This document shows positions 1 to 64,000 of a stretch of 64,000 nt of DNA, one piece after another. The position numbers and the translations under genes are program-made. The DNA comes from Nannobrachium achirus (taxonomy: Eukaryota > Chordata > Actinopteri > Myctophiformes > Myctophidae), in NCBI GenBank assembly GCA_963921795.1, contig OY997653.1, positions 2,775,999 through 2,839,998 of the forward strand, given 5' to 3'. Under the pieces are notes generated by a model that worked only from the letters and a program-made list of their open reading frames with translations, was not told where the DNA came from and searched no databases. Position 1 is the first letter of the stretch, and every line of letters starts with the position of its first letter.

Positions 1-174
1 TTAAAATGAAATATAACATGTAATTGGCCCACTGGCTTGTCACTTGTCATGATCTGAAATTACAAATCTTTGAGTAGCAGCAGAGCTATAGAGAGAGATC
101 TCTCTCTATAGCGTGCAATGAAGCCCTCTACAACTCTTTTTCCCGGGCTGAATCAGGGGCCCAGCATGTCCCTG
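1..174. mobile_element. hAT-like element, terminal fragment (CAGGGACNTGCTGG family)
   Basis: This is one end of the element seen whole at 12854-13418, cut by the window edge. It ends in CAGCATGTCCCTG at 174. Positions 85-112 form a perfect 28-bp palindrome made of GCTATAGAGAGAGA and its complement; the same palindrome recurs at about 4591-4618 and 13329-13356 in the sister copies. Family assignment rests on the whole sister copy, which has an 8-bp target duplication. Confidence 0.7.
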
Positions 175-296
175 TACCAGACAGTTGTAGCCCAACGTTT
201 GTCACTGGAATGGTGTTGACATGATACATGAGCATGCAGAATGGGATTAACTCAGAATTCCATTTGCTGGTGGTTATAGGGGTGGAAATCTAAAAT

Positions 297-350
297 GTAG
301 GCATTTAGCAGACGCCCTTAATCCAAAGCGACATACAATAAGCAAGGTAA
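297..350 (-). mobile_element. L2-like LINE/SINE 3' tail fragment
   Basis: Read on the minus strand this contains GTCGCTTTGGATTAAG and GTCTGCTAAATGCC, the familiar fish L2-type retroposon 3' tail. A second tail of this kind is at 46528-46575. The flanks (175-296 and 351-395) hold nothing I recognise. Confidence 0.5.
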
Positions 351-395
351 ACTCAAGGTAAGACATCAAATCCATAGAGACAGTGTAGCGACTCA

Positions 396-740
396 CAGGG
401 ACGTGAAGAGAATGTTAGAGAGGCAGGGGCTGACATTTCTAAAGGGGCCTTTTGGTGAAAACATCGAAAATAGCCGACCTCCAAGCTCACAACGCGTCAA
501 GGCTTGGTTTTTTACACATTTCTTGATTTCAACATAAGATGCTGCGTTCAAGTTCAGGAGAGTTTGGACAAGGCAATTCTCTTGAACGCTGCCTTCTGGT
601 ATGGCATCGAAAGAGGGCATTTGCATTTCTTTCACCATAGTAAAAACTGCATTCATGTTCTGGAGAGAGGGCACTTTTTACAGATGGATAAAAGGGCAGG
701 GGCTCAAGCCCCCTTTGATGTCTATGTGTGCACATGCCTG
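396..740. mobile_element. hAT-like MITE (CAGGSACGTG family), half hairpin
   Basis: The left end CAGGGACGTG and right end CACATGCCTG are inverted repeats. Flanking 8-mers GCGACTCA and GTGCCTCA agree at 6 of 8 bases. Inside, 463-498 is one arm only of the dispersed palindrome (variant CCTCCAAGCTC). Sister copies at 25465-25669 and 29824-30256 have perfect 8-bp target duplications. The 741-957 gap beyond it shows nothing recognisable. Confidence 0.7.
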
Positions 741-957
741 GTGCCTCAGTAATCTAGGATCATAGGTAAACCAAGAATGTATAGACTACCTCTCATAAAT
801 CTATCCTTCTGTTAATGACATCCCTCTTCTGGTTATACATTTTTGCCATCAATGGGGATATTTTTTATTCCTATTTCTGGTCAGACTGAAAGCATTTCTG
901 AAATGTAGACTCTGATATTGACTGATTGACGACTGGATTATGTTTCAACGTCCCTGG

Positions 958-1515
958 CAGGGGCGTCACAAGGGGTAGGAAAGTGGGACTGAGTTACCAG
1001 GGCCCAAGGTGGTGGAGGGGCCTTAATTATGTTATACTTTAGCTATTGAAAAATAGCAGATATACAAGCTCACAGCGCGGCACCGAGTGCCGCGCTGCGA
1101 GCTTGTAGATCTGCTATTTTTGAAAAGTCGTGAAAATGTGTGCAAATCTTTGAATATATGTATTTTTTTAAGCGAACATTTGTAACTCAAATTTTGCTTG
1201 CGGTGGGGTCCCTGGAACTAAATATTTTGAGATGGGGGTCTGTGGCCAAATTCATACCATTTTGGGGGTCCTTCACATGAAAAGGTTTGAGCTCCACTGA
1301 CATAGAAACATAGGTTTTTCAAAAAACCTCAGAAGGATTTGAAATATTCAAAGATTTTCATTGTTTTTCTAAAAATAGCAGATCTACAAGCTCGCAGCGC
1401 GGCACTCGGTGCCGCACTGTGAGCTTGTATATCTGCTATTTTTCAATAGTTAAAGCACAAGGGCCCCGCAGTGAATCCTTGTACCCGGGGCCCAGAATGT
1501 GGTGCGACACCCCTG
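958..1515. mobile_element. hAT-like foldback element with two hairpins (CAGGGGYGTC family)
   Basis: It starts CAGGGGCGTCAC and ends GCGACACCCCTG, flanked on both sides by the 8-bp direct repeat GTCCCTGG (950-957 and 1516-1523), the hAT signature. No transposase frame is present. Two copies of the dispersed palindrome lie at about 1047-1124 and 1371-1444, reverse complements of one another, so the element is a long inverted repeat that itself contains hairpins. Relatives: 3738-4214, 6066-6340 and 62495-63022. Positions 1524-1796 show nothing recognisable. Confidence 0.88.
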
Positions 1516-1818
1516 GTCCCTGGTGTGACTCCAGATGGGCTCTGTGTAAAAAAATAATAAAATAAATGACATTGTAAAGTAAACACTCAGTTCAGTTGTG
1601 TTTGACCAATTACCAGAATCCCTTTTGCAGTTGTCACCCAGTGTCCCCCTGTCAACACTACTCAAGCAGGCCAGTATCTCTGACACCATCAGACAGAGTC
1701 ACCCTCACTTAGGCTCTGACAAGAGACAATTGTTGTGAGGAACTGAACTGTCCACGTTGTAAATAGAACACTGTGAGGTACAAATAAAGGCACTGTCAGT
1801 GGTGTGAAGTAACTAACA

Positions 1819-2336
1819 GGGTTCCCACGGTCATGAAATTCCTGGAAATATTTTGAAATTAGACAAATATTTTTCCAGTAGTCGAAACATTTTGAAATTG
1901 ATCAAGGGTGCTGGAAGGTCCTGAAAAAAATGTATACCTCTGAAATGACAAATTAAACATTGGCCAAATTGTCAATTATTAGAGGGAGAAAGTGAAAATA
2001 GCCGATCTACATGCTCACAACGCCTCGCATGCAACGCGAGGCGTTGTGAGCATGTAGATCTGCTATTTTCACAATAAAACCGTGTTATACAAAATTCCTC
2101 AACACTTAGTGCTCGTCAGGGTGCCAGGGTTCCCAGTTCAAATATGATTATTTCGGGGGTCATGGCCTGAAAAGGTTGAGAACCACTGGCATACACTACC
2201 TGTCTTTGGGCATTGCGCATAGGACTCGTTATTGAGTTGAATTATTGTTATATAGTCTTGTAAATTGTGTTAAATATTCTGGAAAAGTTTTGGAAAAGTT
2301 TTGGAAATTAATTGGTAAAAATGTGTGGGAACCCTG
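1819..2336. mobile_element. hAT-like element with GGGTTCCCAC ends, nested
   Basis: Inverted ends GGGTTCCCAC and GTGGGAACCCTG are flanked by the 8-bp direct repeat AACTAACA (1811-1818 and 2337-2344). It sits inside the element starting at 1797 and is itself interrupted by a fragment of the CAGTGGTTCTCAACC family at about 1934-2188, giving three levels of nesting. Confidence 0.78.
1934..2188. mobile_element. hAT-like fragment (CAGTGGTTCTCAACC family) with intact hairpin
   Basis: Only the right part is present, ending GGTTGAGAACCACTG. It carries an 81-bp near-perfect dispersed palindrome at 1992-2072 with the family-specific variant CTACATGCTCAC / GTGAGCATGTAG in both arms. Fuller relatives are at 7426-8551 and 10796-11680. 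Confidence 0.72.
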
Positions 2337-2365
2337 AACTAACACATACATTTACTTTTTGAGTT

Positions 2366-2554
2366 AGGGTGCCCACACACCAAAATAGGCCTACCTATGA
2401 TTGTGGAATCTGCGTTCCGCCAATGCATTTCAATGAGAATTGAGCATTTTTTTGCAGAAATCCTCTACTGGCATGAAACCGCTCCATTCTCATTGAAATG
2501 AATTGGCGGAATGCGGATTCCACTCTCATAGGTACTTTGGTGTGTGGGCACCCT
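2366..2554. mobile_element. Small foldback MITE (AGGGTGCCCACACACC ends)
   Basis: A perfect 19-bp terminal inverted repeat, AGGGTGCCCACACACCAAA, extends imperfectly to arms of roughly 65 bp. No convincing target duplication flanks it. A partial relative is at about 8690-8765, again inside a CAGTGGTGTAAAGTAAC element. Confidence 0.65.
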
Positions 2555-2921
2555 TATTTGTTCTTTACTTGAGTATTTCCTATTTCCAATGTTGTACTTT
2601 TACTCCACTACATTTATTTGATAACTGTAGTTACTAGTTACTTTGTAGATTTGGATTATTATTGCAAGACATACATGATACATTAACCACTTCAACCTAT
2701 TTATATTTCTGCTATTTGAAAATAGACGATCTACAAGCTCACAATAGATCTACTATTTTCAAAAAATGTGTACACATTTCAAAACTTGAAATGGGACACT
2801 ACATAATGAGTTTTTGTACTTTGAGTAATTTTTTTTAGATACCAATACATTTGTACTCTTACTCCAGTCCATTTTGAATTCTGGACGTTGTAACAGAGTA
2901 TTTCTACATTGCGGTATTGAT

Positions 2922-3446
2922 AAGGGGTGTAACGATATAGTAACTGAATCGAAAAATCGATTTTAATTTGCAATGATCTACTATATTGTTTACAAAAGTA
3001 AAATATCGTACCGTTTAGGCTTTGTATCGTATCGTTGTAAAAATGCGGTAATCTGTATCGAATCGTTTTGCAATGCGAATAATTGATTGTATGGAAGTAT
3101 TTGTGCCTTGTATTTAGCAATTTTAAGAGGGAAAATGAAAAATTACCTTTCCATGCCATATAGCTATTCTTGGTCTATTGATAAATGTGTGTAATCTCTG
3201 TGTTCATGTCAAGGTGGGTTCGTCCATATGTGTTGAAATATAATGTCCATATATTTGCTAGATAATCACAGCGTTTACTTCCATAATAATAGATTTTTTA
3301 CACGTTTTACACAGATTTAATTTCTTTGCTAAATAGTTACTAAATCGATTTTAAATCATTGAATCGAATCGTATCGTGAACCAATATTGTCCATGTATCG
3401 TATCGTTAACCATGTATCATGATGCCCATGTATCGTTACACCCCTA
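2922..3446. mobile_element. hAT-like element (AAGGGGTGTAACGATA ends), nested
   Basis: The ends AAGGGGTGTAACGATA and TATCGTTACACCCCT are inverted repeats, and the 8-bp direct repeat GTATTGAT flanks the element (2914-2921 and 3447-3454). The interior repeats ATCGTATCGT-like motifs and has no transposase frame. It lies inside the element starting at 1797. The next stretch, 3497-3737, has only a short GGAGGGTGGA tandem tract. Confidence 0.85.
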
Positions 3447-3737
3447 GTATTGATACTTTTACTTTAGTAAAAAATACTTTAGTTTTCCCACCACTGTTTG
3501 AAGGAAGAATGGAGGAAGGTTGGAGGTTGAAGGAGGGTGGAGGAGGGTGGAGGAGGGTGGCTGCCTCTCCCCATTGGAACAGCTGTCCCTCAGACAGCAA
3601 CAGATGCAATGACACAGAGGGTGGAGAGGTCGTCTACAGACCCCTGCATCTATTTCCCCTCACAAGTAACTGCTTTTATCTGGATGTTTTTGCCTTTTCA
3701 GCTTAAATTGTACCCATTCGGGCCAAGAATTATTGAA

Positions 3738-4214
3738 TGCTTTAACCAGTGAAAAATAGCAGATATACAAGGGTCTAGATCTGCTATTTTTGAAAAAGTC
3801 GTGAAAATGTGTGCAAATCTTTGAATATATGTATTTTCAAAGCAAACGTTTGTAACTCAAATTTTGCTTCTTTTGAGATGGGGGTCCGTGGCCAAATACA
3901 TATCATTTTGGGGGTCCTTCACATGAAAAGGTTTGAGAACCACTGACATAGTAGTCTCTCAAGAACAGACTAACTAAGCTCCAGTTAAGTGAAAAAGACC
4001 TTTTCTTTGATGATGGCTGGCCAGATTGCTGACATAGAAACATATGTTTTTCAAAAAAACCTTAGAAGGATTCAAAAGACACTTATAGAATCAGGTCAAA
4101 ATACTCATTTTCACGATTTTTCAAAAAATAGCAGATCTACAAGCTCGCAGCGTGGCACTCGGTGCCGCGCTGTGAGCTTGTATATCTGCTATTTTTCAAT
4201 AGTTAAAGCATAAA
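3738..4214. mobile_element. CAGGGGYGTC-family element lacking both outer ends
   Basis: This matches the interior of 958-1515, from the sequence just outside the left hairpin to just outside the right one. Hairpins are at about 3751-3792 (loop deleted) and 4123-4196 (intact). About 86 extra bases near 3945-4030 sit between two copies of CTGACATAG, suggesting a small insertion or duplication. Positions 4215-4526 show nothing recognisable. Confidence 0.7.
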
Positions 4215-4526
4215 ATAATGACACACAATGTAGTGTATACCCGTTCTGAATGGGATAAATATGGCTGAAAGGAAATAAAGCTTTATTATGCAACAGTTTT
4301 CCACAGTTAATAAAAGTTGTGAGGGTGACGCAGGAGTAACGTTCCTGAAAACCACAAAGGAGACTGGGGTTTTGAATCCTCCACGGTGCGTGTACATGCT
4401 CTCAAATAAGCTCAAATGGGCCGTGAAGAGAAGTGTCTGGCAACAACGTCACGTGTGTCAGAGGAGACACATGTTCGTCTACACCGTCCATAAGACCAAG
4501 CAGTAGGGGTCAGCAGTGACAGGGAC

Positions 4527-4816
4527 CAGGGACATGCTGGGCCCCTGATTCAGCCCGCGGGAAAAAGAGTTGGAGAGGCCCTCATTGCTCTCTATAGAGA
4601 GAGATCTCTCTCTATAGCGCTGCTGCTACTTTGCCATTTCAGATCATGACAAGTGACAAGCCAGTGGGCCAATTACATGAGTTATATTTTGTCGTTGTCG
4701 GGTGGAAACCTTGTATGTCCAAAACCGTTTGTTTTGTATTTATCATTTTAAAAATGATTTAAACTAGTGAAAACAGCCGATCTACAAGCACACAACGCCT
4801 CGCGGTGCGAGGCGAC
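4527..4816. mobile_element. hAT-like element (CAGGGACNTGCTGG family), reverse copy cut within its hairpin
   Basis: It begins CAGGGACATGCTGGG, carries the GA/TC 28-mer-type palindrome near 4591-4618, and follows the sister copy at 12854-13418 in reverse until about 4816. There it stops inside the dispersed palindrome, after GCCTCGCGGTGCGAGGCG. The breakpoint at the hairpin tip suggests a hairpin-associated break. Confidence 0.7.
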
Positions 4817-4893
4817 CACATGGGTGAGTGGTGAATGGAAGATAGAGGAAAATAAAGGCATACAAACTTAATGGGAAAAGAGAGAGAGATTAA

Positions 4894-5488
4894 AGGGATA
4901 TTTCACTTTCAAAAAACCTTTTTGTCATTTTATCGTCTAATCAGGCTTTTATGAACAGACTGAACAGTTTTAAATTTGCTTGACTCGATATTTAGATATT
5001 TGATGTAAATGTTACCAGGCCCTCCTCCTCTAGGGCCCCTCCCCATACACACCCATTGTAACTCCAAACTCCATTTTAACCATGATAGATTCATTAAAAA
5101 CACAATTTATTTTTCTAGTGACTCATACTACCCTCCTAATATGTGAGCAGGCCGTGGTTTTTTTATAACCTTTTTCATTAATTTTTTATAAATTCTTTTG
5201 GGGGGAAAAAAATACAATAAAAAATAAAGGAAAAAAAGTTATAAAAAAACACGGCCTGCTCACGTATTAGGAGGTATTATGAGTCACCAGGAAAGATAAT
5301 GGGTGTTTTTAATGAATCTGTCATGGTTAAAATGGAGTTTGAAGTTACAATGGGTGTGTATGGGGCCCTCCTCCAGGACGCCCCCAGGAAATATTGAATC
5401 AAGCAAATTAAAAACTTTCCAGGGTGTTCATAAAAGCCTGATTAGATGATAAAATGACTAAAGTTTTTTTTTAAAGTGAAATATCCCT
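4894..5488. mobile_element. TTAA-flanked foldback MITE (piggyBac-like)
   Basis: The ends AGGGATATTTCACTTT and their perfect complement are flanked by TTAA at 4890-4893 and 5489-5492. Almost the whole element is one inverted repeat of about 270 bp per arm around an AT-rich centre near 5160-5230. TTAA duplications point to a piggyBac-type transposase supplied elsewhere; there is no coding capacity. Confidence 0.82.
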
Positions 5489-5492
5489 TTAA

Positions 5493-5622
5493 CCCATTTA
5501 GGCCTAACCTATAGTTAGGCCCACATCAGAAATTAGCCTACAAAAACAAATATGTTGATACATACTGTACATGTACTGTAAGCCCCTCCCATACACTAAA
5601 ATGTGTACCCGGCCTGAATGGG
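5493..5622. mobile_element. Second TTAA MITE abutting the first
   Basis: The ends CCCATTTAGGCC and GGCCTGAATGGG are inverted. The left TTAA (5489-5492) is the same one that closes the preceding foldback; on the right TAAA (5623-5626) stands where TTAA is expected. The CCC...GGG termini next to TTAA fit piggyBac-like elements. Positions 5623-6065 show nothing recognisable. Confidence 0.65.
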
Positions 5623-6065
5623 TAAAATATTTAAGGGCTATGGCAGCTATAATTATGGCTTGTGTCCAAATAATTTTGCGACATTAGTGTTGCATACCAC
5701 TGCTGGATCATTGGACATCTTTGCCCTATAACTCAGTCACAGAGTCGTTCTATTTACTGTGGTGTGCAGTCCATAAATTGCTAGTTCTTTTAATGAAAGG
5801 TTTAAATTTGAACCGGCCCCATCCCCGTCTACCTGTGAGAAATGCTTTCAATTATCTGGTCTCTTGTTTGTTTGCGTCCTGAAGGCCCCTGATGAATGAG
5901 AGATTTTGGTTGGCTACTGATGGGATGCTCTGCTCGGCTGAGTGGTTTTGACGAGAGAGTGACCGTGGAGGTAAACGTTAAATGGATGGTATAATCAATG
6001 GGCGATAGCTGTCTGGAAGACGCCCCTCCTAGACCCAAGGTTTCGTCTGGAAACCATCAAACATA

Positions 6066-6340
6066 GGGGACTGAGTTACTGGGGCCCAAGGTGGAGGGGG
6101 CCTTAATTATTTTATACTTAAGCTATTGAAAAATAGCAGATCTACAAACTCTCTGTGCCGCACAGAGTGCCGCGCTGCAAGCTTGTGGATCTGCTATTTT
6201 TGAAAAGTCGTGAAAATGTGTGCAATTCTTTTTTCAATATGTGTATTTTTTAAGCGAACATTTGTAACTAAAACTTTGCTCCTGGGGGGTCCCTGGAACA
6301 AAATATTTTGAGATGGGGGTCCGTGCCCAAATACACACAC
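6066..6340. mobile_element. CAGGGGYGTC-family element fragment
   Basis: Similar to the left half of 958-1515, starting inside the left end (GGGACTGAGTTACTGG) and running through a degraded palindrome at about 6124-6203 to GGGGGTCCGTGCCC. The right half is missing; a SINE follows directly. Confidence 0.65.
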
Positions 6341-6344
6341 TGCG

Positions 6345-6503
6345 ATGCGTTGTTTTTTAAAGGTTTTTCTTTTCCCTTTTTATGCCTTTATTGATAGGAC
6401 CGTAGACTGACCGGAAATGGGTCAGGATTCAAACCCGCGACACACTCTCAGGCATCAGAGCCTATGTGTTATGCGCCTGGACCGCTAGGCCAGTGAGCAC
6501 CCC
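6345..6503 (-). mobile_element. tRNA-derived SINE
   Basis: On the minus strand it begins GGGTGCTCACTGGCCTAGCGG, an A-box-like TGGCCTAGCGG, followed about 45 bases later by a B-box-like GGTTTGAATCC, the two parts of a tRNA-type polymerase III promoter. The 3' part runs to a T-rich end near 6350. A related copy is at about 61308-61475. This is a retroposon, not a tRNA gene: no cloverleaf can be drawn. Confidence 0.65.
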
Positions 6504-6988
6504 AACTCTTGTGTTGTTTTCTTTACAGTTTTCTTTCTCTTTTTTTTAGCTTTTTTCTTTTTTGCTGATCTGTACATTTTCGTCTGTGCACTGCCGCATG
6601 GTTATTGTTTGACCATATGTGCTGGCACGTTGTACTGTGTTTTTTTTTGCTATTGTGTTTTGCCGTATGTCTTGTTGTGAAGAGCACAGAGACCCCTTGG
6701 GGTGACGGTTGCACTAAAAATAAACTGAAATAAACTGGCTCTGTTTGCTGTAAGGTTTGTATCAATATTTAATGTGCAGACATGCTGTAGGTCTGATGCA
6801 AAGGATCTTCGGCTTTCATGTTCAAGTTCATATCCCAATGACTGTCATATTTTAATGAGTGAAAGAGCTAAGACTCTTTTTAGTAGAATCTCAGTTGTCT
6901 GATCCCTAATAATCCGACTCTAACCTAGTTTCACTTTCACCCCTGTTAAGCTATTTTCACTTTCAGGACGCATTTGGAGTTCAGTAAA

Positions 6989-7051
<63 letters not shown>

Positions 7052-7417
7052 TGTGATGTGCGCACATGATGTGCAATGCGCGTGCGGCGTGGTTGGTTTG
7101 GTGTGTGTTTCATTGTAGCAAATTATCTTTTTCATTAATTTCGACACGCCAGCAAATTAGCTTGTTCTCTGCTTGAGGCCATGTCTAAATTAGAACAATG
7201 GAGGTAATCCAGAGATTTCAGTGGCTCGAGTGACTAAAGCTATTCTAGGCTTGAGCCGTCAAATAAAACAGACAGTTACATTTCTAAATTAGTCGATTGA
7301 TACAAGGTTATCAAAGAGCCTTTCATCGCTGTTCGTCCAAATGAATATAGAGCAGGACATTACTATAACTTATACCCTGTTATTCAGCAAGCTCATTTCC
7401 CATGTACCCATGTGACC
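6504..7417. other. Unassigned stretch with GT/GC microsatellite
   Basis: Positions 6989-7054 are (GT)n passing into (GCGT)n. Positions 6700-6740 (CACTAAAAATAAACTGAAAT) resemble a retroposon tail but are too short to assign. No supported gene. Confidence 0.5.
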
Positions 7418-7456
7418 CTCTACAGCACTGGTTCTCAACTGTTTTTAATTTATTGG

Positions 7457-7844
7457 AAGGGCTGTCACAATTATTACATAATTGAATCGTGATTATTTGA
7501 CATTATCGCAATTATTTTGTCATAATCGTCATAATCGTGAATGTTGAAAAATGTCAGAAATAGTGGAAATAGCAGATCTACAAGCTCACAACGCGTCGCA
7601 TCGCGACGCATTGTGAGCTTGTAGATCGGCTATTTCCACTATCAATGTTATTTTTTAAGTAGTAAGTTGTCAAATATGTCAGTAATGTATTTGTATATTA
7701 AGGTTATGTGTCATATTATCTACCATATGCAACTTCAAAACCTAAAAGCCAAACAGAAATGTAATTATCAACGACAAATACACAATTAAAACGTTAATCG
7801 CCAATTATTATCGTCATGTAAAATGTCATATCGTGACAGCCCTA
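7457..7844. mobile_element. hAT-like element (AAGGGCTGTCAC ends) with intact hairpin
   Basis: The ends AAGGGCTGTCAC and GTGACAGCCCTA are flanked by the perfect 8-bp repeat TTTATTGG (7449-7456 and 7845-7852). The interior is rich in AATCGTGATTAT motifs. An 83-bp dispersed palindrome lies at 7560-7642; its symmetry extends into element-specific flanks ATAGTGGAAATAGC / GCTATTTCCACTAT. Confidence 0.87.
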
Positions 7845-7852
7845 TTTATTGG

Positions 7853-7969
7853 TGTCTTCTCTGCAACTGTAGATTATTATATTTTTATTGTGTATCTGTA
7901 AAGCACTCTGTGCATTCGTGCTGTGAAGAGGTATATAAATACAGTATATAAATAAAGTTCATTCATTCA
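7853..7969 (+). mobile_element. Retroposon 3'-end fragment with ATTC-repeat tail
   Basis: Contains CTGTGAAGAGGTATATAAAT and AATAAAGTTCATTCATTC, a typical fish retroposon 3' end with a short tandem tail. It lies inside the hAT element starting at 7426 and is split from its upstream part by the nested hAT at 7457-7844. Confidence 0.5.
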
Positions 7970-8178
7970 ACCTGTGGGTCGGGACCCCCAGGCGGGTCCC
8001 CAACTTATTTAGGGGGGTCCCCAGATGATTAGCTTAATGTAGAACACTGTTTTTTAACTCAAATGTAAACAAAACCAACATAAAGTTTAAGTGTATAGAG
8101 GGTATATGCACATTTCTAAAAGACAGAAATTGTGATAATAGCCAATCTACATGCTCACAACACAAGGCGTGAGCATGT

Positions 8179-8428
8179 AAATGGTGCATTTATATAGCGC
8201 TTTTCATAGATTGTGCATTGCATTCACCCATTCACGCACACATTCATACACCGGTGGTGGAGGAAACCATGCAAGGTACCAACCTACTCACCGGGAGCAA
8301 CTAGGGGTTCAGAGTCTTGCTCAAGGACTCTTCCACATTAATTCAGGGGGAGCCCGGATTCGAACTGGGAACCCTTCGGGAACCCTTTGTGCTCTAATAA
8401 CGGTTTCTCTACCCCTGAGCTATGCCGT
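8179..8428 (-). mobile_element. SINE inserted in a hairpin arm
   Basis: On the minus strand it has GGTTCGAATCC-like B-box sequence (seen on + as GGATTCGAACTGGG at about 8355), GGGTGAATG(CAATG), and the tail AAGCGCTATATAAATGCACC. Relatives are at 14521-14845 and 30775-31000. It interrupts the right arm of the host element's palindrome, which resumes with GTAGATCTGCTG. Confidence 0.65.
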
Positions 8429-8624
8429 AGATCTGCTGTTCACAATAGAACCGTCTTATACAACATGTAATGGCTCAACTCTTAGTGCTCGTCAGTATAT
8501 GATAATATGATTATTTTGGGGGTCACGGCCTGAAAAGGTTGAGAACCACTGCTCTACAGTTGGCCAGTCCGTCCCCCAACACTCATACCTGCTAACAGTG
8601 TAGCCTACTATCATCTCTACTGAC

Positions 8625-9408
8625 CAGTGGTGTAAAGTAACTAGGTACATTTGATTAAGTACTGTACTTAAGTACAATTTTGAAATCTGCTCAATTTCCA
8701 TTGAAATGCATTGGCAGAATCCGCTTATCAGCTGGCAACCATACTTTGGTGTGACGTGCCCTTACAAGTAAAAGTCCAGAATTCTAAATTTACTTGAGTG
8801 AAATTACAAAAGTATTGGTATCAAAATGTACTTAAAGTACCAAAAGTAAAAGTAGTCATTATGCAGAATGTCCCATTTCAAATTTTCAAATGTATAAAAA
8901 CCTTTTGAAAATAGCAGATCTGCAAGCTCACAATGTGTTGCATCTTTCGTGATGCATTATAGATTGGCAAATGGATAGATTTTCAAATGGACGAAGGGTT
9001 GAAGTGGTAATGTATTTTTGTGTTTTGTAATAACTAGCCCTTACCCGTTCAAAGATATGAGCTCCGAAATGATGTGCAGTGTGTGTGTTATGGGATGTGC
9101 ACTGTGCACACAGTATATGAGGGATGGAAAGTAACTTTAACTGGTGCTTGCATGATAATATGTAGGAGCATCAATGTAAGAAATAACGTTTCATTTAATG
9201 GCTACAGAGATACTGTGTACCGATCTGCATGATTTTTGGACAACATCTGTAACAGGGCCAGACTTTTCAAATAAATGTACAGTAGTGGATGGAGTAAAAG
9301 TACAATATTTGGATCTGAGATGTAGTGGAGTAGAAGTGAAAGTATTGGAAAAGGGAATTACACAAGTACACTACTTAAGTAAATGTACTTAGTTACTTTA
9401 CACCACTG
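8625..9408. mobile_element. hAT-like element (CAGTGGTGTAAAGTAAC family)
   Basis: The ends CAGTGGTGTAAAGTAAC and GTTACTTTACACCACTG are perfect inverted repeats. The interior has the same AAGTAC-rich sequence as 1797-3496, a fragment of the GTGCCCACACACC MITE near 8690-8765, and a decayed dispersed palindrome at about 8908-8975. I saw no flanking duplication. The short open frames are element sequence, not genes. Confidence 0.75.
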
Positions 9409-9479
9409 GTATTCATGCTCCATGGAGGAAGAGCCCATACTGTTGTGACTCCATGATCTTTACTCCAACGCCAGACTAA

Positions 9480-9737
9480 AGCCCTTTGCACACAGGACAG
9501 TTGTGTTTTTTTTCGTTTGCTGCATGAATAAAACGCATTGGATTTGGTGTGCAATGCTGTGCGGAATCGGCGCTGCGGATCCCAAAAGGAGTCATAGAAG
9601 GAGTGGCCGCAGCCACTCGTCGCACGGCTAATTCGGATCCGGTGTGCATGAGGTCGTAGAGAATCAATGTTTTCTTTTAAAAAAATGAAATTGTCCGTTT
9701 TATCCGTGCGGATAAACGCGCCTGTGTGCAAAGGGCT
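9480..9737. mobile_element. PIF/Harbinger-like MITE
   Basis: A 17-bp perfect terminal inverted repeat, AGCCCTTTGCACACAGG, is flanked by TAA (9477-9479 and 9738-9740), the 3-bp target duplication expected for PIF/Harbinger. The 258-bp body is GC-richer than its surroundings and non-coding. Confidence 0.8.
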
Positions 9738-10787
9738 TAAAGCCCAAGTGTCCATTTTACAAAGCCATGTCCAAATCAAATCGGATTTTAGGTTGAACCT
9801 TTACCCTACGGATGTTGGTGACCCTGTGGCTTTTCCTTTAGAGCCATTCTTTGGCATTGCATTGTTTTTCTTTGTTGAAAACAGAATAAGGTGGGCTAAT
9901 AGCACGCGTGTGAGCCACAACATAGACTTTTACCTTTTGTTGAAGTGGTTGCACTGCAAGATAAGAGGAATGTTTTGCTTAATGAGATCCCTTGACATTT
10001 TAAATTCTACTTCACAGACACTTATAATATTGAGAGCTTTTCAATGTCATCCTTTCCCTTTTCCTTAAATGACTTAGCATCTTTAAGATGATGTAATATC
10101 CCATATCCCTGTGACATTACCAGTTGTGTTTAGGAGCAGCATTGACTCCTGGGGCCGCTGCTTTTGTTCCTATCTTGGCCTATTGTTCCCCCTGTCCGTC
10201 CCACTTGTGTTTCTCCGCAGTTTCTTTTTTTGTCCCACTCCCAAATGTTCCCTCTGTCTCTCTTTCTGTCAACTGCTCATTTATTTTTGCCTTTCCCCGT
10301 TGCTCTCCCTTCTCTATAAGTGTCTCACTTGTTAAGCTTGGCTGAGTTCTGCCTGTATAACGATGTGTGTGGGAGTGGGAGAGACAGGCCAACTCTCCGG
10401 AGAACGGCCAGCAGACGTACCGACAGTACACATCCGACTTCGGTGTCAGTGGCTGTGGGTTGAGATGTTTGACTGTCCACTCGATGGACAGGTCATACCC
10501 ACAGAGGTCTCTGTCTGAACAGCAGTGGATCCAGATAGCCCTCCTGAGGGGAGGCAGAGAAAGGGCTGAGACAAGACAACCATGTACCGTGCGATACATG
10601 CTGCCCCTGTGACTTAAGATTCACCATGCCTCCGCGGTTTGCAGCATAGCCTTGAGTGGACCCGATATGGGTGTTAGCATGAGCACTGTGCTGCATGCAT
10701 GTTAGGAAATGTTTCGTATGCCTCTTGTTTGCTGAGCTACAGAAAAAAAAACAAAGAAAACGGATGCAATGTTTATTAGTGTGGTTG
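9738..10787. other. Unassigned stretch
   Basis: No repeat end, coding exon or RNA gene recognised. Several overlapping open frames in 10110-10610 lack any family signature and no splice signals support them. Confidence 0.4.
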
Positions 10788-10795
10788 CTATAGGC

Positions 10796-11680
10796 CAGTG
10801 GTTCTCAACCTGTGGGTCAGGACCCCCAGGGGGGTCCCCGAATTATTTTGGGGGGTCCGCAGATGATTAACTTAATGAGAAACATTGTTCTCACTCAACA
10901 GTAAACAAACCAACATCAAGTTTAAGTGTATAGAGCAAGGGTGGGCAACTTTGATGATGGAGAGGGCCACTACATTTTCACACTCACTCTAGAGGGCCAC
11001 AATGCATATACATAGCAAAAATAGCCGATCTACAAGCTCAAAACGCGTCGCAGTGCGACGCGTTTTGAGCTTGTAGATCTGCTATTTTTGAATTGGAATC
11101 CTGAAAAGTAACTTTATTTTTTCTTCTTTTTTTAAATTCCAAATGCATTTATATCTTCTTATATTAACTGTATGAACTTAAATACAAATACATTCGACAT
11201 AAAAAATACACTAACATTTCAACACATTTAGCTACTAATATCAGTCTATATTATAGACTGAAGTAATTAAAGCGGTTCATTTTTCCATGTTTGGAATTGT
11301 AACAGCTGAAATCAATAATATCAGTATTCCAATATCAACTTGCGGGCCGCATTAAGTGAAGGTGGGGGCCGCATGTGGCCCCCGGGCCGCCAGTTGCCCA
11401 TGTATGGTATAGAGGGTATATCTGCACATTTCTAAAGTGACAATTTAAGGCCTTTTTAATTCCTCTAAAATGACAAATTAAACATTGGCCAAATTGTCAT
11501 AATTAGAGGCAGAAATTGTGAAAATAGCAGATCTACATGCTCACAATGCCTGTAGATCGGCTATTTTCACAATAGAACCGTGTTATACAAAATGTAATTC
11601 CTCAATTCTTAGTGCTCGTCAGGGTGGGGGGTCCCCAGTATGATTATATGGGGGGTCGCAGCCTGAAAAGAGAACCACTG
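10796..11680. mobile_element. hAT-like element (CAGTGGTTCTCAACC family), near complete
   Basis: The ends CAGTGGTTCTCAACC and GAGAACCACTG are flanked by CTATAGGC and CTATAGGA (7 of 8 match). It contains a nested hAT at 10936-11406 and its own shortened palindrome at 11515-11573 with the CTACATGCTCAC variant. The pre-insertion sequence survives nearby: 11885-11970 repeats the flank (GGTTGCTACAGGCAACACAC) without the element. Confidence 0.86.
10936..11406. mobile_element. hAT-like element (CAAGGGTGGGCAACT ends) with intact hairpin
   Basis: The left end CAAGGGTGGGCAACT and right end AGTTGCCCATGTATG are flanked by the perfect 8-bp repeat GTATAGAG (10928-10935 and 11407-11414). A 75-bp palindrome at 11016-11090 carries a paired change: CTCAAAACGCG in one arm and CGCGTTTTGAG in the other, where most families have CTCACAACGCG. 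The GGGCCGCATGTGGCCCCCGG near the right end is typical of this kind of fish hAT MITE. Confidence 0.87.
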
Positions 11681-11688
11681 CTATAGGA

Positions 11689-11990
11689 CAACACACTATT
11701 GTATTCGGTCCGATGTTTTGCCAGAAAAGTGAACCTGCGTTTTTTAAAGTTTTTGGCTGATGTTATCTGGGTTGTAAGGCTGGAAATCTTGTCATGCTTC
11801 ACATGACATCACAATAAATATCACAATATATAATATAATATAATATAATATAATATAATATAATATAATATAATATAATATATAATGGTTGCTACAGGCA
11901 ACACACTATTGTATTCGGTCCGAATGTTTTGTCAGCAAAGAGAACCTGTTTTTTTAAACCTTTTGACTGATGTAATGCTCGATATCTTGG
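11689..11990. repeat. Tandem duplication around a (TATAA)n tract
   Basis: Sequence around CAACACACTATTGTATTCGG at 11689-11760 is repeated at about 11897-11970, with AACCTG and the following T-run also conserved. Between them 11825-11884 is (TATAA)n, about 12 units. Only the first copy is next to the hAT element ending at 11680, so the duplication is informative for its empty site. Confidence 0.75.
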
Positions 11991-12348
11991 GGAATATAAT
12001 ATCACATAATGAGACGCTTATGTAATTTTAATCATTTTGAACGGAGTTCCTATCTATTTTTCAATTGCCTAATTCAGACACTGTTCCTGCAATCCTACCT
12101 TAGTTTGACCTTGGAAGTTAGGAGCAGAGCACTGCAAATCTCACTCTAGTGAGCTGCTTAGGAATACAGGCGTGTTCCCTGTGGTGGCTCCTCACATCTG
12201 CAGTCATGCCTTATTACTGTTGTTGTGACAGAAGAGCTCACACATGTCATGGGAGTTCAGCATTCCAATGTTGCAACTTTTTTTTTTGTCCCCCCATTCA
12301 TCCAACAGGGAATGCCACAGGAAGTTAAAGAGCTGTGGCACATTAGTG

Positions 12349-12659
12349 CAGTGGTTCTCAACCTATGGGTCATGACCCCCAGGCGGTCCACAAATTATTT
12401 GGGGGGCAACGGTAAACAAACCAACATAAAGTTTAAGTGTAGAGGGAATATGCACATTTCTAAAGTGACAATTTAAGGACTTTTTAATACCTCTAAAAGG
12501 TCAAATTAAATATTAGCCAAATTGTCAAATATTAGAGGCAGAGAACTGTCTTATACAAAATGTAATGCCTCAACTCTTAGTGCTCATAAGGGTGGGGGGG
12601 TCCCCAGTTAAAATATGATTATTTTGGGGGTCGCTGCCTGAAAAGGTGGAGAACCACTG
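12349..12659. mobile_element. hAT-like element (CAGTGGTTCTCAACC family) without hairpin
   Basis: The ends CAGTGGTTCTCAACC and GGAGAACCACTG are present, but the flanking 8-mers are inverted complements (CATTAGTG before, CACTAATG after) rather than a direct repeat. The family palindrome is absent: the sequence passes from ATTAGAGGCAGAG to AACTGTCTTATAC with no stem. Useful as a hairpin-less comparison. Confidence 0.8.
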
Positions 12660-12853
12660 CACTAATGTAGGCCTACAACCGCTGCTCTAGCTTGCATGCA
12701 TCTTAGTCGGTTACCCCTCTGGCTTATGACGACTTGAAGCTGCCCTTTAAACTGTCTCGCTTTTAGTCATATGTTCTCAAACAGGGTGAACTCTGTCACT
12801 GCTGTCCATGCATCACAGATGCCCCACAGTTACAGCCATGACACACAAAGTAG

Positions 12854-13418
12854 CAGGGACGTGCTGGCCACTGGGAAAAGCGGGACAACTCCCGAACGGC
12901 CGGTTCATTCCCGGCCGGTCCAGGCCGGCCATTAGGAAAACATTAAAAATAAAATGTCGGCCTTCGTTCCATTTTGGGGGCTGGACGGCCAACAAAGTAA
13001 ATCGTCACTGTCGGGCAGAAACCTCGTATCTCCAAGTTTCAAATGTATACATTTTTTCGCAAAGCAAAGCCCTGCTTCATCATACAAGGCCGTCGTACAA
13101 AAGTAGTGAAAACAGCAGATCTACAAGCGGTGCGAGGCGTTGTGTGCTTGTAGATCGGCTGTTTTCACTAGTTTAAATAATTTTTAAAATGATAAATACA
13201 AAACAAACGGTTTTGGACATGCAAGGTTTTCACCCGACAACAACGAAATATAAATCATGTACAGTAATTGGCCCACTGGCTTGTCACTTGTCATGATCTG
13301 AAATGGCAAATCTTTGAGTAGCAGCAGCACTATAGAGAGAGATCTCTCTCTATAGCGTGCAATGGGGGCCTCTCCAACTCTTTTTCCCGGGCTGAATCAG
13401 GGGCCCAGCATGTCCCTG
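12854..13418. mobile_element. hAT-like element (CAGGGACNTGCTGG family), complete
   Basis: The ends CAGGGACGTGCTGG and CAGCATGTCCCTG are flanked by the perfect 8-bp repeat CAAAGTAG (12846-12853 and 13419-13426). The dispersed palindrome at 13104-13170 has lost part of its left arm but keeps the family's paired change AGTGAAAACAGC / GCTGTTTTCACT. The 28-bp GA/TC palindrome is near 13329-13356. Relatives: 1-174 and 4527-4816. Confidence 0.88.
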
Positions 13419-13426
13419 CAAAGTAG

Positions 13427-14515
13427 CAGTTTCTACTACACTTGTACAACATACCGGTACATGTGTTCCAAGTTACAGGGTCTCCTTCCTATAATGTTGG
13501 ATCTGCTTTTGCAAAAGCCTTTTGTCTTGAGTTGTATTAAAGATTTTTGTCCTGATTTAGACTGCCTCACATGGTTGAAGAAGATTTAACGAGGGAATGT
13601 GCAATTTCAAATCAATTTGTCAACCTACTGAGGAGAAATATTGACGAGGGCGGACAGAAATATGGAGTTTTCTCTGCTCCACAGTAGAAATTGTATAATT
13701 TGTAGCTTTCAAGCCACAATCCATAGGATTTATGCCTGTTGTGTCTTTCTCCCAACAGAGAAAGGTTGCAATGATGTCAGAACTACAACAACAACAACTA
13801 GAAAAGATGCAGTTCTGGGAATGGCGAGTGTGGTTGTCTATATATGGTCTGGGTAGACAAACTGTCATGTGAAGCTTGACCAATCCTCATGCTAGCACCA
13901 CACCGAGAAGGCTGCTTCCTGATTGGCTAAGTTGACCGTAATAGTTTTTGGTGCTTTCTGATTGGCTATGTTTACGCAATGATTGTGTTCCGGACTAGAA
14001 CAATAGTCTGGTTGCCCTACCACACTAATAATGTTAATACCTAAGATTTATTTAACTCATGCTCTTTATTAGGTAAAATAATAAATAATATATAATAAAA
14101 GTAAAAATGGGGGGGTTGGGGTTACCAGGGGAAAGCAATTTTGAGGGCAGTTTTGAGGGATGGGAAGGTGGGGGCCTTGGGGCCTCTGCGATGTGGTTAG
14201 TTCCACAGAGACTGAAAATGCCCCATCACCCACATGGTGAAGTTCCTGGGAGGAATAGTGTGATGTGGTCTCTGGAATGTGTACAGTGAACAAGCAAGCT
14301 GCTGGGTTCTGAACATTTTTGGAGTTTATTGAAGGTTTCATTGAATACGTTATATGAAGCTGATCAATACCTCTACATCTGACCTCACAGACTCCATACA
14401 GTATATGGATATAGCTGACCTGTTCTAACATCACAGTGATGACTCGACCAACCAGGGTATACATGCCAAAGTGCCCAGCATGTGCACGCGCCCATGTGCA
14501 CGCACCCATGTGTGC
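13427..14515. other. Unassigned stretch
   Basis: A short AAC-repeat near 13785-13800, an AT-rich patch at 14040-14110 and a G-rich patch at 14107-14180 are all I see. No repeat ends or coding exons recognised. Confidence 0.4.
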
Positions 14516-14520
14516 GACCT

Positions 14521-14845
14521 CACCCTTTAGGGTGAGGTAGCTTCTCGCACTTAGGGTGTCCTACTGGTACAGAATTATGTGGTTCCTCAGCTGCGTGACG
14601 AAATGTCGCTGAGCAAGACACTGAACTGCTAGCTGCTTCCGATGAGCAGGCTGGTGCCTTGCAGCCGTTGCTGTGGTCTGTGAACATGTACTGAATTAGC
14701 ATGTAAAGTGTAACATGTACCTGTGCCGTTGCGGTGTGTGAATGGGTGAATGTGAAATACATTGTAAAGCACTTTGAATGGTTGGAAAGACTAGAAAGGT
14801 GCTATATGAATGCAGTCCATTCACCATTTACCATAACAATCCCAG
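14521..14845 (+). mobile_element. SINE with CCATTTACC-type tail
   Basis: Contains GAGCAGGCTGGTGCCTTGCAG, GTGTGAATGGGTGAATGTG, AAAGCACTTTGAATGG and a GGTGCTATATGAATGCAGTCC 3' end with short CATTCACC/ATTTACC repeats. The same blocks occur in order at 30775-31000 and reversed at 8179-8428. A perfect 9-bp-stem hairpin (CCTCACCCT...AGGGTGAGG) sits at its left edge, about 14517-14536. Confidence 0.65.
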
Positions 14846-14923
14846 ATTGGGTTTTAATGGTCAAATTACTGAATTTACAATTACAATTTGGGCATGTACT
14901 GTAGCAGACATTCTTGCAGTAGG

Positions 14924-15681
14924 AGCGAGATCATTTAGCGACCTACAACCGGGTCGCGACGTGGTCGGTAGTTTTCAGCGACCGGGTCGCTAAATCGAGC
15001 GACCGGGTCGCTAAATCGAGCGACCGGGTCGCTAAATCACCGACCGCGCTGCTAAATCGACCGACCCGGTCGCTAAATCTACCGACCTGCCTGCAGTTTT
15101 AGGTCGGTAGATTTAGCGACCCGGTTGGTACATCTAGTGACCCGGTCGGAAGATTCTGCACCCCAGTCGGTCGATTCAGCGACCCGGTCGCTCGCTTTAG
15201 CGGCGCGGTCGGTGATTTAGCGACGCGGTCGGTGATTTAGCGACCCGGTCGGGAGGTTGCGTGGCAGGTTAGCCTAACTGAGGTAAGGTTACTGAGGTTA
15301 GGTTTAGGGTTAGGGTTAGGGTTAGGGTTAGGGTTAGGGTTAGTAGCCCGGTGGTCGGTGGAAGCAACCACCGGTCGGTGGATTTACCTACCCGGTCGCT
15401 GGATTAGCGTCCCGTTCGGTGGAATTAGCGTCCCGGTCGGTGGAATTAGCGACCCGGTCAGTGGTTTTAGCGTCCCGGTCGGTGGTTTTAGCGTCCCGGT
15501 CGGTCGATTTAGCGACCCGGTCGGTGTTTTAGCGTCCCGGTCGGTGGTTTTAGCATCCCGGTTGGTGGTTCTAGCGTCCCTGTCGGTGGTTTTACCGTCC
15601 CAGTTGGTCGATTTAGCGACCCGGTCGCTGAAAACTACCGACCACGTCGCGACCCGGTTGTAGGTCGCTAAATGATCTCGC
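14924..15681. repeat. GC-rich inverted minisatellite with telomere-like core
   Basis: The outer arms are near-perfect inverted repeats of at least 70 bp, beginning GCGAGATCATTTAGCGACC and ending in the complement. Between them are roughly 21-bp units built on AGCGACCCGGTCG; units read one way up to about 15095 and the other way after it. A (TTAGGG)n-type tract of about seven units lies at 15299-15342. The 101-residue open frame at 15358-15663 is repeat translation, not a gene. No target duplication seen. Confidence 0.8.
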
Positions 15682-15689
15682 CCTCTCTC

Positions 15690-16348
15690 ATTCTTGTCCA
15701 GAGAAACTTACAAGTGTGCAATGAGAGCCCTTATCAACAAATGACAGAAGTAGAGTGCAAAGAAATGTGGTGGTGCTTCAAAGAAACTAACATGCTGTAC
15801 CCATGGTTCAGTCAGGAACACTCAAGTAAAGCAGATTTAACCATGTATTGCAACAAATGGAATACAATTAAATTTGATGTGAAAGGCTCCTCTTTTGGAG
15901 CTGTTCCCTGAGTTTTGTCAGAGCAACTTGTAGGCAAAATCAAGGAACGTTAAGCAAAACCTCCAATAGGGATCCAATAGTAGTACAATAGCAATACATT
16001 GACACATTAGCTTGAATCAGCACAGCGGACATTAAATCACACGTATTTGAGCCTATGCCAGACTCTGATCAAAAGGTGGAGGCTGTGGTAGAGGAGGCAG
16101 CTACAGTAAGTAGCAGCGGATGCAAAGCAGGCAGCAAGACAAGCAGAGCTAAGAATGCAAGCCGTTATGTAAAGGAGCCTCCCTTATAGACAAGAGCGTG
16201 AGCTCTAATTGGAGTATGACAGTGTGATGTAATGACCAGCAGAGCTGTGAATCAGGAATAGGAAAGAAGCTGACTGACAGCTGATTACAGCTGAGGCGGG
16301 CAAGACTCTTGCAAGAACTAACGCTATTCTTCATTATATGTAGTATAT
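15690..16348. other. Unassigned stretch
   Basis: No recognisable repeat ends, coding exon or RNA gene. Confidence 0.4.
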
Positions 16349-16356
16349 GTCTACAT

Positions 16357-16938
16357 CAGGGGTAGGCAACCTTAGACACGGGTGCCAACATTGGCACAGG
16401 GGAGGGTGGTCGCCGGCACACTGGCAGAAGTTTGAGAGAGAGGATTTTTATTTTAAAAACAAAACTTTTTTTGAATGTGGTCAATTAAATGAAGTTAGCT
16501 AATGAATAGCTAATTACATCTTGCACATAATTCTACATTCATTAAAACTCTGAACTCTGACTGGGGAGGGAGTCAGGGAGATAGGTGGTTTATTCCTCTG
16601 GGTCTAATGATCCTTATAACAATGTCCTGCCAATCAAAATATGTCAAAATATTTGTCATTAAAAAATGTAAATGTGGTCAATTAAATGAAGTTAGCTAAT
16701 TTATAGCAAATTACATCTTGCAGATAGTACTACATTCATTAAAACTCTGAACTCTGACTGGGGAGGGAGTCGGGGAGATGGATTATTGCTCTGGGTCTAA
16801 TGATCCTTATAACAATGTCCTGCCAATCAAAATATGACCAAATATTTGTCATTAAAATGTACCGTTGTTTACATGGCACACTGACACTCTAGAAAATAAA
16901 AACGTGGCACTTCATTTCAAAAAGGTTGCTGACCCCTG
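16357..16938. mobile_element. hAT-like element (CAGGGGTAGGCAACCTT ends) with internal duplication
   Basis: The ends CAGGGGTAGGCAACCTT and AAGGTTGCTGACCCCTG are flanked by the perfect 8-bp repeat GTCTACAT (16349-16356 and 16939-16946). The interior holds a direct duplication of about 190 bp (from about 16475 and from about 16674), each with GACTGGGGAGGGAGTC and TGATCCTTATAACAATGTCC. No dispersed palindrome and no coding capacity. Confidence 0.9.
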
Positions 16939-17105
16939 GTCTACATAATAAGTATGTCTAAAACATATTTCGTAACTAAATACCATTCTTAAATAACATT
17001 CTTAGCATTTGTGGTCAAACAAAAACGAATCAAAATGACAAAAACATTATGTGAACAAGTAACCATCATACACATCACAGTGTAACTGAACCTCTCCTGA
17101 GAGAC

Positions 17106-17245
17106 AACAATTGAGTATCTGAGACGAAAAACAGTCCATGTCCATATTTTAAAATTTTGAATATAGCCTAGATGTTTTTTTATTTTATTTACCAGACTGT
17201 AAACCACAAACTTCTTAAAGCACTCCCCCCTCATTTTGTTGAATT
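17106..17245. repeat. Left arm of an inverted duplication spanning 17.1-19.35 kb
   Basis: The segment containing CAATTGAGTATCTGAGACGA, CCAGACTGTAAACCACAAA and CCCCCCTCATTTTGTT reappears in reverse complement at about 19148-19352, there interrupted by a (TA)n tract. Agreement is close but not perfect. The roughly 1.9 kb between the arms contains the Helitron-like repeats. Confidence 0.72.
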
Positions 17246-17275
17246 CGATTTTTCTACTTAACTCATTATAAGACA

Positions 17276-18327
17276 CTAGAAGCTTGGGCGGCCCAGCGTC
17301 TAGTCGGCGACCTGGCCAACTCGGAACAATGTAAATAGGGAATGAATGCCCCGCCCTTTAATGCAAACCCCATTATACCTGTTGTCATAGGACCAGTTTT
17401 GACCATCTGTTTGCCTGTGTCCATTTATGCCCATATATGGAGATATCTGTATCTGTCTGTCTGTCGGCGTCCATTTTATGTCCATGGAGATCACTGCAGA
17501 TATAGTTCTGGGTCCATTTTATGCCCATATATGGAGATATCTGTCTATCTGCGTCCATTTTACGCGCGTGCCGAATTTGAAATAGGGAATGAATGCCCCA
17601 CCCTTTAATGCAAACCCCATGAATGCCCCACCCTTTAATGCAAACCCCAATATACCTGTTGTCATAGGACCCGTTTTGACCATCTGTTTGTCTTTGTCCA
17701 CTTATGCCCATATATGAAGATCTCTGCACACACAGTACCGGTTGCGGAAAACTCTGATGTCAGCTCCGCATACGGGCATTCATTTTATGAACGGTTCTCG
17801 AGATACGCGGATTACATACATACACACTCACAGAGATTTTTTGTTGACTCATGTGGCGTACGTGATGTCAGAGCCTTTTATGAAGTGATGTCACAATGAG
17901 TCTGATGTCAGACATCAGCTCCGCATACGGGCATTCATTTTATGCCCATATATGGAGAACGCGTGCCGGTGGGACGAACGGTTCTCGAGATACGCGGATT
18001 ACATACATACACACTCACAGAGATTTTTTGTTGACTCATGTGGCGTACGTGATGTCAGAGCCTTTTATGAAGTGATGTCACAATGAGTCAGCGCTTGCGC
18101 CGATTTCCTCCGGAACAGCCTGATGTCAACAATCAGCCCCGCATAAGGAGATTCCGAAGGTTTCGCGCCCGTTCGGGAAAACCATGCGTCGGGTCGGGTA
18201 GAGGCCCGGCACTGCACTCCGCGCCACGGCGAATCTGAAGCCGGTGGGACGAACGTTTCTCGAGATACGCGGATTACAGACAGACAGACAGACAGACACG
18301 CAGACAGAGACTTCTCGCATTTATAGA
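17276..18327 (-). mobile_element. Helitron-like non-autonomous element
   Basis: Read on the minus strand it starts TCTATAAATGCGAGAAG, preceded by A, and ends in a short GC hairpin (TGGGC/GCCCA), then AGCTTCTAG followed by T. 5' TC, 3' hairpin plus CTAG, insertion between A and T and no target duplication are the Helitron hallmarks. The body contains (TCTG)n at the 5' side and partial tandem copies of segments with CATATATGGAGAT, TTCTCGAGATACGCGG and TGTGGCGTACGTGATGTC. No Rep/helicase coding. Confidence 0.62.
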
Positions 18328-18423
18328 TAATACTGATGGAAAGTGGAAAAACAGTATATCTCCAACAGTTTGTGGAACAACAGTCCATACAAACAATATT
18401 CAGCAGACAAGGGAGCAGATAAC

Positions 18424-19135
18424 ACTAGTAAGACTCCCTAATCGGGAGATAAGCGACCATCAGGTCGCAGCGTGATTTTAGGGCAAAATTTGTAGGAGCA
18501 GTGTCCAAAAATGTGTTTGAAAAAATTGGCCAGATGGTGGCGCTATATGGGACAGATCCATGTTGATGACATGAGTGTAGATATACTATGTACTGATTTG
18601 CATGATTTTAGGGCAAAATCTGTAGGAGCAGTGTCCAAAAATGTTTTTTGAAAAAAATGGGACAGTTTTTTGAAAAAAATGGGACAGATTCATGTTGACG
18701 GCTCTCTTGGCGCCGCAGAGGCGGACGCGTGGGTACCGGCCCCGGCTCTCCCGGTCGCTCCTAGCATTTTATGTGCGCTGCACATTTTATGGGTCCTCCA
18801 CTAGGGGCATCCATGCTGGAGCACCAGGAGTCGGTGGTCCCTGGGAATTCCCTGTGAACAGCCCCGTTTGGGTGGTCATTTGGTCATTTTTGCACTTTTT
18901 GGTGGCGGCAGAAGGGGGTCCCTCGGGGTCCCTGGAGCTCCGGGGGTCCCTGGTGGGGTGGAGGTTGTGGTTTGGCAGGCAAGCAGTGTGTGTGCAAAGT
19001 TTGGCATGGATTGGGGCAACGGTGGCGGAGATATGAGTTGGGGAAAAGTGTGACATGACGGACAGACTGACAGACTGACTGACAGACAGCCGGTGGAGGT
19101 TTTGGTAGTAACTGCGACCTGACGGTCGCAATTAA
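18424..19135 (-). mobile_element. Helitron-like repeat (GCGACC start, CTAG end)
   Basis: On the minus strand it starts near AATTGCGACCGTCAGGTCGC, passes (CTGT)n and AATCCATGCCAAACTTTGC, and ends with hairpin CTCCCGATTAGGGAG, TCTTACTAG, then T. A relative runs forward at about 21645-22092. The 5' base is not clearly TC, so the class call is tentative. Two partly duplicated blocks (GATTTTAGGGCAAAAT) lie at about 18472 and 18604. Confidence 0.5.
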
Positions 19136-19147
19136 AACAGACAATTG

Positions 19148-19225
19148 AACAAAATGAGGGGGGAGTGCATTTACAATTTAACTGATTAAAAATGACTTTG
19201 TGGTTTACAGTCTGGTAAATAAAAA

Positions 19226-19287
<62 letters not shown>

Positions 19288-19352
19288 ACACCGGTATTCA
19301 AAAATGTTAAAATATGGACTTTGACTGTTATTCGTCTCAGGTACTCAATTGC
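19148..19352. repeat. Right arm of inverted duplication, with (TA)n
   Basis: Reverse complement of about 17106-17245. A (TA)n tract at 19229-19282 interrupts the arm at the point matching an AT-rich stretch in the left arm. The 19353-19725 stretch beyond shows nothing recognisable. Confidence 0.7.
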
Positions 19353-19727
19353 AGGTTGAAAATCATCAGTCCTGGGTGAGGACTTGCTTTCCTCTCTGAG
19401 TAACTAATCAATAATCAACTACAGGACATGCTGTGATAGGGATGGTAATACCCTTTTAGCAAGATAACATTGCACATTATCACTCTATTGAACCTCTCTA
19501 ATGATGGAGTCAGTGTATCTACTGTGCCAGTTGTTGCTACTTGCTAATAGAGTTTGATCTCTCAACACCTCCATGGAACACTAGAGAGTTGTCAATAGAG
19601 ATATCACCAATCAAGAGGCGTTTATTTGTCATTCACTGATATCAGGTAAGCAGCGAAATGTTGTGGCATGTTCCAGAAGACAGTGCTAACAGCAATATAC
19701 AACAATTATAATTATATATTATAAGAC

Positions 19728-20306
19728 GCCTCAGGGTGAGGTCGCGCCAACTCTTGTCCATCTGGCCAGTGATGTATATCGGACCAGTTACCCATGTATG
19801 GAGACCCCTGGTACCCATATATGGAGATCCATGTACTGTATATGGAGATATGCTGTGAGACCCCAAACATGCTTACTCAGTTATTCGTTATGTGAAAGTC
19901 CTATGATGTCTATGACATCTGACATCATACCCTTTTATGCCCATACATGTAGATCCCTGTCTGTAGAAGCAGCCGTTAGTGTGGTATGTGGCCAATGTGG
20001 CCTCCATATATGGGCATTCCCATATCAAGTCCTGTTGGATATGGGCTTAACATTAAGGGAACTACATCAGGGAACTACATATATGGGCATAAAAGGGATC
20101 CTGTGAGTGTGACATCACAGTGAAGTCAGAGTGGCAAACCCATTCTGTTAAGAGTGGTTCCCCTGACATCACAGTGACGTCAGAGCATGATGTCAGAGCG
20201 ACAAACCCATAGAACCACAGTGTCAGGCGTTATAGACAGAGATACATACATACAGTACGGACAAGCTGTGACCGTTCACATACTAAACTACGACCTATGG
20301 TCGCAA
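19728..20306 (-). mobile_element. Helitron-like repeat (CATATATGGAGATC family)
   Basis: On the minus strand it begins near AATTGCGACCATAGGTCG, then has TATCTCTGTCTATAACG, alternating GTGATGTCA/TGACATC blocks and CCCATATATGG motifs, and ends in a CCTCACCCTGAGG hairpin followed by CGTCTTA. The same order is seen forward at about 34438-35274 and partially at 46620-46870. Confidence 0.45.
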
Positions 20307-20309
20307 TTA

Positions 20310-21255
20310 AAGTTCTAAGTACAGTTAATACAGTTAGCAGCAGTGCAGAATTGGAATAGAATGCACAGTGAGGTATGTACATACTGTATTTGCACTGTAC
20401 ATCGACTACAGTACACTTGTCTATGCACATTAGTGCAAGAACCAAAGTGAGCAAACACACATTTATTTACAGATAAATGCAGTCATTTGTTTATTTACTT
20501 ACTTATCTTTTTCCGTGTTCAGGGCTGACAGCCGCAGGGAAAAAGCAACTTCAAAGTCCTTTATTTTCCTTTCAAAACTTCGTTTGTGCAGTGGTTAAAA
20601 GACAGCATGCATTCACAATATGGTCACTATAAAAAAGCACTACCTTGAACTTAAAAGCATAATATATTGAAATCCACGAGATTGTCAGAGTTGTCATAAG
20701 AATCGTGTTTGCGTATCCCAACCTTTGATATTGCCGAACCTATACAGTGACGGATTGTCAAATATTTCTCCCTGAGTCGATCTCAATCAGTGGTTTTTCA
20801 ATAATTTGACATGGATTCACGGTAAGGGGGATTTTGTGTGCATTTCCAGTGTGTGGGAGAGTGATGGGCACGCACGCACAGAGCTGAGGGGTCAGTCCAC
20901 CGAGACAGACACATACCTACAGTATGAAACCCATGTCTCCCTCATGATCTGAGAAATCCCCCTGGGGAGATCACATGAATATAAAGAGGACCTGCTGTGT
21001 GAGCGCCACACACTCAAATCCTCTGTGTTGATTTAACCCTGAGACCGTACAAATGTAACCAAATGGATCTGTAAAAGGGTACATTTTGGTTCCATTTGTA
21101 CTATCAGAGTTACAAATGGATACAGTGACTCTGAGAAATTAGCTGTATAAATGCATTTGGATACATGTGTAGGCCGACATCCCTACATCATGAGGTTGGT
21201 ACTTGGCATGTTTTTTCTGTGATACTTTCCAACTATATCAATGTATAGTGATCCT
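20310..21255. other. Unassigned stretch with one hairpin MITE copy
   Basis: About 21005-21120 resembles the hairpin MITE at 48716-48827 (GTACAAATG, ACCAAATGGA, GGTTCCATTTGTACT). The rest, including GAATATAAAGAGGACCTGC, is not recognised. Confidence 0.4.
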
Positions 21256-21259
21256 TTTT

Positions 21260-21430
21260 GGGGGGCTGCCCATTAGTCTGATGTCTCAGTAGTCCGACAA
21301 ATGTTAGATTATTGTAAGGTTAGGTTTTTGTGAGGTTATGGAACAATGGTTAGGCGTAGTTATAATGCATGCCATCGGACCAATGGTACTTCAGAAGAGT
21401 GGACCGTCAGACTAATGCCACAGCGCCATT
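21260..21430. mobile_element. MITE with CATTAGTCYGA ends and degenerate TTAGG core
   Basis: The left end GGGGGCTGCCCATTAGTCTGA and the complement of the right end (TGGCGCTGTGGCATTAGTCTGA) are similar, with a second AGTCCGA inside each. The centre has AAGGTTAGG and GGTTAGGCGTAGT. A longer relative at 61226-61523 has a more telomere-like core. Confidence 0.6.
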
Positions 21431-21644
21431 TTTTAAAAGTCTTTCTATCCACACGCTGTTCAATTTTGAGCGGTGCTAACCGCTCCTACGTTTGACTTTG
21501 CGTGTATGTCCCTATGTCCCTATGCAGAACAGCTCACACGACAAGACTAACGTCACATGCACGAGACTAACGCCATAAAAAGTACGCAGAGATCCACATC
21601 ACCACAGCTGATGTCACGGACAGCCAAGGAGATATGTGTAGTGT

Positions 21645-22092
21645 TTGATTGCGACCGCCAGGTCACAAGTTACTATGAAAAGCTCCACCGACTGTCTGCC
21701 CGTCCGTCCGTCTGTCCGTCCGTCCGTCTATTCGTCTGTCCGTCACGTCATGTCACATCACACTTTTGCTCCTACTCTATCTCTGGCACCGTTGGCCCTA
21801 TCGATGCCAAGCTTTGCACACACACACTCCTTGGATGGCAAATCACAACCTCCAGCTGATTTCTCACATGGCCCTCTTCTAGCGCCACCATCAGGCCGAT
21901 TCTTGCAAAACACATTTTTGGACACTGCTCCTAAAATCATGCAAAGCGTTACACAGTATCTCTAAAACTCATGTCATCAACTTGGATCTGTCCCATGTCC
22001 CATATTCCCTCCTGATTGGCTACGATTGCCTTCTAAAGTTTGTGTATGCAACGTGACGGTCGCTTATCTCCCAATTAGGGAGTCTTACTGGT
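21645..22092 (+). mobile_element. Helitron-like repeat (GCGACC start, hairpin plus CTGG end)
   Basis: Begins ATTGCGACCGCCAGGTCAC, then GAAAAGCTCCACCGACTG, (TCCG)n, GCCAAGCTTTGCACACACAC, TAGCGCCACCATCAGG, GCAAAACACATTTTTGGAC, ATTCCCTCCTGATTGGCTA, and ends with hairpin CTCCCAATTAGGGAG, TCTTACTGG, then T. The internal blocks match, in order, the longer repeats at 44421-46527, so these form one superfamily. Confidence 0.5.
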
Positions 22093-22099
22093 ACCATGC

Positions 22100-23726
22100 G
22101 AAGTGACAGGTGCGTTTTATTTTGCCTGATTCTGAACATGCAATAAAAATAAATTTGATATCAGGCTGTAGCGTATGTAGTGAAGCACCTTTACAAAATG
22201 AATATACTGCAATACAACTCATCCTTCAATCCACCGTTACCAAACTGCATAAAGAGGATTTTATCTTCTGACTGGCATCAGTCATCAATGGGGGGTTGAT
22301 GTCTCAGAGGCACTTCTCTTTTGATCTGCTGAAATGAAGTCTGTGGTGTGTGAAAGGCTCTGGATGTACCTGGAGGAAGCATATCTCTGCATGCTGTGAT
22401 GCACGTCCCTCTGAGTATTATTCAACGGAAAACTTACCTTCCTGCGTCTCCCACGTATAGTGTCTTATCAAAACAGAATCTGGGCTACATCTCTTATTAA
22501 ATCTTTCACTCAACATCTGGGCCCTCTCTCCGGTATGTCAGCATGCTTCCCATTGAGTTTGAAGATCAACCGGCGTTAGAAAAACTCGAAGAAAACTCAA
22601 GGGTGTTAAATTCAAGTCAAATCCAGTTCACTTTTTTGAACAAGTTTGGGAGTACAAATTGGGATTTGTTTTGTCTTCAGAGAAAAGCGTGTTGAGATGA
22701 TGAGTCAAACCATGTGGGCGCTTGGCGGGGGGGCGCTTGTTACCTCTGAAACGTTTGATATGATAAAGTTGTCACTGACGAAGCCCTCGCAGCGCTAAAA
22801 GCCAAGCTAAGCAAACTAATTTGTCTCAGACAGTAACGTGTTATTAATAGAGCTCATCAGACAGTCTGGCTCTGATAAACTCCCCACAATCAAAGAGATG
22901 CTGCTTGTGGAAAGAACATGCAACAGTTGCTTCTGTGTCAGTTTTTCAGGTCTGCCTTATTGTGGTAATGAAGGCTTGTCTCTATGAGGTATCATTCTTT
23001 GATCGGGAGGACTATTATTTAACAACTTTCTCCTAATACTTTCCTACGCTTGTTAAACACCTGTCAGTGAGTTTAATAGAGGGCATGCACATGCATAAAG
23101 TGAATGGCATATCGAGTGGCAAAGTGAGTGGCAAAGTGAGTTTAACGTTGTTTAATGCAATCAGATAGGACTTTACTTTTTGGATGTATGGGCTGTCAAG
23201 GCCAGAACGTTTTTTTTTGCCATCAGTAGGCGTTCCCATATAACTGTCTTCCGGGTATGATGATGATGTTACATGCATACCCTCTATTGCAGAGGGCACT
23301 GCTAGCGCCAATAACAATTAAACAGGCATATACAAAAATATAAAACAAGTCTATTAGATAATTCATTTTCAGTTCTGCCAACTGTCCATTTAGTATCACT
23401 AATATGACATTAATTTACAGAAAGAAAATACACATTTATCCACGTTTCCATGTGGAAATTATACCATTTTAATCAAAATATAATATTTTACACAGAATGC
23501 CTCATTGCCCATTAGTGATGCATACTGTTAGAGCAGAGGATGTGAAACATTTCTTTAATGAGGCTGTCTGGAATACTATTCATGATGGTTCATGATGAAT
23601 GACATAAAGCTACAGACATGCTTAACCTGAGTCGGGAGGCTACAGTTTACGTTTTATTCTGGCGTCCTTTGTGCGCATGCGTAACCTTGTTTAAATAGAT
23701 TTTCCCTCTGTGGGATAATAAAGGTG

Positions 23727-23771
<45 letters not shown>

Positions 23772-23940
23772 GTAAATCCTGCTTTAAACTTCTACAAGAT
23801 GACATGTTGTCAGCTTGTAGATGAAATTGTTTGACAAATTCTGCCAATAACGGCATGCCCTAAATAGAGAGCCTAAAATGTTCATTGTCGGTATTGGCCA
23901 AGAATGAGTGTGTTTATCATCTCCATCCCCCAGTACATAG
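22100..23940. other. Mostly unassigned, ends in (TATC)n retroposon tail
   Basis: Positions 23698-23770 read CTCTGTGGGATAATAAAGG then (TATC)n, the same 3' tail as at 35010-35048, so a retroposon end is likely there. The rest is not recognised; it is comparatively free of repeats. Confidence 0.4.
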
Positions 23941-23948
23941 GCCCCTGG

Positions 23949-24270
23949 TAGTGATGGGCAATCCCGTTCATTTCAGTGATCGGATCATTTCGTTCACGTT
24001 CACGGTAAAGATCCGTTCAAAAGATTCGTTCAAATGATTCGTTCATAGCGTGATTGTCCCGTGAAAAACACAATCGCGGGAGCGTTTTTATTACATCGCG
24101 AGTACAGCCCGCCGTCGCGTCCTGTCTGCCGGCCTGGGCTTTTAGGGGGTGGGGCGGGGGTGTGAACGAAAGTGTGAACGACCCATTTCAGGGATTTGAA
24201 CGAATCGTTCACGAGTCATGCTAATGATTCGAATCTTATGAACGAATCACTCATGAACGACACATCACTA
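23949..24270. mobile_element. hAT-like element (TAGTGATGGGCAA ends)
   Basis: The left end TAGTGATGGGCAATC and right end CACATCACTA are flanked by GCCCCTGG and CCCCCTGG (7 of 8). The interior carries repeated CGTTCAC / GAACGAAT motifs in inverted orientation, typical of this kind of hAT element. Confidence 0.78.
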
Positions 24271-24424
24271 CCCCCTGGGAGATGGATTGCTGAGGGGAGA
24301 TGGAAGCTCAAATCATCAGCTCCTGGTACCCAAACTGTGCTTCTCGTACGCTGGGTTGATGGTGCCCTTGAACAAACTACCCCAGACACATTAATGCATT
24401 TATACTTGAACTAATAAGTCGTAA

Positions 24425-24851
24425 ACATGTTTTATAATGTGTTATGATTTTTACTATGAATCATTATGAATATTTGAGTACTTGAGCTAGCCTATGATTA
24501 TACAATGTTTTAAGCAGATTATAATACAAAAAGGTGAATCCTCATAGCTTGTTTTTTGTATACCCCTAGAAAACAATAAATAAACACAATTCCAGTCATT
24601 CTAGGCATTATGTGGAAGCGTGAATCCTTTTCCGAGACAGAATGTTTGGGGTCCCTGCCTTCTGTTGAGGTTCCCATTTACCAGAGGATAATCCCAAACA
24701 CCCATAGCAGCTCATTAGAAATGGCCTTGCCTCCCACTGGTGCTACTACACTGCTAACCCAGTGCTGGCACACTCTTCATGTAGGACCCCTACCAACCAC
24801 CCCTCACACACACACACACACGCACGCACGCACACACACACGCACACGTGC

Positions 24852-24892
<41 letters not shown>

Positions 24893-25456
24893 CACACACA
24901 CGCCCTTAACTAACCACCCCACCAGGGAGAGGCAGAGAGACAGAGCAGAGAGCGATGCACACACACAACGATACGAGTCATGCAGGAAGCAGCAGGCTCA
25001 GAAAATAATGAGAAAGTTGAACAGTGCCTCGACAGAAATCGATTGAGAAATCAATAGCTCGCCAACCGTGCGCTCTGCACAGGTGAGCTCACACAACAGA
25101 ATAAAGATGCTTCCATTGGTACACATTTGTTTGTACCAATTTCGTTCTTTTTCTTTAATTAAATGGTTCATAAGATGTGACAAACAACAGCCCTCTTGCA
25201 TGTGCTTGAATTCCCACTTGTTCTCGATGATGAGCAGACGCTGCTGTTAATCAATGAAGCTGTAACTAGTTTGCATCTTATTACTAAGAACCAGACCTAT
25301 TTTTCTTTTCTTTTTCTCTCAATAATGTCTCGCCAAAACCAGCTTGCAGTTGATTTGTTTCAGTGTGCTCAGAGATAACTTCAAGAACAAGAATAATCTG
25401 GAAGTAATGCTTGCCATTGGTCGACCAATAGAGCCAAACACTACTGTATAGTTTGA
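24425..25456. other. Unassigned stretch with CA/CGCA microsatellite
   Basis: Positions 24805-24903 are (CA)n and (CGCA)n. Nothing else recognised; the proline/histidine/threonine-rich open frames over it are repeat translations. Confidence 0.5.
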
Positions 25457-25464
25457 ATCCTCAT

Positions 25465-25669
25465 CAGGCACGTGCACACATTTTTACTATGGTGAAGCTA
25501 ATGCAAATGCCCTCAATCAAGCCTCGAAAATAGACGACCTCCAAGCTCACAACGCGTCGCAGCGCGACACGTTCTGAGCTTGGAGGTCTGCTATTTTCGA
25601 TGTTTTCACCAAAAAGGCCCTTTTAGAAATTTCAGCCCCTGCCTCTCTAACATTCTCTGCACGTCCCTG
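25465..25669. mobile_element. hAT-like MITE (CAGGSACGTG family) with intact hairpin
   Basis: The ends CAGGCACGTGCA and TGCACGTCCCTG are flanked by the perfect 8-bp repeat ATCCTCAT (25457-25464 and 25670-25677). The palindrome at about 25524-25600 has the family-specific CCTCCAAGCTC / GAGCTTGGAGG variant in both arms. At 205 bp this is the shortest complete copy. Confidence 0.9.
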
Positions 25670-25677
25670 ATCCTCAT

Positions 25678-27495
25678 AATGGGTGTTAATGGTGAATTGC
25701 TTGCCATACATGAACAACCATGGTAAGAACAAAGTGTTCTCAATGAGACTGGCTGTAACCAGTTTACATCTTATCAAACTGTAAATAGTTATAATCAAAA
25801 TACTATATGCAGACCCGTGGCCAGCCTAATTGGTGCTCTCTGCCAGCTCTCTCGAATGCGCCTCTCTCCACTCGCACGCATACGATTTTTGCGGGTTTTG
25901 GGGTGTTTAGTCGGTTTTGGGTCGGTTTGGGTGGCTCATTAACTGTCGGTGCCGCCTCCCTTGAGATTGCACTCTAGGCGATCGCTTATACCGCTTATAC
26001 CTAGCCACGGCACTGACTATATGTATACATAAGATAGGCTACATACATACATCCTGGAAGACATTTTTTTGTGAATATTGCATTTTGTCAATAGGTCAAT
26101 TATTGCTGCAGTAATGTCTGGTGGTGTCTTAGTGTTTAATTTTCATACATCCTGTATTTGTATGACAAAGTAATGAGTGTGACATTATGATCTCCTTGTG
26201 TCTATTTATTATGGTTCTACCTTGCACAGCAAACCAAAGACAACCAGGCCCTGGTATTGAAATCCAATCCTTTCATCTTTCCTTATTACTTATTAGAATC
26301 ATGACGGATCCATTTGGCATAAGTATGGTAATTTACTTTGTAAAATGGGTATTTTGGGGGCTTGCGTGCGATCAGCATAATTTGTATTCAAATGAGTTTA
26401 GTTTTATCAGCTTCACTAATAATACCGGAACCAACAGTGGTTTGAATCTGTACAGTAGTCATGGATGCGTAGTAATTAAAAACAGTGGGATTCTATTTGT
26501 TTAATCTCTTTGAATGAGTATCGTACAGCATCCCTTTATTAAATCAACTGAAGTGCATTATGGTGGAATAGCACATTTTGATAAGTAAGGAACAGGAGAT
26601 CTGTGCTGTACATGAAACTTCTCTGAATCCTCTGTTTCTGAGCGGCGCCAGCCACTCCAACAACTGACCATGTCCGTTTGTGCTTGTCTGTCCATATGTC
26701 TGTCTGTCGGTATCAGTACGGCCTCAAAAGCCGCAATACCCCTGGGTGACCAACCTTCAAGTGGCGCTGTTGAGCAGTCTTGAAGTGTTTGAAGTGATAC
26801 TGTGTACTATAGACCATATTCACACGGCGGCCATCTTGCCATTAGGTCAGTCTTCAATGCAATGGCCGCCAGGTGAATATGTATAGGCTAAGTCACCACT
26901 CACTCCCCCTGGGTGGGGTTTTTATTCCATCTCTATTTTCTCCCCATTCCTCAGCACACGTCCAAACTGTTTACAGCACAACGTGCTTGTGTGTCATTTC
27001 CAACGAACAGTTCTGAATACAATTACAACAGATTCCAGCAGAATCATTTGCATGTAAATTACTGACTTTTTCCTTTTCTTTTCCAAGACCAGCCTTAGAC
27101 CTGAAGTCAACCTTGAATTTAGAATTGAGTATTTCTATATTTTCATAAGCCTCTTTCTCTGTGGGCCCAATTGATATGGTGCTTATTTTGGTCTGTTAAA
27201 ACCTAGCCTTGACTTGTGGAGTGAGTCTGCATTTCATCAAGATTTTATGACTTGTGCGATTCAACAGGGATTATGGTGTTGATACGATGAATGCCTACAT
27301 ATATATCTTAATTATTAATATCAGCAGCTATTTTGTATACAAGCTACAGTAGTTAAGCATTCAGGCTGTTTCTGTGGTGTTTCTTTTAAGACACACACAC
27401 ACCTCAAAGGTTGATTGACAGGTGCGTAGGACAAAAATACATATATTCAAAAGGCGATCTCCGATAATAAAATCAAAGAAAAGTTCCGCACACTG
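25678..27495. other. Mostly unassigned, one small foldback
   Basis: About 26641-26720 has GAGCGGCGCCAGCCACTCC followed by TCTG-rich sequence, echoing 21472-21495. About 26818-26885 is a small foldback with arms ATATTCACNNGGCGGCCAT. The rest is not recognised. Confidence 0.4.
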
Positions 27496-27499
27496 TTAA

Positions 27500-27946
27500 C
27501 TCTTATTGTGCCTATCCCGAACTAGTTCGGGATATTTATTAACGTCCTGGGTGCCTATCCCGAACTAGTTCGGCTTTTTAAAAAAAAAAGAAAATTGTAA
27601 AAAAAAAATCTGTTTACACGGCCCGCGAGAGCGTCGCGCCGTCGATATTTACCATCCACTCCCATGCAATCCAGGATCTTTAGAGCTCATTTTCTCTGTT
27701 CCATGCATATCCATGAGGTGTGCAAGGTTTAATCATGGCTAAATCGCCGAAAATAGGGCTTCTAAAATGCTTGGTAGCCAATAGCTAACTTCAAGCTAAC
27801 TTCATCCTTTTCCTGTACATGCACAAAGGAAAGTGTTCAGGCGCATCATGGCTGCGCACGGCTTGTGCATATACCAGCGTATCTCTATGGTGTTTTCTAT
27901 GGCCATTGGGCGCCCTCTAGTGGTGCAAAAGGTGGAATTGAAAGGG
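27500..27946. mobile_element. TTAA-flanked element with duplicated CCCGA palindromes
   Basis: TTAA flanks both sides (27496-27499 and 27947-27950). Near the left end the motif GCCTATCCCGAACTAGTTCGG occurs twice, about 41 bases apart (from 27510 and 27551), each containing the palindrome CCGAACTAGTTCGG. Ends CTCTTATTGTGCC and GGTGGAATTGAAAGGG are only weakly inverted. The element at 43334-43757 shares the GCCNATCCCGA motif pair. Confidence 0.62.
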
Positions 27947-27996
27947 TTAAGAACTTTAAAAAAAAAAGTAGCTTCATCAGTCATGTGGACTATCAT

Positions 27997-28512
27997 TAGC
28001 CTGGCGGGGCCCGACGTCATACTGTGTTCACTCACTCATTCCTTCCACAGTATAACGTCTGGCCTTCCCGGCATAGGCAGCGAGTAACCTGATTATTTTC
28101 TGATCGGGGCACAACTTCCTGACAACAAGTGAAAAGCTTTCCCTGATTGGTCCATGTGTAGACGGTGACGTAGATGCATGCTGCAGCATTTTCAAAACAA
28201 CAATGGTTGCCCTCGCGATGCAACAAGTGTAACAGTTAACGCTCTAACGATAAAACAAGCAATAGGTGCAGTTATTTCAGAGTTGGAATCAATTACAACA
28301 ATTAAAAAGGACCACGGGGGATGCGCTAGCGGAGTTCATCGGCCGAAAAGACGTGTTTGTTTGCCGTTCTTCCGACTGGCTGAGAGATGTTTTGCTACGC
28401 TGATTGGTTAGAGGAGTCTGTCTGTCATGGCAAGTACTCCCGCCCACTTTTCAAGCTGCCCATAGGCCGAAGGCCAGACGTTATACTGGGGAAGGAATGA
28501 GTGAGAGAGTGA
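27997..28512. mobile_element. Large foldback between 9-bp direct repeats
   Basis: Near the left, CACTCACTCATTCCTTCC and AGTATAACGTCTGGCCTTC; near the right, their complements GAAGGCCAGACGTTATACT and GGAAGGAATGAGTGAG. GACTATCAT is present at 27988-27996 and 28513-28521. The extreme ends are not good inverted repeats, so the class is uncertain; a 9-bp duplication would fit a Mutator-type element. Confidence 0.5.
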
Positions 28513-28675
28513 GACTATCATCAGAACGGACAATACAGAGCACAATAACCACCGAACATTTATAGGCTAAACACATTATGTGGGTCGATGGATATTCAGC
28601 CTATTGGTTCAACAAGTAATCACACACATCAAAGACACTCAAACAGTCAAAAGCGAAAGATGGCATAGGCTTTAT

Positions 28676-28992
28676 CAGTGGTTCTCAACCTTTTCAGGCT
28701 GCGACCTCCAAATAATCATATTTTAACTGAGAGTGATCTACAAGCCGAGAGTGATCTACAAGCTCACAAAGGTTGCATCTGCGACGTGACGTGAGCTTGT
28801 ATGTCTGCTGTTAACCGGAAGTGTCCCGCAAATAATGCTACAGTAAATTCTCGCGGAAACAGGTTTGGTATTCTGGTTTGTTTACTGTTGAGTGAGAAAA
28901 CAATGTTGCACATCAAGTTAATCATCTGGGGACCCCCCAAAATAATTTGGGGACCCCCCTGGGGGTCCCGACCCACACGTTGAGAACCACTG
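28676..28992. mobile_element. hAT-like element (CAGTGGTTCTCAACC family), reverse, with chimaeric centre
   Basis: The ends CAGTGGTTCTCAACC and GAGAACCACTG are flanked by GGCTTTAT and GGCTATAT (7 of 8). The centre, about 28735-28862, carries a variant hairpin (GTGATCTACAAGCTCAC...GTGAGCTTGTATGTC) followed by AACCGGAAGTGTCCCGC; this block is shared with 35345-35465, outside any such element. Confidence 0.8.
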
Positions 28993-29000
28993 GGCTATAT

Positions 29001-29490
29001 AGCTTATGTTTCCCCTAGAATGAAAGTACCTGTAATTCATGTGTGTATTCCTAGAATAATTCATACTGTACTTGGTAATAAGCACATTCATGGAAATCTA
29101 CATAATAATGATAGACTTTATTACAGCACATCTTGTACGTTGAATGCAGCTCAACCAGCTTTACAAACAGCACCAGGACAAACACACATACATGCATAAA
29201 AACATGCAGGGTACATCCTTTCCCTGCTCTAATCTGGCCTCACGAGACAAGGGATTTGCTTCAGTGTGATCCTGCATATTTTACCCACCTCTGCATAAAG
29301 CTAGGTATTTGCTGTAGATAGATTCACTCCTTCAGGGAGTGCTGTGTCACGTGTCAGTCGTGGTAGTGGCAGCTTTATATCCATATCTTGCTCTTGAACG
29401 CCCATCTTGTAGAATCTTAGCCTATCGTTGAAAGACATTAGGCCACGAGAGCTGCCTTCACCACTACTTAAAGCCCTAATAGGCCTATAC
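29001..29490. other. Unassigned stretch
   Basis: No recognisable repeat end, exon or RNA gene. Confidence 0.4.
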
Positions 29491-29496
29491 TTTGAT

Positions 29497-29573
29497 GACT
29501 GGGGTCCCCCAGGGTTCTGTACTTGGCTCCCTCCTTCTTTCCCTCTACATCGAATTCCTTTTACAAAATCTGC
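29497..29573 (+). mobile_element. LINE reverse-transcriptase scrap
   Basis: One frame reads TGVPQGSVLGSLLLSLYI and ends shortly after, matching the conserved GVPQGSVLGPLLF-type block of non-LTR retrotransposon reverse transcriptases. Only about 25 codons remain, next to a decayed dispersed palindrome at about 29586-29633. The clade cannot be fixed from this length; L2/CR1-like is plausible. Confidence 0.6.
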
Positions 29574-29823
29574 ACCGAAAATCTCTTGACGGCAATCTAC
29601 AAGCTCACAACATGTATGTAGAATGGCTATTTTCGGCCAATATTCGCCTATGAAATGCCAAGAATAATACAGTACATGTATATAGGGCTCAAGCTGGTTA
29701 AATAACCTACTCCATCTGAATGATACTGTTATACATTTATAGTATTATTGCAGACTCATGGGCTGATTATTTATGAGCTCCATAATGCAGGTGGGGCTTC
29801 TGTTGTACTTGATCTGAGTTCTT

Positions 29824-30256
29824 CAGACACGTGCACACATAGACATCGAAGGGGATTGAGCCACTTCCCTTTTATCTGTCTGTAAAAAGGTGTCCTCTCC
29901 AGACCATGAATGCAGTTTTTACTATGGTGAAAGAAATGCAAATGCCGCTCATTCCATGCCATACCTGAAGGCAGCATTCATGAGAATTGCCTTGTCCAAA
30001 CTATCCTGAAATTGAATGCAGCATCTTATGTTGAAAGAATTGCCCTCACTGTTTAGAAATCCATGCCGTTATGCCACATCTCCAGTATTGCCTTTTTTAT
30101 GATTAGTTTAGTGTGTTATCAAGTATTGAAAATAGCCAACCTCCAAGCTCACAACGCGTCGCAGAGCTTGGAGGTCTACTATTTTCGATATTTTCACCAA
30201 AGGGCCCTTTTAGGAATTTCAGCCCCTGCCTCTCTAATATTCTCTGCACGTCCCTG
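29824..30256. mobile_element. hAT-like element (CAGGSACGTG family)
   Basis: The ends CAGACACGTGCA and TGCACGTCCCTG are flanked by the perfect 8-bp repeat GAGTTCTT (29816-29823 and 30257-30264). The palindrome at about 30126-30189 keeps CCTCCAAGCTC / GAGCTTGGAGG in both arms, though its centre is shortened. The sequence otherwise tracks 396-740 in reverse. Confidence 0.9.
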
Positions 30257-30480
30257 GAGTTCTTGGTTTCCACTTCCTGTTCCTGTTTCCCATGTCTGGT
30301 TCGAAACACAAAGCCCTGAAGTCCAATGTCCAGGATGTGTATATGTCACGGTTTGATAGAGAAACAGTACGATCGAGAAACGGAGCGCTCGTCGTGCAGC
30401 GCGGGGCGGAACAAACGGTCGCTTTGATCCACAACAACGTAGCGTCGGCAGGAATGACAACGCCTCACCCCACGGAGGTT

Positions 30481-30556
30481 CGGGTTAGGGTTAGGGTTAG
30501 GGTTAGGGTTAGGCATCGTTTTACTGAGGTTAGGGTTAGGGTTAGGGTTAGAGTAA
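30481..30556 (+). repeat. Interstitial telomere-like repeats, two tracts
   Basis: Two runs of GGGTTA units at about 30481-30513 and 30529-30551 are separated by CATCGTTTTACTGAGG and followed by AGTAAGGCATAGT. The ACTGAGGTTAGG...GGCATAGT framing is shared with 61270-61305 and partly with 15280-15345. The arginine/valine-rich open frame is an artefact. Confidence 0.75.
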
Positions 30557-30774
30557 GGCATAGTAAGCTAATGGCTAAACACTGCCGAGCTAGGCTAGTA
30601 AATAAAGAAAGAGAGTCGCAAACGAGTGACGTCAGCGCCTGCACTAGTGAATGGCTGTCGTCGCCATCTGGTGGTGATTAGTGTGTGGTGAACGACAAAA
30701 CAAGCGCTCTTACAATGAACGTACTGAGTTACCCAAACGTACTGTAACATATACACTATGAGGTAGACCTTTTC

Positions 30775-31000
30775 AACAACAGTTAATCCGGGCTCCCCCT
30801 GAGTTAATGTCGAAGGGTCCTTGAGCAAGACTCTGAACCCCTAATTGCTCCCGGTGAGCAGGTTGGTGCCTTGCATTCTTTCCTCCGCCACCGGTGTATG
30901 AATGTGTGTGTGAATGGGTGAATGTAATGCACAATCTATGTAAAGCGCCTTGGATAAAAGCGCTATATAAATGCACCATTAACCATTTACCATTTAGGTA
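30775..31000 (+). mobile_element. SINE with CCATTTACC-type tail
   Basis: Contains GAGCAAGACTCTGAACC, GGTGAGCAGGTTGGTGCCTT, GTGTGTGAATGGGTGAATG and AAGCGCTATATAAATGCACC, then ATTAACCATTTACCATTTA. Related to 14521-14845 and, reversed, to 8179-8428. Such shared 3' tails usually copy that of a partner LINE. Confidence 0.68.
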
Positions 31001-31209
31001 AGGTAAACAAATGGCATGTGAAGAATCCCAATTGAATATTGATGATTGCTGTTTAGTGCTGGAGCGCAGAACACTGTAGCTTGCTGTGAGACAAGGGAAT
31101 GACTCATCACATTTGCTCTGAGAAAAGGTTCGTGAGCTTGTAGATTGGCTGTTGATTCTGAAGACAATCGATGTTGAGGGACAAAAGGAGCTGGCCAATA
31201 TAGATAGAG

Positions 31210-31400
31210 CAGTGGTTCCCAAACTTTTCAGGTCGAGACCTAAAAGAGAGATTAGACGTTTGCCCTCGCCTGGACCCTAACCCAAGCACATCTACAAACT
31301 CACAACGCGTCGCATTGCGCCGTGTTTTCGCTTTTCTTAATTACAATTTTTTTGAGTTTATGGAAAAAATGGGTCCCGACCCACTGTTTGGGAACCACTA
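31210..31400. mobile_element. hAT-like element (CAGTGGTTCCCAAAC family)
   Basis: The ends CAGTGGTTCCCAAAC and GTTTGGGAACCACTA are inverted repeats. One arm of the dispersed palindrome (ATCTACAAACTCACAACGCG) with a decayed second arm lies at about 31288-31330. No clear target duplication. Confidence 0.65.
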
Positions 31401-31605
31401 GCGCCATGGCTAGTGTTCTATTTGTCTGTCATTCAATGTTATATGAGATACTTCAATGGTTTCCAGTGGAAATAAGCTTAGTCTTTTCATGGATCTCCTT
31501 TTAGTAGACCTTGTACCAGTGAACTGTACCGTCATGAAACTGTACCTTTTCCTATGCAAACTTCTAATAAAGTCTTCAATCAATCAATCAATCAATCAAT
31601 GGCTA
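31401..31605 (+). mobile_element. Non-LTR retroposon 3' end with (CAAT)n tail
   Basis: Ends CTTCTAATAAAGTCTTCAAT then (CAAT)n. The same sequence, reversed, is at about 54612-54785 (CATTGAATGACAGACAG, CCTATGCAAAC complement). Two copies with the same tail and different flanks indicate a retroposon; no ORF remains. Confidence 0.6.
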
Positions 31606-32690
31606 CCCCAGTCAAGTATAGCCTATAGGGTTTAAGTGGTTATTCAAATATTATGCATAACAAAATATTTACTGTTTCACAAGTACTGTGTTCATAATGC
31701 AGCAACCAGCGCCACTTGAACATTCATGCGTAGCCACTATCCAGCCACCTAATAGTATTGTTCAATCTTCCAAACAAATTGCCATTTACTTATAGGCAGT
31801 TGCATCTTTCTGATACTCCTCCTCACAAGCCCAAAAGTGCACTGGGCCCAGCATGAAGTACAATACAGCCAAGCATTTCACACAAACACAGCTGCAGAAG
31901 CAGTTGAAGCAATCCCAGCAGGTGGAGGAGGACTAATACTTGAAACAGACTTGTGGGATGTGAAATGCTGTAGGCAATGTTTCATCTGGAATGGGACCAA
32001 TATTGTTTGTTTTTTAACTTTTAAGAGGGAGGAGGAGGAGGGAGAAAAACAAACAGAAAGGCAGAGCAGTATGGAATTGTTTGTGTCAGTCAGGGCATTT
32101 CCGAATCCTCCAGAAATGAGTTTTTCTTATCTGCCAATGCGAAATGTGTTGCCTTCAGCAAGTGACCTTGGTTATGGATTAGATATGCTGTGTATACTGT
32201 ACGTATTTGAAGTGAATTTGTTTGGAGCTGCTTAACTTTGCACTATCCTCGCGGAGAGGAAAATGCCTTTTTAGATTAAGCCTTATCCAGCAGCGAGATA
32301 CCTTGTCTCTACCACGGGCTGCACAATAGTTTACATTTGACCATAACAAGGGAGAATATCTTAACATCGATTGGAATCGCCTCGGTGGATGCATGCGACG
32401 ACGCCCCTGCAGCAAAGCATTTGTTCATGCATTTAAATAGGAATATTATTATAATGACGGAAACCTTCCACCTGTAGGCTCTGCTGTTCTGCCAGTCTGC
32501 TAACTCTTTTGCATGTCATTGAATATTAGTCTGTAATTGGTTTGAGGGTGTTGAAGGTAGAACGTTTGACCCCTCGCTACTCTCTCAGTGGAAGCTCTGG
32601 ATAATTCCGCTGTCAATCTCCTACACGCTATCACAGATGGACCATTAGAGCTGTAGAGATAGAAAGATGTCACATGGTGTTGGTAACACT
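31606..32690. other. Unassigned stretch
   Basis: Contains a 132-codon open frame at 31837-32235 with no family resemblance, no recognisable splice context and low-complexity glutamate-rich centre. I do not call it a gene. Confidence 0.4.
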
Positions 32691-32691
32691 A

Positions 32692-33254
32692 AGGGTGCGT
32701 TCGGATTCAGAAACCCGCACCGGGTGTGTGCTCAGTGTAGTGGTTGCAGTGGGCGTGACGTTGTATAGTGCGTCCAGTGTGGCTTGTTTACGAACTACCA
32801 GTTAATAGGCAGCTGTGTGAGCTTTTTCACTCTGAACTCTGAATGTAAACTTTCTGAAAAGCAGCAGTTGCTATAACGTAATGTTGATATTGAAAGGAGA
32901 TGTAATTCATAACATTGGCATACCATGCTGTTAGTTTACACGTTGCTGCGTGTGAAATTATCAAGCCCAAACGACCAATTAGGCTGCAAATGCTGCATTT
33001 TGCTGTCATTTCCTCCATTGTTCACAGTTGAGAAGCGCTTGAGACATGGCCATGAAAACCAACCAATCAGAACACCGCACTGACGCACCACACCGCCCAA
33101 CCCCATCTTCTGAGTAGGGTCGGTCAGTCCGTGCACTCAGCACACTGGTGCACCGCGCACTGGATTTGCGAACGACAACGCACCAAGTGCACCGAATAAA
33201 CGAACGACAACATGGCATACCAGTGCGTTGAGTGCGCATTTCCGAGCGCGCCCT
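32692..33254. mobile_element. hAT-like element (AGGGYGCGYTCGGA ends)
   Basis: The left end AGGGTGCGTTCGGATTC and the complement of the right end (AGGGCGCGCTCGGAAATGC) are similar. The interior repeats GCACTCAGC / CAGTGCG motifs. No matching 8-bp flanks were found. Confidence 0.5.
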
Positions 33255-33419
33255 ATATTGAATGGGTTTCGACACAGTGGGAGGATGGACGCGTTAGGAC
33301 CCTTTTGCTGCGTCTCAGACGTTCTGACTGAAATCTACACCGAGGAATCCTCATTGTCCATTTATAGAGGAGTAAAGTGTCATCAATGTGTAGTGGAGGA
33401 ATAGGAGTTGCTTTTAGGA

Positions 33420-33879
33420 CAGGGGTCTTCAACGTTTTCAGGCCAAGGACCCCTTAGTTGAGAGAGAGAGATGAAGCAGGGACCCCCTGCACAACCTGTT
33501 CATAGATTCCATATAGTTTCATCGTTTGACAGCACAATCATCAGTGTATTTTGGATTCATGTCAATTTGTGTTTTCAGATATTTAACCACTTGAGGCATC
33601 ATAACCTAATACATTTGACCTTTCACGCTGTACTTAGTCTGCTCTTTTTCCCCTCTAAACCAAATCTCGTTGCCAAGCATAGCAGATCTACAAGCTCACA
33701 ACGCCTCGCAGCGCAAGGCGCTGTGAGCTTGTAGATCGGCTATTTTTGGCAACAGGTCTCAGAATATGGACACTAGGGTTCAAGTTGTTAATATCAAAAG
33801 GACTGAAAAATTTGGAGGACCCCCTGTAGTAACTCTGAGGACCCCCTTGGGGTCCCGGAGCCCCTGTTGAAGACCCTTG
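33420..33879. mobile_element. hAT-like element (CAGGGGTCTTCAAC family)
   Basis: The ends CAGGGGTCTTCAACG and GTTGAAGACCCTTG are flanked by the perfect 8-bp repeat TTTTAGGA (33412-33419 and 33880-33887). The 85-bp palindrome at 33669-33753 extends symmetrically into the element (GTTGCCAA / TTGGCAAC), whereas the sister copy at 54056-54507 has TTAGCC / GGCTAA at the same place. Confidence 0.92.
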
Positions 33880-33887
33880 TTTTAGGA

Positions 33888-34172
33888 TAATCCTCCATTT
33901 TAAATAAGTTTGGGCTTCACCACATCAACTTCAACACATACTGTGAACTTTCAGAACTTTACTGACACCAACCCTGAGATGGATGAATAAATAAGATAAC
34001 ACATCTCAGACACAGCTTCTAGTCGGTCCAGAGATGCTGCTTAAAACAAGTAAACAGTATGTCTACCATCCAGCACCCTACTGGGATCAAACAGCATCTC
34101 TCAGCCTGGACACCAAAGACAGGCTCCCATGGCCTACTTCATGAAAGCATTTCGGAGAATATGGAGAGAGGA

Positions 34173-34204
<32 letters not shown>

Positions 34205-34436
34205 TGCGTGCGTGTTGTTAGAGAAGGGGTTAGAGAAGACTTTTGGGTGCCCAAGGCTTTTTGAAAAGCGTATGAAGTCTTCTGCAGCTGGAGCTGTATC
34301 ATGCACCACGTTTGAGGGAGCTTACTTGAGCATAAAATTGGATATTAAACGTGAAGTCTGACTGGTGTTATCTGCTGCGAGGGGAAGGGGTGGCAGCCTG
34401 GCAGTGAGGAGACTGGGACTGCACCATAGTTCCACA
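33888..34436. other. Unassigned stretch with GT/GCGT microsatellite
   Basis: Positions 34173-34215 are (GT)n and (GCGT)n. Nothing else recognised. Confidence 0.45.
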
Positions 34437-34437
34437 A

Positions 34438-35274
34438 TTGCGACCGTAGGTCGAAGTTTACAGTTTAGTATACGGACGGTCACAGCTTGACCGTATCTCT
34501 GTCTATAACGTGTCCTGGCACTGTGGTTTCCCTGACACATCACTGTGACATCAAAGTATATCTGCACTGACTCTGACCTCCAAGGACCTTCCAGGGAGGG
34601 TGCTCTTGTGCGTCTTGCGGCATCACCCTTTCTTGTTTTTTTTCTTTTGCTAGTTGTTTTTATCGCTCTGACTTTGGACACTGCACTATTAGGTTGTGTT
34701 AGTAGTTTTTTTTTAGTATTTCTGCTGGTGTTTGACATGATGTAGAGATACTTGTTGCACTAACTAGCATTGACTGTTATGGTCACTTTGATTTGGGCAC
34801 TGTATTATATTGATAGTTGTGCTTTAGGACACTTTATGTATATATATTTATATATATATATTATTTGTTCCCTTTATTGTTGTACCTTGCTCTTACTGTA
34901 CTTACTGTACTCTGTACTCTGTTCTTGTTTTTTTCTTTTATCTTTTTCATACTTCTCTGTAACTTTGTAAATAGCCTTATACTGCTGTGCTGCCTCTGGG
35001 CAACTGATTTTCCCCTTGGGATAATAAAGGTATCTATCTATCTATCTAGTGATGTTAGATCCTCAGAGCAGGGATCTCCAAATATGGGCATAAAAGGCTG
35101 ACACATAACTGTGACATCACAGGTGACTTCACAGTGATGTCAGATACTCAGAGCAGGTATCTCCATACATGGGCATAAAAGGGATTGTATGTATGATGTC
35201 AGATGACAGAATCCATATACTGTATGGCCAAGACAGATGGTGCGTTTCGCCCCTTAAGCGTCTTACTGGTACAG
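34438..35274 (+). mobile_element. Helitron-like repeat split by a LINE 3' end
   Basis: Begins ATTGCGACCGTAGGTCGAAG and TATCTCTGTCTATAACG, is interrupted at about 34560-35048, and resumes with TGATGTTAGATCCTCAGAGC, GGGCATAAAAGG and GTGACATCACAG to end GCGTCTTACTGG followed by T. It mirrors 19728-20306. Confidence 0.45.
34560..35048 (+). mobile_element. Non-LTR retroposon 3' UTR with (TATC)n tail
   Basis: T-rich sequence with CTTACTGTACTCTGTACTCTG and GGGCAACTGATTTTCCCC leads into GGGATAATAAAGG and (TATC)n, the tail also seen at 23698-23770. It sits inside the Helitron-like repeat around it. No coding sequence is left. Confidence 0.55.
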
Positions 35275-35344
35275 TACTATATCCACAACTTTCCAACATC
35301 CCATCGTGCATTGCGCCGAATGTGCAGGCAGCTTCCGGCGCCGC

Positions 35345-35465
35345 AGCCGAGAGTGATCTACAAGCTCACAACGGTTGCATCTGCGACGCGACGTGAGCTT
35401 GAACGTCTGCTGTTAACCGGAGGTGTCCCGCAAATAATGCTACAGTAAATTCTGGCGGAAACAGG
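35345..35465. repeat. Variant hairpin block shared with 28735-28862
   Basis: GAGAGTGATCTACAAGCTC through GGTTGCATCTGCGACGCGAC to GTGAGCTTGAACGTCTGC, then AACCGGAGGTGTCCCGC. The stem uses the same ATCTACAAGCTCAC core as the dispersed palindrome but different outer sequence. It follows GC-rich CTTCCGGCGCCGCAGCC. Confidence 0.6.
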
Positions 35466-35539
35466 TGGATACGTGCAGTTATTATCCCTGTTCCGCCTTG
35501 CTGTGATACCTTTTTGTGGGCTCGCTAAAAGGCCAGACC

Positions 35540-35760
35540 AGTATGTTATACCAAATCTTTATATGTCAAGTTTATTCTCCTCCAAAAAATGACCGACAGT
35601 ACAAAGGCAGGGCCCTTAGCCAATGAGGAAGGGCGTTCTTGGTGACATCACCACAGACAAGTGCGACCTGATATAAATAACAACATCACGTATGTTATAC
35701 CAAAACTTTATAGACCAAGGTTACCAACAAGGCAGGGCCCTTAGCCAATGAGGAGCAGCC
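35540..35760. repeat. Partial direct repeat
   Basis: GTATGTTATACCAAA(A/T)CTTTATA and CAGGGCCCTTAGCCAATGAG occur twice, near 35549-35623 and 35690-35753. Origin unknown. Confidence 0.6.
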
Positions 35761-37254
<1,494 letters not shown>

Positions 37255-38160
37255 AAAAATCCACTCGTCCTAGACAATTTGCCCTCCTGGCCCCCAAACC
37301 GTGGAATAAACTCCCTGTCGCACTTAGAACTATACTCACTCCCTAGCTTCCATTAGAACTACAGACTCACTCCCTAGCTTCCATTAGAACTACAGACTCA
37401 CTCCCTAGCTTCCATTAGAACTACAGACTCACTCCCTAGCTTCCATTAGAACTACAGACTCACTCCCTAGCTTCCATTAGAACTACAGACTCACTCCCTA
37501 GCTTCCATCAGAACTACAGACTCACTCCTTAGCTTCCATTAGAACTACAGACTCACTCCCTATAGCTTCCATTAGAACTACAGACTCACTCCCTATAGCT
37601 TCCATTAGAACTACAGACTCACTCCCTATAGCTTCCATTAGAACTACAGACTCACTCCTTAGCTTCCATTAGAACTACAGACTCACTCCTTAGCTTCCAT
37701 TAGAACTACAGACTCACTCCCTAGCTTCCATTGGAACTACAGACTCACTCCCTAGCTTCCATTGGAACTACAGACTCACTCCCTAGCTTCCATTAGAACT
37801 ACAGACTCACTCCCTAGCTTCCATTAGAACTACAGACTCACTCCCTAGCTTCCATCAGAACTACAGAATCACTCCCTAGCTTCCATTAGAACTACAGAAT
37901 CACTCCCTAGCTTCCATTAGAACTACAGAATCACTCCCTAGCTTCCGCCGTGGACTGAAGACTCACTTCTTCAGACTCCACCTAAACCCATAGCACTACT
38001 GTAACACTTCCCTCAATGACCATACATGAAGCTACAAGCTAGATAGCATTTTTTTAGGTTTTAGAAACTTTTTTTACGTGCGTGGTCTACCTATGTCATT
38101 GTTTTTCTAGATAGATATTCCTATGCATTGTTATATTGTTGACGTACTGACATATTATCT
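37255..38160 (+). mobile_element. LINE 3' end carrying a 31-bp minisatellite
   Basis: Before the array one frame reads PWNKLPVALRT (about 37299-37331), after it FRRGLKTHFFRLHLNP (from 37943); together these are the conserved C-terminal end of many non-LTR reverse transcriptase proteins. Between them 37346-37942 is a tandem array of about 19 units of 31 bp (33 bp in a few), built on CTTCCATTAGAACTACAGAC. The 3' UTR at 38018-38150 matches 44285-44420. Confidence 0.75.
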
Positions 38161-39215
38161 TGCTTTTTATATTGATAAACTGTAAGTGCAGATAGTGCAA
38201 TAGTAGTCTCTAGTACACAAAACACAAATTATCCAACCGTCATCTTTTGGTCAAGACACACCTTGCAGGGCATGCATTTATGCATGTCTCTAATAGATTG
38301 CATGTCTCTTATCATTGCAAATACGTGGCGTTCCACAAGGTCTCATTCTCTGGGGCCTGTTCATTAAAAGAACCCGTTAACAAACCTGGGCTTATAGCCA
38401 TCATCTCCTCCATCCGTTTGAGTCCAGATTTATTGCTGCTGTGCGCCTCGGCGGCTGTGGCTGTGTCTAATGGATCTTTTGTCTCCAGTTCTCAGAGGAG
38501 GGGGAGAGAGCATGCTGTCGAATGGTGGACACTCAGCCTAGGCTTTAAGCCTGTTATACTCTGCAGTATACGATGGTGTCACTTGGCGAAAATAACTGAT
38601 TTTCGGCAAGTGACACTGCTGTGCAATGGAGTAGGCTATAAGTAAGCTTTAGTCACACACCTTTCTCTTTAGGCGTAGTATTTCCTCTTAGCTGTGTAGA
38701 CACCAGTAAGCTGTTTTGAGACATTCTGTTGTGTTTACTATTCCTCTATCTCTTGAATTTAATCCTACAGTTACAGTACACTGACCAAACCTAAAATGAT
38801 CAATTTCTTAATACGAATCTTGTCAATGAAAGTGTTATCATCTGACAACTGAGGGCTATCCCTTAAAAAGTACATAGTTGGATTGTGAGATCAATAGATT
38901 TAATCAGAGACGGTTTTCAAATTATAAAATTGTTCCAGGGGTGGGGGGTGGTCCCAAAGATAGCGGCTTCTTTCAGAATGCTACAATGATTAATACTTCT
39001 CAAATCACCTTGTTTTAATTAAGGAGGAAAAAGAGGTCTGTGAAAAAGAGGGCTAATCTTTATTAATTAGGCTTCCTGCACCATTGACTCGCTGGGAGGA
39101 TTGTTATAAAATGTGCTCTGAAGTCACATGATGGTTCATTTATCAAGACCTCCCCACGGCACACACATACGTTAGCATCCACCGGGGAATACCATCACAA
39201 AAACGTGTGTGCGCG

Positions 39216-39246
<31 letters not shown>

Positions 39247-39586
39247 ACACACTCACATGCGCGCGCACACACGGTAGGTGGGCACCAAAATGGACTGGAA
39301 AACTGAAATGGTTAAGGATTAATTCACTGAATACTTCATTCTTCAACTGTGTTCCTCAACTAAAATGACAGCTGTTCACCTCAAAATCTGTTATTTCCAG
39401 TGTGGTGGGACTCACTTCAAATTTCACTTTGATCCTACTGTATTATCCTGTAATGAGTTATCTCTCCTGACTAGATAACATTTATATCCAAATGTCTGGA
39501 AAATATATGTTCTGTTTACTAAAAAGCTGTAGAGACCCCTACTGAACAAACATAATAGAGCTATTTAAAACTAACTTTAAAGGGAT
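38161..39586. other. Unassigned stretch with CA microsatellite
   Basis: (CA)n with CGCA interruptions at about 39205-39270. A 132-codon open frame at 38247-38645 has no family signature and no supporting splice context. Confidence 0.4.
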
Positions 39587-39590
39587 CCCT

Positions 39591-40068
39591 GGCTAATACG
39601 ACAAATATGCCTTAATACATTATAATTGTCCTCTATAATTACAATGTAAAATTAAAAACACCTCAATTATTTTATTTCTTCTAGAAATAGCTAATCTTTC
39701 ACTGAATAGGGGAAATGCCCGTCGCAAGTTGATGATGTCATAAATGTCATGTGTGATCTATCCCTATGGAATTTATGGCATGCATGTGAAAATAAAAACA
39801 AATGTAATACTTCCTATGGTTAATATGACCATCAAATCAATATTTAAAATGATTTTTTTGCACATGCATGCCATAAGTTCCATAGGGATAGACCACACAT
39901 GACATTTATGACATCATCAACTTGCGACAGGCATTTCCCCTATTGAGTGAAAGATTTGCTATTTCTAGAAGAAATGAAATATTTAATGTGTTTTTAATTT
40001 TACATTGTAGTTATAGAGGACAATTATAATGTATTAAGGCATATTTGTCGTATTAGCCAGGGATCCTT
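39591..40068. mobile_element. TTAA-flanked foldback MITE (AGGGATCCCTGG ends)
   Basis: TTAA at 39587-39590 and 40069-40072. The ends AGGGATCCCTGGCTAATACG and their near-perfect complement continue as arms of about 210 bp around a roughly 60-bp centre (CCTATGGTTAATATGACC). Fits a piggyBac-type non-autonomous element; no coding. Confidence 0.85.
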
Positions 40069-40072
40069 TTAA

Positions 40073-41260
40073 CAAAGGAATATCACTTACACCACCTTTA
40101 TTGTCATCGAGCAACATGGCGTATGATGTTTGACGTATAAATCAAAGTATAAATCAGCTTTAGGTCTCTTTCCAGGCGGGACACATTTCATAACCTTTGT
40201 CCGAGACCCAGTCCCACGTTGCCTTTTATTGATTCGATTACAAACCGGGTGCGATTCATCTGTGCTTAACAATCACAGTCTCTAATGGATCTCCAAAGTG
40301 CTCCATTCCAGGCTCATCTGTCAGTTACTCTGCTGGGCTGGCAGTAAAGCCCAATACCTCAGGGTGCCATTGTGCTCTAAAGCTGGCCATAGATCAACCA
40401 GGTGATGCCACTGCTGGCCCGGATTGTCTTTGCTCAATATCTCCTGTCAGCGATCCCTAAGTCTGCCTCTGGCCTGACCTCCTACACCCCTCTGGATTAT
40501 CCTGCATCTGTAATTAAATGCAGTCAAGGAGAACAGGGGATAGAGAAGAGAGGAGAGGAGAGGAGAGGAGAGGAGAGGAGAGGAGAGGAGAGGAGAGGAG
40601 AGGAGCGGAGCACAGGCATCCATATTTTATCAGCTGGCAGATTAGCAAACAGTCAAACTGCACATCAGTTATTCTGTTTGACTGAATAGCTCAAATCTTC
40701 AACCACTTGAGCCATATAATCAAACGTGAACTTGTTGATCTGCTATTTTTGAAAAACTTTGAACGTTTTATTTTGTGTCATTTATTGTCATTTATTATTA
40801 TGACCAAAATGGGGAAGCAATGCACACATATATACTGTAAGTGGACGATGCAATACAGTGTGCATATTTGTGTGTGACAGACAGAGCGAGAGAATGAAAT
40901 AGTGATTCGGAGCGAGAATGTGTGAAGGCAGTGTCAAGGTTGATTTGTTTGCGCGAACGACTGAGCGTGAAAGTAATTACCGTTTGTTTGGGCCTCAAAT
41001 GCCTCCACACTTTCCGTAATACAAAAGAGAAATGGGGCACACGTTCATTCTGCGTACATCAATACTTAAAGTTGCATATCTCCATTTGCCAGCAGCCATG
41101 TGTTGTAGATTTGCATATATACAGTGCATAATCCCCTTATGCAGATGTGCTTGGTTTGGCGCACGCCCACACATGCTAATTATACCAGCGACCGAGATCC
41201 CTGCGATGGCAAATCAGCAGAGTAGACGAGGAATAAAAAGAGAATCTTCTGGCACAGCCA
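40073..41260. other. Unassigned stretch with (GGAGA)n
   Basis: (GGAGA)n at about 40540-40605. One arm of the dispersed palindrome, TTGTTGATCTGCTATTTTTG, at about 40733-40752. Nothing else recognised. Confidence 0.5.
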
Positions 41261-41525
41261 TGCCCTGTGTCACCATGAAGCTCTTCAACCCTCATATTCA
41301 CCACTACAAACACATCCATGTCCTGGGTCACCATGAAGCTCTTCAACCCTCATATTCACCAATACAAACACATCCATGCCCTGGGTCATCAAAGCTCTTC
41401 AACTCTCATATTCACCACTACAAACACATCCATGTCCTGGGTCACCATGAAACTCTTCAACCCTCATATTCACCAATACAAACACATCCATGCCCTGGGT
41501 CACCCAAGCTCTTCAACCCTCGTAT
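41261..41525 (+). repeat. 58-bp minisatellite, about 4.5 units
   Basis: Units contain CTGGGTCACCATGAAGCTC and TTCACCA(C/A)TACAAACACATC. Two unit types alternate (ending CACTAC or CAATAC, beginning TGCC or TGTC), so the array grew as dimers. The His/Pro-rich 176-codon open frame here is a repeat translation. Confidence 0.85.
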
Positions 41526-41526
41526 G

Positions 41527-41762
41527 TCATTAATATACCTTAGAGGAGTTGTGTGGAAATAGAAACAAAGTTCCCCCCCTTCTGTGTTGCCTAGAACTGG
41601 AAGATTGATTTTGGTGTTTGTATTGTAAAGTACAATGTGTGATGTCATCAAGTTGTACTTTACAATACAAACCCCAAAATCAATCCTCCAGTTCTAGGCA
41701 ACACAGAAGGGGGGGAACTTTTTTTCTATTTCCACACAACTCCTCTAAGGTATATTAATGAC
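41527..41762. mobile_element. Near-perfect 236-bp foldback
   Basis: Arms of about 105 bp begin GTCATTAATATACCTTAGAG and end with the complement, around a centre with GTGTGATGTCATCAAG. It directly abuts the minisatellite. No flanking duplication can be read because the flanks join the inverted repeat. Confidence 0.8.
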
Positions 41763-41898
41763 ACAGTTCAATATTGAAAATGGGTGGTCTTTCCCTTTAA
41801 TAACCACATGAACCCTAACATCCCTATTCATGTTAGATAGGCCTTACTAACCACATGAACCCATGAACCCAACATCCCTATTCAGGGCATATTATAGC

Positions 41899-42669
41899 CA
41901 GTGGTAGAAAAGATACTCAAATCCTTTACTTAAAGGTCCGCTGACACGCCCCAAAAAAATAGTATGATACAGTAGGTCAACAGTAGGTCACGTGGTCTCT
42001 CTGAAAACAGTCTGAAACAGTCTGAAACTCATGTCACAGTGTACTCTGCCCCTCGCCCCCCAACAACAGCTGACCAGTACAGTAAGTAGTCTAAGTACAT
42101 TCAATTAATTTGATTGGCTTATAATTGCGCATTCCCACAATGACATCATAAAAATATAAGTTAATATTTTAAGATTACTTTTTAAAGTGACAGTACCCCT
42201 TTAGGTGACAGTTAAGTAAAAGTATCAATAACACAATGTAGAAATACTCCGATACAAGTAAAAGTCCGGAGTTCCACATTTATACTCGAGTAAAAGTACA
42301 AACGTATTGGCATCAAAAAGTTTACAATTTTCAAGTCTTTTGAAATTAGCTGATCTACAAACTCACAATGTGTCACGATGTGACGCATTGTGAGCTTGTA
42401 GATCGACTATTTCCAAATGGCCGAAATGTATAGGGTTGAAGTGGTTAATGTAATAATGTTTTGTAATAATAATCAATCTACAAACTAACTATAACTGAAG
42501 TTTTCAAATAAATGTAGTGGAGTAAAAGTACAATATTTGGATCAGAGATGTAATGAGTCAAAGCAAAAGTATTGGAAATTGGAAATACTCTCAAGTAAAG
42601 AACAAATACCTAAACATTGTACTTTAATAGTAGGCCTACAGCACTATGTAAATGTACTTTACACCAATG
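41899..42669. mobile_element. hAT-like element (CAGTGGTGTAAAGTAAC family), degraded ends
   Basis: The ends CAGTGGTAGAAAAGATAC and TACTTTACACCAATG; interior AAGTAAAAGTAC sequence as in 8625-9408. A TTAA element is nested at 41934-42200, and a 79-bp dispersed palindrome with paired variant CACAATGTGTC / GACGCATTGTG lies at 42339-42417. Confidence 0.7.
41934..42200. mobile_element. TTAA-type MITE, nested
   Basis: TTAA at 41930-41933 on the left and TTAG at 42201-42204 on the right. The ends AGGTCCGCTGACAC and GTGACAGTACCCCT are imperfect inverted repeats. Confidence 0.5.
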
Positions 42670-43165
42670 GTTATAATAGGCAAACATTCAGTGAAAGTAG
42701 ACAAATGTTCAGCAAAAATAGGAGATCTGCAAGCTCACACCGCGTAGCTACAGGTCAGGAGCTGATTGGCTATATTTAGTGAAGAGATTTGGTTTAGATG
42801 GAAATAGTAGGGGGCGCACAGACTCCTGTCCTGGGGAACCCCTGTCAAGGAAGTATAAGGTTTAATTGGTTAAAACACTTCCAGCGACAACAACTGCAGC
42901 CACATCCTTTATAGAGTGTACAGAAATTGGAACCAAATGGGCCGTTACAGGTCCGTTTGGTTCCATTTCTACACTATTCTCAGTTAGCGGTCCATTTGGT
43001 TTGATTTGTTCACTGTTCAGAGTTAAATTAACAACAAGGGTTTTACTGTGCAGCTGAAAACCACAAAGTAGAGGTTTGGTTCTGAACGGCATACGCATTT
43101 TAAACACTTAAATTAACACTTCTTTAGGATAGGTTCAAGTTTTATTCACTGTGTGTGTATGCAGA
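42670..43165. other. Hairpin arm and a hairpin-MITE relative
   Basis: One palindrome arm (AAAATAGGAGATCTGCAAGC) at about 42712-42750. About 42905-43060 has GGAACCAAATGG, GGTTCCATTTCTAC and GTTAAATTAACA, the hairpin MITE of 48716-48827 in expanded form. The rest is not recognised. Confidence 0.5.
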
Positions 43166-43168
43166 GAA

Positions 43169-43889
43169 CAGTGGTTCTCAACCTTTTCAGGCCGCGACCC
43201 CCAAAGTAATCATATTTTAACTGGGGACCCTCACAACCGTGCTGCCTCTAATATTTGTCAATTTGGCCAATGTTTAATTTGTCATTTCAGAATTATCACT
43301 TTAGAAAATGTGCAAGATACCCTCTGTACTTAACCCATTTGTAGCCGATCCCGAGAATACTCGTGAAAAATACTCGAGTACTCGGAGTGCCAATCCCGAG
43401 TATACTCGCGCTGTATACTGTATACAGTAAAGCTGGCAATCTTACCGTACGGTCCGTTGGAAAGTGCTGGCACGATTGGACTCGCCGTCTTTAATGTGCA
43501 TTTTCTCCAAAAAACACTTTTGAAGCCAAGGATGGCATTAGATTCTCGCTATAATAACACAAACTGAAAGGCAACGATCGGCCATTACAGCAACCGCATG
43601 GGACGATGACCACTTCCGGTGAATGACGTCATGACGTCAAACAGGAAATGTTTGCGCAATCGACTTCTGGCCTTCAAAATAAGAGACTGGCCGCAGACGG
43701 AGCAGGCGAAAGGCGCGCTGGACATTTAACCCGTTCATGTCTGGAGCACTAAATGGGTTAAACTTTATGTTGGTTTGTTTACTGTTGAGTGAGAAAACAA
43801 TCTTGCACATTAGGTTAATCCTCTGGGGACCCCCCAAAATAATTTGGGGACCCCCCTGGGAGTCCAGACCCACAGGCTGAGAACCACTG
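43169..43889. mobile_element. hAT-like element (CAGTGGTTCTCAACC family), reverse, without hairpin
   Basis: The ends CAGTGGTTCTCAACC and CTGAGAACCACTG. The family hairpin is missing: the sequence goes from ACAACCGTG straight to CTGCCTCTAATATTTG. A TTAA element is nested at 43334-43757. No matching 8-bp flanks. Confidence 0.75.
43334..43757. mobile_element. TTAA-flanked element (CCCATTT...AAATGGG), piggyBac-like
   Basis: TTAA at 43330-43333 and 43758-43761; ends CCCATTT and AAATGGG. Near the left end GCCGATCCCGAGAATACTCG and GCCAATCCCGAGTATACTCG repeat about 46 bp apart, each with a CGAG/CTCG palindrome, paralleling 27500-27946. Non-coding. Confidence 0.75.
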
Positions 43890-44284
43890 ATTTAAAACAG
43901 CAACAACCACCCAGTGTCAGTTATTAATGGTTAATGACATCATGACCCAGTTGAAGGGAAATTGGTTTATTACTTGGAAGGTTGAACACGTTCTGAAAGC
44001 ACTCCCTCCCTGCGCTTCGTCTAATAATGTTTTCAGCTCGTTAACCTGCCATGCAAGTTTATTCCTCTCAGCACAAGCATAACAATTAACGTTTAACTGC
44101 TGATTTTTATTGTGCGAGTGATTTTAATTAACCCTGTCGGTGTTGTATATTGCTCCTGCTAATTTCACCTCTTTCAACATGCATCCTGTCCCTATTCTGT
44201 AGTTGAAAGGCACTCAACTAATACTGCATCTACTGAGGGCAGTGAATTTACCAGTAAGACGCCTAAGGACGTCATCTGCCATCT

Positions 44285-44420
44285 GTCTATGACCATACAT
44301 GAAGCTAGATAGCATTTTTTAGGTTTTAGAAGTTTTTTACTGATTAGGTGCGTGGTCTACCTATGTTATTGTTTTTTTCTAGATTGATATTCCTATGCAT
44401 TTGTTATATTGTTACATTGT
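44285..44420 (+). mobile_element. LINE 3' UTR, first segment
   Basis: Matches 38018-38150 closely (CCATACATGAAGCTAGATAG, GTGCGTGGTCTACCTATG, ATATTCCTATGCATT). It continues at 45581-45625 and 46528-46575 on either side of two insertions, ending in the L2-like tail GTCGCTTTGGATTAAAAG and GTCTGCTAAATGCC. Confidence 0.68.
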
Positions 44421-45580
44421 TGTCTCCACCAGCCGAAGGCATGGGGGAGAGTATGTTTTCCCCTCCGTCCGTCGGTGCGTGCGTCCGTCCGTCCGTCCGT
44501 CCATCCGTCCGTGCGTCCTCGCAGTTTGTGAGCACCTAATCTCAGTCGCCGTTGGCACGGTCGCTGCCAAAGTGAGCACACACATTCCCTGGATGCCAAT
44601 CTAGAACCTCTGCCCTAAATTTTTCAAATGGGCCTTTTCTAGCGCCACCTAGTGGCCGATGTTCGCAAAACACATTTCTGTGCACTACTCTTACAGATTT
44701 TGTCCAAAAATCCTACAAATCGGTAGGCAGTATCTCGACAGTCATGTGATCGACACAGATCTGTCCAATTTTGCATATTCCATCCTGATTGGCTAAGATT
44801 GGCTTCCAAAGTTTGTAGGATTGAGCCGTTTTGAACAAAATGCCTCAAATCACAAACGCAAAGTGCAATTATCATGAAATCGCGCACACACGTTCCCACT
44901 AGGCCGAGGAAGAAATGCCACTTTTTTTTTTTTTAATCAGCCTCATGGTGGCGCTATAACAGGCCGATTCGTGGTTTTACCTATAACTCCACCGATCAGT
45001 TTCAAACTTTGTAAGCGCACTCCCTAGAGGCTAAGGATAAACCTTTGCCCTGCATTTTTCACATCAGCCTTTTATAGCGCCACCTTTGGGCCGACATATG
45101 TAAAACACATTTTTGGATATTACTCCTTGAGATTTTATGCAAAAATCACGCAAATCGGTACACAGTATCTCTATAGTCATGTGATCAAGTCCGATCAGTC
45201 TGATATTTCATATTCCATCCTGATTGGCTAATTAGCTTCCAAAGTTTGCAGGATTGCTCCGCTTTTGAACAAAATGCCTCAAGTCATCAACACAGCTTGC
45301 GATTACCGTGAAATTTGCCACACATATTCCCACTAGGTCAAGGAACAAATGCTACCTTTTTCACATTGGCCTGTTATAGCTCCACCATTAGGTAGACTTT
45401 AGCAAAACACATTTTTGGAACACAATGCTTCAAATCATGCATGCAGCGTCCGATTGCCATGAAAGATCTAAGGTGAAGAACATATGCCACCCTTTTTACA
45501 TTGGCCTATTATACAGTAGCACCACCAGGACGCACGGCCTGGTGGAGACCTGTGCTCGGAAGAGCACTGCTTCTAGTTGT
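44421..45580 (+). mobile_element. Helitron-like repeat, copy 1
   Basis: Starts TGTCTCCACCAGCCGAAGGC, then (GTCC)n, CGCAGTTTGTGAGC, and three degenerate tandem monomers each with TAGCGCCACC, AAAACACATTT and CATCCTGATTGGCTAA. It ends with hairpin GTGCTCGGAAGAGCAC, TGCTTCTAG, then T, like a Helitron 3' end. The 5' base context (G before TC) does not fit perfectly. Confidence 0.5.
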
Positions 45581-45625
45581 TAATGTACTGACTGCTTATT
45601 ATAGTGATGTGTATTACCTGCTTAT

Positions 45626-46527
45626 TGTCTCCACCAGCCGAAGGCTGAGGGAGAGTATGTTTTCCCCTCCGTCCGTCCGTGCGTCCGTCCGTCCGTCCGT
45701 GCGTCCGTCCGTGCGTGAGTGCGTCCTCGCAGTTTGTGAGCGCCTAATCTCAGTCGCTGTTGGCCCGGTCGCTGCCAAAGTGAGCACACACATTCCCTGG
45801 AAGCCAATCTAGAACCTCTGCCCTAAATTTTTCAAATGGGCCTTTTCTAGCGCCACCTAGTGGCCGATGTTCGCAAAACACATTTCTGTGCACTACTCTT
45901 ACAGATTTTGTCCAAAAATCCTACAAATCGGTAGGCAGTATCTCAACAGTCATGTGATCGACACGGATCTGTCCGATTTTGCATATTCCATCCTGATTGG
46001 CTAAGATTGGCTTCCAAAGTTTGTGGGATCGAGCCGCTTTGAACAAAATGCCTCAAATCACAAACGCAAAGTGCAATTATCATGAAATCGCGCACACACG
46101 TTCCCACTAGGCCGAGGAAGAAATGCCACTTAATTTTTTTTAAATCAGCCTCATGGTGGCGCTATAACAGGCCGATTTGTGGTTTTACCTATAACTCCAC
46201 CGATCAGTTTCAAACTTTGTAAGCGCACTCCCTAGAAGCTAAGGATAAACCTTTGCCCTGCATTTTTCACATAAGCCTTTTATAGCGCCACCTTTGGGCC
46301 GACTTATGTAAAACACATTTTTGGATATTACTCCTTGAGATTTTATCCAAAAATCACGCAAATCGGTACACAGTATCTCTATAGTCATGTGATCAAGTCC
46401 GATCCGTATGATATTTCATATGCCATCCTGATTGGCTAATATTAGCTTCCAAAGTTTGCAGGATTGCACCACCAGGACGCACAGTCTGGTGGAGACCTGT
46501 GCTCGGAAGAGCACTGCTTCTAGTTGT
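45626..46527 (+). mobile_element. Helitron-like repeat, copy 2
   Basis: Same start, monomers and terminal hairpin as copy 1 but with two monomers, not three. The two copies are very similar and lie 45 bp apart within the same LINE 3' UTR, so either two independent insertions or a duplication followed by loss of a monomer. Confidence 0.5.
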
Positions 46528-46619
46528 AAGTCGCTTTGGATTAAAAGTGTCTGCTAAATGCCTAAACTGTAAACTCTATATGGATTCTGTTAGTGTCGTT
46601 TTCCTAACAGGGCATCACC

Positions 46620-46870
46620 TGTAATACAATCCCTTTTATGCTCATACTGTATATGGATATCCCTAACATAATCCAGTTTATGCCCATATATGGAGATCTC
46701 TGCTCGGAGTATCTGACATCATTGAGATGTCACCTGTTTATGCTCATATAAGGAGATCCCTGCTCTTGAGTTTCTGACATCACGGTGATGTCACAGTGAT
46801 GTGTCAGGGGAACCACAGTGTCAGGCGTTACCCGTGCAGACGGACAGATACGGACAAGCTGTGACAGTTC
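46620..46870 (-). mobile_element. Fragment of the CATATATGGAGATC repeat
   Basis: Contains CCCATATATGGAGATCTCTG, GTGATGTCACAGTGATG and ACAGTGTCAGGCGTTA as in 19728-20306 and 34438-35274. Ends not recognisable. Positions 46978-47050 additionally resemble the hairpin MITE at 48716. Confidence 0.45.
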
Positions 46871-47332
46871 TAACAGGATGCATCTGTTCTATGCAGTGTG
46901 AACACAGTCAATAAGTAGTCTAGGGTGGATCCATTATAATTCTTCAATCTCATTTGTACTCCTAGCAGTGCAGGGTCCTACACCGTAATATTTACAGTTT
47001 CAGGTCCATTTGATTACATTTGTGTAAAGTTACAAATGGATATAGGCTATACATACATTTGAATATGTTATGGTCTTGATCTAGTTAAAACAGCACTCCC
47101 AGGTCTAGATGATGGTGATTCAGAGATAATTCCGCACCCCATCAGCCTGTCTGTTCCACTCTGAGTAATCACCACCCACTGTCTGATTAGAGATGTGTCC
47201 GCCATAGTCCATGCCTCTGATTGGCCCTCCTGAGTCCCTCGAAAAAGTTACTGCGAGTTGAAATGCAACCTGGGGAAGTGAAGTCTCTTCCTGCAGTTTG
47301 AGCGATGGCATCGCCTTTATTGTGTCTGTGTA

Positions 47333-47702
47333 AAGTTACTACAGGGGGTCCTCCAAATCTTTGTGTGATTAAACCTTTTTTTAATTGTTTTATATTAACC
47401 ACTTGAACCCTATTCTGAGAAGTTAAGCCAAAAATAGCTCACAACGCCTTGCGCTGCGAGGCAAAGAGGTTTAGTGTAGAGGGGAAAAAGAGCAGACTAA
47501 GTACAGAGTGAAAGGTCAAGTTTATTAAGTATTGACGGTTCAAAATATCTGAAAACACAAATTGACATGAATCCAAAATACACTGATGATTGTGCTGTCA
47601 AACACTGAAACTAAATGGAATCTATGACAAGGTTGTGGGGGTCGCTGCTTCATCTCTCTCTCAACTAAGGGGTCCTTGGGCTGAAAACGTTGAAGACCCC
47701 TG
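47333..47702. mobile_element. CAGGGGTCTTCAAC-family hAT, truncated reverse copy
   Basis: Ends GTTGAAGACCCCTG at 47702; the other end is lost at AGTTACTACAGGGGG. The hairpin at 47429-47465 is reduced to CTCACAACGCC and flanks. Relatives at 33420-33879 and 54056-54507. Confidence 0.75.
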
Positions 47703-47857
47703 ATGTAACTGACAAGTGTCTGTGGCTCATGTGCTTAGACATGCATTGCATTAACCCCACGATGCCCGTCACCTCCCTACACTCTGCCACTTGGTCTCTG
47801 AGGTGTTTATGTTCGCTGATATTGAGCTGCCAGTGGTAGGGCTACTGGTCTGTGTGT

Positions 47858-47883
47858 GCGTGCGTGCATGTGTGCGTGCGTGC

Positions 47884-47926
<43 letters not shown>

Positions 47927-48002
47927 GCACATTACCTCAGGGGACTGGAACCCAGCCAGCTGTGTGTAATTAAAAGAGCATAAAGGCAAATCAAGCCATA
48001 CT

Positions 48003-48072
<70 letters not shown>
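47858..48072. repeat. (GT)n/(GCGT)n and (CT)n microsatellites
   Basis: (GCGT)n and (GT)n at 47858-47922, (CT)n at 48006-48071. The overlapping Thr/His and Arg/Glu open frames are artefacts. Positions 48073-48560 show nothing recognisable. Confidence 0.8.
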
Positions 48073-48569
48073 TCAATTCCGGCCTGAAAGCTGGGAAAGA
48101 ATCCACTGCATGTTCCGGGCCATCAAACTCCAAGGAAAGGTCTCTCATGTTCTTTAGGTGTATAAAAAAAACAAGACGTTAAATTACTATCATTAATTGC
48201 ATCCCTGGACAGTAAAAGATGTGGATTTAGTACCCAATGTATTCCTCTTCTCCAATACGCTCCCTAACTCAGTTTCTCAAACTGAAATCGCCCTCTATTT
48301 GAATTCCCTCTTTTCCTCATTTCCCATGTGTCTTTTTTTAACACTGCATGTGTTTTAGGATACGAAATTTGGGATTCATTTTAGGAACCTTCCTGTCATC
48401 ATGATAAACGCATGCAGGCCAGCAGCACTGGGACATTGCCAGATTAATATCAGGTATCCAAGATGGAAAAAAAAACAACAACCGAATTCCAACCTTATAT
48501 GCAGAAAGGACAGGCTGGCTCCCGGGAAATGTTCCCTTAAGCCTGATTTATACTTGGCTGCGCGGCGTT

Positions 48570-48665
48570 GTGTCTCGCACTGAAAATAGCAGATTCATAA
48601 GCTCACAACATGTCGCGGTGCAACGCGTTGTGAGCATGTAGATCTGCTATTTTCGGTGTGAGACA
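48570..48665. repeat. Dispersed palindrome, longest copy (96 bp)
   Basis: Arms run TGTCTCGCACTGAAAATAGC...GCTATTTTCGGTGTGAGACA, so the symmetry extends about 14 bp beyond the core on each side into sequence not found at other copies. The host is uncertain; GCCTGATTTATACTTGG just upstream resembles a DNA-transposon end. Confidence 0.75.
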
Positions 48666-48715
48666 CCAGCTTCTCCTGTCTTTTTTTTCTTCTTTTTTTT
48701 TGCCTCTCCAACCAA

Positions 48716-48827
48716 CACAGTAAAATCCACTGTTGTAATTTAACTCTGAGGGTACAAATGGAATCAAATGGACGGGTCCTTTCGGTTCTATTTGTACGGT
48801 TAAATTAACACTGAGGATTTTACTGTG
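48716..48827. mobile_element. Hairpin MITE with CACAGTAAAATCC ends
   Basis: Perfect inverted ends CACAGTAAAATCC / GGATTTTACTGTG, then TTAATTTAAC-like and GTACAAATGGAA / TTCTATTTGTAC arms: nearly all of the 112 bp is one hairpin. Related sequence at about 21005-21120, 42905-43060 and 46978-47050. Flanked by AA on both sides, too short to call a target duplication. Confidence 0.65.
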
Positions 48828-48884
48828 AATTCTTAAGCCTGCCAGCCTATGATGCAGAGAGGATGGGAGGGGAGTCAGCGAAGA

Positions 48885-48951
<67 letters not shown>

Positions 48952-50100
48952 TGTGTGAAGGATTGTGGAGAGAAGTGATGCAATTTCTGTTGGACCAGGG
49001 TAATACAGTTAATGGCTGTGCAGCATAAATTTAATTTGAGGTGTCACCAGCTATAGATTGTAAGTGATAATAATGGTTGTAAACATTTACTGTCTGCAGT
49101 GCAGCTAATGTAAACTTTGCATTAAATAAGTGTCTCTACATTATAGAGTCTGGTTTTAAGATTAGGCTAAATTTCAGGGGTGATCAGTATGATTGGCCGA
49201 CGAGAAATGCATTAAGCATAACTATTAAAACAGTGGTCAGGTCAATCTTAAAGGAATTATCACATGCTGTTTTTACCAATCATAAAAGTCTTTGTCTTGG
49301 TCCTTAAAACGTGTATTAAAATGTTAAAACTGAAAACTCCACTCCAGGGAGCCATGGCAGGTAAAGCAGGTGGCACCAGAGATGGACTTTCATGGTCTGT
49401 CTCATGTCAATCATCGTCTCTGCTCCGCCACCCCAATGCACTGGGCCTCCCCAAGCCCCCAGAACGGCTTGTAAACGTTGAAGCGGCCGCCCTACTGGCC
49501 AAAGTTGGAATTTCAGGCGGGGTGAAACATACATGCACGAGCATAAGAGCGCGGTCTACAATAGGGTTCAATGGACGTCGACGTCGTTCGTGACGTCATT
49601 ACGTCTTGGCGTCAAACATTTTGGTCTCTAGGTAGAGACCAATTTCCCCCAGAATGCACCTGGATTCACCCACAATGCACTGGAATTCAGCTACTTCCGC
49701 ATGCTTCAAAACGCCACTGAGCATTTGCATTGAAATGATAGCTGGGGGCGGGGCTGGTCCGCTCTCTATATAATACTCTATGGGCCTCCCACCTTCTCCA
49801 AACACCCCGCACCTCCCCTCATTGTATGTATGGTGCAGTGATGTAATGTTGAAAAGCTCTGGTGATACAGCAAAGGTGATACAACCACACCCTCCCCTGG
49901 ACGATGATGCGTACGTCCAGAGGCCAATGAACTCACCTTTCTGAGCCAAAAAAAAAAAAAAACTAGAAAAGAAAATTTCTAAGAAATTTTAAGTGTGCCT
50001 GCAGCTCGCTAAGTGTGTGCAACCTTGTATGTGTTAACATTAGCATATTTGTTAGCATTAGCATTTGTTAGCATTAGCATTTGTTAGCATTAGCATTAGC
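48885..50100. other. (GA)n tract, then unassigned sequence
   Basis: (GA)n at 48887-48949. GTTAGCATTAGCATTT tandem units at 50035-50100. A CpG-richer patch around 49480-49620 has no gene signature I recognise. Confidence 0.45.
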
Positions 50101-51060
50101 GGTTACGTTTTGCGCGTTTGTGGTGCCCCCTATGGGTCGAAGTGGAAATGCTTTTGGGTATATGTTCAGTATAGCGCCCCCCACTTGTGGTTAAAATTTG
50201 GTGTTGACTGGATGTTTCGTTTGTGATTTATGGCTACTTCTTACAAAACGGGCTCCTCCCGCTAACTTTGGAACCCTGTTACGGAAGAACGGTATGGACT
50301 ATCAAAATATCGTTTAAATATGTTTATCGCATGAGTCCATAGATCGTGTGTATCGATTTTTGTGACATTTGGAGATAATATGTAGGAAAAGGAGCAAAAA
50401 GTGTGTTTTGAAGAAAATTCAAAATGGCGGAAAATATATCCTGACGCAAATGGGCGTGGCCTATATGAGGAGATGCGTCATGACCCAAGGAATCCAGCGA
50501 AAAAGGAATTTTAATTTTCCGACCCACGGTTCAAGAGTTACAGGCCGAAAGGTAAAGTGTACTGTTATAGCGCCACCATGAGGCCAACTTTATTTAATCC
50601 TTGATATCATTATAAATCTCCTCTCCAAGTTTTGAAACTGTAGCCCCTATGGTTTGCGAGAAAAAAAATATTGAATGTGAGTTTTTGCGATTCCCATTAT
50701 AAGTCAATGGGTACAATTAATTCACTAATAAATTAATATCAATTAAACGATACAACTTTTCTCTTAGAAAAGTAATAGCACACCATTCCCGGCCGAGCCG
50801 CACGTTTTGATGTATATATTGCGGCGGTGGCGTAAATTGTGCGGCAGTTATTAGCGCACCAAATTTGTGGGATCGTCATTAATTAAGTATGGCGGATTAC
50901 AATAAGTGTTTTGCCATTGCATGGCAGGCACACTTAACTACAGATTACAGAAAAACCACTGAATGTTGAAAGCTAATTTTTTTGTGTGTAATTGAGGTCA
51001 GGAAACATAAAAAAAAAATACAATTTAAAAAATGAAATTTTGATGTCATACGACCTTTAA
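50101..51060. other. Probable dispersed fish repeat, class unknown
   Basis: ATAGCGCCCCCCACTTG, ATAGCGCCACCATGAGGCC and CCTATGGTTTGCGAG are phrases like those in the Helitron-like monomers at 44.6-46.4 kb, but the ends cannot be placed. Confidence 0.3.
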
Positions 51061-51260
51061 CTACTCAAACCCTATACTTAGTTGACCGGGGACCCCCAGG
51101 GTTGATCCCCTCCATTTTCCCCTCTACACAAAGTCTCTTCACCGAAAATAGCAGTAAAAAAATAGCCACTGCAATTTTTCACAGACTTTTTTCCAATTTT
51201 TTGCCAAATGGTTCTGTTATGACATTCCCAGAATAGGGACACCAGGGTTCATGTGTTTAA
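51061..51260. mobile_element. Degraded CAGGGGTCTTCAAC-family fragment
   Basis: CCCCTCTACACAAAGTCTCTTC, ACCGAAAATAGCAG and AGAATAGGGACACCAGGGTTC follow the central part of 54056-54507; the hairpin is reduced to two short arm remnants at about 51146-51167. Confidence 0.5.
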
Positions 51261-51675
51261 TAAATTGAATTTAACAGAACAGAGAAGAGAGAGAAACAGA
51301 GCCTTTGTGTGGTTGGAGGTTAGGGGATTGCCTGCATGCACAACCATACAAACGGCTCAACCTCGTTTCTATTTTAACCATCATCCGTGGTTTGGCTTTT
51401 TAGGCATCCATCTCGGCTATATTGCTGGCACACGGCGCTACATCTCTCTCGTGCGCTGACAGATAGCACCCAGGAAAACCCCGACCCAGAAACCGACCAT
51501 CCACGACCTTCGCAGCGCTGCCGCATATAGGTGCACAGAAAAGCCATTCTCTGCTTCAAAGGGTTTTAAAATTGAGGTCTTGGAGGGTTTTAACCTTGAA
51601 ATCTGGAGCCAAAAGAAACCTAAATATATTTATCCTCAGAAGAAGAAAAAAAAAAAAAAAAAAGCTCACATTGGC

Positions 51676-51982
51676 ATGTTAGAAAAAATCACACCCAATG
51701 TGAAGTGAGCGGTGGTCGTGCTCGCGTAACGTCTTCAGACTAGGATATAGGTCTAGGATGTAATTGGTGATGTAATACAGGCTACACACACATTTCTATG
51801 GCAAAACGCTGAGGAAAAAGTGGCCTCAGATAGGTCTAGGGTGTTGGTGATGTAATACAGGCTACACACACACACACATTGCTATGGCAAAACGCTGAGG
51901 AAAACACATTGCTATGGCAAAACGTTGAGGAAAAAGTGTCTACAGATAGGTATATAGGATGTAATTGGTGATGTAATACAGG

Positions 51983-52018
<36 letters not shown>

Positions 52019-52130
52019 TGCTATGGTAAAACGCTGAGGAAAACACATTGCAATGGCAAAACGCAGAGGAAAAGTGGCTACAGACACACGCACAGCCACT
52101 CTATGGAGCGGTTTACCACCGCTCAAAAAT
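51676..52130 (+). repeat. GCTATGGCAAAACGCTGAGG tandem repeat block, copy 1
   Basis: Starts AATCACACCCAATGTGAAGTG and GAGCGGTGGT, holds several units with GATGTAATACAGGCTACAC and GCTATGGCAAAACGCTGAGG, and ends TATGGAGCGG and ACCACCGCTC. The end motifs GAGCGGTGGT / ACCACCGCTC are inverted. A second block is at 63164-63610. Confidence 0.65.
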
Positions 52131-52850
52131 ACAAGGGACAAGCTATTAGCATACCAAAGCATTGTCTGTAAAACTGTCTGTCTTTTTTATGCCTCTGGCA
52201 TTGTTCTAATGGAGCTTTTCTTTCCTCAACCTGCCTCAGTCACTGTCTTTCTTCATCAATACGCTGAGAGTAACCTATACATATTTACCAGCAGCACCAA
52301 TGCTAGTGCAGACTCCATCACTCTCCATACTAATACTCTGGGCACTCTCTCTCTCTGTGATTGTATTAAGTGGAGGTTATGGAGGTGGTTATTGATGTGG
52401 TAAATGTCCCTCCAGCCTCCAGGGCAATACCAATACACATAATGTACAGTGGAACTGGACTGCTTTATGAAATGGCCGCGCAAGACTTGGTTCATGTGGC
52501 AACAAAGTAATAATGTTAACTCTTTGGCAATAAAACACTGTATTAAGCCACATGGTGGGGTGAGTGCACCAGCTGACATAACTCTTAGGAAATCTATTCT
52601 TCCAAAGCAAACTATCACAATCGCAACGAAACTGTAATACTGAAGATATTTTAAAGACAGTGTGCATCATTCTTTAAAGACAGGGTGCCGTGACCCTCCC
52701 CCCTAAAACATGATCATCCGGTATTATGATTATACTAGGAGGAAGATTGCTTTCAAAAAGGTGATCAGAAAGTGTTAAAATTATGTTTCTATGTGGCCAT
52801 ACCCACCTGTTCATTAAGTATACCTGTTTTTCACCTTACAGTAGCACCAC
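52131..52850. other. Unassigned stretch
   Basis: Several short open frames without family signatures. No repeat ends recognised. Confidence 0.4.
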
Positions 52851-52852
52851 CA

Positions 52853-53022
52853 GTATTCATGGGTTGCATTTGTAGTCCTACACCAGCCATTTTGAGGACC
52901 AACACAGGTTTGTTTTGATTAACGTAGAACATTGGTTCTATGCCAATCAGACAAATTGAACACCTGTGTTGGTCCTCAATATGGCCGGTTTAGGACTACA
53001 AATGCAACCCATGAATATGGTA
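52853..53022. mobile_element. Small foldback MITE
   Basis: Arms of about 65 bp: ATTCATGGGTTGCATTTGTAG and AGGACCAACACAGGT on the left, complements on the right, with GAACATTGGTTC in the centre. Class not determined. Confidence 0.7.
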
Positions 53023-53076
53023 ATAAGGGGAGGGGAAGATTTTAGTGTCACTAAAGCGGTGTATTTCGATTGGGCC

Positions 53077-54047
53077 CAGGGGCGTCAATTGGGTATGGCA
53101 GGGGTATGCAGCTGCCATACCCTGGGTGCGAGTTTCTAAACTCTAGGAGAGCTAAGGGAAGGAGCGCTCGTTTTCACCAGCGTCGGCAGGTTAGCTACTC
53201 ACCAGCGTCGGCAGGTTAGCGTTAACAAGGTATTATAATTATATTCTCCACACTTATATTCTCCCATCTTGACAAAATGGTATATTCCCAGGTTCCGCAG
53301 GTCAGCTGCACAGGTGCAATGCATTATTGTTAATTGTGGCACGTTTATTAACATGCCAAGTTTAGCTGCACTTGAACAACCGTTCCAGGCTGCCATATCC
53401 AGCCCAAGAAACCGTAGAAACCTGGGGAAAAAACGGACAAAACCTGACTTTTATTATTACCACAGCCGGGGGTTTATTAGAGTAATGTTAACTCCATAGA
53501 CACATAGGCCCTACAAAACAGAAAAAGTACAAAACCATGGCACCACCTCTTCAAACATTCACACAAAGCACCAGCAGTATGGTTTGCTATCCTTTGAGGT
53601 ATAAAACCATTATTATTCATTAGGGTGCAGGGACACTTCTAATGCAGTGCGAGTACAGGACCTCACTCCATAATGCACAAACTAGGATTAATCCAGTTCT
53701 GATCTCCGCCTAGCAGGTGAGCCGTGCCGTAACCCAACAGCAAGACCTCCACGTGAGGCCCGGGCCCACCCCTGACGGAGTCCCCGTCAGCGGAGTGGAA
53801 ACATGATGGCATTCCTGGCACCACTGCCTGCCATGCGCTCACGAGTCCACCCGCCGTAGCGCACACCCAGCTCTCCCGTTCCATCTGTCACTCTCGTCCC
53901 ATAATCCCCCGTTCCTGTAACAGATCTGATGACATATCTGTCCCGCCTGCAGCCACGGGGAGGGTGTAACTGTTTGCGTTTTTTTTTTTGAATCCCATAT
54001 AAGCGAGCAGGACAACTGGCGGTAGGCTGTAGGCTATTCACGGTGAA
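53077..54047. other. Solo hAT-type end, then unassigned GC-rich patch
   Basis: CAGGGGCGTCAATTGGG at about 53077 looks like a lone hAT end with no partner. About 53660-53960 is GC-richer; its minus-strand open frames lack any family I know and could be a pseudogene scrap. Confidence 0.35.
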
Positions 54048-54055
54048 TTCTAAAG

Positions 54056-54507
54056 CAGGGGTCTTCCACGTTTTCAGGCCGAGGACCCCTTAGTTGAGAG
54101 AGAGATGAAGCAGGGACCCCCACAACCTGTTCATAGATTCCATATAGTTTCATTGTTTGACAGCACAATCATCAGTGTATTTTGGATTTGTGTCAATTTG
54201 TGTTTTCAGATATTTAACTTGAACCGTCAATACTTAATAAACTTGAACTTTCACTCTGTACTTAGTCTGCTCTTTTTCTCCTCTACACCAAACCTCTTAG
54301 CCGAAAATAGCCGATCTACAAGCTCACAACGCCTCGCAGCGCGAGGCGTTGTGAGCTTGTAGATCGGCTATTTTTGGCTAAAGTTCGCAGAATAGGGTAC
54401 AGGGTACAAGTGCTTAAAATAAAATAAAGTCACACAGATTTGGAGGACCCCCTGTAGTAACTCTGAGGACCCCCTAGGGGTCCAGGACCCCCTGTTGTAG
54501 ACCCCTG
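54056..54507. mobile_element. hAT-like element (CAGGGGTCTTCAAC family) with best-preserved hairpin
   Basis: The ends CAGGGGTCTTCCACG and GTTGTAGACCCCTG are flanked by the perfect 8-bp repeat TTCTAAAG (54048-54055 and 54508-54515). The palindrome at 54297-54381 is almost perfectly paired over 85 bp: TTAGCCGAAAATAGCCGATC to GATCGGCTATTTTTGGCTAA. Confidence 0.93.
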
Positions 54508-54611
54508 TTCTAAAGTCAGCATAATGTTAATTGTCCTAACAAGACGCAAAGTTGCATAAACACATGCCTCATTTCTGTCTGCTTTATCACCTGTAAATGT
54601 CAGTAAATGAT

Positions 54612-54785
54612 ATTGTTTGATTGATTGATGGATTCATTAGACGTTTGCATAGGAAAAGGTACAGTTTCATAACAGTACAGTTCACTGGTACAAGGTCAAC
54701 TAAAAGGATACACTCAGGAAAGCACATGGCTTATTTACATTGAGATCCTTTTTTTAACCCATATAACATTGAATGACAGACAGAT
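54612..54785 (-). mobile_element. Non-LTR retroposon 3' end, reverse
   Basis: Complement of 31401-31605, beginning with a short GATT repeat (the tail) and GTTTGCATAGGAAAAGG, and running to CATTGAATGACAGACAG. Positions 54786-55480 hold only a lone CAGTGGTTCTCAACC end near 55138. Confidence 0.55.
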
Positions 54786-55969
54786 AAAAGATATGTAAGA
54801 CTACAGACCTAAAGCTAATTTACATACATTTTGGTATGAATAAATTAGCCATTAGTGTCTGCTGACTGACTGAAATCAGTTTTGATTTGTGGTTATCAAG
54901 GATAAGGCATTTTTGCTGTCATTGCAAAAGACTGTGGAGTGGACCGGTGTGCTGATGCAAATAGCACTTTGCTGACGTTTGATCTTTTCTGGGAATAAAG
55001 AATCACAGATCTTTATCACAGATCTTCCATCTGGCACCTGCATGTTGGCTGTGTGTCTGATGTTTGTTTCTCCTCTTTTTGAGGCTGCTTGATATGCTTC
55101 TCCACTCCTCCCTGGCTGCTGTGTTTGTTCTCCACACCAGTGGTTCTCAACCAGTCTGTTTGGTTTCATTTTATGCTCTTCTCTCTATCATTTATTCGGA
55201 CACAACATGACAAACAACACAGCATTGCAGCACTGTCCGGTTACACATCCAGACCAAAAAGGAACATCCCAATAAGACCTTTACGGCTTTGTTTAGGTTG
55301 GAAGTCCTAATCAATTCATTGCAAAGTAGTATGTAAGAACAACATTGAATGCAATTATAAAATACATTATATGTACGGAGTAAAAACTACATTTAATGCA
55401 ATTATCAAATATAAATAAAATGAATAGGTGGTGGGTGTTCACTGGGAGGAGTGGTGACTACCTTTGCCTCTGGCCTCCTGAAAGATGGATTTTTAGGGCC
55501 ACATTGGGCCACATTGGGCCCACATTTTTAGGGCCCAGCGAGCTGCATGTCTTAAGGGAAACAGTCAAGGAATTCCACACTTGGGAGGCAGTATTGTAGA
55601 AGGAGAATTTACCCATATTTGTGCTATGTGTTTGTATTATCAGGTTGTTTTGTGCGCTCCCTCTGGAGTTGTAGCTGTGGGTGTCGCTAACTTTTTGGAG
55701 GTGATTTGTCAGATAAGCAGGTACTGTGGGGGTTGAGGGCTGGTTTGCATGTCTGAATTTGTTTGAATGTTAATCCCATTTTTAGTTGTTTAACCTTGTC
55801 GTCTACATTTAGCCACCCTTGGCTAGCAAAGTGTGTGGGAGAAACGTGGGTCATGGGCCCCAGTTTTAAGAAGTAGTCTAATCAGTTTATTTTGGGAGGT
55901 TTGGAGTTTAGTCTTTTATGGCATTTTGGTGTTGGAGTACCAGGAGGTGCAGGCGTAGTCATATAAGCC

Positions 55970-56412
55970 CCTTTTCCACAGGCCCAACACCACACCACTC
56001 CACACCTCACCGCCCACTTGTGCCAGGTTTTCCACTACAAGGACCTGGGTAGAGTGGTGTGTAAGTGGTACTAATTGTGGTACTACAAAGTATCCAATCT
56101 AGAGTAGGTCTGAGCTAGGCCAAACAGGGCCAAACACTTCATAATGACTGATCACTCACTGACTTTTCATTTAGACCTCCAGGATATAGTTATACTTTAT
56201 AGTGTATTATAATCACAGTTATAATCCATTATAGTGTATTATAATTTAGGATAGTTGTAATACAAATTTATATTGTATTATGATCACAGTTAAAAGGGTC
56301 AATTTGTTTCTTACCGATAGGGGTACTTTTGTGTAATGGAAAATGTAGATATTTTTATGTGGTGCGGTGTGGTGTGGTGTAGTGCTAAAGCTGCAGTCAA
56401 AAAGGGGTTTAT
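55970..56412. mobile_element. Probable DNA-transposon MITE inside the LINE
   Basis: Left AAGCCCCTTTTCCACAGG and right AAAAAGGGGTTTATA are weak inverted ends; CACCACACCACTCCACACC near the left and GGTGCGGTGTGGTGTGG near the right are also complementary. Removing it rejoins the LINE frame at SLY/DYACTSWY. The target duplication is unclear. Confidence 0.5.
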
Positions 56413-56478
56413 AGAGGGACTGAATGAGGGCCACAGCAAGGATTCTGAGGGCACTTCTGTTGATAAAAGCGGACATTC

Positions 56479-56849
56479 GGGGGCACGGTGGTGCAGTGGT
56501 TAGCACTTTGCCTCACAGCCAGAAGGTCCTGCGTTCGATTCCCGCCGGGGGAAGCTGTGGGTGCTGGGGGCGTGTTCCTCCACCCGCGTCATCAGCACCC
56601 ACACCCTAGGTGGGGTTGGCGATAGGGCCTTTCTGTGGTGAGTTTGCATGTTCTCCCCGTGTCTCCTTGGGCATAGGCCCTCACACAAAAACATGCAGTA
56701 GTCCTGGTTTCTATACTACCTCCCCCTAGCCAGCCGGGTGCTCCCCAATGTCCCCTGGCGCGGCAGGGGGAGAGCGGAAACCAGGACTACAGGTTAGCTG
56801 GGTGAGAAAAATGGGTTGCAAAAACCGTGGGATAAAAAACATTAAAAAA
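56479..56849 (+). mobile_element. tRNA-derived SINE with 16-bp target duplication
   Basis: Starts GGGGGCACGGTGGTGCAGTGG (A-box-like TGGTGCAGTGG), B-box-like GCGTTCGATTCC, then GTTTGCATGTTCTCCCCGTG, and ends A-rich. ATAAAAGCGGACATTC is duplicated exactly at 56463-56478 and 56850-56865. Inside, TAGTCCTGGTTTCTA and GAAACCAGGACTACA form an inverted pair around 56698-56790. Confidence 0.88.
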
Positions 56850-57052
56850 ATAAAAGCGGACATTCTACCCTGGAATCTCGTTCTTTCAAGCGAAGCATGA
56901 CCAAAAAGGGTCCCTTTTTTTGTGCAAATGTTAACAAAAAGCAGCTTCACTTTGCTGGCAAAAGATTCTCGGATGGAGAACAACAGTGTGTTGCCTGTAA
57001 CAACCATGCTAGTAATGGACCTCGATATGAAATACTGTACGCTGAAAACCAC

Positions 57053-58970
57053 TGCATGTCATAATGGGCCACGGCAAATCAGTTGCAGCGAGAGCTGAAA
57101 CGGTGATTGTTTCAAACTGACCCTAACAAGCTGTCAGCTCGCATTTTACAAAGCATGCATCAGCACTGAGGAGCCTGGCATGCGCTTGGACAGAGCGGAC
57201 AGGTCTTATTCAAGACGGGTGCCTTGCATCCTTGCATGCGTTTGTGTTCCACAGGCTACAGCTATCCTACGTGATTCAATGCATGGTGATTGATGCGACT
57301 GAGTATTTCCCGGTGAACCTAAGCGCAACGGTGGGGGCTTGGGAGTGTGTGTGGAACACGCACCACTGACTATTGCTGATGATGGAGAGGTTATAATATA
57401 GCTAGCCTTTATGTATTGAGAATGAGAGGCACTCTTGCCGATTTAGTAAGAGACTCGTCGCCAATTGCAAGATATTTAAAAGTTATTTGGGGCCATGATG
57501 ATATCCTTTTCTTCCCACAACTAGACTAAGGATTTATATTGTCTGTGTTATTGTTTACAACCACAATTATTCACGTGTGGCAAGATCGCGGTTCACTAGT
57601 TTTTAGTAGGCTGTAGGCTTAGAAGCCTTTTCAGAAGTTAATCTAATGTTTTCCATTTAATGATTTCCTTTATCCTCATCTATTCTTGTGCTAATGCACG
57701 CAACTGTTTTTGGACATGTTTTAAGGCCTAGTAGGCTTTTCAGAAGTTAATTTAATGTTTTCCATTTAATGATTTCCTTCATCGTCATCTTGCGCTAATG
57801 CACGCAACTGTTTTCACCAGGTTTTAAGGTCTTATTTGAGTTGTTTCTCATAAGCTCGCAACCCTCCTTGCCCATCGGCCCACACCTTTGCGCACAGGTT
57901 CACCGGGAAATACGCGGTCGCGTGATTGATTGATGAGCATGGTATCCTGGCTGTGGTTGGTTGGTTCCACTGTCTGGGGAACGCTGTTTTGGTGTGGCAG
58001 TGCTTGATAAAATCTGAAAGAATTTAACCCAACCACGAGGTGTCAACGCGTCAATCTCTTTGATGTCTACGCGTGCCCATCGACGCATTTGACGCGTTGT
58101 ACAGTAAACTATACTGTACTGTAGCTACTGTACGAGGCTACCGCGGTGACGAAAAACACTCCATTTCCCGAAATGCAGCGCGAGATCACGTGACCGGGAA
58201 GTGCTGTCTCCCTCATTCACATCAGTGTTGCTGCTGCACAAATATGCAGTTTTCTCCTAATCTAACTTGTAAATCACCTTCATGTTCAAAACGCCCGATG
58301 TGTTAAATATATGAGAAAACTCACAAGTATGGCCTACTTGTGCGCCAGCAGAGCGTGCAATGAGTTGCGCTCATGACTGGCGATACCAGTGACATCACCA
58401 CTTGGCATCACAAGGAATGCTGGTCCCTCATTGGCTGTTAATGATGACGTTGCCAGAAAACATACCAGTACGCAGCCGAACGCAGTACGCAGCGCACTCT
58501 GCTGTTAACAAAAAGCAGGTTCACTTGCTGGGGGAAAAACAAAGGGGAAAAAAGAAAAACAACTCAGACCTAGTGAACAATAGTCTGTTGCCTATAGCAA
58601 CCACACTATGTAATAGTACATTTTAATAATAATAATAATATATATTTTTAAAGTATTGTATACTGGTATGATTCAATTCAGTTTTTAGGGCATATAATAA
58701 TATAATCGGCATATCATTAGAAATTGTGTGTATTCCCTCAACCGTAACATGGGCGAGACATAATAAATAATTAATACTCACATCCACTATTATAACAAAT
58801 GCGATTCAACAAAAGAAAATGATCAAGTAATTATCGAGTCATTTAGGGTGTATACTGCAATTACCCCATTACATCAGCCCTAGTGCTTTTTCTCTTATCT
58901 TCAGTACCCGAGTCACCACATAGAGGGAGCCGGTGAGCGGTGAGAAATGAACCCGTGGAAATGCTGAATG
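57053..58970. other. Unassigned samd5 upstream region with a tandem duplication
   Basis: About 57622-57730 and 57731-57830 are tandem copies (TTTTCAGAAGTTAAT(C/T)TAATG, TGCTAATGCACGCAACTG). Around 58100-58210 CpG content rises. Nothing else recognised. Confidence 0.45.
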
Positions 58971-58971
58971 A

Positions 58972-59324
<353 letters not shown>

Positions 59325-59492
59325 TGCAACCAGGCTGCTTGTTCGAGGCGTGTGTGACACATTTTGCGCTCTCGTTATCATCGCGCTCTCGCTCTGGTCT
59401 CCCCGATCAACTTCTGTCTGAGAGTCGGAACCGGCGCAGATCATCGTGCGCCCGAGGCTCCGTGACAAGTTGTAAAAAGAGCTGGAGAAGGG

Positions 59493-59493
<1 letters not shown>

Positions 59494-59563
<70 letters not shown>
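59494..59563 (+). repeat. (GA)n tract
   Basis: About 35 uninterrupted GA units, just before the GC-rich putative samd5 leader. Confidence 0.9.
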
Positions 59564-59569
<6 letters not shown>

Positions 59570-59589
59570 AAAAAAAGGAATTCCATCAC

Positions 59590-61025
<1,436 letters not shown>

Positions 61026-61114
61026 TGAACACAGTGTGACACCACGGGCAATTATCATATCCACAGGATAACTTGGTAAAGAATGACCATGCCAAGAATA
61101 CTCAGGTGTATCAT

Positions 61115-61170
61115 TAGCTCTGGTCCATAGCGTTAGTGGAGTTCTCCACTAACGCTATGGACCAGAGCTA
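61115..61170. mobile_element. Perfect 27-bp-stem hairpin between 9-bp direct repeats
   Basis: The arms TAGCTCTGGTCCATAGCG... and complement pair over 27 bp without mismatch around a 2-base loop (TT). GTGTATCAT is present immediately before (61106-61114) and after (61171-61179). It lies 100 bp inside samd5 intron 1. Confidence 0.8.
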
Positions 61171-61225
61171 GTGTATCATATCTGGAAGCCTGGGACCTTC
61201 GTCACCTGTACCAAAAGTCCCACCC

Positions 61226-61523
61226 GGGGACTGCCCATAAGTCCGAAGGTTCATCAGTCCGAATTTAGTTAGGGTTACTGAGGTTAAGGTTAGGGTTAGA
61301 GTTAGGCATAGTATTTTTTTTAAAGATTTGTTTTTGGGTATTTTATGCCTTTATTTGATAGGATATTAGACTGACAGGAATGGGGAGATAGATGGGGAAT
61401 GAGTTGATGTGGCAAAGGTCATCCGGAATCGAACCGGCAACACCAGCAGGCATCATAGCTAAGTATGTGGTATAATGAAACTTCGGACTAATGAACCTTC
61501 GGAACAATGCCATGGTGCCCCCC
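61226..61523. mobile_element. MITE with AGTCCGAA ends, telomere-like core and nested SINE
   Basis: The left CATAAGTCCGAAGGTTCATC and complement of the right (CATTGTTCCGAAGGTTCATT) are inverted. The core TTACTGAGGTTAAGGTTAGG to GTTAGGCATAGT is telomere-like. A tRNA SINE (minus strand, B-box GGTTCGATTCC) fills about 61308-61475. Relative at 21260-21430. Confidence 0.65.
61308..61475 (-). mobile_element. tRNA-derived SINE
   Basis: Minus strand has GCCGGTTCGATTCCGG and, further on, CCTATCAAATAAAGGCAT. Related to 6345-6503. Boundaries approximate. Confidence 0.6.
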
Positions 61524-61877
61524 ACCCATGCATGTCATTCAGTGCATATGAAATATTAACATCCATGTGCATCTGGTGGGAGTATAATAGCCGAGGCAGA
61601 GAGAGGTATAGTATAGTAGGCTACATCTACATACACTGCCCTTATTGGATGCTGCAAGTGTGCAACAGGGCTGTCATGGTGACTGATGCTGCTGCTGCTC
61701 GTCTAGACTTAGAATATGTAGATCAATGATGAGGAGGCAGAGAGGAGAGGAGATGTATTTTTACTTAGGTCTGATTTCCTGATAGATTTACCGATAGATT
61801 ATTAATCACATGAACCCTATCATCCCTACCTTCCGTCCACCCGCCTGGGCATGTCACACTAGGTGAACGTTCTGTGA

Positions 61878-61936
61878 GAATAGCAGATCTACAAGCTTGT
61901 GTTACGATGCGTTGTGAACTTGTTTTTTTTGCTATT
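61878..61936. repeat. Dispersed palindrome, degraded
   Basis: GAATAGCAGATCTACAAGC on the left, TTGTGAACTTG and GCTATTTGATG on the right. The host element is not identified. Confidence 0.6.
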
Positions 61937-61995
61937 TGATGTACAACAAAGTAGTCTCTATTAATCTCGCCTAACCTGTCAGTGGCTTTACCTCA

Positions 61996-62341
61996 TTGGT
62001 TCTCAAAGTGGGGTGCTTGAGGGAGTTCCAGGGGGTCCCCAGCTAAATGATAGTTAGGAACCAAATGGACCCTTATGGGTAGCCTATGTAACAAAATGTA
62101 CCTTGATTTTACAATATGAATTGGGGTCTCAGAGAGAAATACCATTAAATGGGGGTCCGTAGCCTAATGATGCATGTCAAACTGGGGGTCCCTGAAATGA
62201 AAATGGTTGGGAATCACTGCTAGAGCCGTAAGAATCTTCTCTTTCGGGGGTCCCTGGCATATATCTTTTCAAATGGGGCTCTGCGGGCTGATAAGTGTCA
62301 ATTTGGGGGTTGCTCGACATTAAAAAGTTTGAGAACCACTG
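61996..62341. mobile_element. hAT-like fragments with GGTTCTCAAAG / GAGAACCACTG ends
   Basis: ATTGGTTCTCAAAGTGGGG to GGTTGGGAATCACTG (about 61996-62219), then a second stretch ending TTTGAGAACCACTG at 62341. Both carry GGGGGTCC motifs typical of these families. No target duplications found. Confidence 0.5.
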
Positions 62342-62494
62342 CTTTTTAGCTGGGTTCCCCCAGCATGCTGCCAGCGTGGGTGGATCAAGCTGGCGTGCGT
62401 GGCGTGAGCACATCAGGCTGTTAGCTGTGATGAATGGGCAGTGGGCTGTATCGATTGCGAGGGGTCTAAACGAGTGGCCAGCAGGGCTGGCTGT

Positions 62495-63022
62495 CAGGGG
62501 TGTCGCACCAGATTCTGGGCCCTGGGTTCAAGGATTCACTGTTGTGCTTTAACTATTGAAAACTAGCAGATATACAAGCTCACAGCGTGGCACTCGGTGC
62601 CGCGCTGTGAGCTTGTATATCTGCTATTTTTTTTAAATAGCAGATATACTATTTAAATCGTGAAAATGTGTGTCTTTGAAGGTTTTTTGAAAAACCTATG
62701 TTTCTATGTCAGTGGTGCTCAAACCTTTTCATGTGAAGGACCCCCAAAATTATATGTATTTGGCCACGGACGTCCATCTCAAAATATTCAGTTCCAGGGA
62801 CCCCCCAGAAGCAAAATTTCAGTTACTAACGTTCGCTTAAAAAATACATATATTCAAAGATTTGCACACATTTTCACAACTTTTCAAAAATAGCACATCT
62901 ACAAGCTCGCAGTGGTTCACATCTGCTATTTTTCAATAGCTAAAGTATAGAATAATTAAGGCCCCCCCCACCTTGGGCCCTAGTAACTCAGTCCCACTTT
63001 TCCCCCCCTTGTGACGCCACTG
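62495..63022. mobile_element. hAT-like element (CAGGGGYGTC family), complete, in samd5 intron
   Basis: The ends CAGGGGTGTCGC and GTGACGCCACTG are flanked by CTGGCTGT and CTGGCCGT (7 of 8). It is reversed relative to 958-1515. Hairpins at 62557-62632 (fully matched arms, both AGATATACAAGCTCACAG) and about 62886-62937 (decayed). Confidence 0.87.
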
Positions 63023-63163
63023 CTGGCCGTTGAAGTGCTCGTGTGGAGCCAGCGTGTGAGAGAGAGCCTCTTGTTCTCACAGGGTGATGATGGTGACCCT
63101 CATGCTCAAGTGTCTGTGAATCATCATGCGCTCGCCAGCTTCTCTGTGTTCATTTAACTCTCA

Positions 63164-63610
63164 CATGTAAAAAATCACACCCAATGTGAAGTGAGCGGTG
63201 GTCGTGCTTGCACAATGTCTTCAAACTAGGATTTGAGTCTAGGATGTACAGGCTATGCTACACACACACGTTTTGCTATGGCAAAACGCTGAGGAAAAAG
63301 GCTACAGACACACGCACAGCCACTCTATGGAGCGGTTTAAGAAAAATCGTGCTTTCATAACGTCTTCAATTGGTAATTGGTGATGTAATACAGGCTACAC
63401 ACACACATTGCTATGGCAAAACGCTGAGGAAAAAGACTAGGATATAGGTCTAGGATGTAATTGGTGATGTAATATGGCTACACACACACACACATATTGC
63501 TATGGCAAAACGCTGAGGAAAACACATTGCTATGGCAAAACGCTGAGGAAAAGTGGCTACAGACACACGCACAGCCACTCTATGGAGCGGTTTACCACCG
63601 CTCAAAAAGA
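63164..63610 (+). repeat. GCTATGGCAAAACGCTGAGG tandem repeat block, copy 2
   Basis: Same start (AATCACACCCAATGTGAAGTG), units and end (ACCACCGCTCAAAAA) as 51676-52130, 11 kb away in the same orientation, with a different number and order of units. Positions 63611-64000 show nothing recognisable. Confidence 0.65.
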
Positions 63611-64000
63611 AAAGAAGAAAACTCGCCCGAGCGTGCGTATGTGTGATGGTCAGTAAGACAAAATCATATGCATGTTACTGTAATTGTAAAGCTCACTTCA
63701 CTACAATAATAGTAATTTTTTCAGCGACTTGAAATCTGGATTATGAATATTATTAAGGCTTTTCCAAACCTTGATACATTTTTAGCCTAGCTCATATAGG
63801 CTACAACAGGAAGATGCATTTCCACATTTGATATTCAAACTAAGCCCAGCTCTAAATTCTAATTCCTCGTTCATTGTAGTCGTTCCCATAAATGGGAATG
63901 CCACAGAGATTGGAGATTTGTAAGGGATTTATCCGCTAGAACTCGGGACTGAAAACAAAGTGTTAGTCGGTTGCGGAGGGTTGCACTATCCCTTCCCTTT

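Follow-up and report, generated by a model that had tools for sequence, protein, structure and literature searches.

Background

The classification of transposons lets the ends define families, and the interiors follow. In CORE-SINEs, which are retrotransposons, a central, non-palindromic core is common to families with different ends. Among fish hAT elements, Tol2 carries internal inverted repeats, that is, a hairpin, of about 300 bp; this hairpin is not known to be common to several families. In the coral Acropora, several families of so-called CMITEs have different inverted ends but a common 75-bp internal region that exceeds the ends in conservation; these elements duplicate TTAA, end much like piggyBac and number about 1,600 in A. 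millepora, and the authors described a new element created when a CMITE inserted and suggested that the core aids transposition (Wang et al. 2010, PMC2872659). In Atlantic cod, the hAT-derived MITEs named gadMor-hAT-1784 contain internal inverted palindromic repeats and form two subfamilies of one ancestral family (PMC12368964).

Here we consider a palindrome in a 64,000-nucleotide stretch of contig OY997653.1 from Nannobrachium achirus (hereafter, the window; all coordinates are positions in it, with a strand where one was assigned), in which the interior is the common piece. The palindrome is probably the conserved centre of diversified short non-coding transposons, and nested insertion, with hitch-hiking thereafter, would account for its spread. 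Within one open-access literature library, a search for four sequence strings returned 0 papers.

The hairpin core and its abundance

The core of the palindrome consists of 73 bp, namely, two 36-bp arms and a 3-nt loop, in near-perfect symmetry; this length was found in 36 of 58 paired copies (with the near-duplicate loci L001-L004 counted in). Host-specific inverted extensions often lengthen it, for instance by 12 bp around the core at 48582..48654 (arm profile and extension analysis), so that the length of 70-95 bp given in the first-pass annotation describes the core together with its variable extensions, not the conserved core itself. An arm profile built from 118 seed arms (window and 28 loci) detected, at 10 bits or more, 159 arms in 288 kb and 0 in the reversed sequence. 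At 9 bits or more, the window contains 32 hairpin loci, 18 of them with both arms. The earlier count of about 30 dispersed copies is borne out, since 30 of the 32 coordinates proposed lie within 40 bp of a locus detected by the profile; the two that miss, 47429 and 51146, are, as judged by eye, degenerate remnants only, and half copies at 23801 and 31131 can be added.

The window is nothing special, and the hairpin is no local cluster. The arm 19-mer AAAATAGCNGATCTACAAG, with at most one mismatch, has 591,775 matches (296,046 + 295,729) in the 1.66-Gb assembly, as compared to 0 + 1 for the reversed control. In 24 loci of 10 kb, sampled at preset positions and amounting to 231,220 non-N bases, there are 74 hairpin loci, 38 with both arms; at least one hairpin is present in 17 of the 24, and the density is one whole or half hairpin per ~3.1 kb (~0.32 loci per kb). 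The exact core 20-mer gave 0 matches among viral contigs.

Hosts of the hairpin

In the window, we read nine elements that have inverted ends, are flanked by 8-bp duplications and enclose hairpins; for two of them, the duplication matches at 7 of 8 letters. They show the hallmarks of the hAT superfamily, an 8-bp target duplication and short ends of the CA...TG type, except that host H begins with AA rather than CA. These nine elements belong to seven families (A1, B, D twice, F, G twice, H and I), and F and I have common ends, so that the hosts, put at nine or more unrelated families in the first pass, are not all unrelated. An automatic host scan within 900 bp succeeded for 29 of 101 hairpins vs 36 of 300 control anchors (control anchors close to a hairpin were passed over and scored as misses); being unspecific, it is too loose to serve as a statistic, and we therefore rely on the hosts read individually.

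Host H (AAGGGCTGTCAC; 7457..7844; duplication TTTATTGG) has its hairpin at 7565-7637, within 56-bp arms that match at 86%, and itself lies, along with a half hairpin at 8134-8161, inside an F-type host (CACTGGTTCTCAACT; 7426..8551; duplication CTCTACAG). Another F-type host (CAGTGGTTCTCAACC; 10796..11680; 7/8 duplication letters agreeing; hairpin 11520-11568) encloses an element of family C, a host seen by its ends, CAAGGGTGGGCAACT, which was placed by eye at about 10936-11402 and has its hairpin at 11017-11089. Host I (CAGTGGTTCTCAACC; 28676..28992; 7/8 letters agreeing) carries a variant hairpin, 28743-28815. Host G is present as two copies, one (CAGGCACGTGCA) at 25465..25669 with the duplication ATCCTCAT and the hairpin 25526-25598, the other at 29824..30256 with the duplication GAGTTCTT and the hairpin 30128-30186; an apparently hairpin-less G copy elsewhere (L013) keeps part of the left arm and accordingly represents a deletion. 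Family E has a 73-bp core at 42342..42414 (arm profile) with the tail GGGTTGAAGTGGTTAA; a complete copy of host E, with the ends CAGTGGTGTAAAGTA and the duplication TCTGCTAC, was found in locus L028. The boundaries of one further host type noted in the first pass, CAGTGGTTCCCAAAC, were not delimited.

In families C, F, G and H, no inner module with its own ends was seen, so that acquisition of the hairpin by these families is inferred rather than observed. New MITEs could, in principle, arise by gap repair with filler DNA, the hairpin being captured often only because it is ubiquitous. With hairpin loci at ~0.32 per kb, a few hundred bases picked up at random could plausibly include one, and the lack of a detected inner module in C, G and H fits such an origin. 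Nevertheless, we consider it improbable: it needs a high copy number beforehand, leaves the module described in the next section unaccounted for, and does not predict the arrangement in host B (CAGGGGCGTC; 958..1515; ends and duplication, GTCCCTGG, read), where two 73-bp cores, at 1049..1121 and 1371..1443 (arm profile), are placed nearly symmetrically.

A mobile module inside a hAT-type element

One carrier of the hairpin, a mobile module, has inserted itself into a hAT-type element. Module A, delimited by its ends and duplication at 13003..13245 on the (-) strand, spans 243 bp and resembles a MITE: its ends are inverted, of the type CGTCGTTGTCGGG.../...CCCGACAGTGACG, its hairpin is central (core shortened to 59 bp, 13108..13166, by the arm profile), and a 4-bp duplication, ATTT (AAAT on the + strand), flanks it at 12999-13002 and 13246-13249. 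It is nested within host A1 (CAGGGACGTGCTGG; 12854..13418), which has an 8-bp duplication of its own, CAAAGTAG. A second copy in the window, at 4690..4801 (+), is a left half with half a hairpin. Searching the window and eight loci for both ends yielded 8 complete copies at 6 distinct sites (9 rows, one copy having been read in both directions). The 4-bp flanks are identical in 6 of the 8, namely, ATTT in three A1 copies and ATAT at three other sites, and 3 of 4 letters agree in the remaining two. Terminal inverted repeats are borne out by one copy (L019:4436), the two flanks of which match each other over 37 columns, 33 of them identical, a match equalled by 0 of 500 shuffles. Beyond the right end of the module lie three repeat families, A1, A2 (hAT-type ends, duplication GTCTAGAC) and A3, as well as single sites.

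The junction predicted for A1 without the module, with at most 3 mismatches, has 281 matches (149 + 132), the controls having 0 and 0. The variant GTGGGCC is common to 98 of the best 100 of these 281 junctions and absent from the three filled copies read, so that the empty junctions look like an amplified module-free subfamily. Both of the two loci read among the 281, L036 and L037, are A1 elements without the module; L036 has GTTGGCC, as in the filled copies, plus an internal deletion, and could therefore represent module loss. A1 is the only host with a confirmed empty site.

The hairpin in host D apparently lies within a second, inner module. Host D (CAGGGGTCTTCAAC) occurs at 33420..33879 (duplication TTTTAGGA; hairpin 33675-33747) and, as a sister copy, at 54056..54507 (duplication TTCTAAAG; hairpin 54303-54375). 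This putative TTAA-ended module, a candidate piggyBac-like MITE, was noted in D, E and others: the end TTAACCACTTGAACC and its complement stand on both sides in the two L010 copies, and mostly one end is present in the other loci listed. The predicted empty site in D was essentially absent (3 matches, all at 3 mismatches, vs 1 in the control, with junction letters that are themselves uncertain, which makes the test a weak one), and insertion of this module into D was dropped.

The idea of a mobile module that enters other transposons, one of two put forward in the first pass, is thus shown for family A, with its own ends, 4-bp duplication, six sites and 281 empty A1 junctions, but is shown neither for the TTAA module in D nor for the bare hairpin, to which we turn now.

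Amplification with the host and loss of the hairpin

In principle, the bare hairpin of 73-95 bp could be a mobile fold-back unit that inserts into any transposon and duplicates a few letters there, TTCT in host F and ACTA or TA in module A. Host F indeed reads TTCT-[ATTGTG-hairpin-CACAAT]-TTCT, and the junction predicted upon removal of the palindrome and one repeat was found 3 times exactly and 30 times within 3 mismatches (control, 0), one of the exact loci being a complete F element and the other two having F left halves and differing right parts; likewise, module A joined at ACTA without the hairpin was found 8 times exactly and 48 times within 3 mismatches (control, 0). We consider such mobility quite unlikely. 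Filled F junctions number 22,916, that is, ~760 to 1 over the empty ones, and two further hairpin-less F elements, at L018 and at 12349..12659 in the window (junction TTCTCTGCC), are joined differently. Direct repeats of 4 bp lie directly outside the palindrome in only 2 of 60 hairpins, both in F, and the two loci with hairpin-less module A that were read, L038 and L039, look like one duplicated locus. These observations fit deletion between short repeats across the palindrome. The TTCT repeats and the three exact empty junctions were dropped as proof of bare-hairpin insertion into F, given the number of filled junctions and the varied junctions, and a TA duplication made by the hairpin in module A was set aside because deletion between ACTA repeats can also account for the 48 junctions, 8 of them exact. 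In host F, the hairpin was amplified along with the host, and its rare losses look like deletions between the flanking 4-bp repeats.

Relatedness beyond the core

Shuffle tests of flanks covered the family pairs A-C, D-E, J-E, F-B and H-A. Families A and C have a common right flank of 36 bp in register (5/500 shuffles equally good), and D and E a common tail ending in GTTAA (0/500); hence, the relatedness of some families extends further than the core. The likeness of J and E is weaker (1/500). These matches, together with the common ends of F and I, which have their hairpins in the middle, and a core identity of 0.70-0.95 between family representatives (variant I left out), would be expected if all carriers descended from one ancestral palindrome-bearing element and, apart from the retained core, became unrecognisable in their ends and bodies. 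Such descent seems distinctly unlikely as the general explanation, given that module A, which differs in its ends and has a duplication of 4 bp, was inserted into a pre-existing A1, and that there is no match between the left flanks of A and C (499/500 shuffles equally good) or the flanks of F and B (180/500) and of H and A (306/500). The second possibility raised in the first pass, that the hosts kept one shared part as everything else in them diverged, holds in part, by the A-C right flank and the D-E tail but not by the A-C left flanks.

Coupling of the arms

The two arms change together: 153 cells are altered on both sides and 46 on one side, whereas shuffling gives a mean of 70.8 +/- 7.0 two-sided changes (153 being reached in 0/500) and slid controls give 34-53. 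In family D, the commoner TTTGCC/GGCTAA has become TTAGCC/GGCTAA in the sister copy at 54056 and GTTGCC/GGCAAC in that at 33420. Symmetric extensions of at least 4 bp border 50% of 60 hairpins vs 5% of 5000 random anchors. This strong co-variation is best explained by arm-to-arm conversion.

Alternatively, the hairpin might be a cis-acting part, such as a mobility enhancer or an RNA hairpin, that was acquired by several lineages and kept by selection. Its hundreds of thousands of copies, one copy that folds strongly as DNA (-51.4 kcal/mol, z -14.3) and the within-family identity of the core in A, B and F (0.91-0.96, as compared to 0.63-0.87 for the flanks) agree with this. Yet locating the copies through their core biases the core-versus-flank comparison, and in D the core does not clearly exceed the flanks (0.875 vs 0.896 and 0.799); the predominance of two-sided changes is what conversion at the DNA level predicts; hairpin-less F copies exist; and the window has 0 matches to Rfam families of structured RNAs at gathering score. 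Retention for function is, in our judgment, unlikely.

A scenario for the spread of the hairpin

With nested insertion and hitch-hiking as the preferred explanation, the following steps can be envisaged. The hairpin would start as the middle of a small inverted-repeat module that has ends of its own and an AT-rich duplication of 4 bp, as seen in family A, and this module would insert into a hAT-type element, as seen in A1, module-free copies of which exist. Host hATs would then amplify the passenger by their own transposases, as the family sizes imply, so that one hairpin type would tend to track one host family. The arms would correct each other, by arm-to-arm conversion or template switching, a step supported by their co-variation; correction would keep the hairpin near perfect, create two-sided family variants and extend the palindrome into host sequence, and could erase the original junctions, so that no duplication is seen in hosts like C, G and H. 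Finally, short direct repeats at the base of a hairpin would allow its loss by deletion, as the junctions support. A bolder version is doubtful, namely, that the 73-bp hairpin is a selfish fold-back core that passes between transposon superfamilies, inserted or copied as a hairpin, kept perfect by arm-to-arm conversion and raising the mobility of its carrier, with MITE lineages repeatedly rebuilt around it.

Comparison with known systems

For one carrier of this hairpin, a jump into another transposon is demonstrable, and hundreds of thousands of copies, along with sister lineages that are filled or empty within a single genome, amount to a natural experiment that bears on how MITEs acquire their interiors, on whether hairpins promote or endanger amplification, and on the homogenisation of palindrome arms. 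In practice, repeat libraries may lump unrelated families through the common core.

The hairpin hosts resemble CORE-SINEs in having a common central core but differ from these retrotransposons, the core of which is not palindromic; they resemble Tol2 as fish hAT elements with an internal hairpin, although Tol2 is one element, with a hairpin of about 300 bp. Like gadMor-hAT-1784, they are non-autonomous fish hAT derivatives with internal inverted, palindromic repeats; the cod elements belong to one ancestral family, and the available account describes no cross-family core (PMC12368964). The closest precedent, judged by architecture, is the coral CMITEs: in both cases, families with different ends have one conserved interior, of 75 bp in the CMITEs and 73 bp here. 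Unlike in the CMITEs, the core here is a near-perfect palindrome, the hosts are of the hAT type with 8-bp duplications and the module has 4-bp ones, and the copies number hundreds of thousands rather than the 1,600 or so of A. millepora.

Results

The hairpin core, a near-palindrome of two arms and a loop that lies inside many small transposons, is real and very abundant. With an arm profile built from 118 seeds and a threshold of ≥10 bits, 288 kb of sequence yield 159 arms, against 0 when that sequence is reversed; the dispersed palindromes that the first-pass annotation had claimed for the window are genuine, 30 of its 32 coordinates being confirmed by arm-profile loci. The core is 73 bp (exactly so in 36 of 58 paired copies), with a 3-nt loop between 36-bp arms, and the DNA fold of one copy reaches -51.4 kcal/mol (z -14.3). 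Across the whole assembly (1.6585 Gb in 564 contigs, the window lying at C16:2775999-2839998), an arm 19-mer allowed at most one mismatch has 296,046 + 295,729 matches, the reversed control having 0 + 1. Density was sampled at 20 loci at 8 Mb on C1-C20 plus four elsewhere, leaving out L001-L008, which had been found through the arm search itself: these 231,220 non-N bases contain 74 hairpin loci, both arms being present in 38, and 17 of the 24 loci have at least one hairpin. With 32 per 64 kb, the window is moderately rich by this comparison. One sampled locus, L009, apparently consists mostly of long tandem repeat units, and the arm profile lists no hairpin in it.

In the window, hairpins lie within nine elements that have inverted ends and are bounded by 8-bp duplications: the hosts A1, B, F, H and I, once each, and D and G, twice each. 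In two of them, the F copy and I, the duplication matches at 7/8 letters. Host B holds two hairpins in nearly symmetric positions, the F host encloses a nested C, and a tenth element, of F type (7426-8551), contains H and half a hairpin. Clustering of the flanking sequence on 172 hairpin sides, a set that excludes four near-duplicate loci and any side lacking an arm, gives 25 clusters of at least two and 63 singletons. Each family tends to have its own hairpin variant, for example GCACAC/GTGTGC in most family A copies and ACATGC/GCATGT in F copies. Identity between the representative cores of different families is 0.70-0.95 (0.59-0.66 for variant I), and the core at position 1172 of locus L015 is the closest, or nearly the closest, to each of the others. 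Family B hairpins at L019:7693, L013:8155 and window 3752 adjoin TTAACCCATTTAGGCC-type or similar sequence, not CAGGGGCGTC ends, as if the B interior came with two kinds of ends.

Several other features lie in the same window. Two long inverted repeats, at 39577-40072 (220-bp arms at 94%) and 41525-41763 (111-bp arms at 97%), had no noted resemblance to the hairpin; CGACCGGGTCGCTAAATC-like units form a dense array in both orientations at 14975-15251; and a SAM domain (Pfam SAM_1, E 1.3e-13) is encoded in an open stretch at 60483-61028, probably a cellular-gene exon.

One carrier of the hairpin is itself mobile: a module that sits within a hAT-type element. In family A, the flanks of both sides of the hairpin match as inverted ends in 33/37 columns (one copy; 0/500 shuffles), and homology between copies ends at CGTCG.../...GTGACG. 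The resulting MITE-like module A, found in host A1 at window 13003-13245, has ends CGTCGTTGTCGGG and an AT-rich, 4-bp duplication. The window and eight loci searched yielded 8 complete copies of 205-258 bp at 6 sites. In 6 of these 8 the 4 bp next to either end are the same, namely ATTT in three A1 copies and ATAT at three other sites; in the remaining two, 3/4 letters match. Right-flank letters place the module in the repeat families A1, A2 (three copies) and A3 (three copies), as well as at single sites.

If module A entered A1, the predicted pre-insertion site is CATGAGTTATATTTACTTTGTTGGCC, and this sequence (≤3 mismatches) has 281 matches, the controls having 0 and 0. The variant GTGGGCC occurs in 98 of the best 100 of these 281 empty junctions and is absent from the three filled A1 copies read, which have GTTGGCC or ATTGGCC. 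Two of the 281 were read, L036 and L037, and both are A1 elements without module A; L036 is internally deleted and shows the GTTGGCC of filled copies. Together, these observations are strong evidence that module A inserted into A1 and that a module-free lineage was amplified separately. Module A minus its hairpin gives 48 joined junctions, 8 of them exact; the two such loci read resemble one duplicated locus, and these junctions are best read as losses.

The apparent inner module of family D at first looked like a piggyBac-type MITE: in two D copies of locus L010 the hairpin lies within TTAACCACTTGAACC...GGTTCAAGTGGTTAA, and a similar tail is seen on one side at several other loci. The predicted empty D site was essentially absent, with 3 matches at 3 mismatches (control 1), in what was a weak test since D right flanks vary after TTAA.

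In family F, the hairpin is an 85-bp palindrome with TTCT on each side. The joined junction, from which it is missing, occurs 3 times exactly and 30 times within 3 mismatches, as against 22,916 occurrences of the filled left junction. The three exact loci comprise one complete F element and two with F left halves and differing right parts; the hairpin-less copies at window 12349 and L018 differ in their junctions. Since a palindrome between short direct repeats is a classic deletion site, hairpin-less F copies are best read as losses.

Some carriers have more than the core in common, which leaves room for partial descent. A and C have a right flank in common, in register (5/500 shuffles as good), and no match in the left flank (499/500); D and E have a common tail (0/500), and J and E a weaker tail match (1/500). 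No flank likeness was found for F-B (180/500) or H-A (306/500). A flank match of F to A, equalled in 12/500 shuffles, was not counted as relatedness.

The two arms change together. An alignment of 32 full-length cores plus 8 bp on each side, from which 4 of the 36 were omitted (three as near-duplicates, one for lying at a locus end), has 85.8% of its cells paired; changed cells are altered on both sides in 153 cases and on one side in 46. Shuffling gives a both-sides mean of 70.8 +/- 7.0 (slid controls 34-53) and reaches 153 in 0/500 trials, a figure that is not a probability, as the shuffles ignore relatedness. Inverted extension of at least 4 bp into host-specific sequence is seen in 50% of 60 hairpins, near-duplicates included, versus 5% of random anchors. 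In family D, two sisters, at 54303 and 33675, have each turned the commoner TTTGCC/GGCTAA into a symmetric pair, but not the same one. Such coupled changes, host-specific extensions and sister states bear the signature of arm-to-arm conversion. At core position 10, the N of AGCNGATC, 49% of copies are paired, although most neighbours pair in about 85-95%; this position is an odd exception, a standing mismatch that arm conversion leaves in place.

Discussion

Beyond the nested module A, hitch-hiking amplification and arm conversion would account for much of the pattern. The host families may well be catalogued individually in Repbase/Dfam; no paper with any of four characteristic strings was found in the literature library searched. 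The closest known system is that of the coral CMITEs, six piggyBac-type MITE families with a common 75-bp internal region of unknown origin (PMC2872659). Compared with the CMITEs, the core considered here is palindromic, crosses duplication types and differs in scale.
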